Source of the DNA: an uncultured Sunxiuqinia sp.
GTDB taxonomy: Bacteria; Bacteroidota; Bacteroidia; Bacteroidales; Prolixibacteraceae
DNA length: 64,000 nucleotides
Assembly: GCF_963678245.1 (NCBI RefSeq)
Contig: NZ_OY782773.1
Coordinates: forward strand, 186,001 to 250,000
Direction of reading: 5' to 3'
The notes under the pieces are model-generated. The model did no database searches and had not been told where the DNA came from. It worked only from the letters and a program-made list of their open reading frames with translations. Positions 1 to 64,000 of the stretch are shown here, one piece after another (within the stretch, counting starts at the first letter, position 1; each line of letters begins with the position of its first letter). Position numbers and translations under genes: made by a program.

Positions 1-1000
1 AAAGTAAACTAGCCACTTCAAATTCGTCGTCTTTCAATATGTCATCCTGAAATGCTTCTTGCTTTGGGAGAATAATTGGGTAGTGAATGCTAGTAGGAAT
101 TGCGAGTTTTGTCAAATTTTCTTTGAGCTGATCTCTGTTTTCCAGCATTACTGTGTATTGTGCCCAAACACTTTCGCGTCCTTCAGCAATTTCAGGTAGC
201 AATAACTTTCCGTCCAGCAGTTGTAAATAGAGCTCGGCAGCTTGTTGGCGTCTTTCTATTTCGTTTTCAAAATACTTCAATTTTACCCGAAGGATGGCCG
301 CTTGGATGGTGTCAATTCGACCATTGATTCCGATGTATTTATGAACATAGCGTTTTTTTTGCCCGTGTGAACGAAGCATCTTTATCTTGTTTGCCAACTT
401 ACTATCATTCGTGAAAATTGCACCTCCATCGCCATAACATCCCAGAGGTTTGGCGGGAAAGAAACTGGTTGTGGCGATGTCGGTAATTGAGCAAGAGCGT
501 TTGCCGTGATATACCGCTCCAAACGATTGTGCACCATCTTCGATCACCCACAGTCCATACTTTTTCGCAATGGTATTGATCGCATCCAAATCAGCACACT
601 GCCCATATAGCGAAACGGCAATGATTCCTTTGGTCTGAGGTGTAATCTTTTCTTCTATTTTGGTGACATCAATATTGAAATCGATTGGAGAAACATCTAC
701 AAAAACGGGGCGGGCTTTATAAAAACTCACCATCGATGCCGAAGCGATAAAACTGAAAGCCGGGCAAATAATTTCGTCGGCTGGTTGCACGTTTAATGCC
801 ATCAGTGACAATAGAAGTGCGTCGGTGCCTGAACTACAAGTAATTGCATGTTTCGCTCCGGAAAAATCAGCCAGCTCTGATTCCAGCAAATTAATTTCAT
901 TTCCATTGATAAAAGAAGTGGATTTAATCACAGACTGAATAGCAGCATCAATCTCGTTTTGGTAAGCGCTATATTGTTTATTGAGGTCGTTGAATTTCAT
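1..1000 (-). CDS. DegT/DnrJ/EryC1/StrS-family sugar aminotransferase (C-terminus cut by window edge)
   Basis: PLP-dependent aminotransferase of the family that aminates keto-sugar nucleotides (WecE/ArnB/PglE-like). The ATG at 1000 opens with MKFNDLNKQY and the frame stays open for 333 codons to the window edge, so the C-terminus is missing. Visible family marks are CSSGTDAL near residue 60, VIEDGAQSFGA (the PLP-contacting Asp-Gly-Ala-Gln) and the Schiff-base lysine K184 in SFFPAKPLGCYGDGG. The later GRIDTIQAAIL segment also fits. It probably makes an amino-deoxy sugar for the surface polysaccharide. It is transcribed away from the glycosyltransferase at 1488. The family is certain; the exact sugar substrate cannot be told from sequence. 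Confidence 0.93.
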   Translation of the reverse strand, partial: MKFNDLNKQYSAYQNEIDAAIQSVIKSTSFINGNEINLLESELADFSGAKHAITCSSGTDALLLSLMALNVQPADEIICPAFSFIASASMVSFYKARPVFVDVSPIDFNIDVTKIEEKITPQTKGIIAVSLYGQCADLDAINTIAKKYGLWVIEDGAQSFGAVYHGKRSCSITDIATTSFFPAKPLGCYGDGGAIFTNDSKLANKIKMLRSHGQKKRYVHKYIGINGRIDTIQAAILRVKLKYFENEIERRQQAAELYLQLLDGKLLLPEIAEGRESVWAQYTVMLENRDQLKENLTKLAIPTSIHYPIILPKQEAFQDDILKDDEFEVASLL

Positions 1001-1487
1001 TCTATCAATTAAGATTTTATAAAAATAACAGGAAATGCGGTAAGAATAGTATTTAACAGGTAAAAAAGAAACGGATCTACGGCTTGATTCTTTATTGATG
1101 AGGGAGGAAAAGATACACTAAAACAGTGGCTGATATGGGCCGGGCAGTGCTAAACGTGGCCGATTAAGCAATGGGCTGATTCTTTAGAATCCTTGATTTT
1201 ACTGTTCCCCCGACAGTTTTGACTCTCCCATCGGCAGTTTGAGGAGCCAACCAGTCATTTGACCCTCCCATCGCTCATTTTTTTGCTTCAATCGGTTCGA
1301 TTGACCCTCCAATCGGCCATCTCTCTGACTTAATCGGGTGGGAGGATGGTCCCATTGGTTATTATTTCTAATATTCCCGAGGGCATTTGACCTGTTTCAA
1401 TGTCGTTGAGCTATATTTCTTCAAATAACATTTCACAAAACTGCATGAAAAGAGGGAAGAATATTACTTTTGTTACAAAAAATAGGC
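1001..1487. other. Divergent intergenic region with degenerate ~41-bp tandem repeats
   Basis: This 487-bp gap separates divergently transcribed genes. No coding frame is convincing. Between about 1211 and 1345 the motif GACYCTCCMATCG recurs at 1221, 1261 and 1303 (spacings 40 and 42 bp), with looser TTTGA and ATCGG words between and a decayed fourth unit near 1328. The spacers are not conserved and there is no dyad, so it is not a CRISPR array. Confidence 0.55.
1465..1472 (+). promoter_or_regulatory. Candidate Bacteroidota -7 box before the first glycosyltransferase
   Basis: TACTTTTG matches the TAnnTTTG -7 consensus of the Bacteroidota primary sigma factor. It lies 15 bp before the ATG at 1488, which would give a very short 5' leader. 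No clear -33 TTTG is seen at the usual spacing, so this rests on one box only. Confidence 0.4.
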
Positions 1488-2771
1488 ATGAAGAAAATTT
1501 TAATCATTACTTATTACTGGCCACCAGCTGGAGGCGGTGGTGTTCAGCGATGGTTGAAATTTGCTAAATATCTGCCAGATTATGGATGGAAACCTATAAT
1601 TGTTGCCCCTGAAAACGCAGATTATCCTTCAATTGATCGGTCGTTAGAAAAAGACATAAGTGAAGAAATAGAGGTAATTAAAGTGCCAATTTGGGAGCCT
1701 TACAAACTATTTAAATTAATTACTGGGAAGAAAAAAGAAGAAAAGGTAAACACCGGATTTCTTTTTGATGGCAAGAATAAAAGTTGGATTGAAAGCTTAA
1801 GTCTTTGGTTACGCGGAAACCTAATGATTCCTGATCCCAGAGTGTTTTGGGTCAATCCGGTATATAAAGTCTTAAAGAAAAAGATAAAGGAAATCCAGCC
1901 AGATTGTGTGATTACTACAGGACCGCCTCATAGCGTACACTTAATCGGGCTAAAGCTTCAAAAGAGGTTTCAGTTGAGATGGATTGCCGACTTCAGAGAT
2001 CCCTGGAGTACCATTGATTACCTGGATATTTTTAAATTGACGACTTTTGCTCGTAACCGGCAACGATCGTTAGAGAAGAAAGTGCTAACCCATGCTGATT
2101 TGGTATTGAGCGTAAGTGAAAACTGGAAGAAGGAATTACTGGAATTAGGTGCAAAAAATGTAGAGGTAGTTACCAACGGCTACGACGAGGATGATTTTAA
2201 AGATTATAAAAAGGTGGACACGGGCAAGTTTGTTTTTACATACACCGGATTAATCACCTCCTTGCGAAATCCTTCATTTCTTTGGAGTTTGTTGGAAAAG
2301 ATGTGTCGACAAGATCAGGAGTTTGATTCGAAGTTTGAACTGCGTATCGTCGGAAGCATTGATCAGCAAGTGCTGAATGAAATTAAAAGTTTACCATTGC
2401 TGGGGAAACGAACAAAATACCTAGGATATCTGCCGCATGACGAAGTAATCAAACAGTACGGGGAAGCATCTATGTTATTATTACTTTTGAACCAGTCGGC
2501 CAATGCGAAGGGACATATTCCTGGAAAGCTGTTTGAATATGTCGCTTCCAGAACACCTGTTTTGGCGATTGGAGATATAGGAGGAGATGTGGCCAGAATT
2601 ATGGAGGAATGTGGGGCGGGGGAGATTTTTGAGGAGGAAAATCGAAAAGAAGAAATTCAGCAATTTATTTTTGAGAGGAGTAAAAAGAGGAGTAAAGGAA
2701 ACCTGAATTTTTATCAATATTCACGAGCTGAGCTGACTAAAGATCTTTGTCTGAATTTCGATAGAATTTGA
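1488..2771 (+). CDS. Glycosyltransferase, GT4-like (GT-B fold)
   Basis: Predicted 427-residue cytoplasmic or membrane-associated glycosyltransferase that would add one sugar to a lipid-linked polysaccharide unit. It opens with MKKILIITYYWPPAGGGGVQRW, the Gly-rich loop typical of GT4 N-terminal domains. IADFRDPW lies mid-protein and the donor-binding helix GKLFEYVASRTPVLAIG near residue 350. An in-frame TTG at 1470 would add six residues, but the ATG at 1488 is preferred because it begins directly at the first beta strand and follows a -7 box. The next glycosyltransferase starts 83 bp downstream on the same strand. Donor and acceptor cannot be deduced. Confidence 0.88.
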   Translation: MKKILIITYYWPPAGGGGVQRWLKFAKYLPDYGWKPIIVAPENADYPSIDRSLEKDISEEIEVIKVPIWEPYKLFKLITGKKKEEKVNTGFLFDGKNKSWIESLSLWLRGNLMIPDPRVFWVNPVYKVLKKKIKEIQPDCVITTGPPHSVHLIGLKLQKRFQLRWIADFRDPWSTIDYLDIFKLTTFARNRQRSLEKKVLTHADLVLSVSENWKKELLELGAKNVEVVTNGYDEDDFKDYKKVDTGKFVFTYTGLITSLRNPSFLWSLLEKMCRQDQEFDSKFELRIVGSIDQQVLNEIKSLPLLGKRTKYLGYLPHDEVIKQYGEASMLLLLLNQSANAKGHIPGKLFEYVASRTPVLAIGDIGGDVARIMEECGAGEIFEEENRKEEIQQFIFERSKKRSKGNLNFYQYSRAELTKDLCLNFDRI

Positions 2772-2854
2772 TGGTTTCGTGAATGCGTTTTTAACACGGC
2801 GCGACTTTAAGTTTGCTTGGAATAGTCTTTTGAAAAGGTTTATTTTTGGGTTTT

Positions 2855-3901
2855 ATGAATAAGAAGATACTTTTCTTTCATATCGGCTTGAATACTTTTG
2901 TTAAGCGTGATATTGCTATCTTATCAGAGAAATACACTGTTGATGTGTATGAATTTAAGTTGTCAAAAAAATTGTTGACATTTATTTTAGAAGTGATTCG
3001 ACAATTCTTTTTTCTAGTATTCAAAGGGAGGAAATACGATGTACTCTTTATTTGGTTTTCAGACTATCATTCATTTCTTCCTTCGTTGTATGCAAAACTA
3101 TTTTATAAGAAATGCTATATTGTTGCAGGAGGATTTGATGCTACTGCTATTCCCGAATTGGGATATGGGTTGTTTTGTAAAAAAAACTTGCGTTCAGTTT
3201 TAGGGCGAAAATCATATGAATATTGCACTAAAATATTGCCTGTAGATGAAAGCTTAATCATAAACAAAAATTCATATGCTTTCCAATATGAATTCGATGC
3301 TGGCATTATGCATTACTGTAATGTTGCGGAGGATAAATTCTTAACCATACCCACAGGATATGATGTGAATTTTTGGAAGCCAGTTAAAGGTATCGATAGG
3401 CAGAATAGTGTTGTTTCCGTAGCAAGTGTGGCTAGTTATCCAAGATGGAAACTTAAAGGAGGAGATTTATTGATGGAAGTGGCCAAAAGATTACCACAAT
3501 ATGAATTTTACTTTTACGGTATTTCTGAAAAGTTTCAGCAGGAACTAATCGAAAGAGGAGTTCCTGAGAATTTTCATTTAAAGGGGTTTGTTCAAAATGA
3601 ATCGCTGCCTGAGATTTATTCAAAGCACAAGGTCTACGCACAATTGTCATTGAGTGAAGGGTTACCCAATGTTTTGTGTGAGGCGATGCTCTGTGGCTGT
3701 GTCCCGCTAGGAAGCAATGTGAATGGAATACCGAAAGCAATTGGAAGTACAGGATTTATTTTAGAAAGGAAAAATGTACAAGAAGCTGTAGTGTTGGTTG
3801 CTAAAGCGATTGAGCATAAAGAGACTACTTTTTCTCAAGAACGAATTCTGAATTTATTTGACATTAATAAACGAATTCAGAGCCTAATTGGGGTGATTTA
3901 A
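2855..3901 (+). CDS. Glycosyltransferase, GT4-like
   Basis: 348-residue GT-B glycosyltransferase. MNKKILFFHIGLN starts the N-terminal Rossmann domain. The C-terminal half has VASYPRWKLKGGDLL (start of the donor domain) and EGLPNVLCEAMLCGCVP, the E-x7-E loop that holds the nucleotide sugar. An in-frame TTG lies nine bases upstream, but the ATG at 2855 is the better start. It probably shares a transcript with the glycosyltransferase ending at 2771. It converges on the minus-strand GT2 that ends at 3990, with only 88 bp between the two stops and no obvious terminator hairpin. Confidence 0.87.
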   Translation: MNKKILFFHIGLNTFVKRDIAILSEKYTVDVYEFKLSKKLLTFILEVIRQFFFLVFKGRKYDVLFIWFSDYHSFLPSLYAKLFYKKCYIVAGGFDATAIPELGYGLFCKKNLRSVLGRKSYEYCTKILPVDESLIINKNSYAFQYEFDAGIMHYCNVAEDKFLTIPTGYDVNFWKPVKGIDRQNSVVSVASVASYPRWKLKGGDLLMEVAKRLPQYEFYFYGISEKFQQELIERGVPENFHLKGFVQNESLPEIYSKHKVYAQLSLSEGLPNVLCEAMLCGCVPLGSNVNGIPKAIGSTGFILERKNVQEAVVLVAKAIEHKETTFSQERILNLFDINKRIQSLIGVI

Positions 3902-3989
3902 AATTTATAATAATAGAATTTCGAAGAAGATAAGCGAATAGGTTTAAATAGGGATGTTTGGTGCCCTTTTTAGTTGATTGATGTTTTTC

Positions 3990-4925
3990 TCACCTCAAAT
4001 AATTAGCTGTTTTTATATAGCCGTCTAATATTATTCTCAGAAACTTAGTTTTTGTGCCCAAATAAAAAAATCGGTACTTCAGCGTGAATCCATTCAGTTG
4101 TATTAATTGCTCTACATATACCTCTAAATCATCAACTATTTTACCGTAGTAACAGTGCATAATAATTCGTTTTAGATATAACATTTTACCTGCGTCATTC
4201 AAATCGTCTGCATACTGTTCTAAGATATATTTAAAACCACTAATTTTTTTCCAATGGTTTGTTGAAATTCTTTCACCGTTATGAATTTTTACAATATGGC
4301 AAACCTTTGGAATCGATTTTAAATTAAATTTTTTAATGATTTTTAATGATAAGTCTAGATCTTGAGATGATTCTAGATTTTCAGTAAATCCATTTACTGA
4401 GATAAGGGCTGATCTTCTAAATAAAGGATTAGGTGTCGCAAATGTAATACTTGAATTAAGCAATATTTCAAAAGTATTATATTCTAAAGTATTGTAATGG
4501 GTTGTTGTGATTTCTTTATTCGCATTAACATCAACTACTTTTTGGCTACATACAACTATCCCCAGGTGATCATCACTTTGAGCAAATACTTCAAATTGTT
4601 TCTCAATTTTATCAAGAGTCCATTCATCATCATCGTCGAAAAAAGCAATGTACTTGCCGCTGCTTTTTTTTATGCCAAAGTTTCGGGCAGCGCATGCTCC
4701 CCAATTATCCTTTAACGGGAAATATTTTATTTCATCACTATTGATGTATTTTCTAAGGTTTTTCTGAGTCCTTTTTTGATAATCTGTATTCAGGCCATTA
4801 TCGTCAATTACTATTATTTCCTTGTTCTCATAAGTTTGAGATAAACAATTTTCAACGGCTTCGTTAATCGAATCCGGTCTTTTATAGGTTGGGATAATAA
4901 TCGATATTTTAGGGAATACACTCAT
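3990..4925 (-). CDS. Glycosyltransferase family 2
   Basis: 311-residue GT-A enzyme. ISIIIPTYKRPDSINEAVE is the GT2 nucleotide-binding start, IVIDDNG follows, and FFDDDDEW near residue 85 carries the metal-binding DxD. CAARNFGIKKSSG precedes it, as usual for GT2. The frame extends 14 codons further upstream to 4967, but the ATG at 4925 puts the start four residues before the first beta strand and is preferred. It is the last gene of a minus-strand set with the methyltransferase (5046-5780) and flippase (6123-7586). Acceptor specificity is unknown. Confidence 0.88.
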   Translation of the reverse strand: MSVFPKISIIIPTYKRPDSINEAVENCLSQTYENKEIIVIDDNGLNTDYQKRTQKNLRKYINSDEIKYFPLKDNWGACAARNFGIKKSSGKYIAFFDDDDEWTLDKIEKQFEVFAQSDDHLGIVVCSQKVVDVNANKEITTTHYNTLEYNTFEILLNSSITFATPNPLFRRSALISVNGFTENLESSQDLDLSLKIIKKFNLKSIPKVCHIVKIHNGERISTNHWKKISGFKYILEQYADDLNDAGKMLYLKRIIMHCYYGKIVDDLEVYVEQLIQLNGFTLKYRFFYLGTKTKFLRIILDGYIKTANYLR

Positions 4926-5045
4926 AGAATGAGTAGTTAAATTTAATTCTACTTTATAAATGATCAAGACCTAAAACTATTTCTGATACTACTTAATTCA
5001 AGTTATTAAAGAGAAAGTGTTTTTTAGTGATCTTGCATCAGTGAA

Positions 5046-5780
5046 TCATAGTTTAGATGGCTCTGAATTACTATCTTTTTTGAATGTTATTGTGTATCCA
5101 CTTCTAGTATATCTGTTTATCCCAAATATTTTAGATATGACCATTTTAAACACTTGTATAATAAAATCAACTACTATGTTGTTAGCGCCAATAAAGGAAA
5201 ATTCTTCAGTAGTATAACGATATGTTAGGTCTTTGACAACAAAATTCCCAGATACCGTCTTTTCTGTACGTTGCTCGGACTTTTCGCAAAGGTATTTAAT
5301 AAAGACAACCGGATTATATGGTTTAATGTGGGATAAATCGTTATAAAAATTTTTCCATAACAAAGGAGTACTTATAATAAAAATTCCGCCGTCACATAGT
5401 ACTCTGTCAACCTCGCTGATGAAGCTATATAGCTGTTTGTGAGACAGATGTTCGACCATGTGGCTAGAGTGGACGAGAGCTACGGACTTATTTTCAAAAG
5501 GAAGCCTATTAGGCACCTTATGAATTATCGCTTTATGACCTTCATTTTGTAAGTTCTTAACTGTTTCTTCGTTTCCGTCAAGTAAAACAACATTATTATA
5601 GGTTTGATATAGGTTTAGCCTTGCCCCAAATCCGCCACTTCCAGCCCCAATATCAACAATAACATCATCCTTGCTTGTTGGTAAAAAAGGTAAAGCTAAA
5701 TCATAAAAGGCTTCACGTTGCCGGATAGTATATTTTTTCCTGTTTTTGAAGCTGTTATGCCAAATCCTGAAATGATTCAT
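5046..5780 (-). CDS. SAM-dependent methyltransferase, class I
   Basis: 244-residue methyltransferase. Motif I is VDIGAGSGGFGARL near residue 43, followed by an acidic strand end VLLDGN and motif IV-like SVALVHSSHMVEHL, then LYSFISEVDRVLCDGG as in methyltransferase type 11 proteins. In a polysaccharide locus such enzymes often O-methylate a sugar or cap the chain end, but that role here is an inference from position. It lies between a flippase and a GT2 on the same strand. Confidence 0.86.
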   Translation of the reverse strand: MNHFRIWHNSFKNRKKYTIRQREAFYDLALPFLPTSKDDVIVDIGAGSGGFGARLNLYQTYNNVVLLDGNEETVKNLQNEGHKAIIHKVPNRLPFENKSVALVHSSHMVEHLSHKQLYSFISEVDRVLCDGGIFIISTPLLWKNFYNDLSHIKPYNPVVFIKYLCEKSEQRTEKTVSGNFVVKDLTYRYTTEEFSFIGANNIVVDFIIQVFKMVISKIFGINRYTRSGYTITFKKDSNSEPSKL

Positions 5781-6122
5781 GGTTCTTTTGTAGATTATAA
5801 AAATGTACTATTTAAATTTTTGACTTAATATGTCTTTATGTTATCAGATATTTTGGTTCTCTTATAATAAGAATGCAAAAATATATAAATAAAACTTTCA
5901 AGGTAAAACATCCAAAGCTAAAAAAATCTGGGGATATTATATCTGTTGCATATCCACCCACACTCTACTTGTTTTTTAACGGACAAAAATATTTGTCTCA
6001 CCTTTTTAATTCTGGGTACCCTGTGTTGAAATCAGGGTTGGATAAATTATTTATTTGGTTGATAGTAAAAATATTAGTGTTGATAACAACAAGGTAGCCC
6101 AATTCACCAAGTAACCTTATAA
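5781..6122. other. Intergenic region inside the minus-strand set, no convincing gene
   Basis: This 342-bp AT-rich gap lies between the flippase stop and the methyltransferase start. An open plus-strand frame of 74 codons (5873-6097) is present, but its product is low-complexity and opposes the surrounding operon, so it is not called. No strong hairpin or repeat is seen. Confidence 0.5.
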
Positions 6123-7586
6123 CTATTTTTTGAAAAAGGCTATTAGGTTATTAATATCCTCCGAGACTTTCGAAAAATAGATGGTCGGCAGATAAATGAT
6201 TCCCAAGACAGTGCTTCGAACCAAGATATCAGGTATTAAACTCATTTTCGGCACTAAAAAGGCAACTGTGTAGGTTACAGCAAGAACTAGAATTGCGATT
6301 AAAAACTTATAGTCAAAAGGCTGCAAACCATATTTTACCTTTAGAAACAGGAATTTCATCAGATTATTCATCAACAATGCCCCGGAAATGGCTATTGCCG
6401 CTCCAACAATGCCCCATAGAGGGATCAGGAGATAGAGTAAAAGCACCACAAGTAGCACCAGTATGCCTATAAAAATGAGCGCTACACGATAGTATTTTGA
6501 ATACGAGATAACCAACCCGTTGGCGCCGGTCAACATATCAAACAAATAGCCCAACCCAACAAAAAAGATCACCCATTTGGATTGTTGGTAGTCTGGCCCT
6601 AAGATGGTCAGGATATTATCAATATTAGCCCAAATACCCAGAAAGAGAAATCCACCGATAATGAATTGATTGATACAACTTTTGTAATAGATATCCTTTA
6701 TGTGTTCGATATCATTTTTCTTCCAGGCTTCGGCAATTAGGGTGCCTGATATTTTTAATAGCGGCCGTGATGGAATTACGACTAGAGTTCCAAAATAAAA
6801 AGCGATGGTATAGACTCCGGTATTGGATAAATCCAGCATTTGATTAATAAATATTTTATCGATATTAAAAACAAAGATGGAGCCTAAACTGGCAAGTACA
6901 CCGTACAGAGCAACACTCCACATTTCTTTTTTCAGTTTTTGATCAATAAAATCCAATTTCGGGCGAAAGTTGATTTCCCCTTTTTGGAGCAAGAAGAAAA
7001 AGATAAAGAGTCCTTTTAAACAAAGCACTGTGGCAAATGCCAAAATTAGTTGATGAAGAAGGATTAGCTTGAAAGCATAACACAAAACAATTAAAAACAA
7101 TAAGGCACGCTGTACAAATTCCTGAAAAAAGGTCCCGGTAACAGCATCATAAAGTAATCGGTTATAGTTATCCAGAAAAATAAATGCCATGGAGAAAAAT
7201 GTCAAAGGAACCAATAAGTAGACATAATTCGCAAACAGGGCAGATTTCTCCAGATTACTGGCTATGAGTATTGGTTTAAAAGAATAATAGGACACTAAAA
7301 ATACTGAAAACCCAATGATGAAAGTCAATGAAGCAACGAATAGAAATCCATTGTGCTTATTCGCGGGATTTCTAAAGTAGGGAAACAATCGAGAGGTAAC
7401 ACCTTGGAAGCCGAATAAAAAAAGTTGACCTGTTAGTGCAGAGTAAGCGGCTAATAAACCAAACAGACCAACAACTTCAGTTGTAAGGTACTGTGTATAT
7501 AAATAAGTGGTTGTTACAAATCCAAAAACTACCCCCAAATAGGACCAGATACTACCTTTTATTGATTGCTTTATGATAATCCCCAT
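6123..7586 (-). CDS. Wzx-like flippase / polysaccharide biosynthesis membrane protein
   Basis: 487-residue integral membrane protein of the MOP superfamily, with about 14 hydrophobic helices. It begins MGIIIKQSIKGSIWSYLGVV, the usual amphipathic start of Wzx/RfbX proteins. NIDKIFINQMLDLSNTGVYTIAF in the middle is the typical segment between helices 6 and 8. It should move undecaprenyl-linked repeat units across the inner membrane. It is divergent from the YfhO-like gene, 66 bp away. It is one of three flippases in the window, so its substrate may differ from that of the central operon. Confidence 0.9.
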   Translation of the reverse strand: MGIIIKQSIKGSIWSYLGVVFGFVTTTYLYTQYLTTEVVGLFGLLAAYSALTGQLFLFGFQGVTSRLFPYFRNPANKHNGFLFVASLTFIIGFSVFLVSYYSFKPILIASNLEKSALFANYVYLLVPLTFFSMAFIFLDNYNRLLYDAVTGTFFQEFVQRALLFLIVLCYAFKLILLHQLILAFATVLCLKGLFIFFFLLQKGEINFRPKLDFIDQKLKKEMWSVALYGVLASLGSIFVFNIDKIFINQMLDLSNTGVYTIAFYFGTLVVIPSRPLLKISGTLIAEAWKKNDIEHIKDIYYKSCINQFIIGGFLFLGIWANIDNILTILGPDYQQSKWVIFFVGLGYLFDMLTGANGLVISYSKYYRVALIFIGILVLLVVLLLYLLIPLWGIVGAAIAISGALLMNNLMKFLFLKVKYGLQPFDYKFLIAILVLAVTYTVAFLVPKMSLIPDILVRSTVLGIIYLPTIYFSKVSEDINNLIAFFKK

Positions 7587-7613
7587 TGCTATCGGATTCA
7601 GTAATTATTTGCT

Positions 7614-7621
7614 TACTTTTG
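7614..7621 (+). promoter_or_regulatory. Candidate -7 box for the yfhO-like gene
   Basis: TACTTTTG fits TAnnTTTG and lies 31 bp before the ATG at 7653, in the gap between divergent genes. The identical octamer precedes the gene at 1488. No -33 TTTG is found at 19-21 bp, so confidence is limited. Confidence 0.4.
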
Positions 7622-7652
7622 TTTCCATTCAAAACGTAATAAGCTTTTGTTT

Positions 7653-10166
7653 ATGATGACAAAGATAAAAGGCAATCGCAATATTCTTACAGTTCTTGGG
7701 ATTATCCTACTTTTTATTATTCTCTCATTTAGTTATTTTTCTCCTTTGTTAGAAGGCAAAACAATTGCCCCTGGCGATACTAATAGAGCCAGAGCAATGG
7801 CCAAAGAAATCATTGATTATCGGAATAAGGAGAATATTGAATCACAATGGACCAATAGCATGTTCGGAGGAATGCCGGCGTACCAAATTTCTGTAAAATA
7901 TCCCGGAAATATACTTGCGTACGCTCAAAAATTCTACAATAAGATTCCACGTCCTGCGAGCTATTTGATACTGAATTTAACGCTTTTCTTCATTTTGCTT
8001 TTGGTATTTAAGGTTAATATATGGGTTAGTTTTATTGGTGCCTTAGCCTATGGGTTTAACTTAGCCTTTTTTGTATGGATTGATGCCGGACACATGTCAA
8101 AAGCTCATACACTTACTTATATGGCGTTGGTAGTTGCCGGGGTGCTATTTGCCTACAAACGAAAGCCTATTGTTGGAAGCCTACTCACCGCCGTGTCTCT
8201 TTCTTGGATGCTTTATGCCAACCATCCTCAAATAACCTATTATGCTGGAATTTTGGTGCTGATTGTTGGCATTACCTATTTCATTTACGCCATAAAAGAA
8301 AAAACATTTCCTTCCTTTTTGAAAACTTCAGCATTGCTGATTGTTGCTTTGTTATTAGCTGTAGGAACTAATTTTGCCCGGCTTTACACTAACTACGAAT
8401 ATGGAGACGAATCCATTCGAGGGAAATCTGAGTTAACAGCCGATGGAGACCAAACTTCAGGGTTGGACAAAAGCTACATCCTGGATTATAGCTATGATTT
8501 GGGAGAGGCAATGACCGCTTTTATTCCACGGTTTAAAGGAGGAGGAATGGCCGAGCCTTTGGGAGACGAATCGCATGTCTATCAATTTTTTGCAAAAAAT
8601 CAAGGGCCGGCACAAGCCAAGAGGATCAGTGAGAATCTGCCTCTTTATTGGGGAACTCAGCCGATTTCGGGTGCCCCATTTTACTATGGTGCCGTACTTT
8701 GCTTTTTATTTGTACTTGGCCTATTTGTATTGAAGGGAAAGGACAAATGGTGGATTGTTGCCGTCGTGGTAGTTTCTTTCCTGCTGTCATTAGGGAAAAA
8801 CTTCTCTGCATTGAGTTATTTCATGATTGACTATTTCCCTGCTTATAATAAATTTCGAGATGTGAAAAACATCATTGTCATCCAGCAATTTGCCATGGCC
8901 TTAATGGGAGTTTTGGCAGTAAGAGAGTTATATCAAAATCGACAGAACCAGAAAGAACTCATTCAAAAATTGAAATACGCTTGGATTATTGTTGGCGGAA
9001 TAGCGTTAGTCTTTGCTGTGTTACCCGGACTTGCCGGTAATTTCCAGTCTCCATCTGACGCTCGTCTTGTGCAAGCTGGATGGCCGGATCAACTGATGGA
9101 AGCCTTGCGAGCTGATCGCCGAATGGTATTGCGAACGGATGCGTTTAAAACATTTCTTTTCGTGACTATTGCTGCGGGAGTGACTTGGCTCTACATCAAA
9201 CAAAAAATAAAGGCTGGCTATGCATTGGCAATTTGGGCAATTTTAATTCTGGTAGATCTTTGGCCTGTCAATAAGCGTTACCTGAATGATGATGATTTTG
9301 TATCGAAGCAAAAAGCCGAAACTCCGTTTGTGGCATCGCAAGCCGATCAGGAGATTTTGGAAGATAATAGTCTGGATTACAGGGTTTTAAATATTTATTC
9401 AAATCCGTGGGCAGATGCTTCTACTTCTTATTTCCATAAATCGATAGGTGGTTATCATGGAGCTAAACTGCAACGTTATCAGGAAATGATTGAGTACCAT
9501 CTTTCGCCAGAGATGCAGCAGTTGGGACAGCGTTTGCAGAATTTGAAATCGCAATCTGCGATGGATTCGCTATTTCAGGGCTTGTCTGCAATAAATATGC
9601 TCAATACAAAGTATATCATATACAACCCGAAAGCATCTCCGCTGCATAACTCACAGGCGTTGGGAAATGCATGGTTTGTTGAGGATGTAGAGTTGGTTAA
9701 TAATGCAGATGAGGAAATAGCGGCTTTAGATAATCTGAACCCGGCTTCGGAGGCGGTTGTCGATGAGCGTTTCTCCGATGTGCTTACCAAGGTGAGTTTT
9801 GATTCGGGATCACAGCCGGTTATCGAATTGAAAGAATATCAACCGAACTATTTAAAGTACGAAGCCAATGTTGAGAAGGGAACTCCCTTGGCTGTATTCT
9901 CCGAAATATATTACGACAAGGGGTGGAATGCCTATGTTGATGGAGAATTAGTTGATTATGTACGAGTTAACTATATTCTAAGAGCCTTGCCTATTCCTAG
10001 TGGGAAGCACGAAGTTGAATTTAAGTTTGAACCTCAATCATATATTGTTGGAAACAAAATTTCACTGGCTAGTTCTATCATTTTGATTTTAGCTTTGATA
10101 GGAGTTGTTATTTATGAACTGAAAAAGAAGGGTAGAAATGAAAAAGAGGCGACCAACAAAGCTTAA
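7653..10166 (+). CDS. YfhO-family membrane protein (GT-C-like)
   Basis: 837-residue polytopic membrane protein with 12 or more hydrophobic segments, a large C-terminal extracytoplasmic region and a last helix before the stop. The layout matches the YfhO family, which in Firmicutes helps modify lipoteichoic acid. In Bacteroidota the role is not established. Visible marks are the early acidic loop APGDTNRARAMAKEI, SMFGGMPAYQ and C-terminal YYDKGWNAYVDGE, a typical YfhO sequence. In-frame codons before the ATG at 7653 would add only TTG-TTT, so ATG is chosen. Its 3' end overlaps the ftsX start by 29 bp, which implies translational coupling. Confidence 0.88.
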   Translation: MMTKIKGNRNILTVLGIILLFIILSFSYFSPLLEGKTIAPGDTNRARAMAKEIIDYRNKENIESQWTNSMFGGMPAYQISVKYPGNILAYAQKFYNKIPRPASYLILNLTLFFILLLVFKVNIWVSFIGALAYGFNLAFFVWIDAGHMSKAHTLTYMALVVAGVLFAYKRKPIVGSLLTAVSLSWMLYANHPQITYYAGILVLIVGITYFIYAIKEKTFPSFLKTSALLIVALLLAVGTNFARLYTNYEYGDESIRGKSELTADGDQTSGLDKSYILDYSYDLGEAMTAFIPRFKGGGMAEPLGDESHVYQFFAKNQGPAQAKRISENLPLYWGTQPISGAPFYYGAVLCFLFVLGLFVLKGKDKWWIVAVVVVSFLLSLGKNFSALSYFMIDYFPAYNKFRDVKNIIVIQQFAMALMGVLAVRELYQNRQNQKELIQKLKYAWIIVGGIALVFAVLPGLAGNFQSPSDARLVQAGWPDQLMEALRADRRMVLRTDAFKTFLFVTIAAGVTWLYIKQKIKAGYALAIWAILILVDLWPVNKRYLNDDDFVSKQKAETPFVASQADQEILEDNSLDYRVLNIYSNPWADASTSYFHKSIGGYHGAKLQRYQEMIEYHLSPEMQQLGQRLQNLKSQSAMDSLFQGLSAINMLNTKYIIYNPKASPLHNSQALGNAWFVEDVELVNNADEEIAALDNLNPASEAVVDERFSDVLTKVSFDSGSQPVIELKEYQPNYLKYEANVEKGTPLAVFSEIYYDKGWNAYVDGELVDYVRVNYILRALPIPSGKHEVEFKFEPQSYIVGNKISLASSIILILALIGVVIYELKKKGRNEKEATNKA

Positions 10167-11019
10167 GCGTCGATTAATACGTTCTTATCTGACTTCGACC
10201 ATTAGTATTACTCTGGTTTTATTTCTGCTGGGGATGTTGTCACTTTTGATACTGAATGCCGGTCGGCTATCTGACTATGTGCGTGAGCATGTAGGCTTCA
10301 CTTTGGTTTTAAACGATAATGTTGGTGAGGCCGAGATTTTACGCCTTCAGAAAATATTGAGTGCTTCGGATTACGTAAAGTCTTCCAATTATGTGAATAA
10401 AGAAGATGCCGCCAAACAATTGACCAAAGAGTTGGGGGAAGATTTTGTTGGTTTTTTAGGTTTTAATCCGTTGTTCGCCTCTGTTGATGTTAAGTTACAT
10501 GCTGATTATATGCAGGAAGATAGTTTGGCAGTACTTGAGAATGACTTCTTATCTTATCCCCAGGTGAAAGAAGTTTATTATCAGCGTGATCTGGTGCGTA
10601 TTATCAATCAAAATGTCAAGCGAACTGGTTTATTCCTGTTGATATTTTCAGTGCTGCTTCTCGTCATCTTTTCAACCTTAATTAATAACACGATCCGTAT
10701 TGCTGTTTATTCGCAACGATTTATAATACATACGATGAAATTAGTTGGCGCTACCCGCTCGTTTATCAGACGACCTTTCATTCTGAAAAATATTGTATTT
10801 GGAGTTGTTGGGGCATTGATCGCCAATATGGGAATCATGGCTATAATATACTCTTACCGGCAGGACTTTGAAGGCATTATCGACGCCCAGCAGTATAGTA
10901 CCATAGGTCTTGTTTTTATTATCGTTTTAGGTTTTGGTATTCTGATTTCCTGGTTATCAACCTATTTTTCTGTCAATAAATACCTTCGAGCCAGGTACGA
11001 TGAGCTTTTTTACACCTAA
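10138..11019 (+). CDS. ftsX: Cell division protein FtsX
   Basis: 293-residue inner-membrane subunit of the FtsEX ABC-type complex, which links the divisome to peptidoglycan hydrolase activation. An N-terminal basic segment and one helix come first. A periplasmic domain follows from about residue 50 to 155 (FTLVLNDNVGEAEI, QVKEVYYQRDLV). Then there are three C-terminal helices with IAVYSQRFIIHTMKLVGATRSFIRRPF, the signature loop of FtsX/FtsX-like permeases. FtsE is not in the window, as is common in Bacteroidota. The start overlaps the upstream gene by 29 bp. Confidence 0.93.
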   Translation: MKKRRPTKLKRRLIRSYLTSTISITLVLFLLGMLSLLILNAGRLSDYVREHVGFTLVLNDNVGEAEILRLQKILSASDYVKSSNYVNKEDAAKQLTKELGEDFVGFLGFNPLFASVDVKLHADYMQEDSLAVLENDFLSYPQVKEVYYQRDLVRIINQNVKRTGLFLLIFSVLLLVIFSTLINNTIRIAVYSQRFIIHTMKLVGATRSFIRRPFILKNIVFGVVGALIANMGIMAIIYSYRQDFEGIIDAQQYSTIGLVFIIVLGFGILISWLSTYFSVNKYLRARYDELFYT

Positions 11020-11121
11020 CTATTAGTGTTTTGTAAATTACTAAAACTCTATGAAATTGTTATTTCATCTGTTTTCAGACAATATTCAATTGCTGAGAAT
11101 GGTTATTAAAAATAGATTTTT

Positions 11122-11129
11122 TACTTTCG
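11122..11129 (+). promoter_or_regulatory. Candidate -7 box before the DUF3098 gene
   Basis: TACTTTCG differs from TAnnTTTG at one position and lies 23 bp before the ATG at 11153, in the 133-bp gap after ftsX. It could start a transcript for DUF3098-uppP-truB-queA. No matching -33 element was found. Confidence 0.35.
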
Positions 11130-11152
11130 TAGCAATTTAATCGACTTCAGTT

Positions 11153-11407
11153 ATGGCAAATAGTAAGCAGGAAAAATCGCAACCAACATTCGCACTGAGC
11201 AAAGAAAACTACAAGTTGTTGTTAATCGGTTTTGCAATTATAGTAGTAGGCTTCATTTTAATGGTTGGTGGAAAAAGCGAAGATCCTTCAGTTTTTAATC
11301 CTGAAATCTTTAGTTTCCGAAGAATTACGCTGGCACCTCTCGTAGTTCTTTTTGGCTTTTTATTTGAAATTTATGCCATTATGAAACGATCAAAAACCGA
11401 GAAATAG
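11153..11407 (+). CDS. DUF3098 family small membrane protein
   Basis: 84-residue protein with two hydrophobic helices (about residues 23-41 and 58-76) joined by a short polar loop, GGKSEDPSVFNPEIFSFRR. This matches DUF3098, a Bacteroidota family normally found between ftsX and uppP, as here. The function is unknown; the constant neighbourhood suggests a link to envelope growth or the undecaprenyl cycle. It ends 3 bp before uppP, so the two are surely cotranscribed. Confidence 0.88.
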   Translation: MANSKQEKSQPTFALSKENYKLLLIGFAIIVVGFILMVGGKSEDPSVFNPEIFSFRRITLAPLVVLFGFLFEIYAIMKRSKTEK

Positions 11408-11410
11408 TCA

Positions 11411-12193
11411 ATGGATTTATTACAGGCATTTTTGTTAGGGATTATTCAGGGATTAACCGAATTTTTGCCCGTTAGCTCCAGTGGTCATCTCGAAATAGGA
11501 CATGCACTATTGGGCGTGAAAGGGGATAATAATTTGCTTTTTGCTGTGGTCGTTCATGGTGCCACTGTTTTAAGCACGCTAGTTGTTTTTCGGAAAGATA
11601 TTCTTGATTTATTTAAAGGGTTATTGGCTTTTAAATGGAATCAGGAAACCAAATATGTCTCCTACCTTCTTCTTTCGGCAATCCCTGTACTTATTCTTGG
11701 GTTACTATTTAAGGAAAAGATAGAAAGTTTGTTTACTGGCAACCTTGTGTTTGTTGGAAGCATGCTTTTAATTACGGCATGCTTGCTCGGCTTTACCTAT
11801 TTTGCCAAGTCGCGCGAAAAGAGTATTGGCTGGCTCGATTCTTTGGTCATAGGAATTGCCCAGGCGATGGCCGTTGTCCCCGGAATTTCTCGTAGCGGAT
11901 CTACAATTGCCACAGGACTTTTGCTTGGTAAAAAGCGGGAAGATATGGCCCGATTCTCCTTTCTAATGGTGCTCATTCCAATTATTGGTGCTAACTTTCT
12001 CGACCTTGTGGGTGGCGAGATGAGCGCTGCAGATTCAATTGGTGTACTTCCTTTAGCTGTTGGATTTATTGCTGCATTTATATCCGGGCTGCTTGCTTGC
12101 AAGTGGATGATCAAGATTGTTAAACAAGGCAAACTAATTTATTTCGCTGCATATTGCCTCATTATCGGTTTAATTGCTATCTTTGCAGGCTGA
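11411..12193 (+). CDS. uppP: Undecaprenyl-diphosphatase UppP (BacA)
   Basis: 260-residue integral membrane phosphatase that converts undecaprenyl diphosphate to the monophosphate and so recycles the lipid carrier for peptidoglycan and capsule. QGLTEFLPVSSSGHLE near residue 15 contains the conserved E and the SSSGH catalytic loop. PGISRSGST near residue 160 is the second signature. Length and the eight or so helices are normal for the family. It lies 3 bp after the DUF3098 gene and 48 bp before truB. Besides its housekeeping role, it would serve the polysaccharide operon that starts 2 kb downstream. Confidence 0.95.
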   Translation: MDLLQAFLLGIIQGLTEFLPVSSSGHLEIGHALLGVKGDNNLLFAVVVHGATVLSTLVVFRKDILDLFKGLLAFKWNQETKYVSYLLLSAIPVLILGLLFKEKIESLFTGNLVFVGSMLLITACLLGFTYFAKSREKSIGWLDSLVIGIAQAMAVVPGISRSGSTIATGLLLGKKREDMARFSFLMVLIPIIGANFLDLVGGEMSAADSIGVLPLAVGFIAAFISGLLACKWMIKIVKQGKLIYFAAYCLIIGLIAIFAG

Positions 12194-12241
12194 AAAATCG
12201 ACTCCATATTTCTGGTAAACTATTAATTAAAAGAGTTTTTC

Positions 12242-12955
12242 ATGGGCGAGGAACCCAAAAATGTTGACTTTGTCAAAGGAGAAGTATTGCTTTTTGATAA
12301 GGAATTGAATTGGACATCCTTTGATCTAGTGCAAAAGGTACGGAATAATCTTTGCCGTTCGATTGGTATTAAAAAGCTCAAAGTTGGGCATGCTGGTACC
12401 TTAGATCCGAAAGCCACCGGCCTGATGATTTTATGTACCGGAAAAGCGACCAAGCAAATTGAGTCTTTTCAGGCGGGTGAAAAAGAATACTTTGCAAAAC
12501 TGAAATTGGGTGCTACAACTCCATCTTTTGATTTAGAGACCGAAGAAGATGCCCAGTTTGAAACGGAACACATTTCAAAAAAGAAAGTCGAGGAAGTTTT
12601 GCAGCAGTTTATTGGCAATATCGAACAGATACCTCCGGTATTTAGTGCCGTTAAAATTGACGGACAGCGCGCATACACTCATGCACGAAAAGGAACTGAG
12701 GTGAAGATGAGACCTCGCCAGATTAATATTAAAGAGATTGAGTTGGTTGAGTTTTTGCCTAATCACATTGAGATTCGAGTTGTTTGTAGTAAAGGAACTT
12801 ATATCCGCTCTCTAGCTCGTGATATTGGTAAAGCACTCGCAAGCGGAGCTTATCTCATTGGTTTGAGGCGAACACAAATCGGAGATTTTCGGATTGAGGA
12901 TGCTTTAACGACAGAAGAGTTTCTAAAAAATATAGACAAATTTGTAACCAATTGA
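12242..12955 (+). CDS. truB: tRNA pseudouridine(55) synthase TruB
   Basis: 237-residue enzyme that makes pseudouridine at position 55 of the tRNA T-loop. [16 protein letters not shown] contains the catalytic aspartate D55 of the TruB family. Also visible are [15 protein letters not shown] and [13 protein letters not shown]. The protein is of the short form that lacks a C-terminal PUA-type extension. It is followed after 49 bp by queA, with a small hairpin and short U-run between. Confidence 0.95.
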
Positions 12956-12962
12956 ATATTCG

Positions 12963-12980
12963 CCCGTAAAACGGGGTTTT
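12963..12980 (+). terminator. Small GC hairpin with short T-run between truB and queA
   Basis: CCCGT (12963-12967) pairs with ACGGG (12971-12975) across a 3-base loop and is followed by GTTTT. The stem is short, so this is at best a weak or partial terminator. Confidence 0.4.
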
Positions 12981-13004
12981 GGATTATCAAAAAATTATTC
13001 ATAT

Positions 13005-14054
13005 ATGAAGTTATCTAAGTTCAAATATAAACTGGATGAAGAGCAAATTGCTTTGCATCCCTCTCAAAACAGGGATGAGTCGAGAATGATGGTATTACAT
13101 CGTGCCACTGGCAAAATTGAACACAAACTATTTAAAGATGTCACCGAATATTTTGGCGATAAAGATGTCATGGTATTTAATGATACCAAGGTATTTCCAG
13201 CACGTTTATATGGGAACAAGGAAAAAACGGGAGCTAAAATTGAAGTGTTCTTACTACGTGAATTAAATCGCGAACAGCGTTTATGGGACGTATTAGTTGA
13301 TCCGGCTCGTAAAATACGTATTGGTAACAAGCTATATTTTGGCGAAGACGATATGTTGGTCGCCGAGGTTATTGACAATACGACTTCTCGTGGTCGTACT
13401 TTACGTTTCTTGTTTGACGGTCCGTACGATGAGTTCAAGAAAACGTTGTACAGTTTGGGTGAAACTCCACTACCTGGATTTATACAACGACCAGTTACCC
13501 CTGAAGATAAGGATCGTTACCAAACAATTTTTGCGAAACACGAAGGTGCTGTTGCTGCACCAACTGCTGGACTCCATTTCAGTCGCGAGCTATTGAAGCG
13601 TCTGGAGATTATTGGAGTGGACTTCAGCTATGTAACCTTACATGTTGGACTTGGAAACTTTCGAAGTGTAGACGTTGAAGATTTGACTAAGCATAAAATG
13701 GATTCGGAACAAATCTGGATTAAAGATGAAGCATGCAATGTCGTCAATAATGCAAAAATGCAGAAGAAAAATGTTTGTGCTGTCGGAACAACGGTGATGC
13801 GAACATTGGAAACTTCCGTTTCAACCCAAGGTCATCTGAAACCATTTGAGGGATGGACCAATAAGTTTATTTTCCCTCCATACGAGTTTAGTGTGGCAAA
13901 CCGCATGATTACTAACTTTCACCTACCAATGTCAACGCTGTTGATGATGGTGGCTGCTTTTGGAGGGTATGATTTGGTTATGGATGCATACCAACAAGCT
14001 ATTAAAGAAGGCTATCGCTTCGGAACTTATGGTGATGCAATGTTAATCATTTAA
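13005..14054 (+). CDS. queA: S-adenosylmethionine:tRNA ribosyltransferase-isomerase QueA
   Basis: 349-residue enzyme of queuosine synthesis. It transfers and isomerises the ribose of SAM onto preQ1-modified tRNA to give epoxyqueuosine. Diagnostic segments are [15 protein letters not shown] near residue 50, [44 protein letters not shown] and [12 protein letters not shown]. Length is normal. It is the last gene of the housekeeping block and is followed by a terminator hairpin at 14075. Confidence 0.96.
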
Positions 14055-14074
14055 GAATATATAACAAGATATCG

Positions 14075-14109
14075 AATGGCTGTCAATATAATTGATGGCC
14101 ATTTTGTTT
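14075..14109 (+). terminator. Rho-independent terminator after queA
   Basis: AATGGC (14075-14080) pairs with GCCATT (14098-14103), and TCAA (14083-14086) with TTGA (14092-14095), with a small internal loop. TTGTTTTT follows. It cleanly separates the housekeeping block from the polysaccharide operon. Confidence 0.75.
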
Positions 14110-14243
14110 TTAGGAATGTTTGAAGTCTTAACTATTTTTGGATGGCTCATTGATACTTGTGAGAGGAAACATTTAGGTTAATTGTACGATTAATACAAAA
14201 ACAGAGGGTGTTTGCGATCGTATTTTGTAATAAGAATGGAGTA

Positions 14244-14292
14244 TTTACGTGAAATTACCCATTGTGTCAGGAAAGATCTCATCGCATATTTG
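14244..14292 (+). promoter_or_regulatory. Shared promoter/operator element, copy 1 (biosynthesis operon)
   Basis: TTACGTGAAATTACCCATTG (14245-14264) is identical to the copies ending at 43068 and 46933. Exactly 22 nt later comes TATTTG (14287-14292), again the same as in the other copies. Read as a Bacteroidota promoter, CCCATTG supplies the -33 TTG and CATATTTG a one-mismatch TAnnTTTG box, 20 nt apart. The upstream TTACGTGAAATTACC part would then be an operator or activator site. The start of transcription would be near 14299, some 340 nt before the first gene. Confidence 0.75.
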
Positions 14293-14638
14293 ATGATATA
14301 GGATTTGCATCATTCACGCTTTGCTAAATAAAGTATGTGGGTGAAAGGGCGAAGCGGTATCTTCTCTGAAAATAGGGGGAATAAAAACCCGGTTTTAAGG
14401 AAGATTGAATTTTAAAGTTCACCAGAATAACATTTCTGTGAGTGAGGAGGCGAAGCTGTATCAGGCCCTCCTGTTTCCCCCCTTTTTATGATGTGCTAAT
14501 TTTATAAACTTATGATTTTTGGGACTGCTGTCCTTTGAATCGATAAGTAGTGAGGATACTGACCATATCCTCAGGTCTCTTGCGGTTAGGGGCAAGAAGC
14601 TAGTAAGACTATATCAAAAGTAAAGAAATACATGTGTG
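14293..14638 (+). promoter_or_regulatory. Long structured untranslated leader of the biosynthesis operon
   Basis: No gene lies in this stretch. It holds GGCGAAGCGGTATC at 14348-14361 and GGCGAAGCTGTATCAG at 14449-14464. The second is identical to a box in the UpxY leader at 43222. It sits in the loop of a hairpin whose arms are AGGAGG (14445-14450) and CCTCCT (14467-14472), with a T-run at 14483-14487. Two further hairpins follow: TGAGGATA/TATCCTCA (14551-14558 with 14566-14573) and TCTTGC/GCAAGA (14578-14583 with 14592-14597). It looks like an attenuator-type leader. Confidence 0.6.
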
Positions 14639-15733
14639 ATGAGACAAAACAAAATTCTTACGGAAGATCTATTAAAGATTTTTAATGGACTGACCGATCA
14701 AGAGAAGGCAAAATTTGATAATTCAACGATCCTTCTAACAGGCTGCGGTGGCTTTTTAGGCTACTACTTCGTTCATTTTCTAACAAAGTACAAAGAGCAG
14801 TTAAACATTCGAAAGATTATTGCCCTTGATAACTTTCTTACGGGTAATAAAGATTGGCTAGACGAAGTGAATGATGAATACGACTTCTTTTCACTTCATG
14901 AATTCAATATCATCTCTGATGATATTGCTTCAGTTCCTGATTCTGATAAGGCCACTTTGATCATTCATATGGCTTCCATAGCCTCACCTACCTTTTATCG
15001 TATTTATCCTGTAGAAACGATTGATGCAAATATCACAGGTTTGCGAAGATTGTTTGACTATTACCTGGATAAAAAAATTACCGGATTTTTATTCTTCTCA
15101 AGTAGTGAAATTTATGGTGATCCTGCAAAGGAATTTATCCCTACACCTGAGACTTATCGCGGCAATGTGAATACGATGGGCCCTAGGGCTTGTTATGATG
15201 AAGCCAAACGATTCGGAGAAACAATGTGCTGGATTTTTAACAGCAAATACGATTTTCCGGTGACTATTGCTCGTCCTTTCAATAACTATGGGCCCGGAAT
15301 GAGTATTCACGACAAAAGACTTCCTGCTGATTTTGCAAAATGCATTCTTGATCAACGTGATCTAAACATTCTGTCTGATGGTAAACCGACTCGTACATTT
15401 TGCTATATTTCAGATGCGATTACAGGTTATTTAAAAGTGTTAACTCACAATAAGCTTGAAGCTTTCAATATTGGTATTGATAAGCCGGAAATTTCAGTAA
15501 GAGAGTTTGCGGAACTATATGTGAATAATGCAAAGTCAATTTTTGACTATACTGGGAAAGCAACTTTTGGCAAGTCAGATGATAAAGATTACATGACAGA
15601 TAATCCAAATCGTAGGTGCCCTGTTATCGACAAGGCTAGGGCTATGTTAGGGTATAATCCTACAGTTTATGTGGATGAAGGTATCGGTCGGTTTCTTGAG
15701 TTTTTGAAAATTTATAATGGTAAATTGTTATGA
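14639..15733 (+). CDS. NAD-dependent sugar-nucleotide epimerase/dehydratase (extended SDR, UDP-glucuronate decarboxylase-like)
   Basis: 364-residue extended short-chain dehydrogenase/reductase. ILLTGCGGFLGYYF is the GxxGxxG NAD site. SSSEIYGDP and the catalytic YxxxK (CYDEAKRFGE) follow, along with RPFNNYGPGM. The sequences GPRACYDEAKRFGE and NPNRRCPVIDKARAMLGY resemble UDP-xylose synthase. It therefore probably acts on a UDP-uronic acid or a related sugar, which fits the nucleotide-sugar dehydrogenase that overlaps its stop by 4 bp (ATGA). A GTG lies directly before the chosen ATG. The N-terminal 30 residues form an unusual leader before the Rossmann fold. Confidence 0.85.
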   Translation: MRQNKILTEDLLKIFNGLTDQEKAKFDNSTILLTGCGGFLGYYFVHFLTKYKEQLNIRKIIALDNFLTGNKDWLDEVNDEYDFFSLHEFNIISDDIASVPDSDKATLIIHMASIASPTFYRIYPVETIDANITGLRRLFDYYLDKKITGFLFFSSSEIYGDPAKEFIPTPETYRGNVNTMGPRACYDEAKRFGETMCWIFNSKYDFPVTIARPFNNYGPGMSIHDKRLPADFAKCILDQRDLNILSDGKPTRTFCYISDAITGYLKVLTHNKLEAFNIGIDKPEISVREFAELYVNNAKSIFDYTGKATFGKSDDKDYMTDNPNRRCPVIDKARAMLGYNPTVYVDEGIGRFLEFLKIYNGKLL

Positions 15734-16986
15734 AAATTACAGTACTTGGATTAGGATTTGTTGGCCTGACTACTGGACTCGGCTTTGCAAAAAAGGGATT
15801 TCAAACCTATGGATTTGATGTTGATTCAGACCGACTAAATTCACTTAAAAGTTTTAAAATTCCTTTTCACGAACCCCATTTAGAGGATATCTTAAAAGAG
15901 ACTTTCGATAAGTCATTTTACCTTGATGTTGATTTTGAAACAGCAATTAAAGATAGTGACGCCATATTTCTATGCGTAGGAACTCCAAGTAAAGAAGATG
16001 GAAGCGCTGACTTGAAGTATATTTATGCTGCTATTGAGCAGGTGTTGAATGTTAATACGGACAAGTTGCAGGTTATTATTACCAAATCAACTGTTCCACC
16101 TTCAACGGTTTCACAAAAGATTATTCCTTTTGTCGAAGAGAAGCTGGAAAAGCTTCCCGGACGAAAAGTTGTCTTTGCTTCAAATCCCGAATTTTTGCGT
16201 GAAGGTTATTGCTGGGAAGACTTTATAGAACCAGATCGAATTGTAATTGGAGTCGAAGAAGAGAACGCTAAAAGTATTTTGGATGAGATATATAAGCCTT
16301 TTAATGCGCCAATCCATTATGTAAGCTACAATTCAGCGGAGTTTATTAAATACTTGTCGAATACTTTACTGTCTACTTTGATCAGTTATGCAAATGAAAT
16401 GTCAGTAATAGCAGGAAAGATAGGGGATATTGATATTCCAAAGGCTTTTCGAATACTACATGAGGACAAGCGCTGGTTCGGAGCTCCTGCCGGAATGTCA
16501 AAATACGTTTATCCAGGATGTGGTTATGGAGGTTATTGTTTGCCCAAAGATACTTCAGCTCTTGTTCAAAAATCAATTGAAAGTGGTTTTGAGCCAAAAA
16601 TCCTTAAAGCGAATATTGATATCAACGATAAAATCAAATATTACATCACCGAATCCATTGAAAAAAAAGTTGAAAAATCGGATTCAATTGGTATCCTCGG
16701 GCTATCGTTTAAGCCGGAATCTGATGATGTTCGGATAACACCTACCAAAGCAATTATAGAATTACTTTTCGAAAAGGGCTATCATTCGATTCATGCATAT
16801 GACCCAATTGCAAACGAAGAATTTAAAAAGTTTTATCCTGATATGGCAATCGATTATTGTAACTCATTGGATGAACTTCTCTCGAAATCTAACAACTTAT
16901 TAGTATTAACGGGCTGGAAAGAATTCGTTGAAAACAAAGATAAGATCCAAACCAAAACCGTATTTGATTACCGATACATCTACTAG
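15730..16986 (+). CDS. Nucleotide-sugar dehydrogenase (UDP-glucose/GDP-mannose dehydrogenase family)
   Basis: 418-residue enzyme that oxidises a nucleotide hexose twice to the uronic acid using NAD+. GLGFVGLTTGLGFAKKG is the N-terminal NAD site, STVPPSTV and NPEFLREG follow, and the catalytic cysteine is C270 in GCGYGGYCLPKD. GLSFKPESDDVR opens the C-terminal domain. Length fits UDP-glucose 6-dehydrogenase and its relatives. It overlaps the upstream SDR by 4 bp, so the pair could make a UDP-uronic acid and its product. Glucose, N-acetylglucosamine or mannose as the sugar cannot be decided by eye. Confidence 0.9.
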   Translation: MKITVLGLGFVGLTTGLGFAKKGFQTYGFDVDSDRLNSLKSFKIPFHEPHLEDILKETFDKSFYLDVDFETAIKDSDAIFLCVGTPSKEDGSADLKYIYAAIEQVLNVNTDKLQVIITKSTVPPSTVSQKIIPFVEEKLEKLPGRKVVFASNPEFLREGYCWEDFIEPDRIVIGVEEENAKSILDEIYKPFNAPIHYVSYNSAEFIKYLSNTLLSTLISYANEMSVIAGKIGDIDIPKAFRILHEDKRWFGAPAGMSKYVYPGCGYGGYCLPKDTSALVQKSIESGFEPKILKANIDINDKIKYYITESIEKKVEKSDSIGILGLSFKPESDDVRITPTKAIIELLFEKGYHSIHAYDPIANEEFKKFYPDMAIDYCNSLDELLSKSNNLLVLTGWKEFVENKDKIQTKTVFDYRYIY

Positions 16987-16988
16987 AT

Positions 16989-17528
16989 ATGTTTGAAAAA
17001 ATTGAAACTGAAATCCCGGGCTTATTTATTATTAAGCCTCGGGTTTTTTCAGATGACCGCGGACTTTTTATTAAACTATTCCACGATAAACTATTTGAAA
17101 AACTAGGACTGAGAAGCGATTTTAAAGAGGAGTATTATTCAACTTCGGAAAGAGGAGTTGTGCGTGGGCTTCATTTTCAAGCTCCACCTGAGCAGCACGT
17201 TAAATGTATTAGTTGTATACAAGGAGAGCTTTTTGATGCAGTAGTGGATTTACGCAAAGATTCGCCAACCTATGGTAAGCATTTTACGATCACTCTCAAT
17301 AGTAAAGAGCCTACGATATTATATATTCCGGAAGGTATGGCACACGGTTTTATGTCACTTGCTAGTGACACGGTTTTTCTGAATAAAACAACTTCAGTGT
17401 TTAATGCTGATTGTGATACGGGCGTTCGCTGGGATTCTTGTGGGATTAAATGGCCCAATATCCCTGTTATTCTTTCAGAGAAAGATGAAAATATGGTGCC
17501 TTTTGAAAAGTATGAAAGTCCGTTTTAA
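16989..17528 (+). CDS. dTDP-4-dehydrorhamnose 3,5-epimerase-like protein (RmlC family)
   Basis: 179-residue cupin of the RmlC family. The N-terminal IPGLFIIKPRVFSDDRGLFIKLF, the catalytic histidine in VVRGLHFQAPP, DAVVDLRKDSPTYG and IPEGMAHGF are all present. The rest of the dTDP-rhamnose pathway (RmlA, RmlB, RmlD) is not in the window. It may therefore act on a CDP- or UDP-linked keto sugar made by its neighbours rather than on dTDP-rhamnose. It starts 2 bp after the dehydrogenase and ends 14 bp before the SAF-domain oxidoreductase. Confidence 0.87.
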   Translation: MFEKIETEIPGLFIIKPRVFSDDRGLFIKLFHDKLFEKLGLRSDFKEEYYSTSERGVVRGLHFQAPPEQHVKCISCIQGELFDAVVDLRKDSPTYGKHFTITLNSKEPTILYIPEGMAHGFMSLASDTVFLNKTTSVFNADCDTGVRWDSCGIKWPNIPVILSEKDENMVPFEKYESPF

Positions 17529-17542
17529 AAAAATTGAATGAA

Positions 17543-18847
17543 ATGTATATAATTGACCAGAAACTCAAAGAAAGAGAAGCATCAAATAATCCAATCAAAG
17601 TTGGAGTGATTGGTGCTGGAGAAATGGGTAAAGGATTAATCAACCAAATTTGTCGTTATACACCCGGGATGATTGTTGCCGCGGTATACAATCGAACGGT
17701 TGAAAAAGTTGAGCAAGCCATGTTTGCTTCAGGTGTCAGAGGCACTCAGGTTGTTAAGTCTGAGCGTGAAATGACAATCGCAATTGAGAATGGAAAGACG
17801 GCTGTAACGAATGATATTGATGTATTAATCGAGTGCTCGGGAGTGGATGTATTGGTTGAAATGACCGGACATATTACTTTTGCTTTAGAGAGTATTTTAA
17901 AAGCATTTGAAAAAGGAAAGCATGTTGTCTCATTTAATGCAGAACTGGAAGCAACATTTGGCCCACTTTTAAAAGCTAAAGCAGCTGAAAACAATGTGCT
18001 TTACACATTGGGAGACGGCGATCAGCCGGGGGTTACTCAAAACTTGTTCCGACATGTTAAAATGATGGGTTTTGAACCTCTTCTTTGTGGTAATATCAAA
18101 GGTTTGCAAGACCATTATCGAAATCCATCAACCCAGGCTTCTTTTGCCAAACAGTGGGATATGACTCCTGAGATGGTTACAAGCTTTGCAGATGGCACAA
18201 AAATATCATTTGAACAAGCGGTTACTGCCAATGCAACGAATATGAGTGTTGCTCAGCGTGGAATGATAGGACCCAATTTTAAAGGGCATGTTGATGAAAT
18301 GACTTCTGGTTTTTATCCTGATGTGGATAAGCTAAAGGAGCTTGGAGGAATTGTGGACTATGTTGTTGGAGGCAAACCCGGTCCCGGCGTATTTATCTAT
18401 GCAACTACGAATGATCCATTGTCGGCCAAATACCTCAAATATGGAAAATTAGGAGACGGACCATTATATAGTTTTTACGTCCCCTATCATCTTCTCTTTT
18501 TTGAGTTGGCATTTTCAATTGCAAGACTAATAGACTTTAAAGATATTACGCTTAATGCAGAATATGGAATGAAAGTAGAAGTTGTTACAGTTGCTAAAGA
18601 GGATCTGAAACCCGGAGATAAAATTGATGGATTGGGGGGGTATAAAACATATGGGATATGTGACAACACTGTTTCCGCTAGAGCAGATAACCTCTTGCCA
18701 ATTGGATTAGCCGAAAACTGTGTCGTCAAAAGGTCATTAAAGAAAGATGAACTGATTGCACTAGATCATATCGAATTCCATAATCCGGCATTGCTCGAGC
18801 AATATAAAGGACAGATTGTGAAATCTGGCGAGTATACGGTGTCTTGA
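17543..18847 (+). CDS. NAD(P)-dependent oxidoreductase with C-terminal SAF domain (homoserine-dehydrogenase-like)
   Basis: 434-residue protein. An N-terminal Rossmann domain (VGVIGAGEMGKGL near residue 20) is followed by segments like those of homoserine dehydrogenase-type oxidoreductases. The C-terminal KPGDKIDGLGGYKTYG and AENCVVKRSLKKDE resemble an SAF domain. Its place directly after an RmlC-like epimerase in a nucleotide-sugar operon suggests reduction or oxidation of a sugar intermediate rather than amino-acid metabolism, but the substrate is unknown. An in-frame TTG nine bases upstream is less likely than the ATG at 17543. Confidence 0.75.
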   Translation: MYIIDQKLKEREASNNPIKVGVIGAGEMGKGLINQICRYTPGMIVAAVYNRTVEKVEQAMFASGVRGTQVVKSEREMTIAIENGKTAVTNDIDVLIECSGVDVLVEMTGHITFALESILKAFEKGKHVVSFNAELEATFGPLLKAKAAENNVLYTLGDGDQPGVTQNLFRHVKMMGFEPLLCGNIKGLQDHYRNPSTQASFAKQWDMTPEMVTSFADGTKISFEQAVTANATNMSVAQRGMIGPNFKGHVDEMTSGFYPDVDKLKELGGIVDYVVGGKPGPGVFIYATTNDPLSAKYLKYGKLGDGPLYSFYVPYHLLFFELAFSIARLIDFKDITLNAEYGMKVEVVTVAKEDLKPGDKIDGLGGYKTYGICDNTVSARADNLLPIGLAENCVVKRSLKKDELIALDHIEFHNPALLEQYKGQIVKSGEYTVS

Positions 18848-18890
18848 AAACTGAAGAAGAGATTTTCTTACTTCTGTATAATTTGTAAAT

Positions 18891-20057
18891 ATGAAAATAG
18901 CAATACTTACTCAGCCTTTACATGTGAATTATGGCGGGTTATTACAGAATTTTGCCCTTCAAAAAGTATTAAAAGATATGGGACATGAGGTTTACACTGT
19001 TGATCTCCCATTTCGAGATTTTTGGTATAGTAAATATCGAGCGATCGCTGCTAATATTGTAAAAAAATATATATTGGGAAGAAAAGAGATTTCAAACATT
19101 ATCCCTAAATCAAATGCCCCAACAGCTAAAGAGAAATTGATAATTAGTCAATACACTGAAAAATTTATTAGTGAGAATATTGATCTTACACAAAGGATTT
19201 CAATTGTTGAAAAACTACCAAAATTAAGAAACTATAATTTTGATGCTTTTGTTGTGGGAAGTGATCAGGTTTGGAGAATGGCTTATTCTCCGGGTATTTT
19301 TGCCTTTTTCTTAGATTTTCTTTTTAAAAATGAGAATATAACTAAAATTGCTTATGCGGCCTCTTTCGGTATTGATTATTGGGAATACGATGAAGTTACT
19401 ACTAATAAGCTCAAACTGTTAATCCAAAAGTTTGATGCAATTTCAGTGAGGGAGAAATCAGGCGTAAAACTTTGTAGAAAGTATCTGGATGTAAATGCAA
19501 ATTTTGTTTTAGATCCTACATTTTTATTAAAGAAAGAGCATTATGTCTTATTTGCAGAAAAAGCTCAATCTTATTTCTCCCCCCATAGTAAATCCATTTT
19601 GCTTTATGTGCTGGATGATTCTGCTATGAAACGGAAAGTTATTGCAGTAGTACAAGAAATGTTGGGAATGAAAACCACTTCGGCAATGCCAGAGAAGAAA
19701 TATGAAGAAAAAAATTGGAGCGACGTTGAAGAGTGTGTTTATCCTCCAGTTGAGAATTGGGTGAGGAATTTTATGGATGCAGAATTTGTAATAACTGATT
19801 CATTTCATGGAACTTTGTTCTCAATCATTTTTAACAAACAATTTCTTGTAATTGGGAATAAAGAACGGGGATTATCGCGGTTTAATTCTATTTTAGGAGA
19901 GTTGAATTTAGAAGATAGGATGATTATAGATGAAAAAGGATTGACTAATGATTTTATGACCACACCGATTAACTATGAAAAAGTGAATGAAATGTTATCA
20001 GATATGCAGGATTTATCAATTCACTTTTTAGAGGAATCGTTAGGAGTCAAGAATTGA
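18891..20057 (+). CDS. Polysaccharide pyruvyl transferase family protein
   Basis: 388-residue protein of the polysaccharide pyruvyl transferase family (CsaB/WcaK-like), which transfers pyruvate from phosphoenolpyruvate onto a sugar as a ketal. MKIAILTQPLHVNYGGLLQNFAL is a typical start, and FDAFVVGSDQVWR, YAASFG, SVREKSGVKLC, VLDPTFLL and DSFHGTLFSIIFNKQF are all family marks. It is followed 30 bp later by an F420-dehydrogenase-beta-like protein, a pairing often seen in polysaccharide loci. It would give the polymer an acidic group. Confidence 0.9.
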   Translation: MKIAILTQPLHVNYGGLLQNFALQKVLKDMGHEVYTVDLPFRDFWYSKYRAIAANIVKKYILGRKEISNIIPKSNAPTAKEKLIISQYTEKFISENIDLTQRISIVEKLPKLRNYNFDAFVVGSDQVWRMAYSPGIFAFFLDFLFKNENITKIAYAASFGIDYWEYDEVTTNKLKLLIQKFDAISVREKSGVKLCRKYLDVNANFVLDPTFLLKKEHYVLFAEKAQSYFSPHSKSILLYVLDDSAMKRKVIAVVQEMLGMKTTSAMPEKKYEEKNWSDVEECVYPPVENWVRNFMDAEFVITDSFHGTLFSIIFNKQFLVIGNKERGLSRFNSILGELNLEDRMIIDEKGLTNDFMTTPINYEKVNEMLSDMQDLSIHFLEESLGVKN

Positions 20058-20087
20058 CAATAATTACAGGTAAACAATTGATTTGAG

Positions 20088-21503
20088 ATGACAGAAGTTA
20101 GAGAACTATTTGAAACAGTAATTAAAAATAATTATTGTATAGGTTGTGGTGCATGTGCTTCAGTAAAAGATTCACCTTTTGAAATCAAAATGAATGAATA
20201 CGGTAATCTGGTTGCATTTGCTGATGAGGATGAACTTGATAATAGTAATGCAAAGGTCTTAAATATTTGCCCTTTTTCTGAGAAATCGAAAAATGAAGAC
20301 TTATTAGGGAAAGAATATTTTCCCAATAATAAGGTTGAAGACCATATGCTTGGGAAATATCTATCCTGTTATGCTGGATATGTTGTTGATGGAGAATTCC
20401 GAAAGCAGGGAGGTTCTGGAGGAATGGGAAAATGGTTGGGCTATACATTATTGGAGAAAGACATGATTGATTATTTCATTCAAGTAGCTCCTAATATGAA
20501 AAAGAAAGTAGATGATCATTTGTTTGAATACAAAATTTTTACAAATTACAATGATATTGTTGCTGGTTCAAAATCGGCTTATTACCCAACAACCTTATTC
20601 GATGTTATTAATTTCGTTAAAAAGAATGAAGGGCGTTATGCTATTACAGGAGTTCCATGTTTTATTAAAACCTTGAGATTAATTGGAATAGAAAATTCTG
20701 AATTTAGAGAAAGGATAAAATATACAATTGGGATTATCTGTGGAGGTATGAAAAGTGCCAATCAGGCATCTATTATTGGGATGCAGATGGGAGTTAGCCC
20801 AAAAGATTTAACTGGGATTGATTTTCGAAGAAAGTTTGAAGACATGCCTGCTTATCGTAAAACATACCAGGTTTGGTCAAGAAAAGATAAAATAGAAAGA
20901 TATGAAGAAGAAAGTAGGCTATATGGCACCGATTGGGGAATAGGCTTTTTTAAACCCATGGCTTGTGAATTTTGTGATGACGTTGTCGGTGAGACAGCCG
21001 ACATTTCATTAGGAGATGCCTGGCTTCCCAAGTATAGCTCGGATCCAAAGGGAACCAATGTTGTTATCGTTCGCAATAGAGAATTACAAAAGTTACTTGA
21101 AGAGGCCAATGAACACAAGTCTATATCAATAGAACCTTTAACAAGCGAAGAGGTAGTTCAATCTCAGGCGGGGGGCTTTAGACATAGACGAGAGGCTTTA
21201 TCAGTCCGGATTGCAAATAAGGAATCTCAAAATAAATGGTACCCGCCTAAGAGAATTAATAAAATAGATTATAAAATATCTAAAAAAAGACATAAGATAT
21301 ATAATTTGAGAGAAACTATTTCTCAAAACAGCCATATTGCAGCCCTTGACGCAATTCAAAAGAAAGATTTTTCTTTATTTAAAGCCAAAATGGATCCTTT
21401 TCTGATTCAATATAATAACTTAAATAAGCCCACTTTTTTTGATAAACTGAATAGGTTACTTAGGGATACTGTAAAAAGGTTTTTTAGTTTTTTTGATAAA
21501 TAA
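20088..21503 (+). CDS. Coenzyme F420 hydrogenase/dehydrogenase beta-subunit family Fe-S protein
   Basis: 471-residue protein with the FrhB/FdhB-type architecture. A ferredoxin-like start (NNYCIGCGACAS, with a further ICPF cysteine) is followed by GGSGGMGKWLGYTLLE and GVPCFIKTLRLIG. The cysteine pair in ACEFCDDVVGETADISLGDAW follows. Proteins of this type sit beside pyruvyl transferases in many capsule clusters. Coenzyme F420 is not generally made by Bacteroidota, so a flavin/Fe-S redox role in sugar or pyruvyl modification is more likely, but is unproven. It lies within the operon, with a 44-bp gap to the flippase. Confidence 0.83.
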   Translation: MTEVRELFETVIKNNYCIGCGACASVKDSPFEIKMNEYGNLVAFADEDELDNSNAKVLNICPFSEKSKNEDLLGKEYFPNNKVEDHMLGKYLSCYAGYVVDGEFRKQGGSGGMGKWLGYTLLEKDMIDYFIQVAPNMKKKVDDHLFEYKIFTNYNDIVAGSKSAYYPTTLFDVINFVKKNEGRYAITGVPCFIKTLRLIGIENSEFRERIKYTIGIICGGMKSANQASIIGMQMGVSPKDLTGIDFRRKFEDMPAYRKTYQVWSRKDKIERYEEESRLYGTDWGIGFFKPMACEFCDDVVGETADISLGDAWLPKYSSDPKGTNVVIVRNRELQKLLEEANEHKSISIEPLTSEEVVQSQAGGFRHRREALSVRIANKESQNKWYPPKRINKIDYKISKKRHKIYNLRETISQNSHIAALDAIQKKDFSLFKAKMDPFLIQYNNLNKPTFFDKLNRLLRDTVKRFFSFFDK

Positions 21504-21547
21504 ATTGAAACAAATGGTAGTGACTTTTTTGATAAAACACCTTTTTT

Positions 21548-23068
21548 ATGTCTGAATCAAATAACCAAAGGATAGCCAAGAATACGATATTGCTTTATAT
21601 CAGGATGGGATTTTCTATTGTGGTATCTTTATATACTGCTCGTATTGTATTGGAATCTCTCGGTGTCGAAGATTATGGCGTTTATAATGTTGTAGGAGGA
21701 TTTGTGGCCATGTTTTCCTTGATTTCTGGCTCATTATCAAGTGCATCTACAAGATTTCTTACTTTTGAGTTGGGACGAGAAAATCAAGCGGAGCTTAAAA
21801 AGGTATTTTCAACATCTATAAATATTCATTTGATTTTAGCGTTCTTAATTTTAATTATTGCTGAAGTTGCAGGTATTTGGTTTTTAAATAATAAAATGAA
21901 CATACCAGCAGACAGATTAGTCGCTGCTAATTGGACTTTTCAGTTTTCTATTTTATCGTTTGTCGTCAGTTTGATCAGCGTTCCTTATAATTCTGTGATT
22001 ATTGCCCATGAGCATATGAAAGCCTTTGCATATATATCTATCTTAGAAGTTATTCTAAAGCTCATTATTGTTTTATTATTGACCATTTCGCCCTATGACA
22101 AGTTAATTAGTTACTCGCTTCTTTTGCTTGTTGTTGCAATTGTTATCAGAGTAATTTATGGAATCTATTGTCATTATAATTTTGAAGAAAGTAAGTATTC
22201 TTTTGTTTTCGATAAGAAGCTATTTAAGCAGATGAGCGGATTTGCTGGCTGGAATTTTATTGGAACATCAGCATTGCTTTTAAAAGACCAAGGTGTAAAT
22301 ATTTTGCTTAATATATTTGCAGGTCCAGCAGTTAACGCAGCCAGAGGAATTTCATACCAAGTAAAAGGAGCAATTGGTGGATTTGCTCATAATTTTATGA
22401 CCGCAATAAATCCTCAAATTACAAAATCATATGCCTCAGGGGACAAAGAATATATGATGACTTTGATTCATCAAGGGGCAAGATTGTCATATTATTTGCT
22501 GTTTTTTTTGTCGTTACCACTTTTTGTAGAGGCCAATACAGTGTTGGATATCTGGTTAAAGGATGTGCCAGAGCATGCTGTTAATTTTGCGCGACTAATC
22601 TTGATTCTTACATTAGTTGATTCTCTATCAGAAACTCTAGTAATAGCTATGCTAGCAACTGGCAAAATCAAAAAATACCAATTGATCGTTGGCGGAATAC
22701 AGCTACTGAATTTCCCGTTTTCATATTTTTTGCTAAAAATAGGTTTCTTCCCGGAAGTTACGATGATTGTGGCAATTAGCTTATCAATTGTCAGCTTATT
22801 TGCACGTTTATATCTTTTGAGAGGGATGATCAATTTGGCATTTTCCGTATTTTTCAAACAGGTAATAATTAATGTTTTGTTAGTATCGGTCCTTTCAATA
22901 TTTATACCATATTGGGTATACTTATCTTTTGAAAGCGGTTGGATTCGGTTACTATTTGTATGCATGGTGAGTGTGGTATCTACGTTGTCTGCGATATACT
23001 TCGTAGGATGTTCAAAGCGAGAACGGAGTTGGATAAATAAAAAAATACAAACAGTATTAATTAGATAG
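21548..23068 (+). CDS. Wzx-like oligosaccharide flippase
   Basis: 506-residue integral membrane protein, about 14 hydrophobic helices, of the MOP superfamily. It starts NQRIAKNTILLYIRMGFSIVVSLYTARIVLESLG, then GVYNVVGGFVAMFSLISGSL, as in many Bacteroidota Wzx proteins. MSGFAGWNFIGTSALLLKDQG precedes the second half. It is the flippase most likely to serve the repeat unit built by this operon. It is followed by a 119-bp gap with overlapping inverted repeats. Confidence 0.9.
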   Translation: MSESNNQRIAKNTILLYIRMGFSIVVSLYTARIVLESLGVEDYGVYNVVGGFVAMFSLISGSLSSASTRFLTFELGRENQAELKKVFSTSINIHLILAFLILIIAEVAGIWFLNNKMNIPADRLVAANWTFQFSILSFVVSLISVPYNSVIIAHEHMKAFAYISILEVILKLIIVLLLTISPYDKLISYSLLLLVVAIVIRVIYGIYCHYNFEESKYSFVFDKKLFKQMSGFAGWNFIGTSALLLKDQGVNILLNIFAGPAVNAARGISYQVKGAIGGFAHNFMTAINPQITKSYASGDKEYMMTLIHQGARLSYYLLFFLSLPLFVEANTVLDIWLKDVPEHAVNFARLILILTLVDSLSETLVIAMLATGKIKKYQLIVGGIQLLNFPFSYFLLKIGFFPEVTMIVAISLSIVSLFARLYLLRGMINLAFSVFFKQVIINVLLVSVLSIFIPYWVYLSFESGWIRLLFVCMVSVVSTLSAIYFVGCSKRERSWINKKIQTVLIR

Positions 23069-23099
23069 AGCTAAAAGAGTTTGAATGGTGAAGTTCTGA

Positions 23100-23154
23100 A
23101 GTGCATAGAGAATCGTTTATGCACTAATATGTGCCTTATAATCAAATGTGCATA
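23100..23154 (+). promoter_or_regulatory. Two mutually exclusive hairpins between flippase and GT2
   Basis: AGTGCATA (23100-23107) can pair with TATGCACT (23118-23125). The same TATGCAC can instead pair with GTGCATA at 23148-23154. Alternative pairing of one shared arm is typical of attenuators, but no T-run follows. The role is therefore open; it could be RNA processing or protection within the operon. Confidence 0.4.
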
Positions 23155-23187
23155 ATTTCTTGTACTGTTTAAAAAAACAATTCACAC

Positions 23188-24195
23188 ATGGGTGCAACCA
23201 CATTATTGATTTCTATTATTGTTCCAGTTTACAATGCTAATAAATACCTTGATGAATGTATTAATAGCATTTTAAATCAGTCATTTAATTCCTTTGAATT
23301 GTTAATGGTGAATGATGGCAGTACGGATGATTCTGGTAGAATTTGCGATGAAATAGCGTCTACGGATGGTCGAGTAAGAGTTTTTCATAAAAAGAATGGA
23401 GGAGTCACTTCTGCAAGAAAGGTGGGATGGCAAAACTCAAAATGTAAATGGGTAGTATTTGTAGATGCAGACGACGTTTTACATGCTGACTGTTTAGATG
23501 TGCTTTATAAAAATGCAATCGATCGAAACTGTGATATTGTAAATGGAAGTTTTGAAAGCTTCCCAAACGGTAGGTTGTGGAGGCATAAAACATTGGGAAT
23601 GTTGTCGCAAAATGATTATCTAAAATCCCTTTTATTGGGAGAAACATACGGGGTACTGTATGCTTCCCTTTATAAGAGAGAAATTATCAAAGATTCTTCG
23701 TTTTCTTTTGATTCGTCTATAAAAATTGGAGAAGATGTATTGACAAAAATAGAAATTGGCTTTAGAGCAAAAGCGATATTAAATATTAGCGATGTGGTGT
23801 ATGATTATAGGGATAATGAGTCATCTGCAATGAATAATACTATATTGCATCCGTCATATTACGATAGATACCATAAATATAAGAAAGACTTATTTGTTAA
23901 TTCGGGGCTTTTGAGTACAGAGATTAAGGAGGTATTGGAGAAAGAGAAAATAAATTCTCAAATAGACGCTTTCTTTTCTCCATATATTTATTTTGATGGT
24001 CAATATTTTAACAATTTAAATAAGTACACAAAAACATATTCGATTTCGAACATAGATCAAGGTACAACTCGTGTTTTCTTTTTGGCTCTTAGATTTAAGA
24101 TTCTTTCTAAAGTAATTAAGTCTCTTTATGGGTATGCTTATAGGCTTAAGCATCGAAATCACAGTCTTAAAAACAATAAAAAGATAATTTATTAA
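23188..24195 (+). CDS. Glycosyltransferase family 2
   Basis: 335-residue GT-A enzyme. ISIIVPVYNANKYLDECINSIL, LLMVNDGSTDDSG and FVDADDVLH (DxD metal site near residue 95) are the classic GT2 sequence. IGEDVLTKIEIG follows, with the acidic ED of the catalytic region. The C-terminus is basic (RLKHRNHSLKNNKK), perhaps touching the membrane. It is in the middle of the polysaccharide operon. Confidence 0.9.
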   Translation: MGATTLLISIIVPVYNANKYLDECINSILNQSFNSFELLMVNDGSTDDSGRICDEIASTDGRVRVFHKKNGGVTSARKVGWQNSKCKWVVFVDADDVLHADCLDVLYKNAIDRNCDIVNGSFESFPNGRLWRHKTLGMLSQNDYLKSLLLGETYGVLYASLYKREIIKDSSFSFDSSIKIGEDVLTKIEIGFRAKAILNISDVVYDYRDNESSAMNNTILHPSYYDRYHKYKKDLFVNSGLLSTEIKEVLEKEKINSQIDAFFSPYIYFDGQYFNNLNKYTKTYSISNIDQGTTRVFFLALRFKILSKVIKSLYGYAYRLKHRNHSLKNNKKIIY

Positions 24196-24214
24196 TCATC
24201 AATTATGTTCTGTC

Positions 24215-25180
24215 ATGAAGATATACTATTTTTTCTTGAAAATACTTAGACAATTATATTTTATTGTGCGTCCAGATGCTAAGCCTAGTCTGCGAAACTG
24301 GAAGATGTTTTCAGATAAGGAATATGCAAATGATTTAATATATAATGCATTGTTAAACGATGAGCCATGTATGGTTGCTCGCTTTGGGTCTACTGAGATG
24401 TTAAATTTAGTCAACTACATAGGTGTTAAGCATAAAAATCGCTTCAAGAATTATAAAACTTATATTCAGGGCAAAACACCGCCTTGGTGGTGGGAGCAAT
24501 CAACGATTGATCAATTAAATCTATGGTCAGGTTTTTTCCCAGCACAAAAGAATAAAGTCGAAGAGTTTTGTGAGCTGTTTTTAAGTGATATAAAGCAGGT
24601 AGATATCTTAGGGTCATGGTTAATGGATGAACAGTATTTTAATATGGAACTTCGTTCCGTTAAAAAAGTTGTTTTAGAAGATTTGGAGCCATTTTTTGCT
24701 TCTAACCCATGGACCAAAGCATTGAAAGGGAAGAAGGTTTTGATTGTTCATCCTTTTGTCGAAACCATTGAAAGACAGTATCAAAAAAGAGAATTGTTAT
24801 TTGAAAATGAGTTATTGCCAGAGTTTGAGCTTAAAACGTTAAAGGCAGTACAAAGCATCGCTGGTAGTAAAACCCAGTTCTCTGATTGGTTTGAAGCACT
24901 GGATTTTATGAAGCAACAAATTGATTCAATTGATTATGATATTTGTATTGTAGGTGCAGGAGCATATGGATTCTCGCTTGCTGCACATGTAAAAAGAAAA
25001 GGGAAAAAAGCGATTCATTTGGCAGGAGCCACCCAATTATTATTTGGAATTATCGGGAAAAGGTGGGAAGAGTTTGTCGTGTGGCCCTATTCTAATCTTT
25101 TTAATGAGCATTGGGTCCGTCCTGGTGAGACGGAAAGACCCCAAGGTGCAAATAAAGTAGAGGGTGCCTGTTATTGGTAA
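24215..25180 (+). CDS. Putative GT-D-fold glycosyltransferase-like protein
   Basis: 321-residue protein. The pattern CMVARFGSTEM near residue 55, a central KGKKVLIVHPFVE and a C-terminal CIVGAGAYGFSLAAHVKRKGKKAIHLAG resembles the GT-D/DUF1792-type transferases found in capsule and adhesin-glycosylation loci. A Trp-rich stretch (PPWWWEQST) is unusual. It is flanked by a GT2 and an acetyltransferase in the same operon. Family assignment is by pattern only and no catalytic residue can be proven, so another nucleotide-binding fold remains possible. Confidence 0.6.
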   Translation: MKIYYFFLKILRQLYFIVRPDAKPSLRNWKMFSDKEYANDLIYNALLNDEPCMVARFGSTEMLNLVNYIGVKHKNRFKNYKTYIQGKTPPWWWEQSTIDQLNLWSGFFPAQKNKVEEFCELFLSDIKQVDILGSWLMDEQYFNMELRSVKKVVLEDLEPFFASNPWTKALKGKKVLIVHPFVETIERQYQKRELLFENELLPEFELKTLKAVQSIAGSKTQFSDWFEALDFMKQQIDSIDYDICIVGAGAYGFSLAAHVKRKGKKAIHLAGATQLLFGIIGKRWEEFVVWPYSNLFNEHWVRPGETERPQGANKVEGACYW

Positions 25181-25193
25181 TTGTTAAATTTGT

Positions 25194-25865
25194 ATGAAAA
25201 TGATAAGTCGATTGATTTTAGCCCCGGTTGGATTTTTCTATAAACTTGTTGAAGCTCTAAAGGAAGGGTCAAGGGATGTTAAGAATAAACTTGACTATAA
25301 GAATGCTAGTATTGAATCTGGATGCTGTATAAATGAACGTAGCAAAATAAGTCAGCATGTGCATATCTTCGAAAATTCTACTATTAATTATTCTAAGATA
25401 TCGTCATTTACATACATCGGTCGGAATTGTCTTATCCAAAATGCATCTATCGGCAAGTTTTGTTCTATTGCATCAGATTGTATGATAGGCCTTGGAAGTC
25501 ATCCTCTTGACATGTTCTCTACTTCGCCCATTTTTTATAGAAGGGATAATCCATTGAAATTTGAGTTGATAGAAGAGGAAGTGAATATTGAAGAATACAG
25601 TGCAATAGAAATAGGGAATGATGTATGGATTGGTACTCGGGCAATTGTTTTAGATGGAGTGGTAATTGGGACAGGTGCAGTTATTGCTGCGGGCTCTGTA
25701 GTGACTAAAGATATACCTCCATATGCGATTGTTGGTGGAGTTCCCGCAAAAATTATTAAATATAGATTCTCAGAAGAAGTAATTTCAGGGTTGTTAGGCT
25801 CTAGATGGTGGGATTTGGATATTGAGGAAATTATCTCAAAAATGTCAAATCACAAATTAGACTAG
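25194..25865 (+). CDS. Hexapeptide-repeat (left-handed beta-helix) acyltransferase
   Basis: 223-residue O-acetyltransferase of the CatB/Vat-like LbH family. Imperfect hexapeptide turns run from about residue 60 (NYSKISSFTYIGRNCLIQNASIGKF) and again from about 140 (IGNDVWIGTRAIVLDGVVIG, GAVIAAGSVVTKDIPPYAIVGG). The loop GLGSHPLDMFSTSPIF holds the catalytic histidine usual for this group. It probably acetylates a sugar of the repeat unit using acetyl-CoA. A perfect hairpin and the polymerase gene follow. Confidence 0.9.
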   Translation: MKMISRLILAPVGFFYKLVEALKEGSRDVKNKLDYKNASIESGCCINERSKISQHVHIFENSTINYSKISSFTYIGRNCLIQNASIGKFCSIASDCMIGLGSHPLDMFSTSPIFYRRDNPLKFELIEEEVNIEEYSAIEIGNDVWIGTRAIVLDGVVIGTGAVIAAGSVVTKDIPPYAIVGGVPAKIIKYRFSEEVISGLLGSRWWDLDIEEIISKMSNHKLD

Positions 25866-25923
25866 TTTATAAAGTCAACCTTTGGAATGTTTTGTTTGTG
25901 TGTAAGGGTGCAGTATTCGAAAT

Positions 25924-25950
25924 TTCTATAGTAGCAAGGCTACTATAGAA
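25924..25950 (+). repeat. Perfect 12-bp hairpin upstream of the wzy-like gene
   Basis: TTCTATAGTAGC (25924-25935) is the exact complement of GCTACTATAGAA (25939-25950), with a 3-base loop. It is followed by TAAAAAAG rather than a T-run, so it is not a plus-strand terminator. The wzy-like ATG lies 19 bp beyond. It may mask or expose the ribosome binding region or stabilise the downstream RNA. Confidence 0.6.
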
Positions 25951-25968
25951 TAAAAAAGATAATATTAA

Positions 25969-27249
25969 ATGCGAACTATTTTCTTAAAGTTCTTACCGTA
26001 TATATTGCTTCCAATAGCAATTTCTTCGGTTCAACCCTATACTTCACTCCCAGTTGGGAATACTATTATCTGGTGGGTGATACAAGTATTCATCCTGATT
26101 AGTTTTTGGATAGCAAAAAGACTTTTTTACGACGAGTCACAGAATAGGTTAATGCTTTTTGTTCATATATACTTGCTATACAATTGTTGTAGCCTCTTCT
26201 ATGGAATAACAATGGCTGAAATGTACTGGGATTGGAAGTCTCTGGTAAACAATATGATGTCGTTGCTGTTGCCCATTTTTGTATATGTCGCGACAAACAT
26301 ATCTCTCGTGCAAAAATTGTTAAACAAATTTCTCTGGGTTGTTGTACCTATCTTTTTTTTATATCTGCCATTTATATATTACGATAGCTATGGTGAGTAT
26401 CTAGCGCCAATGAGTTTTTTAATTTTTTTCATTCCCGTTCTAAATAATAGGCATAGAGCAATAGTATTGCTTTTCCTTGTTTTTGTTGTTGCTTCAAATG
26501 TTGGATCAAGAAGTAACACGATTAAGTTCATAGTTCCGTTATTATTATTGGTTATCTATTATCTGAGGGCAATTAATCTTCGAGCAATTTTGGAAGTGGC
26601 TCGTTTACTTTTGATGGTATTGCCAATCGTGTTGTTTTCACTAGCCATAGCTGGAATATTTAACCCTTTTGAGATTAGCTCATACGTTGAAGGCGATTTT
26701 GTTCAAGAAAAGGTGGAGGGCGATGGGAAGCTTAGAAAAGAAGATTTAACTGCAGATACAAGAACTGGGTTGTATATTGAGGTATTGGCGTCAGCAAAGA
26801 AACATAACACTTGGATTTTTGGAAGAAGTCCAGCTAGAGGTAATGACACTAAGTTATTTGCTGATTATATGGAGAATATTACAGGAAGGAAGGAGAGATT
26901 TACCAATGAAGTTTCGATTTTGAATATCTTCACTTGGACTGGGATTGTCGGAGTTATTATTTATTTTCTGTTATTTTGGCGGGCTACTTATATCGCGATC
27001 AACAGATCAAATAATATTTTTGCTAAGATGCTTGGTATTTACGTTGCATTTCGGTGGACATATGCTTGGGTTGAGGAATTTAATATATTTAATATGCATT
27101 ATTTGACGTTGTGGATGGCCGTAGGACTGTGTATATCAAATTCATTTCGAAGCTTATCAAATGAAGACGTAAAAATATGGGCTAGAGCGATATTTGATAA
27201 AAAATACTTTCGTGTGTATCAGAAATATGTACTTAGCCATTTAAAATAA
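25969..27249 (+). CDS. Putative O-antigen/capsule polymerase (Wzy-like)
   Basis: 426-residue polytopic membrane protein with about 10-12 hydrophobic helices and one larger outside loop (about residues 235-310: YVEGDFVQEKVEGDGKLRKEDLTADTR, then GRSPARGNDT). This is the topology of Wzy polymerases, which join flipped repeat units in the periplasm. TADTRTGLY and GRSPARG are Arg-rich pieces of the kind found in Wzy/WaaL loops. Wzy proteins share little sequence, so the call rests on topology and place: the only candidate in an operon that has Wzx, transferases and, elsewhere in the window, Wza/Wzc. Confidence 0.72.
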   Translation: MRTIFLKFLPYILLPIAISSVQPYTSLPVGNTIIWWVIQVFILISFWIAKRLFYDESQNRLMLFVHIYLLYNCCSLFYGITMAEMYWDWKSLVNNMMSLLLPIFVYVATNISLVQKLLNKFLWVVVPIFFLYLPFIYYDSYGEYLAPMSFLIFFIPVLNNRHRAIVLLFLVFVVASNVGSRSNTIKFIVPLLLLVIYYLRAINLRAILEVARLLLMVLPIVLFSLAIAGIFNPFEISSYVEGDFVQEKVEGDGKLRKEDLTADTRTGLYIEVLASAKKHNTWIFGRSPARGNDTKLFADYMENITGRKERFTNEVSILNIFTWTGIVGVIIYFLLFWRATYIAINRSNNIFAKMLGIYVAFRWTYAWVEEFNIFNMHYLTLWMAVGLCISNSFRSLSNEDVKIWARAIFDKKYFRVYQKYVLSHLK

Positions 27250-27267
27250 TCCATTAATATAGAATCT

Positions 27268-28110
27268 ATGGAGAGAATACGAAAAATTGCAGTCCTCCTT
27301 ACTTGTTATAACCGAAGAGAAAAAACGATAGCCTGCTTAAAATCCTTGTTTCGTGCTTCTTTGCCAGATCGGATTAAGCTGGAGGTTTTTCTGGTGGATG
27401 ATGGATCTACTGATGGAACATCAGAAGCCGTGAGAGACACTTTCCCATCGATCAATATTATTCAAGGAACGGGGAGTCTTTTTTGGAATAGAGGGATGCA
27501 TTTAGCCTGGGAAACAGCAGCAGCGAATTCCAACTTTGATTGTTACATGTGGCTTAATGATGATGTTATCTTATATAAGCAAGCACTGGAGGTAATCCTT
27601 CAGAGCTCAAAAGAAAAACCAGATTCTATCATTTGTGGATCAATGTGCTCTAGCAATAACAAAACACTTACTTACGGAGGCATAGATGAAAACCATAATT
27701 TACTTGAACCGAGTGATGTCATTCAACAATGCACGAGGTTCAACGGTAACTTATTGTTAGTTCCTGATTCTGTTTACAAGAGAATTGGAAATCTTGATCC
27801 TAAATTTCCACATGCTATCGGAGATTTCGATTACGCAAACAGAGCGATAAAAAGAGGCTTTAAAAACTATATTACTCCAGGATTTTTGGGAATTTGCGAT
27901 GAACATGATAGTTTGCCAATTTGGTGTTTGTCGGAAGTCCCGCTAAAGAAAAGAATTAAAGCACTTTATTCTCCTTTGGGAAATAGCCATCCTTATTATT
28001 TTTTCTATTACGAAAGAAAAAATTACAGTCTGGGTTTAGCAATTAAACATTTTTTAACCATTCATTTACGACTTTTATTTCCACGATTATGGAAGCTAAA
28101 AAAGAACTGA
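27268..28110 (+). CDS. Glycosyltransferase family 2 (rhamnosyltransferase-like)
   Basis: 280-residue GT-A enzyme with AVLLTCYNRREKTIACLKSLF, VFLVDDGSTDGTSE and WLNDDVILY (DxD-like metal site near residue 97). The short length and MHLAWETAAANSNFDCYMWLNDD are like bacterial rhamnosyltransferase-type GT2 enzymes. The NLDPKFPHAIGDFDYANRA segment supplies the usual acidic catalytic region. Its last 22 bp overlap the start of the next gene, so the two are translationally coupled. Confidence 0.88.
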   Translation: MERIRKIAVLLTCYNRREKTIACLKSLFRASLPDRIKLEVFLVDDGSTDGTSEAVRDTFPSINIIQGTGSLFWNRGMHLAWETAAANSNFDCYMWLNDDVILYKQALEVILQSSKEKPDSIICGSMCSSNNKTLTYGGIDENHNLLEPSDVIQQCTRFNGNLLLVPDSVYKRIGNLDPKFPHAIGDFDYANRAIKRGFKNYITPGFLGICDEHDSLPIWCLSEVPLKKRIKALYSPLGNSHPYYFFYYERKNYSLGLAIKHFLTIHLRLLFPRLWKLKKN

Positions 28111-28967
28111 TTTTTCAAATAGATTCTCCCTTGGTCAAACAATATTATCAGAATGATCAGAATTACAAGATATTGTACGATGAATCGATAGGTGTTGACA
28201 AGAAATTGTGTGCGATATATTTTAGCAGTAACGAGTTGTACTACCCAAATACCGAAAAAGCATTTAATTTTTCTATCGTAGGTCGTGATAAGTTTGAGTG
28301 GAAAAGGTCTATGATTCCAAAGGTTTATAAGCATATTTTTTTCAGGGATCTTCAAAAGCAATGGTATATTGAAGGAATAAATGCCACGATAAATTCTCCA
28401 GAAAAATTGAGAGAGCTAATCGCGAATGAGACTCAGGGATATCGCGTTTATGCCATAGGAAGTTCTGCTGGGGGGTACGCAGCTTTAATTTATGGAAGTT
28501 TGTTGCAAGTAGAGCGGGTATATGCTTTTAATCCACAGTTTGATTTAGCGTATATTATTTCAAAAAGCACAAGCTTAGTTGATCCGTTGCTATTTAAGTA
28601 TAAGGATCACTCTCGATCTAGTTTTTATCGGGTGGACAACTATTTAAACAAAAAAACAGAATATTTCTATTTTCAATCTTGTAAATCTTCAATTGATATT
28701 GCTCAATATGAAAACTTGAGGAATAAAGAGCTTGTTAATCGAATTCAGTTTAGTACAAGTAATCACGGATTCCCTTTTCTAAGGCACAACCTGAAATATA
28801 TCCTTTCTTTATCAGCACCAAATTTAAAGGAATTGTCAAAAACAGTGACTTCCCCCTTTGCTCTTTCAGTAAAGATCGACGGTTTTTTCAGTTCGGTGTT
28901 AATAATCACGAAGGCTGTTTTGAAGAGGATAAAGAAGAAATTGTATGATGAAAAGCGAAATAGTTAA
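28089..28967 (+). CDS. Unidentified protein with serine-hydrolase-like GxSxGG motif
   Basis: 292-residue protein that I do not recognise as a named family. YAIGSSAGGYAALIYGSLL near residue 125 is a nucleophile-elbow-like GxSxG motif of alpha/beta hydrolases. VYAFNPQFDL follows, and a candidate histidine sits late (NHGFPFLRH). It might add or remove an acyl group, or be a pseudo-enzyme. No signal peptide is seen, so it should be cytoplasmic. The start overlaps the upstream GT2 by 22 bp, which ties it to the operon. Confidence 0.6.
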   Translation: MEAKKELIFQIDSPLVKQYYQNDQNYKILYDESIGVDKKLCAIYFSSNELYYPNTEKAFNFSIVGRDKFEWKRSMIPKVYKHIFFRDLQKQWYIEGINATINSPEKLRELIANETQGYRVYAIGSSAGGYAALIYGSLLQVERVYAFNPQFDLAYIISKSTSLVDPLLFKYKDHSRSSFYRVDNYLNKKTEYFYFQSCKSSIDIAQYENLRNKELVNRIQFSTSNHGFPFLRHNLKYILSLSAPNLKELSKTVTSPFALSVKIDGFFSSVLIITKAVLKRIKKKLYDEKRNS

Positions 28968-29012
28968 CCATCTGGGTTCTTGTATTTTCATTCACCGTTA
29001 ATTTTAGTTTCT

Positions 29013-30218
29013 ATGAAAAAGGTTTTGCTCTCTGCGTTTTCTTGTAATCCCTACAAAGGTTCCGAATCTGCAAACGGATGGAACTGGTCAATGGGACTTG
29101 TTCGAGAAGGATTTAATGTTCATGTGTTGACTCGAGAAGAAAGTAAAGAGGATATAGAAAGACATCCAAAGATTGATAATTTATCCTTCCACTATATTTC
29201 TTTTCCATTTGGATTGGAACGCTTGTATTCATTCTCTAAGCCAACGATGTATCTGTATTATTTACTTTGGCAGTGGAAGGCTTATCTTTTAGGGAAAAAA
29301 TTAAATAACAAATACCAATTTCATCGGGTACATCATATTTCGTGGGGGAGTATCCAGCAAGGTTCATTTCTTTATAAGTTAGGTGTGCCGTTTATATTTG
29401 GCCCGTCCGGAGGAGGTCAAAAGGCTCCGAAAACATTTAAAAAATATTTTCTTTCTCATTGGGAGATAGAAGAGAAACGCGAAAGGATCAGTCAATTTTT
29501 ATTTAAATACAATCCGGCATGTCGTAACATGTTAAAGAACGCTTTTGCTGTTCTAGTCTCCAATAAGGATACTGAACAATTTGTAAAAAAAGGAGGAGCT
29601 AAAAAAGTTTACTTTACACTTGATGCAGCACTTCCTAATAGCTTCTTTCCAGACAAGTTTATAAAAAGATCACCGTCAATAGATAATCTAAAGCTACTTT
29701 GGGTTGGACGGTTTATGCCTAGAAAAGGTTTGTTACTTGTTATGGAAGTGATGAGTATCCTAAAGTCTTATAAGGGCATAACATTAACAGTTGTAGGTGA
29801 TGGAGAGATGAAAGAAGATGTAAGACAGAAAGCAAGAGAGTTGGGATTGGACGATAATGTAAGTTTTACCGGAATGATTCCTTTATCTGACGTCCGAAGC
29901 TATTATGAATCACATGACTTATTCTTTTTTACGTCTCTAAGAGATTCTTGTCCAGCTCAGCTAATGGAAGCAATGGCTTTTAACTTACCCATTGTAACTC
30001 TTGATTTACATGGGCAGGGACAGATTGTTACTGATGAAACAGGAATAAGAATTCCATTGGGAAAGCCTGAAGATGTTATCCGGCAATTGGCAGATGCGAT
30101 TGTTGTCCTTGCAAGTGATTCAAGTCGTTATCAATCGATGAGTAAAGCAGCTTTTGAATTCTCAAGAAAACAAACCTGGGATATTAAAATTGCAGATGTC
30201 GTCCGTAATTTCTACTAA
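29013..30218 (+). CDS. Glycosyltransferase, GT4-like
   Basis: 401-residue GT-B enzyme. MKKVLLSAFSCNPYKGSESANGWNW is the N-terminal glycine/serine-rich start. FGPSGGGQKAPK lies near the domain boundary, LLWVGRFMPRKGLLLVMEVM opens the donor domain, and SCPAQLMEAMAFNLPIV is the E-x7-E-like loop. A frame extension of 11 codons upstream begins with TTG and lacks family similarity, so the ATG at 29013 is chosen. A 298-bp gap follows, so the operon may have a break or an internal promoter here. Confidence 0.88.
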   Translation: MKKVLLSAFSCNPYKGSESANGWNWSMGLVREGFNVHVLTREESKEDIERHPKIDNLSFHYISFPFGLERLYSFSKPTMYLYYLLWQWKAYLLGKKLNNKYQFHRVHHISWGSIQQGSFLYKLGVPFIFGPSGGGQKAPKTFKKYFLSHWEIEEKRERISQFLFKYNPACRNMLKNAFAVLVSNKDTEQFVKKGGAKKVYFTLDAALPNSFFPDKFIKRSPSIDNLKLLWVGRFMPRKGLLLVMEVMSILKSYKGITLTVVGDGEMKEDVRQKARELGLDDNVSFTGMIPLSDVRSYYESHDLFFFTSLRDSCPAQLMEAMAFNLPIVTLDLHGQGQIVTDETGIRIPLGKPEDVIRQLADAIVVLASDSSRYQSMSKAAFEFSRKQTWDIKIADVVRNFY

Positions 30219-30516
30219 TCCTTTCTCTGAAATTCCAGAAAAATCAATGTTATCCTTCCCGGATTGAGAACGAAAAGTTGGTTTTTATCAATGTGAATTG
30301 TTTCGTGTAACGGGTTTTCGACTGATATTTCTTTTTTTAATAAAGACTTTTTGTTTTCATTCTAAATTGCACTAGTAACGTCGTATTTGTCATATTTATT
30401 TGTAATATTGTCAAGTTGGAGAGTGATATAGCGTATTTCGAAAAAATATATTGAGCTTTTTATTATAAAAGAAGTAATTTAAGTTTTTGAAACCGAGATA
30501 AAGAACCGAGTGTGAG
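30219..30516. other. Intergenic gap inside the biosynthesis operon
   Basis: About 300 bp, AT-rich, with no convincing reading frame. I see no strong hairpin plus T-run and no copy of the shared TTACGTGAAATTACCC element. It could hold an internal promoter, but no box can be pointed to with confidence. Confidence 0.45.
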
Positions 30517-31446
30517 ATGAATGCCCCATATAACATACCTGTTTTATTAATTCTATTTAATCGACCAGATACAACGAAGCTTGTATTTGAGAAAATCAAG
30601 GCTATAAAACCAAAATTTCTTTTTATTGCGGCCGACGGCCCAAGGATTGATAAGCCGGATGACGAGGATCTTTGCGAGGGTGCGAGAAGTATTGTAGCTG
30701 AAATTGATTGGGATTGTGATCTAAAAACATTCTTCAGAACCGAAAACGTAGGATGTGGACGAGGACCTTCTGAAGCAATAACATGGTTTTTTGAACACGT
30801 GGAAATGGGAATTATTCTTGAAGATGATTGTGTTCCTTCATTACCCTTTTTTAATTATTGCGAAAAGATGCTTATTCAATACGAACAGAACGAGCAAGTA
30901 TGGATTGTTAGTGGACGTTCTCACTATACCAAAAGTAATCAGTTCAATACGGTTGATTATCTCTTTAGTAATTATTCTCTTACATGGGGATGGGCTACAT
31001 GGAAACGATGCTGGAAGCACTTCGATATACATCTCGAAAATCATTGGCCTGATTTTTATCGGTCAGGAGGATATAAGAATGTCTATCTATCTCGAGTTGA
31101 AGGGTATTTTTGGAATTATTTCTATTCGAGACTGTATAAGGAAAAGAATTTGGCGACTCATGTTTGGGATTTCCAATTTGCATTTTGTATGCACTTAAAT
31201 AGGGGATTAACGATTATTCCCGCTAAAAATTTGATTAAGAACATTGGATGTGATGGAACACATTTCGCCGGAGCGACAAAGGCTTTAAATTTGAGAGCTT
31301 CGGAAGTATTCTCGATAGAAAATGAGCCAACATACATCTTGCCAAACCGAAATTTTGAATTATACCATTTTACACATGATTTCATCGATCGCCTATTGAC
31401 GTTTATAAAAAACAGAATTCGAAAAATTATCAATAAAGTTAAATGA
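30517..31446 (+). CDS. GT-A-type glycosyltransferase with WGWATW motif
   Basis: 309-residue nucleotide-diphospho-sugar transferase. PVLLILFNRPDTTKLVFEKI, IAADGPR and GIILEDDCVPSL (metal-binding EDD near residue 98) mark a GT-A fold. LTWGWATWKRCWKHFD is a signature shared with the gene at 32540. The two are probably diverged paralogues acting on related acceptors. The stop overlaps the start of the DUF5672 gene by 4 bp (ATGA), so the genes are coupled. Confidence 0.82.
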   Translation: MNAPYNIPVLLILFNRPDTTKLVFEKIKAIKPKFLFIAADGPRIDKPDDEDLCEGARSIVAEIDWDCDLKTFFRTENVGCGRGPSEAITWFFEHVEMGIILEDDCVPSLPFFNYCEKMLIQYEQNEQVWIVSGRSHYTKSNQFNTVDYLFSNYSLTWGWATWKRCWKHFDIHLENHWPDFYRSGGYKNVYLSRVEGYFWNYFYSRLYKEKNLATHVWDFQFAFCMHLNRGLTIIPAKNLIKNIGCDGTHFAGATKALNLRASEVFSIENEPTYILPNRNFELYHFTHDFIDRLLTFIKNRIRKIINKVK

Positions 31447-32294
31447 AACCTAGTGGAATAAAAGTCTGTGTTGTTGTACCGGTTCATCATATTATGACGG
31501 ATTTGGAGAACTTTTCATTTCAACGGATATTAAAGGTTTTTTCTGATCGAAAAATTATTCTTATTGGTCCCCCATTTCTTGAGGAATATATTGACAGTCT
31601 TTGCGAGAACCATAACAATATTTCCCGGTTGTTTTTTGACCGGGTATTTCAGCGAGGTGTTCGGTATTACAGCCGGTTATTTATGAGCAAGAGCTTTTAT
31701 AAGCATTTTTTGGAGTATGATTATATGGCAATAAGTCAACTAGATGTCTTTATGGTAAAAGATGACTTGGATTATTGGTGCAATCAGGGGTATGATAATG
31801 TTGGAGCTCCTTTATTTGAAGGATATACGAAGCCATCTACGACGATGAGAGACGATGGAAACAATGGTGGTTTTTCTCTTCGCAAACCTATATCCTGCTA
31901 TAACGTTTTATCAGATTTGAATGCGACCTACTCGAATATTCGTACACTCTGGAGTATGGAGAGAACATTGCCTTGGAAGTTGTTTAGAGTGCTGCGTGAC
32001 GGGCTCCTTTTTAATTATAGGTTAAAGTCGCTTCGGCCGGTTATTAATGAAGATGTTTATTGGTCTATAATTGTTCCACAAAAATTTTCCTGGTATAAAG
32101 TCTGTGAACCTGAGAAATCAAAATATTTCGCTTTTGATACCAATCCTCGTTACTTATATGAACTCTGTAATAATTCCTATCCAATGGCGATCCACGCTTG
32201 GTGGAAATATGATAAAGCTTTCATGAACGAAGTGATTGAAGCATTAGGGTGTAAAAATGATTTGCTTCACTATACTGGGAAGGATACAATATAA
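31443..32294 (+). CDS. DUF5672 family protein
   Basis: 283-residue protein. KVCVVVPVHH at the start, DYMAISQLDVFMVKDDLDYW, NVGAPLF, GNNGGFSLRKP and YPMAIHAWWKYD fit DUF5672, a family found in surface-polysaccharide loci and thought to be glycosyltransferase-like. The QLDVF segment could be a DxD-type metal site, and GNNGGFSLR looks like the acceptor loop of GT-A enzymes. It is sandwiched between two WGWATW-type transferases. The biochemical role is unproven. Confidence 0.78.
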   Translation: MKPSGIKVCVVVPVHHIMTDLENFSFQRILKVFSDRKIILIGPPFLEEYIDSLCENHNNISRLFFDRVFQRGVRYYSRLFMSKSFYKHFLEYDYMAISQLDVFMVKDDLDYWCNQGYDNVGAPLFEGYTKPSTTMRDDGNNGGFSLRKPISCYNVLSDLNATYSNIRTLWSMERTLPWKLFRVLRDGLLFNYRLKSLRPVINEDVYWSIIVPQKFSWYKVCEPEKSKYFAFDTNPRYLYELCNNSYPMAIHAWWKYDKAFMNEVIEALGCKNDLLHYTGKDTI

Positions 32295-32539
32295 ACCGTT
32301 TTGCCTGCTCTTTTAGGGAAACCCATTTTATCGAATGCAATATCGCAGATATTAATAATTGATATATCTATAACATTCGATCTAAAACTATCTATAACAA
32401 CGCTTCGTTATTACCCGATAAAGACATAAACTAATCTTTATTTCCTTATTGACTTAAATAAAATCTCAATAATTAATTATTGTTTGATCGTAAAAGCTTT
32501 TGAAATAGCTAGCGAAGTGTACACGAAATTTATTTTAAT

Positions 32540-33424
32540 ATGATTGCTCCAATTTGTTTATTCTCATACAATCGTTTGGCCGAAATCAAACTGACGGTAG
32601 ATGCGTTGACTAAGAATTACTTAGCCCCTGAAAGTGATTTGTTTGTTTTTTCAGATGGTGCGAAAGATGGCAGTCCGGACGATAAGGTTGTTGAGGTTCG
32701 AAAGTACCTGAAAACAATTCAAGGGTTTAAATCAATAACAATATTTGAGTCATCTGAAAATAAGGGACTAGCCAATTCAATTATTGATGGAGTAACTAAA
32801 ATAATTCAGAAATTCGGAAAAGTTATTGTTGTTGAAGACGATTTAGTGTCGTCACCCAATTTTCTTAATTTCATGAATCAAGCGTTGGATTTCTATTCTA
32901 ATAAAGATCAAATCTTTTCCATATCAGGCTATACGATGGATTTACCTTCGTTGAGCAACTACAATAGAGATTATTACTTTGGATACCGAGCCTCTTCGTG
33001 GGGATGGGCTACCTGGAAAGATAGATGGGTGAAGGTTGATTGGCAAGCGAACAACTATCGTCATTTTATATACAATCCGATCAGGCATTTCAAATTTATG
33101 CGCGGAGGGTCGGATATGCCCTACATGCTTTGGAAGCAGATGAATGGAAAGATTGACTCCTGGGCAATTCGCTGGTGCTACTTTCAGCATATAAATAATT
33201 TATTAACCTTGTTTCCAGCCATATCAAAAATAGAAAGTGTTGGTTTTGGATCCAATGCGACACATACTACACATTCTGAACGTTTTATTACAAATTTAGA
33301 TAGTGGAGGTAAACAGAATTTTGAATTTTCAGAGGATTTGACCTTGCAAATGCAATTGTTACGAGAATTCCGGAATAAGTTTTCATTTAACAATCGGTTA
33401 AAAAATAGATTAAAGCGCTTATAA
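32540..33424 (+). CDS. GT-A-type glycosyltransferase with WGWATW motif
   Basis: 294-residue transferase. APICLFSYNRLAEIKLTVDAL, FVFSDGAKDGS and VIVVEDDLVSSPNFL (EDD metal site near residue 96) match the fold of the gene at 30517. SSWGWATWKDRWVKVDW repeats its signature. It has a 245-bp AT-rich gap before it and shares its last base with the first base of the next start codon (TAATG), so it is coupled to the following GT4. Confidence 0.83.
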   Translation: MIAPICLFSYNRLAEIKLTVDALTKNYLAPESDLFVFSDGAKDGSPDDKVVEVRKYLKTIQGFKSITIFESSENKGLANSIIDGVTKIIQKFGKVIVVEDDLVSSPNFLNFMNQALDFYSNKDQIFSISGYTMDLPSLSNYNRDYYFGYRASSWGWATWKDRWVKVDWQANNYRHFIYNPIRHFKFMRGGSDMPYMLWKQMNGKIDSWAIRWCYFQHINNLLTLFPAISKIESVGFGSNATHTTHSERFITNLDSGGKQNFEFSEDLTLQMQLLREFRNKFSFNNRLKNRLKRL

Positions 33425-34542
33425 TGAATGTATTGTTTCTTTTACATCTTCCACCGCCGGTGCATGGATCTTCGATGGTCGGCAAGTATATTTTTGACAG
33501 CAAACATATTAATGATGTTTTTTCGTGTCGATATATTAATGTGTTATCATCAAAAACGATAGCGGAAACAGGTAGACCCAGCCTTAGTAAGGCAATTGGA
33601 TTCATGGCAATCTGGCTCAAGATGGTTTTTGAATTACTTCTTAAAAAACCGGACGTTTGTTATTTTGCAATTACAGTAAGTGGTTTTGCTTTTTTTCGCG
33701 ACGTCGCTTTGGTGTTCCTGTTAAAGATATTCAGGGTAAAACGGGTGTTCCATTTGCATAATAAGGGAGTGAGTTTTTGGCAAAAAAAGTGGGTGTATCG
33801 TATTTGTTATAAATACATCTTTAATAAAGCTGAAGTTATACTATTATCCAAGCATTTATATTCCGATGTTCAAAATTTTGTTCCTGAATCAAATTTACAT
33901 ATTTGTCCAAATGGCATACCGTTCGATGACAGAACGAGTAAGTTGAAGCGAAAAGACAGGGGTGAAAAAGCTCCAAAAATCCTTTTCTTCTCAAATTTGA
34001 TTGAATCGAAGGGGGTTTTTATTTTGCTGGAAGCTTGTGCAAAGCTAAAGCAAAGAGGCATCTCATTTTCATGCGATTTTATTGGGGGAGAAGGTGATAT
34101 CTCTCGCGAGCAATTCCAAGAAAAAGTTAGGTATTTCGATTTAGAACAAGATGTTGCCTATTTAGGCAGGAAATATGAAGAAGAAAAGGAAAGGGCTTTT
34201 GTTGAAGCTGATATCTTTGCATTCCCTACATTTTATTTTTATGAAACTTTTGGGTTGGTGAATTTGGAAGCGATGAAATATCGGTTGCCAATAATTTCAA
34301 CTTATGAAGGCGGAATTCCCGATGTTGTCGTGAACAACAAAACCGGCTTTTTAGTGCGCAAAGAAGATTCAACAGAGTTGGCTGATAAGCTTGAGATATT
34401 AATTAAGAATCCAAAACTTAGGATTGAAATGGGTGAAGCCGGGTATAATAAGTACAAAGAAAACTTCACCTTGGATATATTTGAGAAGCGATTAATTGAA
34501 ATGATTCAAACCGCGTCACCGACAACTCAACTTGAGTATTAA
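33424..34542 (+). CDS. Glycosyltransferase, GT4-like
   Basis: 372-residue GT-B enzyme. MNVLFLLHLPPPVHGSSMVGKYIF at the start and HLHNKGVSFWQKKWV mid-N-domain are typical of GT4. ILFFSNLIESKGVFILLEACAKL opens the donor domain, and FPTFYFYETFGLVNLEAMKYRLPII contains the E-x7-E loop (ETFGLVNLE). Start and stop are well defined. It is 12 bp upstream of the WecG-type gene. Confidence 0.9.
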   Translation: MNVLFLLHLPPPVHGSSMVGKYIFDSKHINDVFSCRYINVLSSKTIAETGRPSLSKAIGFMAIWLKMVFELLLKKPDVCYFAITVSGFAFFRDVALVFLLKIFRVKRVFHLHNKGVSFWQKKWVYRICYKYIFNKAEVILLSKHLYSDVQNFVPESNLHICPNGIPFDDRTSKLKRKDRGEKAPKILFFSNLIESKGVFILLEACAKLKQRGISFSCDFIGGEGDISREQFQEKVRYFDLEQDVAYLGRKYEEEKERAFVEADIFAFPTFYFYETFGLVNLEAMKYRLPIISTYEGGIPDVVVNNKTGFLVRKEDSTELADKLEILIKNPKLRIEMGEAGYNKYKENFTLDIFEKRLIEMIQTASPTTQLEY

Positions 34543-34553
34543 CCCCAAATTTG

Positions 34554-35291
34554 ATGACTATGAAGCCCTCTGGAGTAAATATTTTAGGCTATTCGGTCTT
34601 TGATGGAGAACTCAATAGGATACCCCTAGATAGGAAGACTGTGATCAACACCTTAAATGGCCATTCGTACACAGTGGCTAAAAAAGACCAGCTATTCAGC
34701 AATGCATTGCACGAATCTGACATTCTGCTGCCAGATGGTGTGAGTATGGTAATTGGAGCAAGGGTGTTATGTGGGAAGAAGATTAAAAAAATAGCGGGCT
34801 ATGATCTATTTCTGTTTTTGCTCAACTACCTGGAGTCGCAAAATGGGAGATGTTTCTTTTTAGGATCAACTGAAGCGACCTTGCACGGAATTAAATCGAG
34901 AATTGCTAAAGAATTTCCAGATGTGAGAGTTGGAAGTTTTTCGCCTCCATATAAACCCGTATTCTCTTCTGAAGAAAATTTGATCATGCAGAATAAGGTC
35001 AATGATTTTAGGCCGAAGGTTTTATTTGTGGGAATGACTGCTCCCAAACAAGAGAAATGGGTCTGCGACAATAAAGATCAGTTGAATGTTGATATTATCT
35101 GCTCAATTGGAGCTGTTTTCGATTTTTATGCAGGTACATCTAAGCGTCCTTCCAATCTGCTGATTAATTTAAAATTAGAATGGCTGGGACGGTTGTTAAA
35201 GGAGCCTAAAAGAATGTGGCGAAGATATCTGTTATCGACACCTGTTTTTTTTATCGATGTCATACGGCAAAAAGCGATGTTTAAGGCTTAG
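34554..35291 (+). CDS. WecG/TagA/CpsF family glycosyltransferase (GT26)
   Basis: 245-residue GT26 enzyme. Family members add a sugar such as ManNAc, ManNAcA or glucose to a lipid-linked first sugar at the membrane face. LLPDGVSMVIGAR holds the key aspartate, KKIKKIAGYDLF follows, then CFFLGSTEATL, VGMTAPKQEKWV and SIGAVFDFYAGTSKRPS, all family marks. A TTG lies in frame just before; the ATG at 34554 is preferred. It probably makes the second linkage of the repeat unit after the phosphotransferase encoded at 47169. Confidence 0.92.
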   Translation: MTMKPSGVNILGYSVFDGELNRIPLDRKTVINTLNGHSYTVAKKDQLFSNALHESDILLPDGVSMVIGARVLCGKKIKKIAGYDLFLFLLNYLESQNGRCFFLGSTEATLHGIKSRIAKEFPDVRVGSFSPPYKPVFSSEENLIMQNKVNDFRPKVLFVGMTAPKQEKWVCDNKDQLNVDIICSIGAVFDFYAGTSKRPSNLLINLKLEWLGRLLKEPKRMWRRYLLSTPVFFIDVIRQKAMFKA

Positions 35292-35312
35292 TATTTCCTC
35301 AATTTGTATCAG

Positions 35313-35405
35313 ACCGATGGGGAATATGGACTAAAAATATGGCTGACGGATCTACTCCTCTTCTGAACGAACACAAACCGATGGGGAATATGGACTAAAA
35401 ATATG
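35313..35405. repeat. 29-bp direct repeat, two copies, 64-bp period
   Basis: A 29-bp sequence beginning ACCGATGGGGAATATGG is present at 35313-35341 and, without a change, at 35377-35405. The 35 bp between them is unrelated. It lies in the gap between the WecG-type gene and the acyltransferase. It might be a duplicated regulatory site or the mark of a past insertion or slippage event. Confidence 0.85.
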
Positions 35406-35471
35406 ACGAGTCTGCTTTTCATTGAAAGATAGAATTCCTGATACGTTAAATTTAGATAGATAGCATTAAGC

Positions 35472-36470
35472 ATGATGCGTGAAAGATTAGAGTATGTCGA
35501 CCAAATTAGAGGGTTCGCGATATTGCTAGTAATTGTTGGACACCTAATTCAATTTAATCAAATTGGTGGTGGTGACAGCAATCCACTTTTCAATGTGATT
35601 TATTCGTTCCATATGCCTTTGTTTTTCATGATAAGCGGATACATCGGCAGCAAAGTTTCAAAGGTTTCCAGTCTTCAGGGATATGGGTTATTTCTACTCA
35701 AGAAGGCAAAGGTTCTACTGATTCCCTATTTTTTTTGGCGATTAGTTATAAATAAATATTTCTTGACAGCTGAGTGGAGTCAAGTTGTTAGTATTGATGC
35801 AATTGGTGATGCTATAATCCACCCTCGATTATTGTGGTTCTTACCAATGCTTTTTGAAATATTTATCTTCTTTGGAGCTTTCTTGCTTGTGTCAAGTTGG
35901 GTCATGAAGCGTGCTAATATAGTAAGGGATCTGATTCTAGTCGTTAGTATTATTCTAATGATAATATCTGGAATATTCCTGATTGATAAGTCTCATTTTA
36001 CCTCCTTAAGTCTTTTTGCTTTTTCTTTTTTTACAGGAGTAATGGTTAGTAGACATAAAATGATTGAGAATCTGATGCTGTCAAGATGGGTCTTCTTACT
36101 TTTTCTAGTAAGTTTCTTAGTTTTCGCATGCCATTGGAAAGCAGGAGGAGACTATGGGGATGATATTTATAAAGTTATAATATCTGTTTCTGCTTTTATC
36201 TCAGTAATGAATATCTTCAGAAAAATCAAGTGGAATGCCATCTTTAGCCAGCAGCTAATGCTGATCGGAAGAGAATCATTAGTCATTTATGTCGTCCATT
36301 TTCATCTAGTCTTTTTAGGGCTAGGAAATCTAAGTAAGCTGACACTCAATCCACTTTTACTATTCTTTATTTTAACAATCGTAGCGGTTCCGATTGCCTA
36401 TTTTTGCATTGGATTTAGCAAAATTGTTCGTTTGTCTCCAGTTTTAAGCTTTTTGTTATTTGGCAAATAG
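35472..36470 (+). CDS. Acyltransferase 3 family membrane protein (OafA/WcaF-type O-acyltransferase)
   Basis: 332-residue integral membrane acyltransferase with about 10 helices. RLEYVDQIRGFAILLVIVGHLIQF carries the family's R and catalytic histidine near residue 23, and YSFHMPLFFMISGY is the second signature. It would transfer an acetyl or succinyl group onto the polysaccharide or lipid-linked unit. Two ATG codons adjoin; the first is used. It is the last gene of the operon, just before a strong terminator. Confidence 0.9.
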   Translation: MMRERLEYVDQIRGFAILLVIVGHLIQFNQIGGGDSNPLFNVIYSFHMPLFFMISGYIGSKVSKVSSLQGYGLFLLKKAKVLLIPYFFWRLVINKYFLTAEWSQVVSIDAIGDAIIHPRLLWFLPMLFEIFIFFGAFLLVSSWVMKRANIVRDLILVVSIILMIISGIFLIDKSHFTSLSLFAFSFFTGVMVSRHKMIENLMLSRWVFLLFLVSFLVFACHWKAGGDYGDDIYKVIISVSAFISVMNIFRKIKWNAIFSQQLMLIGRESLVIYVVHFHLVFLGLGNLSKLTLNPLLLFFILTIVAVPIAYFCIGFSKIVRLSPVLSFLLFGK

Positions 36471-36474
36471 AAAA

Positions 36475-36516
36475 AAACAGGCTGCTTATTTTGCTGAATA
36501 AGCAGCCTGTTTTTAG
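36475..36516. terminator. Strong bidirectional terminator
   Basis: A 16-bp perfect stem (36475-36490 with 36497-36512; core CAGGCTGCTTATT) encloses a 6-base loop. A-run on the left and T-run on the right let it end both the plus-strand polysaccharide operon and the minus-strand T9SS cargo gene that stops at 36541. Confidence 0.92.
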
Positions 36517-36540
36517 AGTCAGTATCGTTTTGTATACTAA

Positions 36541-39500
36541 TTATATGACCACTATTCTGTCTTTGTGAATTACCTGATTTGACTCGATGACCAAGAGATA
36601 GGTACCTTTACTTAAATGTGAAACATTAATAGTTTCTTCAAGGCTTCCGAATGAAGATAACAACGTCTTCTTGATCACAGTTCTTCCCATCATACTGTAT
36701 ATTGAGAGTTGGCATTGATCAGAAATCAAATTGGATGCTTTAATGTTTAGTATTCCTTTTGTAGGATTTGGATAAACCTTAGCATCTAAAATGGTTTCAT
36801 TTATATCTATTCCAGTGGTTATCGATTCTTCAAGGTTATTGGCGATCACGAAATTCTCAAAAGAATCAATTTCATAACCTGAAGCACTATATATCGGAGT
36901 TGCTCCCGGAGTATAGCACAAGGTTACTTCTTCTTCTGGCAAGTAGTCTGCATCAACATCCAAAAAAATCATATTACCGCTAATCTTTACATCTTGAATG
37001 TTCCTATTGTCACTAAGTTTAAAGTCGGATATAAGAGCAGTACTCTTTAAATTAGATGGTTTTAGCTGCGTATCATAATATAGTATGATTCTTTTTGAAT
37101 TATTATTATTAACCTCTCCCTTAACAAGTTTTCCATTCACAATTGCGATAATTGTAACAGCTGCATCGGCAGACAGTGGTGTTGAGGCATCATCTGTAAC
37201 CTCTACCGTTAAACTAAAGGTCTGATCGCCAGCCAGCGACATTGATGAAGTCGTAATGATCTCTCCTGTCTGTGAATTAATTTCGAAATATCCGAGCTCA
37301 TTTCCCTCTGTGATCACATAGGTTAAGGTTTGTTCTATATCCGGATCACTTGCAATAATCTGGCCAATAACCTGTCCAATTTTATCATTTTTTTGAATTT
37401 CAAAAGTTTGATCTTCAACTACGGGGCTGTGATTGATAGTCATTCCTGTAATGTTGATACGAACATTTGACATTGCAGAAAGTGGAATTTCTGCGTTATC
37501 CTTTATTTCAACAACAAGATTGTACTGAATGTCAGAAGTTGTGAATATTGAAGACAGCGCGAGAATCTCACCTGTCGATTTATTTATTGAAAATAAGTTA
37601 TCATCGTTTCCTTGAGTGATTGTATAACTGAGCGTTTGTTCCTGATTTGGGTCAGTTGCTATTACTTGTCCGATATAATCATTAATTGCGACATTATTTG
37701 AAATATCAATCACTAAGTCTTGAGCAACCGGAGATTCATTGACCCAGCTGGCAGATATTTTTATCGTAATGGTTGCACTGGAGGCCAACGGGTTATTGGG
37801 CTGGTTGTCAGTTGCTTGAATCGTAATGGAATTATAATATTCACTATTTGATGCAAACGATTGGTTTGTGAAAATTTCACCCGTTTGGGAGTTGATCGAG
37901 AATATGTTACTTTCATTTCCTGTAACAATCGAAAAGTCTAGTGTTTGACCTGAGTCTTGGTCACTCGCTACAACTTGACCAATCCGACTGTTCGCGGCAA
38001 GTGGAGCTGTAACCGAAAATGTTTGAGCTACGATGTCGGGACGTTGGTTCTCATAGAAAGCTCCCAAGTTTGCTATTGTAATAGTTGCTTGAGAAGAAAG
38101 CGGATTTTCGGAATAACTATCAACAATATTAACAACAAGTGAAATTTCATCCGGGTAATTTTCGGGGATGTGTGATGATAAATAAATCTCTCCAGTCAAT
38201 GAGTCAAGAGAAAATAGACCATCATTGTTTCCACTTTCGATCAAGTAATGAATGGTTTGTCCTTCATCGGCATCCGATCCCTCAACGATTCCAATTAAAT
38301 CTCCAGTAGTAACATTGGTTTGTAGTTCAAATGTCTGATCTGTTATAATCGGATTTTGATTGATAAAGACACCAATTAGATTGATGGTAATGAATGCCTC
38401 ATTCGAAAGGGGGTTTTGACCATCATCGGTTACCTTAATGGTTAAAATGTGGCTTTGGTTGATGTCTGTTAAAATAGACTTTTCTGTAAAAATCTCACCG
38501 GTGATCGAGTCAATTGAGAATAGCGCGTTCTCATTTCCGGCGGAGACGCTGTAAGTCAGATTTTGTTCAGCATTGGTATCTGAGGCTATGACTTGCCCGA
38601 TAAGTGTTTTTGCGGCAAGATTTCCAGCTAGCTCAAAGGTTTGATCGGCTATTGAAGGAGCTGCATTCAGATCGATTTCTTCCGGATTCACGTAGCTAAC
38701 CAGTTCCACAATTTCGTAACTACTCAAAGCCTTATTGCTAATTCGAACTTCATCAATCAATCCTTGATACAATAACGAAGGTTGAATCTCATCACGGCCT
38801 GCACCAATATAAAGATTATAGCCTATTCCTGACTCAATGCTTCCAGTTGCATTTACCGAAGTCAGAAGAAGATTGTCTAAGTAAATTCTTTTTTCGGTTC
38901 CGTTGTATGTAACTGCCAGATGATGCCAGTTGCCATCCCACAGTTTATTAATATTTTCAATGGAAACCCAAGAGTTGCTTGTCCCTGAAGTTTTAAATCC
39001 AATTGATTTACTATCCGGTAGGATGTAAAGTGCAAAGTTGTCAACATTTGGGCCGCCATGCATAATAATTCCTTGATAGCCTGAAGCATTAAGGCTTGGC
39101 TTTAGGCGAGCACTTAACGTGAGTTCTTCCTGGATGTTATTGCTGAAGGATTCTCCAAGAGCAATGTATCCTTTGCCATTCATTTCGATTCCAGCTCCGT
39201 TGTATCCGTCAACTCTGGTTGTTTCATCGATAAGTATCCCGTGGTTTGACCCTTTTGTGTCAATAACGGTTGCGCTCGAAACCTCTTCAAAAAGATATTC
39301 TGATGAGGTAGGTGACAGATCGGGTAAGGAAATAATGATATCTGCACTCTTAGTATTAGAGATGTTTCCGGAGTCATCGGCAACCCAGGCAAAAACACGA
39401 TGAACCCCCTCTTCTGTAAACGTATACTCATCCGGAATCGATGATGACCAATTACTGTTTCCAAAAGAAGGAGCTGATGCTGACTCGGTAACTAGATAGC

Positions 39501-41871
39501 TTAATAGTGTATCATTATCGGAAGCAAGGAAAGAGTTGATAGGAATTGTTAAAGAGTTATAGGTAGAAGGAATACTGAACGTCTCAATTGTTGGACTCGT
39601 TGTATCTTCTAGTAGTGCTGTTTTTTTTATGTTGATTGTTATCGTTGCTTCTGCGGACAATGGAGAATTTCCATTGTCTGTAACCTGAATTGTTAAAGTA
39701 TACGATTTATCGCTTGTCAATGAAATAGCTGATGTCGCATAAATAGCACCACTGGATTGGTCAATTGAAAACAAATTATCAGTATTTCCATTGGTTATTT
39801 GGTAAACAACTGATTGATCGACGTCAGGATCAGTGGCTGCAACATTGCCAATCAGATCGTTTGCATTCAAACCCGTACTAACATCAAAGGATTGATTGTC
39901 AATCAAAGGCGGTTGATTTAATAAAGAACTACCTAATTTGGTGGTTTTAATCAGAATCTTTGATGTAAAAGGTTCAAGGGTGATACTTCCTGTAACCGGA
40001 TTGTTAAAAATATCTTTATAAACCGACTGTCCTAACGATATGACTTTTGATTGATTGGTGGCGTTGTAAAATAGTTGTTCTTTCTCTCCTGTAGCCAAAG
40101 GAGAAGTGTCAATTGTCGAATTTTTAGCTTCATTATTAATAGACTGCCAGTTTGAGAAGGTCTCAAATACTCCATTTCCATCACTATCAAAAATTTTATC
40201 AGCATCATAATGATGGATATAATGGTTTGAGTCGGCTCCCAACTTTGTAATTCCAGATATTCTAACCATTCGTTGATAAGAATTGGTCCACCATATATAG
40301 TTGCTTGGCCTTGATGTTGCATAGAATATGTTCTTGTTCATTGTAGCATTTGAAGTAGTTGCACTTCCTGCCCACACAGCAAGGTCAAAGTCGATAGCAG
40401 TATTGTTTTTGACTACATTGTTTAAATTTCCTTCCCCTATTGAAAAGATGCTAGTACAATGAGCTATAGTATTTCTTTCAACTGTTACGTCGTGAGTGTT
40501 TTTATCAAGATAGACCCCAAAGGCAAGCTTGTAAGTTGAAATAAAACCATCCGTAGAATTTCCCCAACAATTGGTAATTATATTGTCTCTAACAACAGTC
40601 CCCGCAGATCCAGACTGCCCATAAGTTGCCTGATAAGTATAAATTGCACCTCCATCATCAAAATACATATTAGCATAATCTATATAATTCTTTTCAATAA
40701 TATGGTTAGTTCCAGAGAAGTGAATGCCATTATAGCCAATGTTCTCCACCTTGTTATTAGTGATTGTCGAATTACTTCCACCAATTATAATCCCAGACAT
40801 TAAAAAAGGAGTGTTTGCCCCCATTTCGTTAATTAGACCAATGTTTTTGACGTTGTTATTGCTAATGTCTGAATATGTTGATCCAATCTTAACTCCATCA
40901 CTGCCATTTTCAACTATATTGTTCGTAAACGTTAAACCAGTAGACCCATCGGTAGGAGCACTGACTAAATAATCATCACTGTATCTAATTTCACAGTTAT
41001 TAATGGTAATATGATCGCTTGTTGCGCTATTAGCCGTTGCATCTCCAGAATGCTCAAATACAATGTTTTCAAATGTCAAATAGTCCTTGTTTTGAATATC
41101 CAAGGCATGATCATAAGTTGTCGCCCTGACTGTGTGTAGAGATGGAGAATCACTATTAGGAGCCCATACATACAACTCATTATTAACAGTATCATAATAC
41201 CAATCTCCTGCTTGGGTTAATAAGGCTAAACTATTTTTAAGAATGAACCCTCTACCTGTACTTATAACCCAATTAGTCCCAGCAGTAAGCGTCAAGTTCT
41301 GACCTGTACTTGACGACACTACCCCTGTTCCGTATTTATAACGATAACTTTTTACTACAATGTCAGCACCTCCATAGTCAACGCCTCCATCAAGAGATGT
41401 GCAAGTAAAATGAGTTTGATCAGTTATCGTTGTTGGATATAAAAAACCAGTTTTTGGTATTTTTGCTAATTCAAGTTTTTCATCATCAATAAACACTTGC
41501 GTTACTGTATTGGATACAGTTGCTTTATAAATGCTGCCAGAATGTAGAGTCCATCCAGTTACAATTTCAGAACCCAGTATTTTGGGCTTCTCCCCGGCTC
41601 CATAAGCTCCATATTTAATAGGATTTCCTGCAGTCCCTGAAGAGTTAGGTTTCAGAGTGCCTTCCCATGAGTCCCCTTTTTTGAAGAGAATCTGATCTCC
41701 GGGACTAAACTGTTGTGCGTTTACTTTGTTTAATGAACTCCAGGCTTGGCTTGTGCTTGTGCCTGCATTTGAATCGTTTCCAGTACTACTACTAATGTAG
41801 AAAGTTGTTTGCCCCCAAAGACTTACAGGTAACAACATAATAATAAATAAAATCTCTCTCAACTTTTCCAT
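36541..41871 (-). CDS. Giant secreted T9SS cargo: parallel beta-helix, LamG and six cadherin-like repeats
   Basis: 1776-residue predicted cell-surface or secreted protein. A signal peptide (about 1-21, ending LWGQ) leads to a region with the look of right-handed beta-helix repeats (about 250-520; NNKVENIGYNGIHFSG). One cadherin-like repeat follows near 652-745, an Ig-like stretch near 760-850, and a LamG/concanavalin-like domain (857-1053; WHHLAVTYNG). Five more cadherin-like repeats (about 1070-1577), each with a variant of LFSIDSxTGEI, come next, and then a SwmB-like region. A T9SS sorting domain (about 1694-1776; VYPNPTKGILNIK to the end) closes it. The beta-helix may be a polysaccharide-binding or lyase unit. 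It stands alone, opposed to and between the two halves of the polysaccharide locus. Confidence 0.9.
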   Translation of the reverse strand: MEKLREILFIIMLLPVSLWGQTTFYISSSTGNDSNAGTSTSQAWSSLNKVNAQQFSPGDQILFKKGDSWEGTLKPNSSGTAGNPIKYGAYGAGEKPKILGSEIVTGWTLHSGSIYKATVSNTVTQVFIDDEKLELAKIPKTGFLYPTTITDQTHFTCTSLDGGVDYGGADIVVKSYRYKYGTGVVSSSTGQNLTLTAGTNWVISTGRGFILKNSLALLTQAGDWYYDTVNNELYVWAPNSDSPSLHTVRATTYDHALDIQNKDYLTFENIVFEHSGDATANSATSDHITINNCEIRYSDDYLVSAPTDGSTGLTFTNNIVENGSDGVKIGSTYSDISNNNVKNIGLINEMGANTPFLMSGIIIGGSNSTITNNKVENIGYNGIHFSGTNHIIEKNYIDYANMYFDDGGAIYTYQATYGQSGSAGTVVRDNIITNCWGNSTDGFISTYKLAFGVYLDKNTHDVTVERNTIAHCTSIFSIGEGNLNNVVKNNTAIDFDLAVWAGSATTSNATMNKNIFYATSRPSNYIWWTNSYQRMVRISGITKLGADSNHYIHHYDADKIFDSDGNGVFETFSNWQSINNEAKNSTIDTSPLATGEKEQLFYNATNQSKVISLGQSVYKDIFNNPVTGSITLEPFTSKILIKTTKLGSSLLNQPPLIDNQSFDVSTGLNANDLIGNVAATDPDVDQSVVYQITNGNTDNLFSIDQSSGAIYATSAISLTSDKSYTLTIQVTDNGNSPLSAEATITINIKKTALLEDTTSPTIETFSIPSTYNSLTIPINSFLASDNDTLLSYLVTESASAPSFGNSNWSSSIPDEYTFTEEGVHRVFAWVADDSGNISNTKSADIIISLPDLSPTSSEYLFEEVSSATVIDTKGSNHGILIDETTRVDGYNGAGIEMNGKGYIALGESFSNNIQEELTLSARLKPSLNASGYQGIIMHGGPNVDNFALYILPDSKSIGFKTSGTSNSWVSIENINKLWDGNWHHLAVTYNGTEKRIYLDNLLLTSVNATGSIESGIGYNLYIGAGRDEIQPSLLYQGLIDEVRISNKALSSYEIVELVSYVNPEEIDLNAAPSIADQTFELAGNLAAKTLIGQVIASDTNAEQNLTYSVSAGNENALFSIDSITGEIFTEKSILTDINQSHILTIKVTDDGQNPLSNEAFITINLIGVFINQNPIITDQTFELQTNVTTGDLIGIVEGSDADEGQTIHYLIESGNNDGLFSLDSLTGEIYLSSHIPENYPDEISLVVNIVDSYSENPLSSQATITIANLGAFYENQRPDIVAQTFSVTAPLAANSRIGQVVASDQDSGQTLDFSIVTGNESNIFSINSQTGEIFTNQSFASNSEYYNSITIQATDNQPNNPLASSATITIKISASWVNESPVAQDLVIDISNNVAINDYIGQVIATDPNQEQTLSYTITQGNDDNLFSINKSTGEILALSSIFTTSDIQYNLVVEIKDNAEIPLSAMSNVRINITGMTINHSPVVEDQTFEIQKNDKIGQVIGQIIASDPDIEQTLTYVITEGNELGYFEINSQTGEIITTSSMSLAGDQTFSLTVEVTDDASTPLSADAAVTIIAIVNGKLVKGEVNNNNSKRIILYYDTQLKPSNLKSTALISDFKLSDNRNIQDVKISGNMIFLDVDADYLPEEEVTLCYTPGATPIYSASGYEIDSFENFVIANNLEESITTGIDINETILDAKVYPNPTKGILNIKASNLISDQCQLSIYSMMGRTVIKKTLLSSFGSLEETINVSHLSKGTYLLVIESNQVIHKDRIVVI

Positions 41872-43047
41872 CTCTCTGCGTATTTATTATTTAAACTCTA
41901 ATTACATGACTTGGCAAAATTTGGTATTAGGTGAGTGTTATAACTCATGCTTCCAGATTTATCACTTGAAAAATAAATTGATTCTCGATCGGATTCTCCG
42001 ACAGCAATGTCAACGATAGTTTTGTTATGTAGGGAATTGATCCCGGTCTCCGTGGCTATTGATATTTTGTGGATGGGGGATTGAAAAGCACTATAAAGAT
42101 ACTCAGGAATTCTGAAGGATCTTATTGTGCATACTTTCATAAAAATAAGGAACACTCCCAATATCTTCAAATGGAATTCATTTGAGAATTTTAGAAAATT
42201 ACGAATTTTGTTATAAGTACGGTCGATCGAATTACCTGACCGTTTAAAAATAGTTTTCTGTTTGTTGATAAATCTGAGATCCAGGTTATATGAGTTTCTC
42301 AAAGACACAACACTATACCTTTTAGGCTTAGATATTCCTAAAACTATTTCGCTAGAAAATTGATTATAATTTTTCAATGTTCAATTTGATTTATGTTGTT
42401 ATTATTTCTCTTACACACAAAGTCCTCTTCACGATAATAAAAACACGCTCAAATTTGGCATTACAATAATGAGAATTATTTTGGAACTCTCATAGTTAAT
42501 TCAAAGAATACTAGTAATTTATAATGAAACTAAATAAGCTCTAGAAGGCTGCTATTCAATGCTTACATGCTTTAAAATTAATTATAGTCAAAAAAACATA
42601 AGAGCACGACCAAGACTAACTTAGCGTCCAAACTTTATAACTAGTAACGGATTTATGGTTGTTATTGTTCAGCAGTTATACTACACACACTCGAATGCAC
42701 AAATCTAGACTAGCAAAGATGTGGAAAAAAATAAAATAGGTAGTCATGTTCGGTTAAGTATGTGAGCTATTTAGAAATAGCCATAGTTGAAATGCCTAAT
42801 AGATGGGATTTCTACATTGATTAAGTATTGCATTCTAAATAATTTATCGCGCATCTAAACAAAGCCTCAAGTGAGAGATGCGATTGTTAAAAATGAGAGT
42901 TGCGAAGTGTATCATTGGACATATTTTTCAATCGTTTCACTTGTCGCTGCGTCAAATTTATTAGCGTTGGCTATACGTTCCTAATTGCTTGTTGGCTCAA
43001 TGGATATTATCATCTTGAACCTTCATTTGCTACCGCCTCATTCTGTT
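41872..43047. other. Long AT-rich intergenic region, no convincing gene
   Basis: Almost 1.2 kb between the start of the T9SS cargo and the UpxY promoter. A minus-strand frame of 159 codons (41898-42377) and a short plus frame (42900-43085) are open, but their products have no recognisable domain and odd composition, so neither is called. The region may hold the cargo gene's promoter and decayed sequence. Confidence 0.5.
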
Positions 43048-43096
43048 TTTACGTGAAATTACCCATTGCTTTGTGCAGCTCCTAATGTGATATTTG
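43048..43096 (+). promoter_or_regulatory. Shared promoter/operator element, copy 2 (UpxY operon)
   Basis: TTACGTGAAATTACCCATTG at 43049-43068, then TATTTG at 43091-43096, with the same 22-nt spacing as copies 1 and 3. The similarity to copy 3 extends further (CTTTG just after the element and ATATTTGGA at the -7 box). Transcription would begin near 43103, some 210 nt before the UpxY start. Confidence 0.75.
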
Positions 43097-43315
43097 GAAT
43101 ATCGATTGCATGCAAGTTGTCTGTTGTCTCCTATGGGAGTGGAGTGGCAAAGTCGTATTTAATCAAGTTGTCGAATGCTAGTTGCATTATGGGTCAGTTA
43201 TAGTCCGACTGTGATGCAAAGGGCGAAGCTGTATCAGTTTCAAACGATATTCTGTAAAGGGAAGATGAGGATTCTGGCTGATTTAATTGCAAGAATATAA
43301 AAAAAACAATGAAAC
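43097..43315 (+). promoter_or_regulatory. Untranslated leader of the UpxY gene with shared 16-nt box
   Basis: GGCGAAGCTGTATCAG at 43222-43237 is identical to the box at 14449 in the biosynthesis leader. Around it, ACTG-GAT (from 43208) can pair with ATCAGT (43233-43238) with one bulged base, which puts most of the box in the loop. No gene fits in this stretch. It may be a site where the encoded antiterminator acts on its own transcript. Confidence 0.5.
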
Positions 43316-43852
43316 ATGGAGCACATAAACTCAAGCTATAATTGGTACGCTTTGTATACCCGTTCGAGATATGAGAAAAAGCTACATCAAGATTTGTTTA
43401 ACAGCGGAGTTGAAAGCTATTTGCCATTGAAGGTTGAAAGACGTAAATGGAGCGACCGCATAAAAGTGGTAGAAGAACCTTTACTTAGAGGCTATCTCTT
43501 TGTTAAGGTGAGTAACCGCGAATATTTTGGTGTTTTGAATAATATTGGCGCGGTGAGTTATGTTACGTTTGGAGGCAAAGCTGCTACAATCCCTGAAAAT
43601 CAGATTGAGGGGTTAAGGAAAATAGTGGACAATTTTAACGACAAATTAAATGTGACACGTGAAAAGATCACTAAAGGAACTCAAGTTAGAGTGAAAAATG
43701 GTTTGTTGAAAGATGTGCTCGGAGAGATAGTCGAAATTCGTGGAAAGACTAGAATCGTTCTTCGTTTTCAAAGCTTGGGATACTGTTTGCACACCGAGAT
43801 TTCGATGAAGGAGGTTGAAATTCTAGACTCCAATGTAGTTGTTGATAAATAA
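43316..43852 (+). CDS. UpxY-like transcription antiterminator (NusG/RfaH paralogue)
   Basis: 178-residue NusG-family protein. NWYALYTRSRYEKKLHQDLF starts the NGN domain that binds RNA polymerase, and PLLRGYLFVKVSNREYFGVLNN continues it. A short linker leads to a KOW domain (ITKGTQVRVKNGLLKDVLGEIVEIRG). In Bacteroides, UpxY proteins let polymerase read through the long leader of their own capsule operon. Here the gene follows a leader that shares an element and a box with the 14-kb operon, so that operon is its likely target. It is the first gene before rfbF. A second ATG 7 bp upstream is out of frame. Confidence 0.92.
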   Translation: MEHINSSYNWYALYTRSRYEKKLHQDLFNSGVESYLPLKVERRKWSDRIKVVEEPLLRGYLFVKVSNREYFGVLNNIGAVSYVTFGGKAATIPENQIEGLRKIVDNFNDKLNVTREKITKGTQVRVKNGLLKDVLGEIVEIRGKTRIVLRFQSLGYCLHTEISMKEVEILDSNVVVDK

Positions 43853-43921
43853 AGACTAGTTCGTTCGCCTTGTGTGGCAGGTACTAATTTCGAGTGAAAT
43901 AAATAAATGCAAGATCCAAAT

Positions 43922-44710
43922 ATGAAAGTTTTAATACTAGCGGGAGGTCTTGGAACAAGACTTTCTGAGGAAACCACAGTGAAGCCTAAGCCAATGGTCG
44001 AAATTGGTGAAAGACCAATTATTTGGCACATCATGAAGATTTATTCTCAATATGGGTTTAATGATTTTGTCATCCTCTGTGGATACAAAGGTTACGTCAT
44101 TAAGGAGTATTTTGCTAATTATCTAATGCATCGGTCAGATGTAACGATTGACGTTGCAAGTAATTCTATGACATATCATAAAAACCACGCTGAACCGTGG
44201 AAAATTACATTAGTAGATACAGGACAAGATACGTTGACCGGTGGACGAATCAAACGAGTGCGGGACTATGTTGGCAATGAACCATTTTTATTAACTTATG
44301 GTGACGGTGTTTCTGATATTAATATTGATGAACTGATCGCCTTTCATAAGAAGCAAAATGCATATGTGACTCTTTCTGCCATAAATCCTCCTGGAAGGTT
44401 TGGGGCATTTAAGCTTGCTGGAGATTCAAATAAAATTGACAATTTTAGGGAAAAACCCACTGGAAGTAGTGATAATTCTGCATGGATTAATGGTGGTTTT
44501 TTTGTCGTAGAACCGGAAGCATTTGATTTTATTGAAGGAGACCAAACGTCATGGGAGCGAGAGCCAATGGAACAGATTGCTTCGATGGATAAACTGGCTG
44601 CATTTCGGCATAAAGGATTCTGGCAACCGATGGATACATTGAGAGACAAACATTTCCTGGAGGAATTATGGAACCAGGGAAAGGCGCCTTGGAAAATATG
44701 GAATCAATAA
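43922..44710 (+). CDS. rfbF: Glucose-1-phosphate cytidylyltransferase
   Basis: 262-residue nucleotidyltransferase that makes CDP-glucose from CTP and glucose 1-phosphate. [37 protein letters not shown] is the RfbF type of start, with [26 protein letters not shown] and [13 protein letters not shown] later. An ATG at 43907 would add five residues; the second is chosen because it sits right at the catalytic strand. The usual partner rfbG (CDP-glucose 4,6-dehydratase) is absent. Downstream lie only remnants of gmd and fcl, so the CDP-sugar pathway must be completed elsewhere or is broken. Confidence 0.93.
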
Positions 44711-44799
44711 TAGTTGAGGTGTGTATAGTCTAAATATACTTCAATGATTGACTTAATTCCAATTTTGTAGGATTAAGCATTGATAATTAATAGATTGTG

Positions 44800-45174
44800 G
44801 CGATTTGGAGTTTCGTTGAAATAGCTTGCGAAGAGGTGGGGATTGAGCTTGGATTCCAGAAGCCAGAGAGCTGATGAAGTTGGGCATCTGGCCCGCATTG
44901 AAGAGAACGCCTTGGTGAGCAGGTTAGCGAGGAATACCTTGAAGATGTCAAAATGAGGATCGGAAAAGAAAATATTGAGATTGTAAAATTGATTCCATGT
45001 ATTTCCATCCTACTAAAGTTGACTAGTTGATTGGAGAATCCAACCAAGTCTTAAGAAGAAGTTTTAGACAGGAATCTAAAATGCGGCATGAAAGCGTTGA
45101 TCGCTGATGTTATGATCAAATCGGATGTCAACCTCTTTAATAATGAATCTCATCTGAAAAATGGGAGATGCTGA
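44800..45174 (+). pseudogene. Decayed 3' remnant of gmd (GDP-mannose 4,6-dehydratase)
   Basis: Three frames together spell out the C-terminal part of GMD in the right order. From 44806, SFVEIACEEVGIEL is followed by a stop. Then from about 44990 comes MYFHPTKVD, a TAG, and LIGESNQ, matching the RPTEVDLLIGDPTKA block of GMD. From about 45088 KALIADVMIKSDVNLF matches the C-terminal helix. Stops and frameshifts separate the pieces, and the 5' two-thirds are gone. The gene once made GDP-4-keto-6-deoxymannose, the first step to GDP-L-fucose. Confidence 0.8.
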
Positions 45175-45234
45175 ATTGTGAATTTCTACGAATAAATTAT
45201 ATAGTCCACGCTGAGTATTAGCTGAAAGAGTAAG

Positions 45235-45270
45235 CTACACCCACAGAGGTAGGTGTAGTCTTTTCTTTTG
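45235..45270 (+). terminator. Hairpin with T-rich tail between gmd and fcl remnants
   Basis: CTACACC (45235-45241) pairs with GGTGTAG (45252-45258) over a 10-base loop and is followed by TCTTTTCTTTT. It would end transcripts from upxY-rfbF before manC, unless read-through occurs. Confidence 0.65.
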
Positions 45271-45341
45271 GCGTTTTTTGTCTAATAGGTTGAACATAAG
45301 ATACATTTGGCATTTTTCATAAAATAGACATGTGAATATTG

Positions 45342-45532
45342 GTGGGGAGGGATTTGAGCATCAGGGATTTGGCATGGCCAATTCAAAGACCATTGAGTAT
45401 GTGGGAGTAGTTATTTAATTCCTCAGTACCAGATGTAAAAGGCGAAAACGAACCGGTCCATCTAAACTACATCAGCTTGGATGGAAGCACCTTGTTGATA
45501 TGGAGGGTGGAATCTATAAACTATGTCAGTAG
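45342..45532 (+). pseudogene. Decayed 3' remnant of fcl (GDP-L-fucose synthase)
   Basis: GRDLSIRDLA (from 45342) matches the GKDxSIKELAE segment of GDP-L-fucose synthase. After a frame change, KRRKRTGPSKLHQLGWKHLV and DMEGGIYKL match the C-terminal end (RKLLDVSKLxxLGWK, then LEEGIxxTY), ending at a TAG at 45530. The N-terminal NAD-binding part is gone. Together with the gmd remnant it shows loss of a GDP-fucose pathway next to manC. Confidence 0.75.
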
Positions 45533-45597
45533 TATTCAAATATGAAGGAAATTTAGATTGCTGATATCCAATAATATTAAATTTAATACGAAAATTA

Positions 45598-46659
45598 ATG
45601 AAAAGCGACACTTTTGTAATTATTATGGCAGGAGGGGTTGGCAGCCGTTTTTGGCCGGTGAGTACCGAGCGGAAGCCTAAACAATTTTTAGATATGTTGG
45701 GTACCGGGAAAACCCTTTTTCAACATACCGTTGAGCGGTTTGATGAGATTTGTCCCAGAAGAAATATTTATGTAGTAACATCAGACCAGTACATTGATAT
45801 TGTAAAAAGTCAATGCCCCGAAATACCGGATTCGAATATATTAGCAGAACCGGTGATGCGAAATACTGCACCCTGTATTGCTTATGCGAGTTATAAAATT
45901 AATAAGCTTAACTCGAATGCCAACATCATTGTCACTCCGTCTGATCATTTAATTGAACAGAAACAGTTATTTCAAGAAGCGTTAGAAAAAGGCTTGAGTT
46001 TCGTGAGAGACAAGGATGCAATATTAACAATCGGAATTCAACCTCATCGACCTGAAACCGGTTTTGGTTATATCCAGATGGAGAAATCTGATGATGAGGT
46101 CGGAAAGGTTAAAGCTTTTAAAGAAAAACCGAATATTGAAACGGCTAAAGAGTATTTGCAGAGAGGCGATTTTTTATGGAATGCTGGTATTTTTCTATGG
46201 TCGGTAAAAACAATTACTAAAGCTTTTGAAACCTATATGCCCGCGATGGCCCGCGTATTTCAAAACGGCGAGGAGCTTTATTTCACAGATAAGGAGCAAA
46301 GCTTTATAGATCTAGTGTATCCAACTTTTCAGAGTATTTCAATCGACTATAGTCTGTTAGAAAAGGCAAATAACCTTTATGTTCAGAAGGCCAATTTTGA
46401 CTGGTCGGACTTGGGAACCTGGTCTGCACTTTGGGAAAAATCAGCAAGAAATTATAGCGGGGATACTGTATCATCAGAAAATGCGTACCTGTATGAAACC
46501 TCAAATAATATTATACATGTTCCTGAAGATAAAGTGGTCGTTGTTCAGGGGCTTAGCGAATATATAGTTGTCGAATCGAATAACGTATTGCTAATATGTA
46601 GTAAAGGTGAGGAGCAGCGAATAAAAGCATTCAGTCATAAGGCTTCTGGGCGTAAATAG
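45598..46659 (+). CDS. manC: Mannose-1-phosphate guanylyltransferase
   Basis: 353-residue enzyme that makes GDP-mannose from GTP and mannose 1-phosphate. IMAGGVGSRFWPVSTERKPKQF is the nucleotide-binding start. TPSDHLIEQ, FKEKPNIETAKEYL, FLWNAGIFLW, IDYSLLEKA and FDWSDLGTW are family marks. It lacks the C-terminal phosphomannose isomerase domain found in longer ManC proteins. It follows remnants of gmd and fcl, so today its GDP-mannose may be used directly as a mannosyl donor. An intergenic stretch and the third promoter copy follow. Confidence 0.94.
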   Translation: MKSDTFVIIMAGGVGSRFWPVSTERKPKQFLDMLGTGKTLFQHTVERFDEICPRRNIYVVTSDQYIDIVKSQCPEIPDSNILAEPVMRNTAPCIAYASYKINKLNSNANIIVTPSDHLIEQKQLFQEALEKGLSFVRDKDAILTIGIQPHRPETGFGYIQMEKSDDEVGKVKAFKEKPNIETAKEYLQRGDFLWNAGIFLWSVKTITKAFETYMPAMARVFQNGEELYFTDKEQSFIDLVYPTFQSISIDYSLLEKANNLYVQKANFDWSDLGTWSALWEKSARNYSGDTVSSENAYLYETSNNIIHVPEDKVVVVQGLSEYIVVESNNVLLICSKGEEQRIKAFSHKASGRK

Positions 46660-46912
46660 GTTTTCTTTTACTTCTGGCGATAGTACGGATCAAGATCTAG
46701 TTAGAATACCAGATTGTTGATGATTTTTTCAAGCTTCTACTTCATAGGTATAAGCTCTTTAACTTAGATTGCAGGCAAGTTTACCTGTCTGTCTCTGATG
46801 GCGATTCGAGTTACACTCTTCTGGTTAGATTGATTATTTCTGTGCCTCTCCATTCCTATTTTTCCGGCAGCTTCGTTCTCGTTAATGGACTTTGATTCAA
46901 CACGTAGGTATT
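46660..46912. other. Intergenic region after manC
   Basis: No coding frame. A stretch from about 46718 (TGTTGATGATTTTTTCAAGC...) has an imperfect counterpart near 47091 in the following leader (TTGATGATTTCATCAAGTTT...), with roughly three of four bases the same over about 50 bp by eye. No clean terminator for manC was found; CAGG/CCTG near 46772 is only a weak hairpin. Confidence 0.4.
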
Positions 46913-46961
46913 TTTACGTGAAATTACCCATTGCTTTGAGCATTTACTAATTAGATATTTG
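46913..46961 (+). promoter_or_regulatory. Shared promoter/operator element, copy 3 (assembly operon)
   Basis: TTACGTGAAATTACCCATTG at 46914-46933, then 22 nt, then TATTTG at 46956-46961, exactly as in copies 1 and 2. The predicted start near 46968 gives a leader of about 200 nt before the glycosyl phosphotransferase. The 16-nt GGCGAAGCTGTATCAG box seen in the other two leaders is not present here. Confidence 0.75.
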
Positions 46962-47168
46962 GATTATAAATTACATCTAACTTCAAGTTCCCAGAAAATA
47001 TAAAATGTGAGTTAATTTGAAGGTATGCGAAGTAAAATAGAAATCTAATGATTAATGATTACCAAATCTCTCACACCAGTATTCAAATTTATTGATGATT
47101 TCATCAAGTTTTGACTACATAAGTTGTAATACTCTTTTTACAAGAGATAACTTAATTTTCTTTAAAAA

Positions 47169-48590
47169 ATGAATATGTTACACGAACGAGAATATGCGAT
47201 TCAAAAAATAAGTATCATCATACAGGTATTGCTTACTATGGGGTGTTATACCTTGATTTGGTGGCTTGATTCTTCCTCTGAATTGATTACAGTAGATCAT
47301 GTTAGTGAGTTGAAAAACAACTTGGTTGTCATTGCTCTTTTATGGTTTCTTCTTTTGGATCAATTTGGGTTGGGCGATGTTTCCCGGAAATCGAGCTACG
47401 CAAATCAATTTAAAGCAAATTTCAAAGCGATATCAATCGGTATGGGCGTTTTGTTCGCGGTAAACGTTATTTCAAATCTTTCTGTTGAGAAGCTTTTAGT
47501 AATCTCCTACTTTGGGATCTTGAACTTGGTTGCTTTAACCTTCTTTAAGTATTTCTTTCTTACTCTAATGCGATTTTTACGTCGTAGGGGATATGGTATG
47601 CGCCAGGCTATGATGATTGTTGACGAAGAGGCAATTGATTATATCGAGGAAACCATCCATCGAAAGGATTGGGGTTACAATATCCGTGCTATAATGACAA
47701 GCAGCAAGCTTGTTAAGGAAAAGTATCAAGATCGGTATAATGTTATACCCAAGCGAAGTAACCTCAAAGCAATTTTGGATAGGGAAACCATTGACGAAGT
47801 CATGTATTGCAACTCTGATTATAATCATGATGAAATTACCCGGTTTATTTCAGAATGTAATGAAGTTGGAGTAAGCTTCCATCATTATACTGGTGTGATA
47901 TCAAAATTGAGAGGTAAAAGGAGTGCAAAGACCATTGTTTCATTAGTTAATCAAAAGCCTTTTGTTAGCTATATGAGCACTCCCAATGATTATATAGCTT
48001 TAAAACTGAAAAATGTATTTGATTTCTTTTTTAGCTTGTTTGTAATCATTCTCTCTAGTCCAATATATTTGGTTCTTGCTATTGCAATTAAGTTAGGTGA
48101 TGGAGGACCGGTTTTTTTTAAGCAGGAGCGTGTTGGTTTAAACGGACGGCGATTCGGATGTTATAAGTTCAGGACGATGGTGGTGAATGCAGAGGCATTA
48201 AAAGCGTCATTGATGGGACAAAATGAACAGGAGGGCCCCGTTTTTAAAATAACTTCTGATCCAAGGGTGACTCGAGTGGGCCATTTTTTAAGGAAAACTT
48301 CGTTGGATGAGCTTCCGCAGTTTATCAATGTCTTACGTGGAGAGATGTCAATTGTGGGGCCAAGGCCTCCAATACCAGCCGAAGTCGAGAAATACAAACG
48401 CTGGCAAGTACGACGACTAAGTATGAAGCCGGGTATTACTTGTATCTGGCAAGTTTCAGGTAGGAATGATATTAAATTCGAAGAATGGATGAAATTAGAT
48501 ATGCAATACATCGACAACTGGTCTTTAACAAAAGATCTCGTGTTGGTTTTTAAAACTGTAAAAGTTGTATTTTTAGGAACAGGAAAGTAA
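47169..48590 (+). CDS. Undecaprenyl-phosphate sugar phosphotransferase (WbaP/WcaJ-type initiating transferase)
   Basis: 473-residue polyprenyl glycosylphosphotransferase that starts the repeat unit by moving a sugar 1-phosphate to undecaprenyl phosphate. About four to five N-terminal helices are followed by a CoA-binding-like domain (about 130-260). A re-entrant helix (FDFFFSLFVIILSSP near residue 288) precedes the catalytic core: FKQERVGLNGRRFGCYKFRTM, TSLDELPQFINVLRGEMSIVGP and KPGITCIWQVSGR. The sugar is usually glucose, galactose or a related hexose. First gene of the assembly operon, controlled by promoter copy 3. Confidence 0.93.
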   Translation: MNMLHEREYAIQKISIIIQVLLTMGCYTLIWWLDSSSELITVDHVSELKNNLVVIALLWFLLLDQFGLGDVSRKSSYANQFKANFKAISIGMGVLFAVNVISNLSVEKLLVISYFGILNLVALTFFKYFFLTLMRFLRRRGYGMRQAMMIVDEEAIDYIEETIHRKDWGYNIRAIMTSSKLVKEKYQDRYNVIPKRSNLKAILDRETIDEVMYCNSDYNHDEITRFISECNEVGVSFHHYTGVISKLRGKRSAKTIVSLVNQKPFVSYMSTPNDYIALKLKNVFDFFFSLFVIILSSPIYLVLAIAIKLGDGGPVFFKQERVGLNGRRFGCYKFRTMVVNAEALKASLMGQNEQEGPVFKITSDPRVTRVGHFLRKTSLDELPQFINVLRGEMSIVGPRPPIPAEVEKYKRWQVRRLSMKPGITCIWQVSGRNDIKFEEWMKLDMQYIDNWSLTKDLVLVFKTVKVVFLGTGK

Positions 48591-48649
48591 TAATGTTAAA
48601 ATTCAATATATAGACTAAGTTATTAAGTATAAAAGTAAAGAATAAGAGT

Positions 48650-49444
48650 ATGTATCACAGAATTAAGAGTAGACAAAGCACTCTTATCTTCTTGTTAGTC
48701 TTGACTGGACTGACCTCTTGTGTTTCAAAAAGAAATACGCATTTTTTTAGAGATTTGGAAGATAAAGTTGTACTAGATGGAGTAAAAAGTCCTGAGGAGG
48801 ATTACAAGATTAAGTCAAACGACAACCTGTATGTCAGTGTCAAAACGATTAACCCAGAAGTAAATGCCATGTTCTCTTCGGGTGAGGGAGGTGCTGGAGT
48901 GCAAACAAACCAATATACTTCACAGGTTGGTCAGCACATTTATGGTTATCAGGTAGATAGTCATGGAGAAATAACTTTACCAATTATTGGGTCAGTTTAT
49001 GTTGCTGAGCGAACCTTGAAAGAAGCTAAAGAAGAGATTGGGCGAAGAGCAGAAGAATATTTGAAAGACGCTGACATCCAGGTAAGGTTGCTGAATTTTA
49101 AGGTTAGCGTATTAGGAGAAGTAAATTCGCCTGGAGTATACTACAATTATAACAATACACTCACGATACTTGAAGCTATTGGAATGGCCAAAGGAGCAAG
49201 TGACTTTGCAAAAATTAAAGATGTTATTGTGCTCCGACAAAAAGGAGATAAAATTATACCCTATGAAATTAGCTTGACCGATAGCGAAGTATTAACTTCT
49301 GACGCATATTATCTACAATCAAACGATGTCGTATTAGTACGGCCTCAACAGTTGAAAAATGTGAAGTTGAATGCTTCATATTACACGATTTTTACGGGAG
49401 CGTTGACTACGATTATCCTATTTGTTAATTACTTCTGGGGCTAG
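48650..49444 (+). CDS. wza: Polysaccharide export outer-membrane lipoprotein (Wza-like)
   Basis: 264-residue lipoprotein. The lipobox LTSC places the acylated cysteine at residue 24. DYKIKSNDNLYVSVKTINPE begins the Poly_export domain. GYQVDSHGEITLPIIGSVYVAERTL and SVLGEVNSPGVYYNYNNTLTILEAIGMA (SLBB-type) follow, and a C-terminal helix (TIFTGALTTIILFVNYFWG) should cross the outer membrane, as in Wza. It forms the exit channel for the polymer and works with the tyrosine kinase encoded 54 bp downstream. Confidence 0.93.
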   Translation: MYHRIKSRQSTLIFLLVLTGLTSCVSKRNTHFFRDLEDKVVLDGVKSPEEDYKIKSNDNLYVSVKTINPEVNAMFSSGEGGAGVQTNQYTSQVGQHIYGYQVDSHGEITLPIIGSVYVAERTLKEAKEEIGRRAEEYLKDADIQVRLLNFKVSVLGEVNSPGVYYNYNNTLTILEAIGMAKGASDFAKIKDVIVLRQKGDKIIPYEISLTDSEVLTSDAYYLQSNDVVLVRPQQLKNVKLNASYYTIFTGALTTIILFVNYFWG

Positions 49445-49498
49445 GACGAAGTTGTTAACAAGAAATATCAATTGTTGAATAAAAGTAAAGACATAGAA

Positions 49499-51895
49499 AT
49501 GATGACTAAAGAAACATTTTCTTCGACATTGTTGGAGGAACAGGATAAATTAGCAATTAAGAAGTTTATTTATAAGATTTTTCGTAAATGGTATTGGTTT
49601 GTCGCTGCCTGTATTATTGGAGCTGGGACTGGTTACTTTTTGACACAAACGAAATCTCCAACTTACCAGCTTAATAGTTTATTTTTGATCGAATCTGATA
49701 ATATGGCAGAGATGACCCTTGATCTACCTTTTGCGGGAGGACGACAGGGGAATACTAAGCTCCAAAACAAAATTGGTATAATTACGTCATATCAAATTAA
49801 CAAGCAAGTTTTAGAAAATCTAGATTGGTCGATTTCGTGGTTTGAAGAACTCATGTTTAGAGAATCTGAAATTTATCCTCAGAAGCCTTTTGATGTTAGG
49901 TATGATAGGCAATCAGTGAACCTGACGGGGATTCCTATTTATATAAAGATGATTGATAGCACATCCTATCAAATTACAGTGAACGCAAACAAAAATATTG
50001 CAGGTCGTGAAGTTGAGATAGATTTCACTAAAAGAGCATCTTTCGGTGAGCCTTTTTCAAATACGTACTTTAATTTCACCTTGTATCCTGAGTTTGCGGG
50101 AAGAGGAGACGAGTTTTTCTTCGTCTTCAACAACTTCGATAGTCAGTTGGAAAATTATATGGGCAGGTTGAGTGTCGGAGAAGTTGATCCTGAGATGAAA
50201 GCAGACTTAGTCGGGTTGTCTATGCTTGATCGTGTTCCACAAAAAGCAGCAGATTATTTAAATGAACTAAGCCGAGTATACATTAATCACGAACTGAGAG
50301 AAAAGAATCATAAATCAACAACAACGATTAATTTCATCGATTCTCAGTTGAAGGATGTCGTCGATACCTTAAAAGTAGCAGGAAATAATTTTACAAGTTT
50401 CAGATCAAAGAATCAAATCGTTAACTTGAATCAGGAAGGTGGTATCATTATGAATCAACTTGTAGATCTTGATACTGAGAAATCAACCATACAGAGCCAC
50501 TTGGACTATTATCGCAACCTCAAGGAATATCTGAATGATAAGGATAAAATGAAGGAAGTTGTCGCTCCCTCAGTTGTTGGAATTGTTGACGAGTCTTTAA
50601 ATAATTTAGTTGTTCGATTGAGCGACTTGTATCGAAATCGAGAGGTTATTTCTTATACCGCGCAAGAAAAAAACCCGAAATTAATTCTCATTCAGAATGA
50701 GATAGAGATGGTGAAACGCAACCTGCAAGAAAACCTTCGGAATTTAATTAATAATGCGATCGTTCAAATTCAAGGTATTGATCGGAGGATTGAGAAAGTT
50801 AATCGACAGCTTGCCAAGTATCCAAAAACAGAGCAGGAAATGATTAACATGAAGCGTATGTTAGATCTAAACGATGAACTATATACATTCTTATTAAAAA
50901 AGAGAGCAGAAGCAGCTATAACCCATGCCTCCAATGTTGCAGATACAAAGGTACTAGATTCGGCAGATCCTAAACTGGCAAGATATATGGGGCCTTATTT
51001 GATTAAAAATGTAGCAATCGGGATATTGGCGGGATTGATGATTCCTTTTATGATTATTGTGGTCGCATCCTACTATTACGATCGTATCCGTTCGGCTGAC
51101 GATATTGAGGGATATAGCGATATTCCGGTTATTGGAAATATTGTTTTATCAACGGCAACAGCAGGGAGTGAATTTTTAACAGCTGTTGATAATCCTCGTT
51201 CAGCAATTGCGGAAACATATAGAGAATTAAGAACGAACTTGCAGTTCATTCGATCAAAAGACAACAATAAAAACACAGTGATCGGTGTAAACTCAGTGAT
51301 TCCTGGCGAAGGAAAATCTTTTACTGCTGCGAACTTGTCTTCAATGATTGCGATAAATAATAAAAAGGTATTGTTGATCGATTGTGATATGCGAAAACCA
51401 AGCTTACACGCTCGATTGAAATATAAGAACAAAGAAGGGCTAAGTACATTCCTAACAGCTTTTAGCTCTTTTGATGACATTTTACGACAAACCCGGGTGG
51501 ACAATTTATATTTTATATCTGCTGGTCCTATTCCGCCAAACCCTTCTGAATTATTAGAGAATGGTAAGTTTGACGAGTTAATTGAACGGGCAAAAGAACG
51601 ATTTGACTATATCGTTTTTGATAATCCTCCTATTTCACTTGTTTCCGATGGCATTATCATTGGACAGAAAGTCGACATTAACCTATTTGTAACCCGACAA
51701 GACTACAGTAAAAAAAGTGAGATCAAATTTATTGATCATGTTCATAAGAAAAAATCAATGAATAATGCGGGGATTATTTTGAACGGTATTAACCTCTCCA
51801 AGCATGCCCACGCTGGGTCATATGGAGCAGACTACAGTTTTAAAAAGAAAAGTGGTAATTACTACTTTAATTCCAGTCCTAGTCACGCTGGATGA
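49499..51895 (+). CDS. wzc: Polysaccharide co-polymerase / tyrosine autokinase (Wzc-like)
   Basis: 798-residue inner-membrane protein. A Wzz-type chain-length domain lies between a first helix (about 33-53) and a second one near residue 500, with long coiled segments (about 275-430). The cytoplasmic BY-kinase domain has Walker A in PGEGKS (K606), Walker A' in LLIDCDMRKPS and Walker B in YIVFDNPP. The C-terminal end is Tyr-rich (GSYGADYSF, GNYYF), the usual autophosphorylation cluster. The frame extends nine codons upstream to a TTG; the ATG at 49499 is chosen. It controls polymer length and export with Wza. Confidence 0.94.
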   Translation: MMTKETFSSTLLEEQDKLAIKKFIYKIFRKWYWFVAACIIGAGTGYFLTQTKSPTYQLNSLFLIESDNMAEMTLDLPFAGGRQGNTKLQNKIGIITSYQINKQVLENLDWSISWFEELMFRESEIYPQKPFDVRYDRQSVNLTGIPIYIKMIDSTSYQITVNANKNIAGREVEIDFTKRASFGEPFSNTYFNFTLYPEFAGRGDEFFFVFNNFDSQLENYMGRLSVGEVDPEMKADLVGLSMLDRVPQKAADYLNELSRVYINHELREKNHKSTTTINFIDSQLKDVVDTLKVAGNNFTSFRSKNQIVNLNQEGGIIMNQLVDLDTEKSTIQSHLDYYRNLKEYLNDKDKMKEVVAPSVVGIVDESLNNLVVRLSDLYRNREVISYTAQEKNPKLILIQNEIEMVKRNLQENLRNLINNAIVQIQGIDRRIEKVNRQLAKYPKTEQEMINMKRMLDLNDELYTFLLKKRAEAAITHASNVADTKVLDSADPKLARYMGPYLIKNVAIGILAGLMIPFMIIVVASYYYDRIRSADDIEGYSDIPVIGNIVLSTATAGSEFLTAVDNPRSAIAETYRELRTNLQFIRSKDNNKNTVIGVNSVIPGEGKSFTAANLSSMIAINNKKVLLIDCDMRKPSLHARLKYKNKEGLSTFLTAFSSFDDILRQTRVDNLYFISAGPIPPNPSELLENGKFDELIERAKERFDYIVFDNPPISLVSDGIIIGQKVDINLFVTRQDYSKKSEIKFIDHVHKKKSMNNAGIILNGINLSKHAHAGSYGADYSFKKKSGNYYFNSSPSHAG

Positions 51896-51916
51896 TTTCT
51901 TTACTTTTATTCTGAG

Positions 51917-51948
51917 GCAAGGTGGTCTTCGGATCACCTTGCTTTTTC
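51917..51948 (+). terminator. Terminator after wzc with UUCG tetraloop
   Basis: GCAAGGTGGTC (51917-51927) pairs with GATCACCTTGC (51932-51942), one G-T pair, around a TTCG tetraloop, and is followed by TTTTT (51943-51947... partly CC after). It ends the assembly operon. Confidence 0.9.
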
Positions 51949-52050
51949 CTTTAGATTTTTGAAAATAACTACATAGAGTAAGTTGACTTTTGAAAACACT
52001 GTTAGTGGGTTCTCCCCAACTTTCTCATCATCCAAATAGCAAAATAGAAT

Positions 52051-52389
52051 ATGATTATAGCAGTTGACTTTGATGGAACAATTGTACAACATAAATATCC
52101 CAAAATTGGCAAGGAGATTCCTTTTGCCACAATGACACTTAAGAAACTTCAGGAGGAAGGACATCGATTGATATTATGGACTTACCGAACTGATGAACTA
52201 CTCGATGAAGCTGTTCATTTTTGTGAGTCAAAGGGGATCGAGTTTTATGCCATAAACAAAAGTTTCCCTGAAGAAAAGTTTGATGGAAATACGCCTCGAA
52301 AAATTCATTGCGACATGTTTATTGACGATCGAAATATTGGAGGATTACCTGGATGGGGCGAAATATATCAAATGATTAATGAAATGTAG
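52051..52389 (+). CDS. Small HAD-like hydrolase (BT0820-type)
   Basis: 112-residue protein. IIAVDFDGTIVQH is the DxDGT nucleophile motif of the HAD superfamily, and CDMFIDDRNIGG near the C-terminus is motif IV. LILWTYRTDELLDEAVHFCESKGIEF lies between. Such short cap-less proteins are common in Bacteroidota and often sit near polysaccharide loci; the substrate is unknown. It has its own terminators on both sides, so it is probably a single-gene unit. Confidence 0.85.
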   Translation: MIIAVDFDGTIVQHKYPKIGKEIPFATMTLKKLQEEGHRLILWTYRTDELLDEAVHFCESKGIEFYAINKSFPEEKFDGNTPRKIHCDMFIDDRNIGGLPGWGEIYQMINEM

Positions 52390-52413
52390 CCAAGTAGATT
52401 TTTGATAGCTAGA

Positions 52414-52471
52414 GTTAGTCTCTGGACCAGACTAACAACCCGGCCTGTACTGTATGTGCGGGCTTTTTTTA
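52414..52471 (+). terminator. Two hairpins, the second with a T7 run
   Basis: GTTAGTCT (52414-52421) pairs perfectly with AGACTAAC (52429-52436). Next, CCCG (52439-52442) pairs with CGGG (52459-52462) and is followed by CTTTTTTT. This ends the HAD-like gene. Confidence 0.75.
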
Positions 52472-52658
52472 TGCCTTTTTTCTGGACAGATTCTTATTAG
52501 TCGTTCATTCATGTCGTTTGCTTTTTCAAGCAAGGGGCAGTCTCATTTTAACGAAAAAACAGTTTGCCCGAGGTGTTGTGTACAAAATTACATGTCTGTT
52601 AGCCAGGGAATTCTCATTTTTGTTGTTGATAAAAGTAAAATATAGACTGACTAATAAA

Positions 52659-53993
52659 ATGAAAGCAATGACCTATTTAATGATGCTGGCACTTATACTT
52701 CAGCTGGCGTCTTGTTCTACTCACGAAAAGAAAATTGCAGAACAATTTCCTGATGGAACTGAAATTCCTGCTTGGTTTAGCGATACAACCAAGATCGATG
52801 TAAAAGCTTTAGGAACCCAATTTGTTATAACTGATTATGGAGCTATTGGCGATGGCGAAACCATAAATACCCAAGCCATCCAAAAAACGATAGACGAAGC
52901 TGCCAGAAGTGGCGGAGGTGTGGTTGTAATTCCTGAAGGTCGTTTTTTAACCGGGGCAATTTTTTTCAAACCAAATACACACTTACATGTAAGCGAAAGC
53001 GCTATTTTGTTTGGCTCAGATGATATCTCAAATTTCCCTAAAAAGCCTTCGCGCATGGAGGGGCAGAGCATTGATTATTTTCCGGCAGTGGTGAATGCCT
53101 ATAACGTTGATGGATTTACAATTACAGGTAAAGGCACAATCGATGGCAATGGCCTCAACTATTGGAAGGCTTTTTGGCAACGACGTGCTGAAAACCCTGA
53201 CTGTACGAACTTGGAAGTCTCGCGACCTCGTTTGGTATTCATTCAACATAGTAACGATGTGCAATTGCAAGACGTCAAACTTCACAACTCAGGATTTTGG
53301 ACTACTCACTTGTATAAATGCAATCGGGTAAAGGCGCTCGATCTTCATATTTATTCGCCCGCAAAACCAATTAAAGCACCAAGTACCGATGCCATCGATA
53401 TTGATGCGTGCACAGATGTTCTTGTAAATGGCTGTTACATGGAAGTGAATGATGATGCCGTTGCTTTAAAAGGCGGCAAAGGGCCAACTGCTGACGAAGA
53501 TCCGGATAACGGACCCAATAAAAATATTATCATCCAGAACTGTGAGTTTGGCTTTTGCCATTCTGCAGTAACTTGTGGTAGTGAATCTATTCACAACCGA
53601 AATATTATAGTTCGCGATTGTACTGTTGATGGACCTTCGCGTGTGTTGTGGTTGAAAAACCGCCCCGACACCCCGCAGCTATACGAATATATTCTGGTTG
53701 AAAACGTTACTGGAAGAGCGCAACGACTGATTTATGCCAAGCCCTGGACTCAATTTTTTGATTTGAAAGGACATAAAACGCAACCATTGTCGCAAGCCAA
53801 TCACATTACATTTCGGAATATTGATTTGACCTGCAAAATATTTGCAGACATTAGTGTTACGGAATACGATTTGCTCAAAAACTTCACTTTTGATCACGTT
53901 ACAATTACAGCAGAAAACGGTGAGTTAAACAAAGATTTATTTGATGGTTTAGCTATTAACCAGCTCGAAGTTAACGGCCAATTGATAGACTGA
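52659..53993 (+). CDS. GH28-family polygalacturonase-like lipoprotein
   Basis: 444-residue predicted lipoprotein. From the ATG at 52659, MTYLMMLALILQLASC gives a signal ending in a lipobox cysteine. An open frame runs 47 codons further upstream, but that part is not signal-like. The domain is a right-handed beta-helix glycoside hydrolase: ITDYGAIGDGETINTQAIQKTID, APSTDAIDID (first catalytic aspartates), VNDDAVALKGGKG (the DD pair) and CHSAVTCGSE (in place of GHG) are visible. It would cut galacturonan-like or related acidic chains at the cell surface. It has a strong terminator behind it. Confidence 0.88.
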   Translation: MKAMTYLMMLALILQLASCSTHEKKIAEQFPDGTEIPAWFSDTTKIDVKALGTQFVITDYGAIGDGETINTQAIQKTIDEAARSGGGVVVIPEGRFLTGAIFFKPNTHLHVSESAILFGSDDISNFPKKPSRMEGQSIDYFPAVVNAYNVDGFTITGKGTIDGNGLNYWKAFWQRRAENPDCTNLEVSRPRLVFIQHSNDVQLQDVKLHNSGFWTTHLYKCNRVKALDLHIYSPAKPIKAPSTDAIDIDACTDVLVNGCYMEVNDDAVALKGGKGPTADEDPDNGPNKNIIIQNCEFGFCHSAVTCGSESIHNRNIIVRDCTVDGPSRVLWLKNRPDTPQLYEYILVENVTGRAQRLIYAKPWTQFFDLKGHKTQPLSQANHITFRNIDLTCKIFADISVTEYDLLKNFTFDHVTITAENGELNKDLFDGLAINQLEVNGQLID

Positions 53994-54034
53994 TTTCACT
54001 GCGTTTTTTTTCATAAATATCTTTCCAGAGTTAG

Positions 54035-54077
54035 GACCCCTTGCGTACAATTGATTTGTATGACAAGGGGTCTTTTT
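54035..54077 (+). terminator. Strong terminator after the GH28 gene
   Basis: GACCCCTTG (54035-54043) pairs with CAAGGGGTC (54064-54072), and the inner CGTACAA/TTGTATG (44-50 with 56-62) extends the stem with one bulged A and a 5-base loop. TTTTT follows. Confidence 0.9.
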
Positions 54078-54104
54078 ATGGGTAATATTGAATCAGTTAG
54101 GTAT

Positions 54105-55470
54105 TTAAAAATTTCTTTTCAGAAATTCATAAGTATTTTCTTTCGTAAATCGATTAACAATGTCGGAAGCCTTTATTTTGTTGAATTCTTCCAGCGACTG
54201 GGCTTTCTCAGAGTTGAGGAAGTTAAAGGCATGCTTTTCGAGGTAGCTGTCAAACAGTGGCATTTCTTCAGCAGTCCAAAAGCCATTTGAGGGGTTAATC
54301 ATTCCATCGTAATCGGAACCAATGTACTGAATGACACAGGCAAATTGACCATATCGGTTCAATACCTAAGCAATATGTTTAATTTGATTCCAGAGTAGCT
54401 TCCATTTGTGGAACAGCATTTTTCGACGATTTAGAAATGGGCCACTCTTTTTCAACTCATGTTTGCTTACCCGTCGTTCATCAAACTGAATCCCAAATAC
54501 TCCCCCTGATTGAGCTACCCTTAATATTTCATCGTCAAAAAGATTGATGTCATTAGATTGAAATTTGCCATAGTTGAACAGATCATCTTCCACCAACTGG
54601 TGGCGTGATCGAAAACCGGTAACAGACCCATGGCTTATAGGCAGAGGAATAATTTCGTCCGGGAACTCCTGCTCAAGAAAATGGTAGTATTCTTCCCGAG
54701 CTTTTACGCTCATGTGTTTCAGGTCAATCAATACGGGTTTGCCATCTGTATTATCAAGTAGTTTTTTTTAAACCTGGCATCCCAAGTCTGAAAATCCTTC
54801 ATTCACACGGTCGTTTTGGTCACAAAGTTTATTGACAATGCCACTCAGGCTTTTTGCATGGCCAACCAGGTCGTTGTTAAAATGATGTGTTAACCCCATG
54901 AAGAAAAGTCGGTGATCCCATTTTTTACCCGCTCAACATTAGCAAGTACTTCGGTGGATGAAGCTGTTTCTTTCATTCGCTGCAAGCCCGTGTTAAACAC
55001 GGGGGCACCCTCGATGGTCAGAATGATATAAATCGTTCGGGTACCCGGCTCGGTGTCAATTTCCAGCTCGGCAAACGACGAAACAATTTTATATTGATGC
55101 AAAAGTCCATTAATTTTTAGTTTGTGCCCATCCAGTTGGTGGTAAAATTGGTATTCTATTTCCAGATCGGTAAAGTAGTTATCCATTTTCTGGACATAGT
55201 CAATTCTTTTTTTGCCCATGCCAATTACCAAGTTGCTGAGTAAGTCGCCGGTAGTTGCGTACCCATCTTGGTCATTACAAACCCTTTCTCCAAGCCGCAA
55301 AGCGATACCATGATGGTATCGCACCTCCCTTTGCCAATGTCGTAAAGTCGGCCTGTCTGAATTTGGTTAAGGTGGTCGTAATGTTGGCTAGCTTGTCGAG
55401 TAAAGAAGGAGCATCGGGTGGAACAAGTTATGGCGTTGGTGAAACAACAGATCGATGGAAGCAGAGCCAT
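54105..55470 (-). pseudogene. Broken M19-like membrane dipeptidase / amidohydrolase gene
   Basis: Minus-strand coding sequence split into several frames. Read 5' to 3', the pieces are: LEKGFVMTKMGTQ in one frame; ATTGDLLSNLVIGMGKKRID through TIEGAPVFNTG in a second; FMGLTHHFNNDLVGHAKSLSG in a third; then LIDLKHMSVKAREEYYHFL, PISHGSVTG, GIQFDERR and IGSDYDGMINPSNGFW. These fit the metal-binding order of M19-type dipeptidases (DLxH, SH, GSDxDG). Breaks seen are a frameshift near 55250, a one-base loss in a T-run at 54921-54926, and in-frame stops near 54768 and at 54366. The true 5' end is unclear. Confidence 0.78.
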
Positions 55471-55930
55471 TCAGGAATTTGGGAAGAGCATGGGAATTAG
55501 TGAAAGTCAAGCCGCGAATGATTCTAAAATACACGATATTCAGCTAAGCGATTCCTTGCGGGTAGCTCTGGTGTTCAATCCCGAAGACTTTAAGCTCATT
55601 AGTCAGGAGGCAGTGTATTTCTGCCATTTTGAAAAGGGACAAACTCAATATCTCGATTGGGAGGTGGAACCACAAACGCCCGGAGAAAAGCAGTTAACCA
55701 TCAAAATTGAAAACTACGTCAATAGCTCGTGGAGCAACTTTGTTTCGCCACAAACCATTAAAATGCAAGTCAAGGTGATTCAAAATACCCTGTGGACCCG
55801 TTTGTGGGATACCATCCAAAATGATCCTTCCTGGATGCTTGATAAAATTATGCTTCCGCTACTGGCCTTTATTGCCGGATTATTTGCCACTTATATCCGC
55901 TGGGAATTGTTTGGCAAGAAGGAAGATTGA
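55430..55930 (+). CDS. Unidentified protein fragment with C-terminal membrane anchor
   Basis: About 166 residues from the ATG at 55430 (a GTG at 55418 is also possible). I do not recognise a family. The centre looks like an all-beta domain (SLRVALVFNPEDFKLISQEAVYFC, WEVEPQTPGEKQLTIKIEN). The end has WMLDKIMLPLLAFIAGLFATYIRW, a membrane helix, then a short basic tail. The start overlaps the 5' remnant of the broken dipeptidase on the other strand, which suggests a rearrangement joint and that this is the 3' part of a larger lost gene. Confidence 0.45.
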   Translation: MALVKQQIDGSRAIQEFGKSMGISESQAANDSKIHDIQLSDSLRVALVFNPEDFKLISQEAVYFCHFEKGQTQYLDWEVEPQTPGEKQLTIKIENYVNSSWSNFVSPQTIKMQVKVIQNTLWTRLWDTIQNDPSWMLDKIMLPLLAFIAGLFATYIRWELFGKKED

Positions 55931-55937
55931 CTTTTTA

Positions 55938-58157
55938 TTACTCAATCACCTTTTCATCATGACTATTTACAAAAAGCATAGAATCAATATTATTGAATCC
56001 CTGAAATAGCGGAGCTCCTTCGTGTTTCAGGTGGTCTCCCCTAAAGCCCAGAATAACTAGTCCTGCATCAACCGACCGTTGGTTAATCATTTCGCGGATG
56101 CTGACTTCCGTGCTTTCTTCCAGAAATTCGATATTTTTCAGGGTGATCGGTAATCGACCTTTAACAATCAGATCTTGAAGATATGCCTTTGTTTCTTCCA
56201 GTTCTCCGGGCTTATTGACATCAAATATTTTGATGGTTCCTTTTTTCCAATCAGGATGAGAATTAATAATAAAACTCAGTAAAATCATCAGGTTGGCATT
56301 AAACTCGTCGCTACGTTTCAGCCAAAGGTGGATGTCTTTATGGGTATCAATTTTCTTTACTCCGGTTCGTAAAATCAGTACATCAAAGTTTCCGGCGTTT
56401 ACCAAAGCGTAATTCTCGATAATTTGCTGCAGTCCTTCTTCGTCATTGGTGTCATTGTCAAAAATAAGCATGTTGTTTTCAAGTCCGGCAATGCCCGGTA
56501 GTTGAACAACCTGAGCAATGGCTGAAGTGTATGATGGCGAAATAACGGTATCAACATAAACCTGACTTTCTATTTTTCCAAATTGTATAATTAATTTTCC
56601 CAAAGTCTCCATCGCCTCCATATTTGAAGCTTTGCTGAAATAGCCATTAATCAGGTGAATGTAAGTTCCGAAACCATATTTATACGAAAGCCAGTTTAGC
56701 AGTTGGAAAGCTTCCTTTCGCTCAAATGTTTTATCCGAAATGCAAACACTACTCGGTCGCCACTCTTTGTATGATATTCGTTTTCGAGCGTTTTGCAAAT
56801 AAACCTGAAGGTTACGGTTAAGCTGAAATATAGCGTTGATAAAGATAATTTCCAATCCCTTTCGATCCTTATGTATGTGGTTTACAATTAGATAAATGCC
56901 AGTCATGCCAGCAAGAGCAAAAAATGCATATAGTGCATTGATCTTGAACATGATGAAAAGCGCCGATACAAAACCAATTAATGAAAAATACCAGCGCGAT
57001 TTAAATGATGGCCGATACGAGGGAGACGCACCAAAGTGGTTTAAAAATGATATCAGACAGAGTGAACCATAGGTGACCATAAAAAACATGGAAATGATTC
57101 CGGCAACGGCATTCACATCACCAACTGCAACAAATATAAAGGCAATAATAATGGTTACGAGCGTGGCATTATAGGGTTCTCCTTTTTGCTTGTCGTTTAG
57201 TCTTAAAAAACCATTAATCCGGGCTCCCGGGAAAGAACGGTCGGCAGCAAGAGCCTGCAAGGTTCGGGGAGCAACCATTACGGAGCCAATAGCCGATGAC
57301 AAGGTAGATGCTGCCAATCCAATAGGAATAATGATGCTGCCGCCCAATGCGACTTTACCCATAATTAATTGTTCCTGAATTAAGTCGGTTTCGCTGGCCG
57401 AGGAAGCTAGTTTCCACGCAATGAAAAGATAAATAACCATCCCTGCAACAGTGGCGATGGTCGTTCCCAGAGGGATCGATTTAGACGGATCCTTCAGCTC
57501 GCCGGAGAGTCCGACCCCAGCAGTCATTCCGGTGAAGGCTGGGAAGATGATGGCGAAAACAGCAAAAAAACTACCCATATTCCGCATATCGGCTGAGAAG
57601 ATGGAAAAACTTTTATTAGTTGCGTATTCTGTGGTTCCAACAAAAAACATGACCAGTGCAACAGCTAAAATGGCTACAATAATGTAGAGGGTCTTCACAC
57701 CCATGGAAGCTCCTTTTTTCAGAATAAGTACAGATAAGCCAGCCATGGCAGGAATACTGATGGCCTGGCGTGGTAAAACAAAGTCGTAATTTATTTGTAT
57801 GTAGTGAAATAGGAATTCGAACGATTCGGTAAATGCAATCACATAAAATGCAACGCTAATGGCTTGCGACATGTATAAGGCAATTCCTACTGTTGCTCCA
57901 ATGTTCAACCCAAACGAACGGGAAATGATAAAGTATTCACCTCCTCCTTCGACTCGTTTGTTCGTGGCAATTTCGGATATGGCCAGCGCAGTAGGAATGG
58001 TTACCAGGTGACCAATTAAAACAATAAGAACCACACCCCAAAAGCCCAATGTGCCAACTCCGTAGCCAAAGCGGAGAAATAAGATAGCACCTAAAATGGT
58101 GGAAATTGCTGTGAAAAATACTGGAGCAGTACCAAATTCTTTCTTAGGAGCAGCCAT
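55938..58157 (-). CDS. APC-superfamily permease, SLC12 (cation-chloride cotransporter)-like
   Basis: 739-residue transporter with about 12 helices in residues 12-430 and a long cytoplasmic C-terminal region. APVFFTAISTILGAILFLRFGYGVG is the typical first helix of SLC12-like APC proteins, and GELKDPSKSIPLGT, SSAIGSVMVAPRTLQALAADR and NATLVTIIIAFIFV continue the fold. The C-terminal part (about 470-739) has SLC12-type features such as KEWRPSSVCIS and VVQLPGIAGLENN. It probably moves K+, Cl- or amino acids; the substrate cannot be read out. Transcribed alone. Confidence 0.85.
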   Translation of the reverse strand: MAAPKKEFGTAPVFFTAISTILGAILFLRFGYGVGTLGFWGVVLIVLIGHLVTIPTALAISEIATNKRVEGGGEYFIISRSFGLNIGATVGIALYMSQAISVAFYVIAFTESFEFLFHYIQINYDFVLPRQAISIPAMAGLSVLILKKGASMGVKTLYIIVAILAVALVMFFVGTTEYATNKSFSIFSADMRNMGSFFAVFAIIFPAFTGMTAGVGLSGELKDPSKSIPLGTTIATVAGMVIYLFIAWKLASSASETDLIQEQLIMGKVALGGSIIIPIGLAASTLSSAIGSVMVAPRTLQALAADRSFPGARINGFLRLNDKQKGEPYNATLVTIIIAFIFVAVGDVNAVAGIISMFFMVTYGSLCLISFLNHFGASPSYRPSFKSRWYFSLIGFVSALFIMFKINALYAFFALAGMTGIYLIVNHIHKDRKGLEIIFINAIFQLNRNLQVYLQNARKRISYKEWRPSSVCISDKTFERKEAFQLLNWLSYKYGFGTYIHLINGYFSKASNMEAMETLGKLIIQFGKIESQVYVDTVISPSYTSAIAQVVQLPGIAGLENNMLIFDNDTNDEEGLQQIIENYALVNAGNFDVLILRTGVKKIDTHKDIHLWLKRSDEFNANLMILLSFIINSHPDWKKGTIKIFDVNKPGELEETKAYLQDLIVKGRLPITLKNIEFLEESTEVSIREMINQRSVDAGLVILGFRGDHLKHEGAPLFQGFNNIDSMLFVNSHDEKVIE

Positions 58158-58731
58158 AATTGGATATTTTCGGTTATTATAAAATCACCCTTAAGTTGAT
58201 GACCATAAAACTATTTTCTTACTCTGAATAGATATACAAGATATCAAATAGAATTTAAGGGGAGTATGGTTTGTGCATAAAACTTCGGGATAGATTAAAA
58301 TTTTAATTTTGATGACACAACTTTCGGCTCGCTTATACGTCGATTAAAAGGAAATGACGTATAAGCCGTGTGTTATTGCAGCGATGGTCTTTGGTTGACT
58401 GAGTTCTAGTTTTCGGAACAAAATCGTGGGGACTAATAGTGGAGACAATATCGCTTTATAAATACCATTACAATATGGTTGGAAATCTGAATTATTGGAA
58501 TAAATTCTTGTTCTGTTTATCCCGGAGAAGTAGAGCAAATAGTAACAAACTAATTGATGTTACCGCTGTTTCCTTCTATCAGAAATCAAAAAAAAGAAAG
58601 ATTTTACGGTATAAACAGAATAACCTTAGTTCAATATGAACTATCAAACCAAGGTTATTCTGTATGTGTCAGTTGTTGTAATCTTTTTTTAGATTATTGT
58701 CAACACCAATCAAGGTTAATTTGAGTTGCAA
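58158..58731. other. Intergenic region with two inverted repeats
   Basis: No gene is called in this 574 bp. CTTATACGTC (58332-58341) pairs with GACGTATAAG (58356-58365). CAGAATAACCTT (58616-58627) pairs perfectly with AAGGTTATTCTG (58651-58662), with an inner AGTTC/GAACT (58628-58632 with 58638-58642). The second lies just past the outer-membrane protein stop and could end its transcript, though the T-run is weak in that direction. The first lies about 175 bp before the transporter start. Confidence 0.6.
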
Positions 58732-59265
58732 TTAGAGTAGAAATGTTACACCAACTGTACCACCGGCTAATACCGAACCGCCGCCTAATTCAAGGTTAAT
58801 GCCCATATTGTCCTTTATAAAATAACGTGCTCCCAGATGAAGTCCAATACCTAGTCCTCCGCTTCCAGAGCCAGAGTAGGTATATGAACCTCCTGCACCA
58901 TCATATTTTGTATCCCAGAAATAATAGCCTAACGACATTCCTCCATAAAAGTCCCATTCGTCTGGTGCTTCTAATAGTTCGTTAAAATGATAGCTTCCCC
59001 GGGCATTCAGCCCAACAATGGTGTGTTTCCATTTGTTACTCCCATAGGTTTCCCCTTTTGACTGAAAAGATAAAGAGCCGCCAGCGGTAATATTATCGGC
59101 AACAGCTTTTTCATATCTGACAAAAAGTGGAATTCCCCAGCTTGAAGCTCCTACTCCAACTGTGAACAATGACGAACCATCGGAATATGGGTTGTACTGA
59201 GCATAACTGTTCGCAGAGAACATGACAAAAAGAACAAAAGCGAAAATAGAAATCTTGTTTTTCAT
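58732..59265 (-). CDS. Small outer-membrane beta-barrel protein
   Basis: 177-residue protein with a signal peptide (about 1-22, ending SYAQ). The mature part alternates aromatic and polar residues in short strands (SLFTVGVGASSWGIPLFVRY, TVGLNARGSYHF-like, GGLGIGLHLGARYFI). The last strand, VLAGGTVGVTFLL, ends in a hydrophobic residue as outer-membrane barrels do. It fits the general porin-like/OprF-like barrel group of Bacteroidota. The function is unknown. Confidence 0.8.
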   Translation of the reverse strand: MKNKISIFAFVLFVMFSANSYAQYNPYSDGSSLFTVGVGASSWGIPLFVRYEKAVADNITAGGSLSFQSKGETYGSNKWKHTIVGLNARGSYHFNELLEAPDEWDFYGGMSLGYYFWDTKYDGAGGSYTYSGSGSGGLGIGLHLGARYFIKDNMGINLELGGGSVLAGGTVGVTFLL

Positions 59266-59619
59266 AGTGGTGTTTTTAATTATATGTTGAATGTCGGTGT
59301 CATGATTAACTGTATAGGATGTTGAATTTTTTTATGCCTTACTAGTCAATTGTGCTTTTCCAAACCAACGTTACTATAAAGTTGGTTGGAAGCTTTTTTG
59401 TTCAATCATTTCGATTTTTTTTTCGCCTTGTGGTTTTCATGTGGACTTTAGCTTCATTCCTTATCGGATTAAAGCTTATTTTATGATTGTTCATATCGGC
59501 CATGTGAAATAAATATTCGGAGTTATTAGGCTTTGTTATTTCATGTTCCGTAAACCTAATCTCACACAAATCGTCCTCTTCCTCTTTTAGCTCAGTATTA
59601 TTGGTTTGGTTAAACTCTT
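59266..59619. other. Intergenic region with hairpin and an unassigned open frame
   Basis: A hairpin (about 59354-59393; arms CCAA..CCAAC and GTTGG..GGAA) is followed on the plus strand by a T6 run. On the minus strand a 73-codon frame is open from 59623 to 59402, with a protein-like composition (KEEEDDLCEIRFTEHE), but its only ATG is at 59503, so it is not called as a gene. Confidence 0.45.
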
Positions 59620-60270
59620 CTATTTAGTTAAATTCTTTTTTTTGAAATAGAAGAATGTTTTCTTTTGGCTGATGTCGTCAAAATTGTAAATTTCATTATT
59701 GGGGTGTCGTTTGTAAAAAGCCAGCATGGCGATGTCGCCCGCGCAGAACAAGGAGTGAATGCACATCAGGCTAACAAAGAAGTATGCCCATGAAGTGCTC
59801 CAAAAAATAAGGGCGAATAAGATACTGATTGCTTTCACAACGACGAAAGGTGCTAGGGCAACTATCCGAAACGAAGAATAATCAATGACTTCCTGATCGA
59901 CGGCTGCGTAAAAAATAAACTTCCGCCAAATAGCACCGAACTGAACCTTGCCCGTGCCAACCAACCGGTAAGCGGCAGCATGAATCAATTCGTGAAGAAT
60001 AATGAGCAATGAAAATGAAAACACCAGAGAGGCTCCAATTGCCCCAAGTGGCTGACTAATACCACTCGTATACAGAAGAATAGCTTTTGCCAGAAGAAGA
60101 ATAAAGAGAGCGATCATCGCTATTTGGTAAACCGAATATTGATGGATCAACTTTTTCTCGCTAATAATCTGCTCGTTAATAAATTGCTTGATATGCAAGT
60201 GATCGACTTCGGCCAGCAACTCAAACTCGTCACCTTCAATTAAATCTTTTGGTGTTAGACGGTGTTTCAT
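59620..60270 (-). CDS. DUF3267 family putative membrane metallopeptidase
   Basis: 216-residue membrane protein with about four helices. LLIILHELIHAAAYRLVG contains HExxH, the zinc-binding motif of DUF3267 proteins. KVQFGAIWRKFIFYAAVDQ and a CAGDIAML-type late segment follow. The family is predicted to be intramembrane or membrane-bound zinc peptidases, but no substrate is known. Transcribed with or near the flippase upstream (93-bp gap). Confidence 0.85.
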   Translation of the reverse strand: MKHRLTPKDLIEGDEFELLAEVDHLHIKQFINEQIISEKKLIHQYSVYQIAMIALFILLLAKAILLYTSGISQPLGAIGASLVFSFSLLIILHELIHAAAYRLVGTGKVQFGAIWRKFIFYAAVDQEVIDYSSFRIVALAPFVVVKAISILFALIFWSTSWAYFFVSLMCIHSLFCAGDIAMLAFYKRHPNNEIYNFDDISQKKTFFYFKKKNLTK

Positions 60271-60363
60271 CTGACTATAATTGGTTACTTTTTATAGGTG
60301 TCATCCGGAACTCACATATATTCAGTCTCCTGTCTGGTAGTGAGCTTTTACATACTGCTTGTT

Positions 60364-61812
60364 TCATGCTTGCTTTTCTGTCAAAATTTGGAAAAGGGCT
60401 TTTAGCGAAATTAATCGGCTGACAAATGCATAACTGATTCCGGCAATTATCATGGAGGCAAAACCAATGGCCCAGTTATCAATCAACAAGCTAAGTTTTG
60501 CTGCTAAAATTGCAAATAAGGTAAATCCAGTGATCTTCAGGATTAGCAAGTAGTTGACTTTCATTTTAAAAATAGAAACAGCAATAGCAACCTGTGCAAC
60601 AGCGGTTAGCAGTTGGGTCACCAAGCTGGCATAAGCTGATCCGGTTGCCTGTATTTGTGGAATCAAAATCAGGTTGAGTACTACATTAATGATCATACCC
60701 GAGAAAGCCATCCAGTTGAGCTGCTTTAAACTTCCGTTGGCCGTTAAAAGGGTACCAAAAATGTAAGTGGTGGCAATACAGATGAACCCAATCATGAGAA
60801 TTCCAAAGATTGGTGCTGACTCCTGAACATGCTCGTGATACAGCAGATTCATGATTTCGAAGCCATAGAAATTCGCCGCGACCCCAACCAGAATTGCTGG
60901 TACAATAATCAGTAAAAACGCAATCTGAATGAGCTGCCCCAAATCATCACGCTGTTTGATCATGCGGGCAAAAATGGGGAGCAATAATCCGGCAAACAAT
61001 GCCCCAAACATGGCAAAAGCGTCCAATAAGCGAAAAGCTTGCGCGTAAATACCGGCCTGTTGTTTTCCGAGGGGATCAGGCAGCATGCGTTCCAGCATCA
61101 CCGAATCAATCCGGTTATAAAAAGACATCAATAAAATTAGCAAGGCGAACGGATAACTTTGTCTGAGAATGAGTAGAATATATTTTAAATCGACTTTGAT
61201 ACGGATTCCCCGGGCATAGTATAAAACGGTAAAAAAGGTGATTAGAGCTGCGAACAAGTAGGCTAGTGTTTGAGCATACACAAACCAGGTGATGGAGAAA
61301 AAGCCGCCAAAACAATCGGTAAAAAGCAATACGCTGCAAAACACGATCATCAGGCTTCGGTCGAGCACCGAAAGCAAGCTGTCGGTGCGGAACAGGTGTA
61401 ATCCGCTAATATTCGATCGTAGGTAAAAGGTAAAGGAAATCAGAAATTGGTTAAAAATCAAAAAGAGTAGCAAATGCAGTTGAACTTCGTTGTAGCCAAT
61501 GACCATGGCAACGATCAGACAAACAAAGGCGTAACCAACAGCCAGCAAAAATTTAAGCCCAACAATATTGTTGAGGTATTTTTGAAGCAGATGACTGTGT
61601 TGTGCTATGTTTCTGTTGTTGAAATTGGTGATTCCCAGGTCAAGTAAGATATTGAGAACTATTGAGAAGTTCAGCAACGAAAAATACAACCCATAGCTTT
61701 CTGCACCAACCACATTTTGAACCGTTCGGTCAATACCAAAAATCCAAAAAGGTTTGATTAGTAGGTTTAGGAAAAGGAGTAGTAAAAGGTTCGTGACAAA
61801 CTTGCGTTTCAA
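60364..61812 (-). CDS. Wzx-like flippase / polysaccharide biosynthesis membrane protein
   Basis: 482-residue MOP-superfamily protein with about 14 helices. KRKFVTNLLLLLFLNLLIKPFWIFGID is the start. GLYFSLLNFSIVLNILLDLGITNFNNRNIA is a hallmark of this subgroup, and NRIDSVMLERMLPDP precedes the second half. It is the third flippase in the window and is divergent from a glycosyltransferase (62001), with which it may serve a different lipid-linked glycan. Confidence 0.9.
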   Translation of the reverse strand: MKRKFVTNLLLLLFLNLLIKPFWIFGIDRTVQNVVGAESYGLYFSLLNFSIVLNILLDLGITNFNNRNIAQHSHLLQKYLNNIVGLKFLLAVGYAFVCLIVAMVIGYNEVQLHLLLFLIFNQFLISFTFYLRSNISGLHLFRTDSLLSVLDRSLMIVFCSVLLFTDCFGGFFSITWFVYAQTLAYLFAALITFFTVLYYARGIRIKVDLKYILLILRQSYPFALLILLMSFYNRIDSVMLERMLPDPLGKQQAGIYAQAFRLLDAFAMFGALFAGLLLPIFARMIKQRDDLGQLIQIAFLLIIVPAILVGVAANFYGFEIMNLLYHEHVQESAPIFGILMIGFICIATTYIFGTLLTANGSLKQLNWMAFSGMIINVVLNLILIPQIQATGSAYASLVTQLLTAVAQVAIAVSIFKMKVNYLLILKITGFTLFAILAAKLSLLIDNWAIGFASMIIAGISYAFVSRLISLKALFQILTEKQA

Positions 61813-62000
61813 CGGGCTTATTCTTTTTCTGATTAATTTGGTTAAAAATAAGCATTTTTTAGGCAGACTTCGTAAATTTGAGTTGAAAAGCTCACGAGTT
61901 TAGAAGTTGCTTTTTATTAAACAGTTTAACTTTAATTGTGGCTATTTTTTAATGATGGCAGAGTAATTCTCACATTGAACCTAAATAATCTGAAAATAGA

Positions 62001-63128
62001 ATGATCATCGCTGTAAATACCCGCCTATTACAAAAAGGAAAACTTGAAGGAATTGGTTGGTTTACCAAAGAAACAATTTCCCGAATCACTCAGAATCATC
62101 CTGAGCATCAGTTTCTTTTTATTTTTGACCGGAAGTATGATGAGGATTTTGTTTTTTCGGATAATGTGAAACCGATTGTGATTTCACCACCAACCCGACA
62201 TCCATTGTTGTGGTTTTTGTGGTTTGAGATTCGTATCCCGCAGGTGCTTCGGAAATATAAAGCGGACTTATTTCTATCTCCCGATGGTTATTTGTCGTTA
62301 AATACCCGGGTGAAACAGCTGGCTGTTATTCATGATATTAACTTTGCACACCGCCCAAAGGATTTACCCTGGCTGACGGCGAAGTATTGCAATTATTTTT
62401 TCCCCCGGTTTGCCAAGCGCGCGAAACGTATTGCCACGGTTTCGTATTATTCCAAGGAAGATATTTGCCGAACCTACCAAATACCTGCCGATGATATTGA
62501 CGTGGTGTACAATGGCGTAAACAAGATATATACCGTTACTTCAGAGGAAGATAAAGCGACTACCCGCGAAAAATATACCAATGGGGAAGCATATTTTTTA
62601 TACATCGGGTCACTACATCCTCGAAAGAATATTTGTGGATTGCTGCGTGCTTTCGATGCTTTTCGTACCTCTGTAGATTCGGATATTAAATTAGTGATTA
62701 CCGGAGGTGAAATGTTTAAAACCAGTGATATTACCAGAACCTACGAAGGAATGCGTTTTAAAGATGATGTGGTTTTTACCGGGCGCTTGCCTATTGAAGA
62801 GTTGCATCAGGTGCTGGGCGCTGCTTTGGCCATGACTTTTGTCCCGTATTTTGAGGGTTTTGGGATTCCGGTTATTGAAGGGATGAGTGCCGGAATTCCC
62901 GTTATTTGCTCCAACACCACCTCATTGCCCGAGGTTGGAGGCAATGCAGTTTATTATGCTGATCCGTTTGAGGTGAGCCAAATTAAAGATGCCATGATCC
63001 GGGTGGCCAACGATGCAGACCTTCGGGCAGAACTGATTGAAAAAGGTCACAAACAACAGACAAAATTTACTTGGGACAAAACAGCAGATCAACTGTGGGG
63101 AAGCATTCAAATTTGTTTGAACACCTGA
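62001..63128 (+). CDS. Glycosyltransferase, GT4-like
   Basis: 375-residue GT-B enzyme. IIAVNTRLLQKGKLEGIGWFTKE is the N-terminal start, then AVIHDINFAHRPKDLPW and ATVSYYSKEDI. FLYIGSLHPRKNICGLLRAF opens the donor domain, and FEGFGIPVIEGMSAGIPVICSN carries the E-x7-E loop. The same overall pattern is seen in mannosyltransferases of the WbaZ/MtfA kind. It is followed 25 bp later by rnhB. Confidence 0.9.
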   Translation: MIIAVNTRLLQKGKLEGIGWFTKETISRITQNHPEHQFLFIFDRKYDEDFVFSDNVKPIVISPPTRHPLLWFLWFEIRIPQVLRKYKADLFLSPDGYLSLNTRVKQLAVIHDINFAHRPKDLPWLTAKYCNYFFPRFAKRAKRIATVSYYSKEDICRTYQIPADDIDVVYNGVNKIYTVTSEEDKATTREKYTNGEAYFLYIGSLHPRKNICGLLRAFDAFRTSVDSDIKLVITGGEMFKTSDITRTYEGMRFKDDVVFTGRLPIEELHQVLGAALAMTFVPYFEGFGIPVIEGMSAGIPVICSNTTSLPEVGGNAVYYADPFEVSQIKDAMIRVANDADLRAELIEKGHKQQTKFTWDKTADQLWGSIQICLNT

Positions 63129-63153
63129 TTTTGTAATGAGCTGAATGTAGTAA

Positions 63154-63774
63154 ATGATGATCGAGGAGACAAAAGCACTACAATTATTTTTAAAAAGAGG
63201 GCAGATTGAAGCCGGATGCGATGAAGCCGGAAGAGGTTGTTTGGCGGGGCCTGTTTATGCCGCGGCAGTAATTTTGCCATCCACTTTTGAGAGCGCATTG
63301 CTCAACGATTCCAAAAAACTTAGCGAAAAGAAACGATATCAGCTGCGCCCAATTATTGAGGAACAGGCCGTAGCTTTTGGAGTAGGAGTGGTAACGAATC
63401 AGGAAGTTGATGAAATCAATGTCTTGAACGCTTCATTTTTAGCCATGCACCGGGCAGTTGCCAACCTGAAAATAAAGCCGGAACATCTGCTTATTGATGG
63501 TAACCGGTTTACGGCTTATCCGGAAATAACACACGACTGCATCATTAAAGGCGATGGTAAATTTTTACCGATTGCTGCCGCTTCGATATTGGCCAAGACT
63601 TATCGTGACGATTATATGAACCAAATTCATCAGGACTTTCCCCATTATCAGTGGGCGAAAAACAAAGGTTATCCAACAAAAGTACATCGTGAAGCAATTG
63701 GAAAACATGGGCCAAGTTTGCACCACCGAATGAGCTTCAGACTGCTGGAAGATCAGTTGATACTTAATTTATAG
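63154..63774 (+). CDS. rnhB: Ribonuclease HII
   Basis: 206-residue nuclease that removes ribonucleotides and RNA from RNA-DNA hybrids. [22 protein letters not shown] has the catalytic DE pair, [12 protein letters not shown] follows, LLIDGNRF supplies a third acidic residue and [13 protein letters not shown] the fourth. Length is usual. Two ATG codons adjoin at the start; the first is used. It follows the glycosyltransferase on the same strand. Confidence 0.96.
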
Positions 63775-63864
63775 GTTGAATTTGCTGGAAGACGCTGCCT
63801 TTTATCACTTTTTTTCCTATTCTATTTGTGTTAGTTTGTATAGCAACACAAATACTTGAATATC

Positions 63865-64000
63865 ATGTACGGAAGAATAAAAGAGGATCTAAAGCAGACC
63901 CTTGAAGAATTAAAATCACAGGGACTTTATAAAACCGAACGAGTTATTACTTCGGCTCAAGGTGCAGCGATTAAGGTTGGTAACGAAAACGAAGTATTGA
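63865..64000 (+). CDS. kbl: Glycine C-acetyltransferase / 2-amino-3-ketobutyrate CoA ligase (start only)
   Basis: Only the first 45 codons are inside the window. MYGRIKEDLKQTLEELKSQG and LYKTERVITSAQGAAIKV match the start of the PLP-dependent Kbl enzyme, which splits 2-amino-3-ketobutyrate into glycine and acetyl-CoA in threonine breakdown. The catalytic lysine lies beyond the window. Confidence 0.85.
   Translation, partial: MYGRIKEDLKQTLEELKSQGLYKTERVITSAQGAAIKVGNENEVL

Follow-up and report, generated by a model that had tools for sequence, protein, structure and literature searches.

How might separate transcription units for a surface polysaccharide be expressed together in an uncultured Sunxiuqinia sp.? 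The window, i.e. the whole stretch of 64,000 nucleotides that was analyzed, includes a biosynthesis operon (according to Pfam: epimerase, UDP-sugar dehydrogenase, sugar isomerase, pyruvyl transferase, flippase-like protein, glycosyltransferases, WecG and acyltransferase), a gene for an UpxY-family antiterminator, which scores 145.9 bits against NF033644 (curated cut-off 100), and an assembly operon (Table 1). It had been predicted that three mismatch-free copies of a 20-mer, TTACGTGAAATTACCCATTG, each followed by TATTTG after exactly 22 nt, precede these three units. The window search bore this out: exact copies are present at sites A, B and C, all on the (+) strand, TATTTG starts at 14287, 43091 and 46956, and the genes concerned begin at 14636, 43316 and 47169. 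The 20-mer gave no match in 100 dinucleotide shuffles, even at up to 3 mismatches. When the complete unit (20-mer, N22 and TATTTG) was searched genome-wide, as the original prediction had proposed, the exact matches were the three window sites, before polysaccharide genes or UpxY, and no further one. At up to 3 mismatches the whole genome yielded one extra 20-mer site (C4:876719, ATACGGGAAATTACGCATTG, 3 mismatches), with TATTTA exactly 22 nt past it, and the reversed 20-mer pattern yielded none.

Table 1. Positions in the window of the promoter, leader and gene features
Feature	Position	Strand	Basis or remark
Operator and -33 box, biosynthesis operon (site A)	14245..14264	+	exact 20-mer
Dyad core GTGAAATTAC, site A	14249-14258	+	within 20-mer
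-33 TTG, site A	14262-14264	+	last three bases of 20-mer
-7 box CATATTTG, site A	14285..14292	+	TAnnTTTG with one mismatch
Leader element copy 1, biosynthesis operon	14336..14361	+	TGTGGGTGAAAGGGCGAAGCGGTATC; GCGAAGC at 14349; 1 mismatch
Leader element copy 2, biosynthesis operon	14437..14462	+	TGTGAGTGAGGAGGCGAAGCTGTATC; GCGAAGC at 14450
Biosynthesis operon	14639..36470 (epimerase start may be GTG 14636)	+	Pfam; presumed extent
Operator and -33 box, UpxY gene (site B)	43049..43068	+	exact 20-mer; found again before UpxY in 5 other genomes of the genus
-7 box GATATTTG, site B	43089..43096	+	TAnnTTTG with one mismatch
Leader element, UpxY	43210..43235	+	TGTGATGCAAAGGGCGAAGCTGTATC; GCGAAGC at 43223
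UpxY-family antiterminator (NusG paralogue)	43316..43852	+	PF02357; NF033644
Operator and -33 box, assembly operon (site C)	46914..46933	+	exact 20-mer
-7 box GATATTTG, site C	46954..46961	+	TAnnTTTG with one mismatch
Assembly operon (operon C): sugar transferase, Poly_export/SLBB export protein, Wzc-like GNVR/AAA protein	47169..51895	+	Pfam; presumed extent

The right part of the unit had been proposed to fit a Bacteroidota promoter, and this is supported by the presence of TTG-N20-[GC]AnnTTTG at all three window sites, with one mismatch in the -7 box. The consensus reported for the primary sigma factor of Bacteroidota (sigma-ABfr), TTG/TTTG at -33 and TAnnTTTG at -7 (PMC7366714), consists of the same boxes; what sets the window sites apart from ordinary sigma-ABfr promoters is that their spacing is fixed and that a conserved 17-bp site covers the -33 box. 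Because the -33/-7 part alone, TTG-N21-ATATTTG, is near background (33 matches versus 23 with the reversed pattern), it is the left part of the 20-mer that carries the specificity.

Six of the seven Sunxiuqinia genomes contain a total of 13 exact 20-mers, all 13 with TATTTG at exactly +22 and all located before UpxY, the biosynthesis operon or the assembly operon; one of them overlaps a short 88-aa ORF. At UpxY, the site is kept across three genera (Sunxiuqinia and two sister genera). Among the close UpxY loci (n = 8, three genera, at least 56% identity, leaving out the second UpxY of G028, which is 56% identical), TTG-N20-NAnnTTTG and a leader GCGAAGC are both found in 8/8, while of the 20 distant loci with an upstream region one matches the promoter and one has GCGNAGC (as GCGTAGC). 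The difference, 8/8 versus 1/20, is significant (p = 3e-6), the genomes being related to one another. The polysaccharide regulon that had been postulated agrees with the exact sites, which occur only before UpxY or polysaccharide operons, but the regulon looks wider, with weaker copies upstream of exported-peptide, lipoprotein-like and GDP-mannose dehydratase-like genes. Outside the genus, 16 matches with 3 mismatches in 14 of 54 genomes were considered background, none having TATTTG at +22, and a match in a Poribacteria MAG (L055) looks like a chance one. A candidate site in a Bacteroidales MAG (L064) has a gene for a secreted-looking protein downstream.

A second signal, TGKGASTGA-N3-GGCGRAGCTGTATC, is present in the leaders of UpxY and of the biosynthesis operon. 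No such element was found in the leader of the assembly operon in the window, and it is missing there in both genomes in which this operon was seen. The element, common to two of the three leaders, had escaped the original prediction. In 13 leaders, GCGAAGC occurs 16 times on the sense strand (in 11 of them) and never on the antisense strand, the mean of 300 shuffles being 0.10 and their maximum 2; location in leaders and on the sense strand only is what characterizes an ops-type element. When the central heptamer was left free in the search, all 13 matches contained GCG(A/G)AGC (GCGRAGC). The leader element was found in 27 of 140 genomes of the family and in 32 of 393 of the order, with none in the controls. 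The order is represented by more than 20 families, and the genes that follow the element are mostly polysaccharide genes; about 25 of the 42 downstream proteins scanned match polysaccharide families or NusG. UpxY exceeds the cut-off in 24 of 28 element-positive genomes, compared with 13 of the 25 genomes from these families that lack the element (p = 0.015), and two of the four positive genomes lacking it are about 80% complete. Ten of the 28 have the element at most 1.7 kb from a same-strand UpxY gene, six of them after UpxY and before the next gene. The leader element probably serves UpxY as an ops-like recognition site.

It has been reported that UpxY adjoins polysaccharide operons and acts in 5′ leaders, and that the NusG paralogue RfaH reads ops, a small non-template DNA hairpin, at the paused polymerase (PMC7819879). 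In gamma-Proteobacteria, ops (within JUMPstart) is likewise a short leader element before polysaccharide operons (PMC7819879). The element described here differs from the RfaH/ops system in its sequence, which combines GGCGRAGCTGTATC with a conserved upstream TGKGASTGA, in the phylum and protein family, and in the two copies per biosynthesis leader, its recognition being putative. It would work like ops without being a member of ops. The ops sequence is GGCGGTAGCGTGC, and the leader element does not read so.

The hairpin that we propose for the element is derived from published data on d(GCGAAGC), for which a Tm of 78°C is reported (PMC4686876); GCG(A/G)AGC obeys the rule of a GNA loop and two G-C pairs given there. 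In that source such mini-hairpins are known from DNA chemistry and aptamers, whereas here a regulatory element is proposed. Folding programs predicted no stable structure for the element's 26 nt, whether as DNA or as RNA. If the element acted as RNA, through binding of UpxY or another factor, instead of as non-template DNA, this would agree with a position downstream of the promoters and on the sense strand only, and the LoaP paper considers both RNA hairpins and possible contacts to non-template DNA (PMC12691694); we nevertheless find this alternative doubtful, as no stable or consistent RNA fold was obtained in three representatives and the scan of the window matched no Rfam family. Between promoter and gene, no intrinsic terminators with loops of up to 8 nt were detected in leaders A and B.

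With respect to the promoters, the 20-mer probably represents a dyad, TNNGTRAWWTYACNNA, which covers the -33 box in a Bacteroidota promoter of ordinary type. Complementarity in 12 variant sites, which were hand-chosen and mostly retrieved with patterns derived from the 20-mer, peaks near its position 9.5 (50%, versus at most 43% at other centres). The site at a peptide gene (L004) can also be read as a 10-bp direct repeat. It had been suggested that the left part is the binding site of a shared regulator, overlapping or abutting the -33 box. An operator over a -33/-7 promoter, with exact copies before polysaccharide operons in six of seven genomes of the genus, agrees with this suggestion, but its final three bases form the -33 box itself and, taken over a wider set, the sites favour a dyad about position 9.5 over an asymmetric left part. 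The sister genera have an extra near-perfect palindrome, its centre 101 nt (G072), 99 nt (G061) or 100 nt (G028) upstream of the -33 TTG. At the UpxY locus of G002, the leader element and a dyad are present without a -33/-7 promoter in register. Palindrome matches inside ORFs were discarded (L104-L107, L109-L117, L119-L121, L124-L128, L131, L136, L137), and two located 12-13 nt before an integrase-like gene, as judged by eye, were set aside (L108, L135). By eye, many ORF-internal palindromes are codons for MGEIT within one protein family. None of the palindrome matches precedes a gene recognizable by eye as a regulator.

Alternatively, a repressor might bind the dyad and block the -33 box, so that the operons would be derepressed together, with the distal palindrome of the sister genera aiding by looping. 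An operator that overlaps the TTG suits a repressor too, as do the near-perfect palindromes and the fixed 99-101 nt of the distal one; yet the one -7 mismatch to TAnnTTTG in each of the three window sites suggests a promoter needing help, and the dyad centre near -42 is typical of activators, which makes repression unlikely in our opinion. We give distinctly less credit to the whole 48-bp unit being an alternative (ECF) sigma promoter with the 20-mer as its -35 region: the 20-mer is invariant in 13 copies, the 22-nt spacing is rigid and the strict 20-mer by itself does not clearly form a dyad (pairing of 4/9 at the proposed centre, no better than the 5/10 and 3/6 of other centres), but the boxes match the primary sigma consensus TTTG / TAnnTTTG (PMC7366714), the conserved part is about 17 bp wide, and the sister genera have a related palindrome on its own, 100 nt upstream. 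That the 20 bp, perfectly identical at three positions within one gene cluster, spread recently as a repeat or arose by gene conversion and have no function can practically be dismissed, as the 100-nt flanks are unrelated (28-30% identity upstream, 23-39% downstream), the 20-mer is kept in six genomes before non-homologous first genes with diverged spacers (in the window, those of B and C are 73% alike and other pairs 36%), and the fixed TATTTG spacing in 13/13 copies contradicts it.

The reading that we prefer, with a probability somewhat below 60%, is a two-step switch: three promoters under one operator and its activator, followed by UpxY acting at the leader element in two of the three operons. 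The three sites would be primary Bacteroidota sigma promoters, with TTG at about -33 and a TAnnTTTG-like box at about -7, and a single operator, the dyad TNNGTRAWWTYACNNA centred near -42, would cover them all. A dimeric activator at the dyad, conceivably of CRP/FNR-like or NarL/FixJ-like type to judge by the shape of the site, would touch RNA polymerase and switch on UpxY and the biosynthesis and assembly operons jointly, perhaps along with a few exported proteins; a Pfam scan of 40 window proteins revealed no regulator besides UpxY. In the second step, the polymerase would pause at TGKGASTGA-N3-GGCGRAGCTGTATC, the GCGRAGC heptamer of the non-template strand would fold into a GNA mini-hairpin, and UpxY would bind this hairpin and the upstream duplex, allowing the polymerase to read through the long operon. 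Contact of UpxY with the upstream DNA duplex was reportedly described by Saba et al. in 2024. Such a contact is also cited in PMC12691694. Sequences, fixed spacings, targets and conservation are the direct basis of the two-step model; binding, start sites, pausing and antitermination are what we infer, and so are the choice of an activator over a repressor, the sigma factor used, the hairpin and the role of UpxY as its reader.

The placement of UpxY beside polysaccharide operons is the same as in the UpxY/UpxZ control of Bacteroides capsule operons; here, unlike there, several operons have a common operator and several have a common leader element. Invertible promoters of the Bacteroides type were rejected, no convincing inverted repeats flanking the window promoters. 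We are evenly divided on a broader proposal, namely that TGKGASTGA-N3-GGCGRAGCTGTATC may be an order-wide recognition site of UpxY-type antiterminators, an ops counterpart of independent origin acting via a very stable GCGRAGC mini-hairpin on the non-template strand of the paused polymerase, which in Sunxiuqinia and sister genera would be wired to the dyad operator over UpxY and its targets as a coherent feed-forward loop. According to PMC12691694, RfaH is the one NusG paralogue that is well studied, the mechanisms of others being unclear. A 26-nt element whose mini-hairpin heptamer is strictly kept makes target recognition by UpxY directly testable outside Bacteroides. The operator sequence, in turn, can serve as bait for its regulator, and it suggests that a bacterial surface coat is wired at two levels, in feed-forward fashion.

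The 20-mer TTACGTGAAATTACCCATTG occurs without mismatch at three places in the window (table), and 100 shuffles of the window gave no match to it. TATTTG begins exactly 22 nt past each copy, as the original prediction had stated. The sequences flanking the three copies are unrelated, so the 20-mer is not part of a longer repeat. The window corresponds to contig C7, 186001-250000. When the whole 4.87-Mb genome was searched for the 20-mer followed by N22 and TATTTG, as that prediction had proposed, exact matches were found only at the three window sites; allowing up to three mismatches in the 20-mer added a single site, on contig C4, with TATTTA at +22. By itself, TTG-N21-ATATTTG is near background (33 matches vs 23 in the control). 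The prediction held in outline; its account of the shape of the site and of the extent of the regulon was incomplete, and a second layer, an element in the leaders, had been missed.

Positions of the features in the window, in its own genome and in fetched loci
Feature	Sequence	Position	Strand
20-mer before biosynthesis operon	window	14245	+
20-mer before UpxY gene	window	43049	+
20-mer before assembly operon	window	46914	+
Leader element, biosynthesis leader	window	14336, 14437
Leader element, UpxY leader	window	43210
AGGAGG/CCTCCT pair	window	14445-14472
UpxY gene	window	43316-43852	+
1776-aa protein gene	window	36541-41871	-
Three-mismatch 20-mer site	own genome, C4	876719
Second UpxY paralogue (L138)	own genome, C1	687466-687966
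Peptide gene locus	L004 (own genome, C4)	1501-1903
Tail-sheath-like gene locus	L191	1-1404
Repeated palindromes	L132 (G087, C74)	12874, 15053

Sunxiuqinia is placed by NCBI in the Prolixibacteraceae, Marinilabiliales; the order used in our genome search is wider than NCBI's Marinilabiliales and holds more than 100 families. The exact 20-mer is present in six of the seven genomes of the genus, in 3, 3, 2, 2, 2 and 1 copies (the genome with one copy is 71% complete), and all 13 copies have TATTTG at +22. Outside the genus, 16 three-mismatch matches were found in 14 of 54 relatives, none with the box. Across 84,980 species, a degenerate site plus box was found in 16 stretches, of which Sunxiuqinia accounts for 14.

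The exact sites precede UpxY in six genomes, a biosynthesis operon in five (first gene seen: epimerase in two, flippase in two, glycosyltransferase in one) and a sugar transferase operon in two; in one of the 13 cases the site overlaps a short ORF (88 aa). Weaker sites precede other genes. Four genomes have a weaker site before a small exported-looking peptide gene, each with a divergent gene of 377-382 aa; the one such neighbour tested, in the window's own genome, resembles HprK-related kinase A with a score below the family cut-off. In three genomes (G001, G004, G005) weaker sites precede lipoprotein-like genes; both such proteins scanned contain DUF4842, and one is also above the LruC cut-off. 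In G002 such a site lies before a gene that by eye resembles GDP-mannose dehydratase, and the one on contig C147 of G003 has no clear target gene. The peptides (loci L004, L067, L065 and L038) are Gly/His/Asn-rich or Ser-rich, share TRK(E/Q)AxKKxG and have weak operator copies; L067 carries an NTP_transf_5 gene beyond the divergent neighbour. Inside the window's polysaccharide cluster, on the opposite strand, a gene encodes a protein of 1776 aa that combines cadherin, laminin-G and beta-helix domains with a Por secretion tail.

The operator profile was built from 13 types of site: the strict 20-mer plus 12 variants, selected by hand and mostly found via patterns derived from that 20-mer. Its information content is roughly symmetric around position 9.5. 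For the 12 variants complementarity peaks at this position (50%; no other centre exceeds 43%); in the strict 20-mer by itself this centre does not stand out (4 of 9 pairs there, 5 of 10 one base on). The consensus is TNNGTRAWWTYACNNA, its terminal TTG being the -33 box, and the operator centre would lie at about -42 if the -7 box spans -11 to -4. TTG-N20-NAnnTTTG is found at all eight close UpxY loci examined (five of Sunxiuqinia, two of genus g15, one of g23; the second UpxY of G028 is outside this set) vs one of the 20 more distant loci for which upstream sequence was available (only 182 nt in one case). The UpxY gene of G003 also has this promoter; that of G002 lacks it. Upstream of the -33 TTG, at 101 nt in G072, 99 nt in G061 and 100 nt in G028, lies the centre of a near-perfect palindrome, ATGGG(T/G)RAAATTACCCAT-like; at the nine Sunxiuqinia promoters that were checked, no second copy of similar quality lies close by, and the only matches are two with three mismatches. 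The composite promoter pattern matched 10 of 140 family genomes (control 0); the match of G009 falls within an ORF, and G072 has an additional one before a lipoprotein-like gene. Other palindromes were seen: ATGGGTAAAATTACCCGTTA, near-perfect, is followed after 12-13 nt by a gene that looks integrase-like by eye, and this arrangement occurs in two genera (L135 on contig C6 of the window's genome, and L108 of G113); L132 and L103 hold repeats of ATGGGTRAAATCACCTATTG in similar flanking sequence, close to genes that are short or lipoprotein-like.

The leaders downstream of the sites have in common a 26-nt element around GCGAAGC. This heptamer occurs in 16 copies in 11 of 13 leaders and never antisense; 300 leader shuffles gave a mean of 0.10 and a maximum of 2. 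The window contains three GCGAAGC, all within site leaders, and the element pattern with up to one mismatch matches the genome at the same three places. Each of the five biosynthesis leaders has the element twice, the first copy lying 56-61 nt past the -7 box; the two leaders of the assembly operon have none. Of 140 family genomes, 27 have the element (40 matches), as do 32 of 393 order genomes (35 matches; 23 families besides its own once three coding matches are set aside); the reversed control gave 0 in both searches. Around the second copy in the window, the pair AGGAGG and CCTCCT encloses 16 nt that include most of the element, with a T-rich run after it (by eye); G004 has the same pairs, and the loop between them is too long for the terminator scan used.

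For an unbiased test the heptamer was left free in the exact pattern TGKGASTGANNNGNNNNNNNTGTATC. Among 393 genomes, 13 matches were obtained in 12 genomes, including the window's own (control 0), with GCGAAGC in 11 and GCGGAGC in two; the UpxY leader of G020 has GCGTAGC in a similar setting. Judged by their letters, these heptamers follow the GNA-loop rule of extraordinarily stable DNA mini-hairpins, as described in PMC4686876. According to PMC7819879, RfaH recognises ops as a small hairpin formed by non-template DNA, and capsule operons are acted on by UpxY in their 5′ leaders; PMC12691694 cites contacts of UpxY with upstream DNA. The heptamer letters could matter as RNA; folding programs supported neither a DNA nor an RNA fold of the whole 26-nt element. 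None of four motif strings was matched in the literature text searched, a limited collection that says nothing on papers beyond it. The key paper on UpxY is Saba et al. 2024.

Within the same families, UpxY above the cut-off was found in 24 of 28 element-positive vs 13 of 25 hand-picked element-negative genomes (p = 0.015; three genomes with coding matches and the window's own left out), p values here overstating independence because the genomes are related. Ten of the 28 element-positive genomes have the element 75-1655 nt from a same-strand UpxY gene, before it in four and after it in six. GCGNAGC is in the leader of all eight close UpxY loci, each time as GCGAAGC, vs one of 20 distant ones. 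The window's genome has a second UpxY paralogue, 53% identical, near which neither operator nor leader element was found.

Five of 59 element loci overlap an ORF of more than 150 aa (L142, L170, L184, L185, L186), and seven, two of them among these five, have no 100-aa ORF within 1 kb downstream. We scanned 42 of the remaining 49, leaving out seven Sunxiuqinia loci; in most cases we took the longest ORF inside that 1 kb, which was not always the first gene, and at L143 an ORF other than the one picked. Families found were Poly_export (9), epimerase (6), UDP-sugar dehydrogenase (4), GT4 (4), DegT (1) and NusG (1), about 25 of 42 in total if these counts do not overlap; others look unrelated. 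In L177, L190, L194, L196 and L143, the element is followed by a small protein that looks HTH-like by eye (LITSKTR). In L191 a gene that by eye resembles one for a tail sheath begins 97 nt past the element, suggesting a role outside polysaccharide operons.

From the sequence evidence, the most likely reading is one of two layers, in which a dimeric activator would act on a primary-sigma promoter and, in two of the three operons, an ops-like element would then recruit UpxY.
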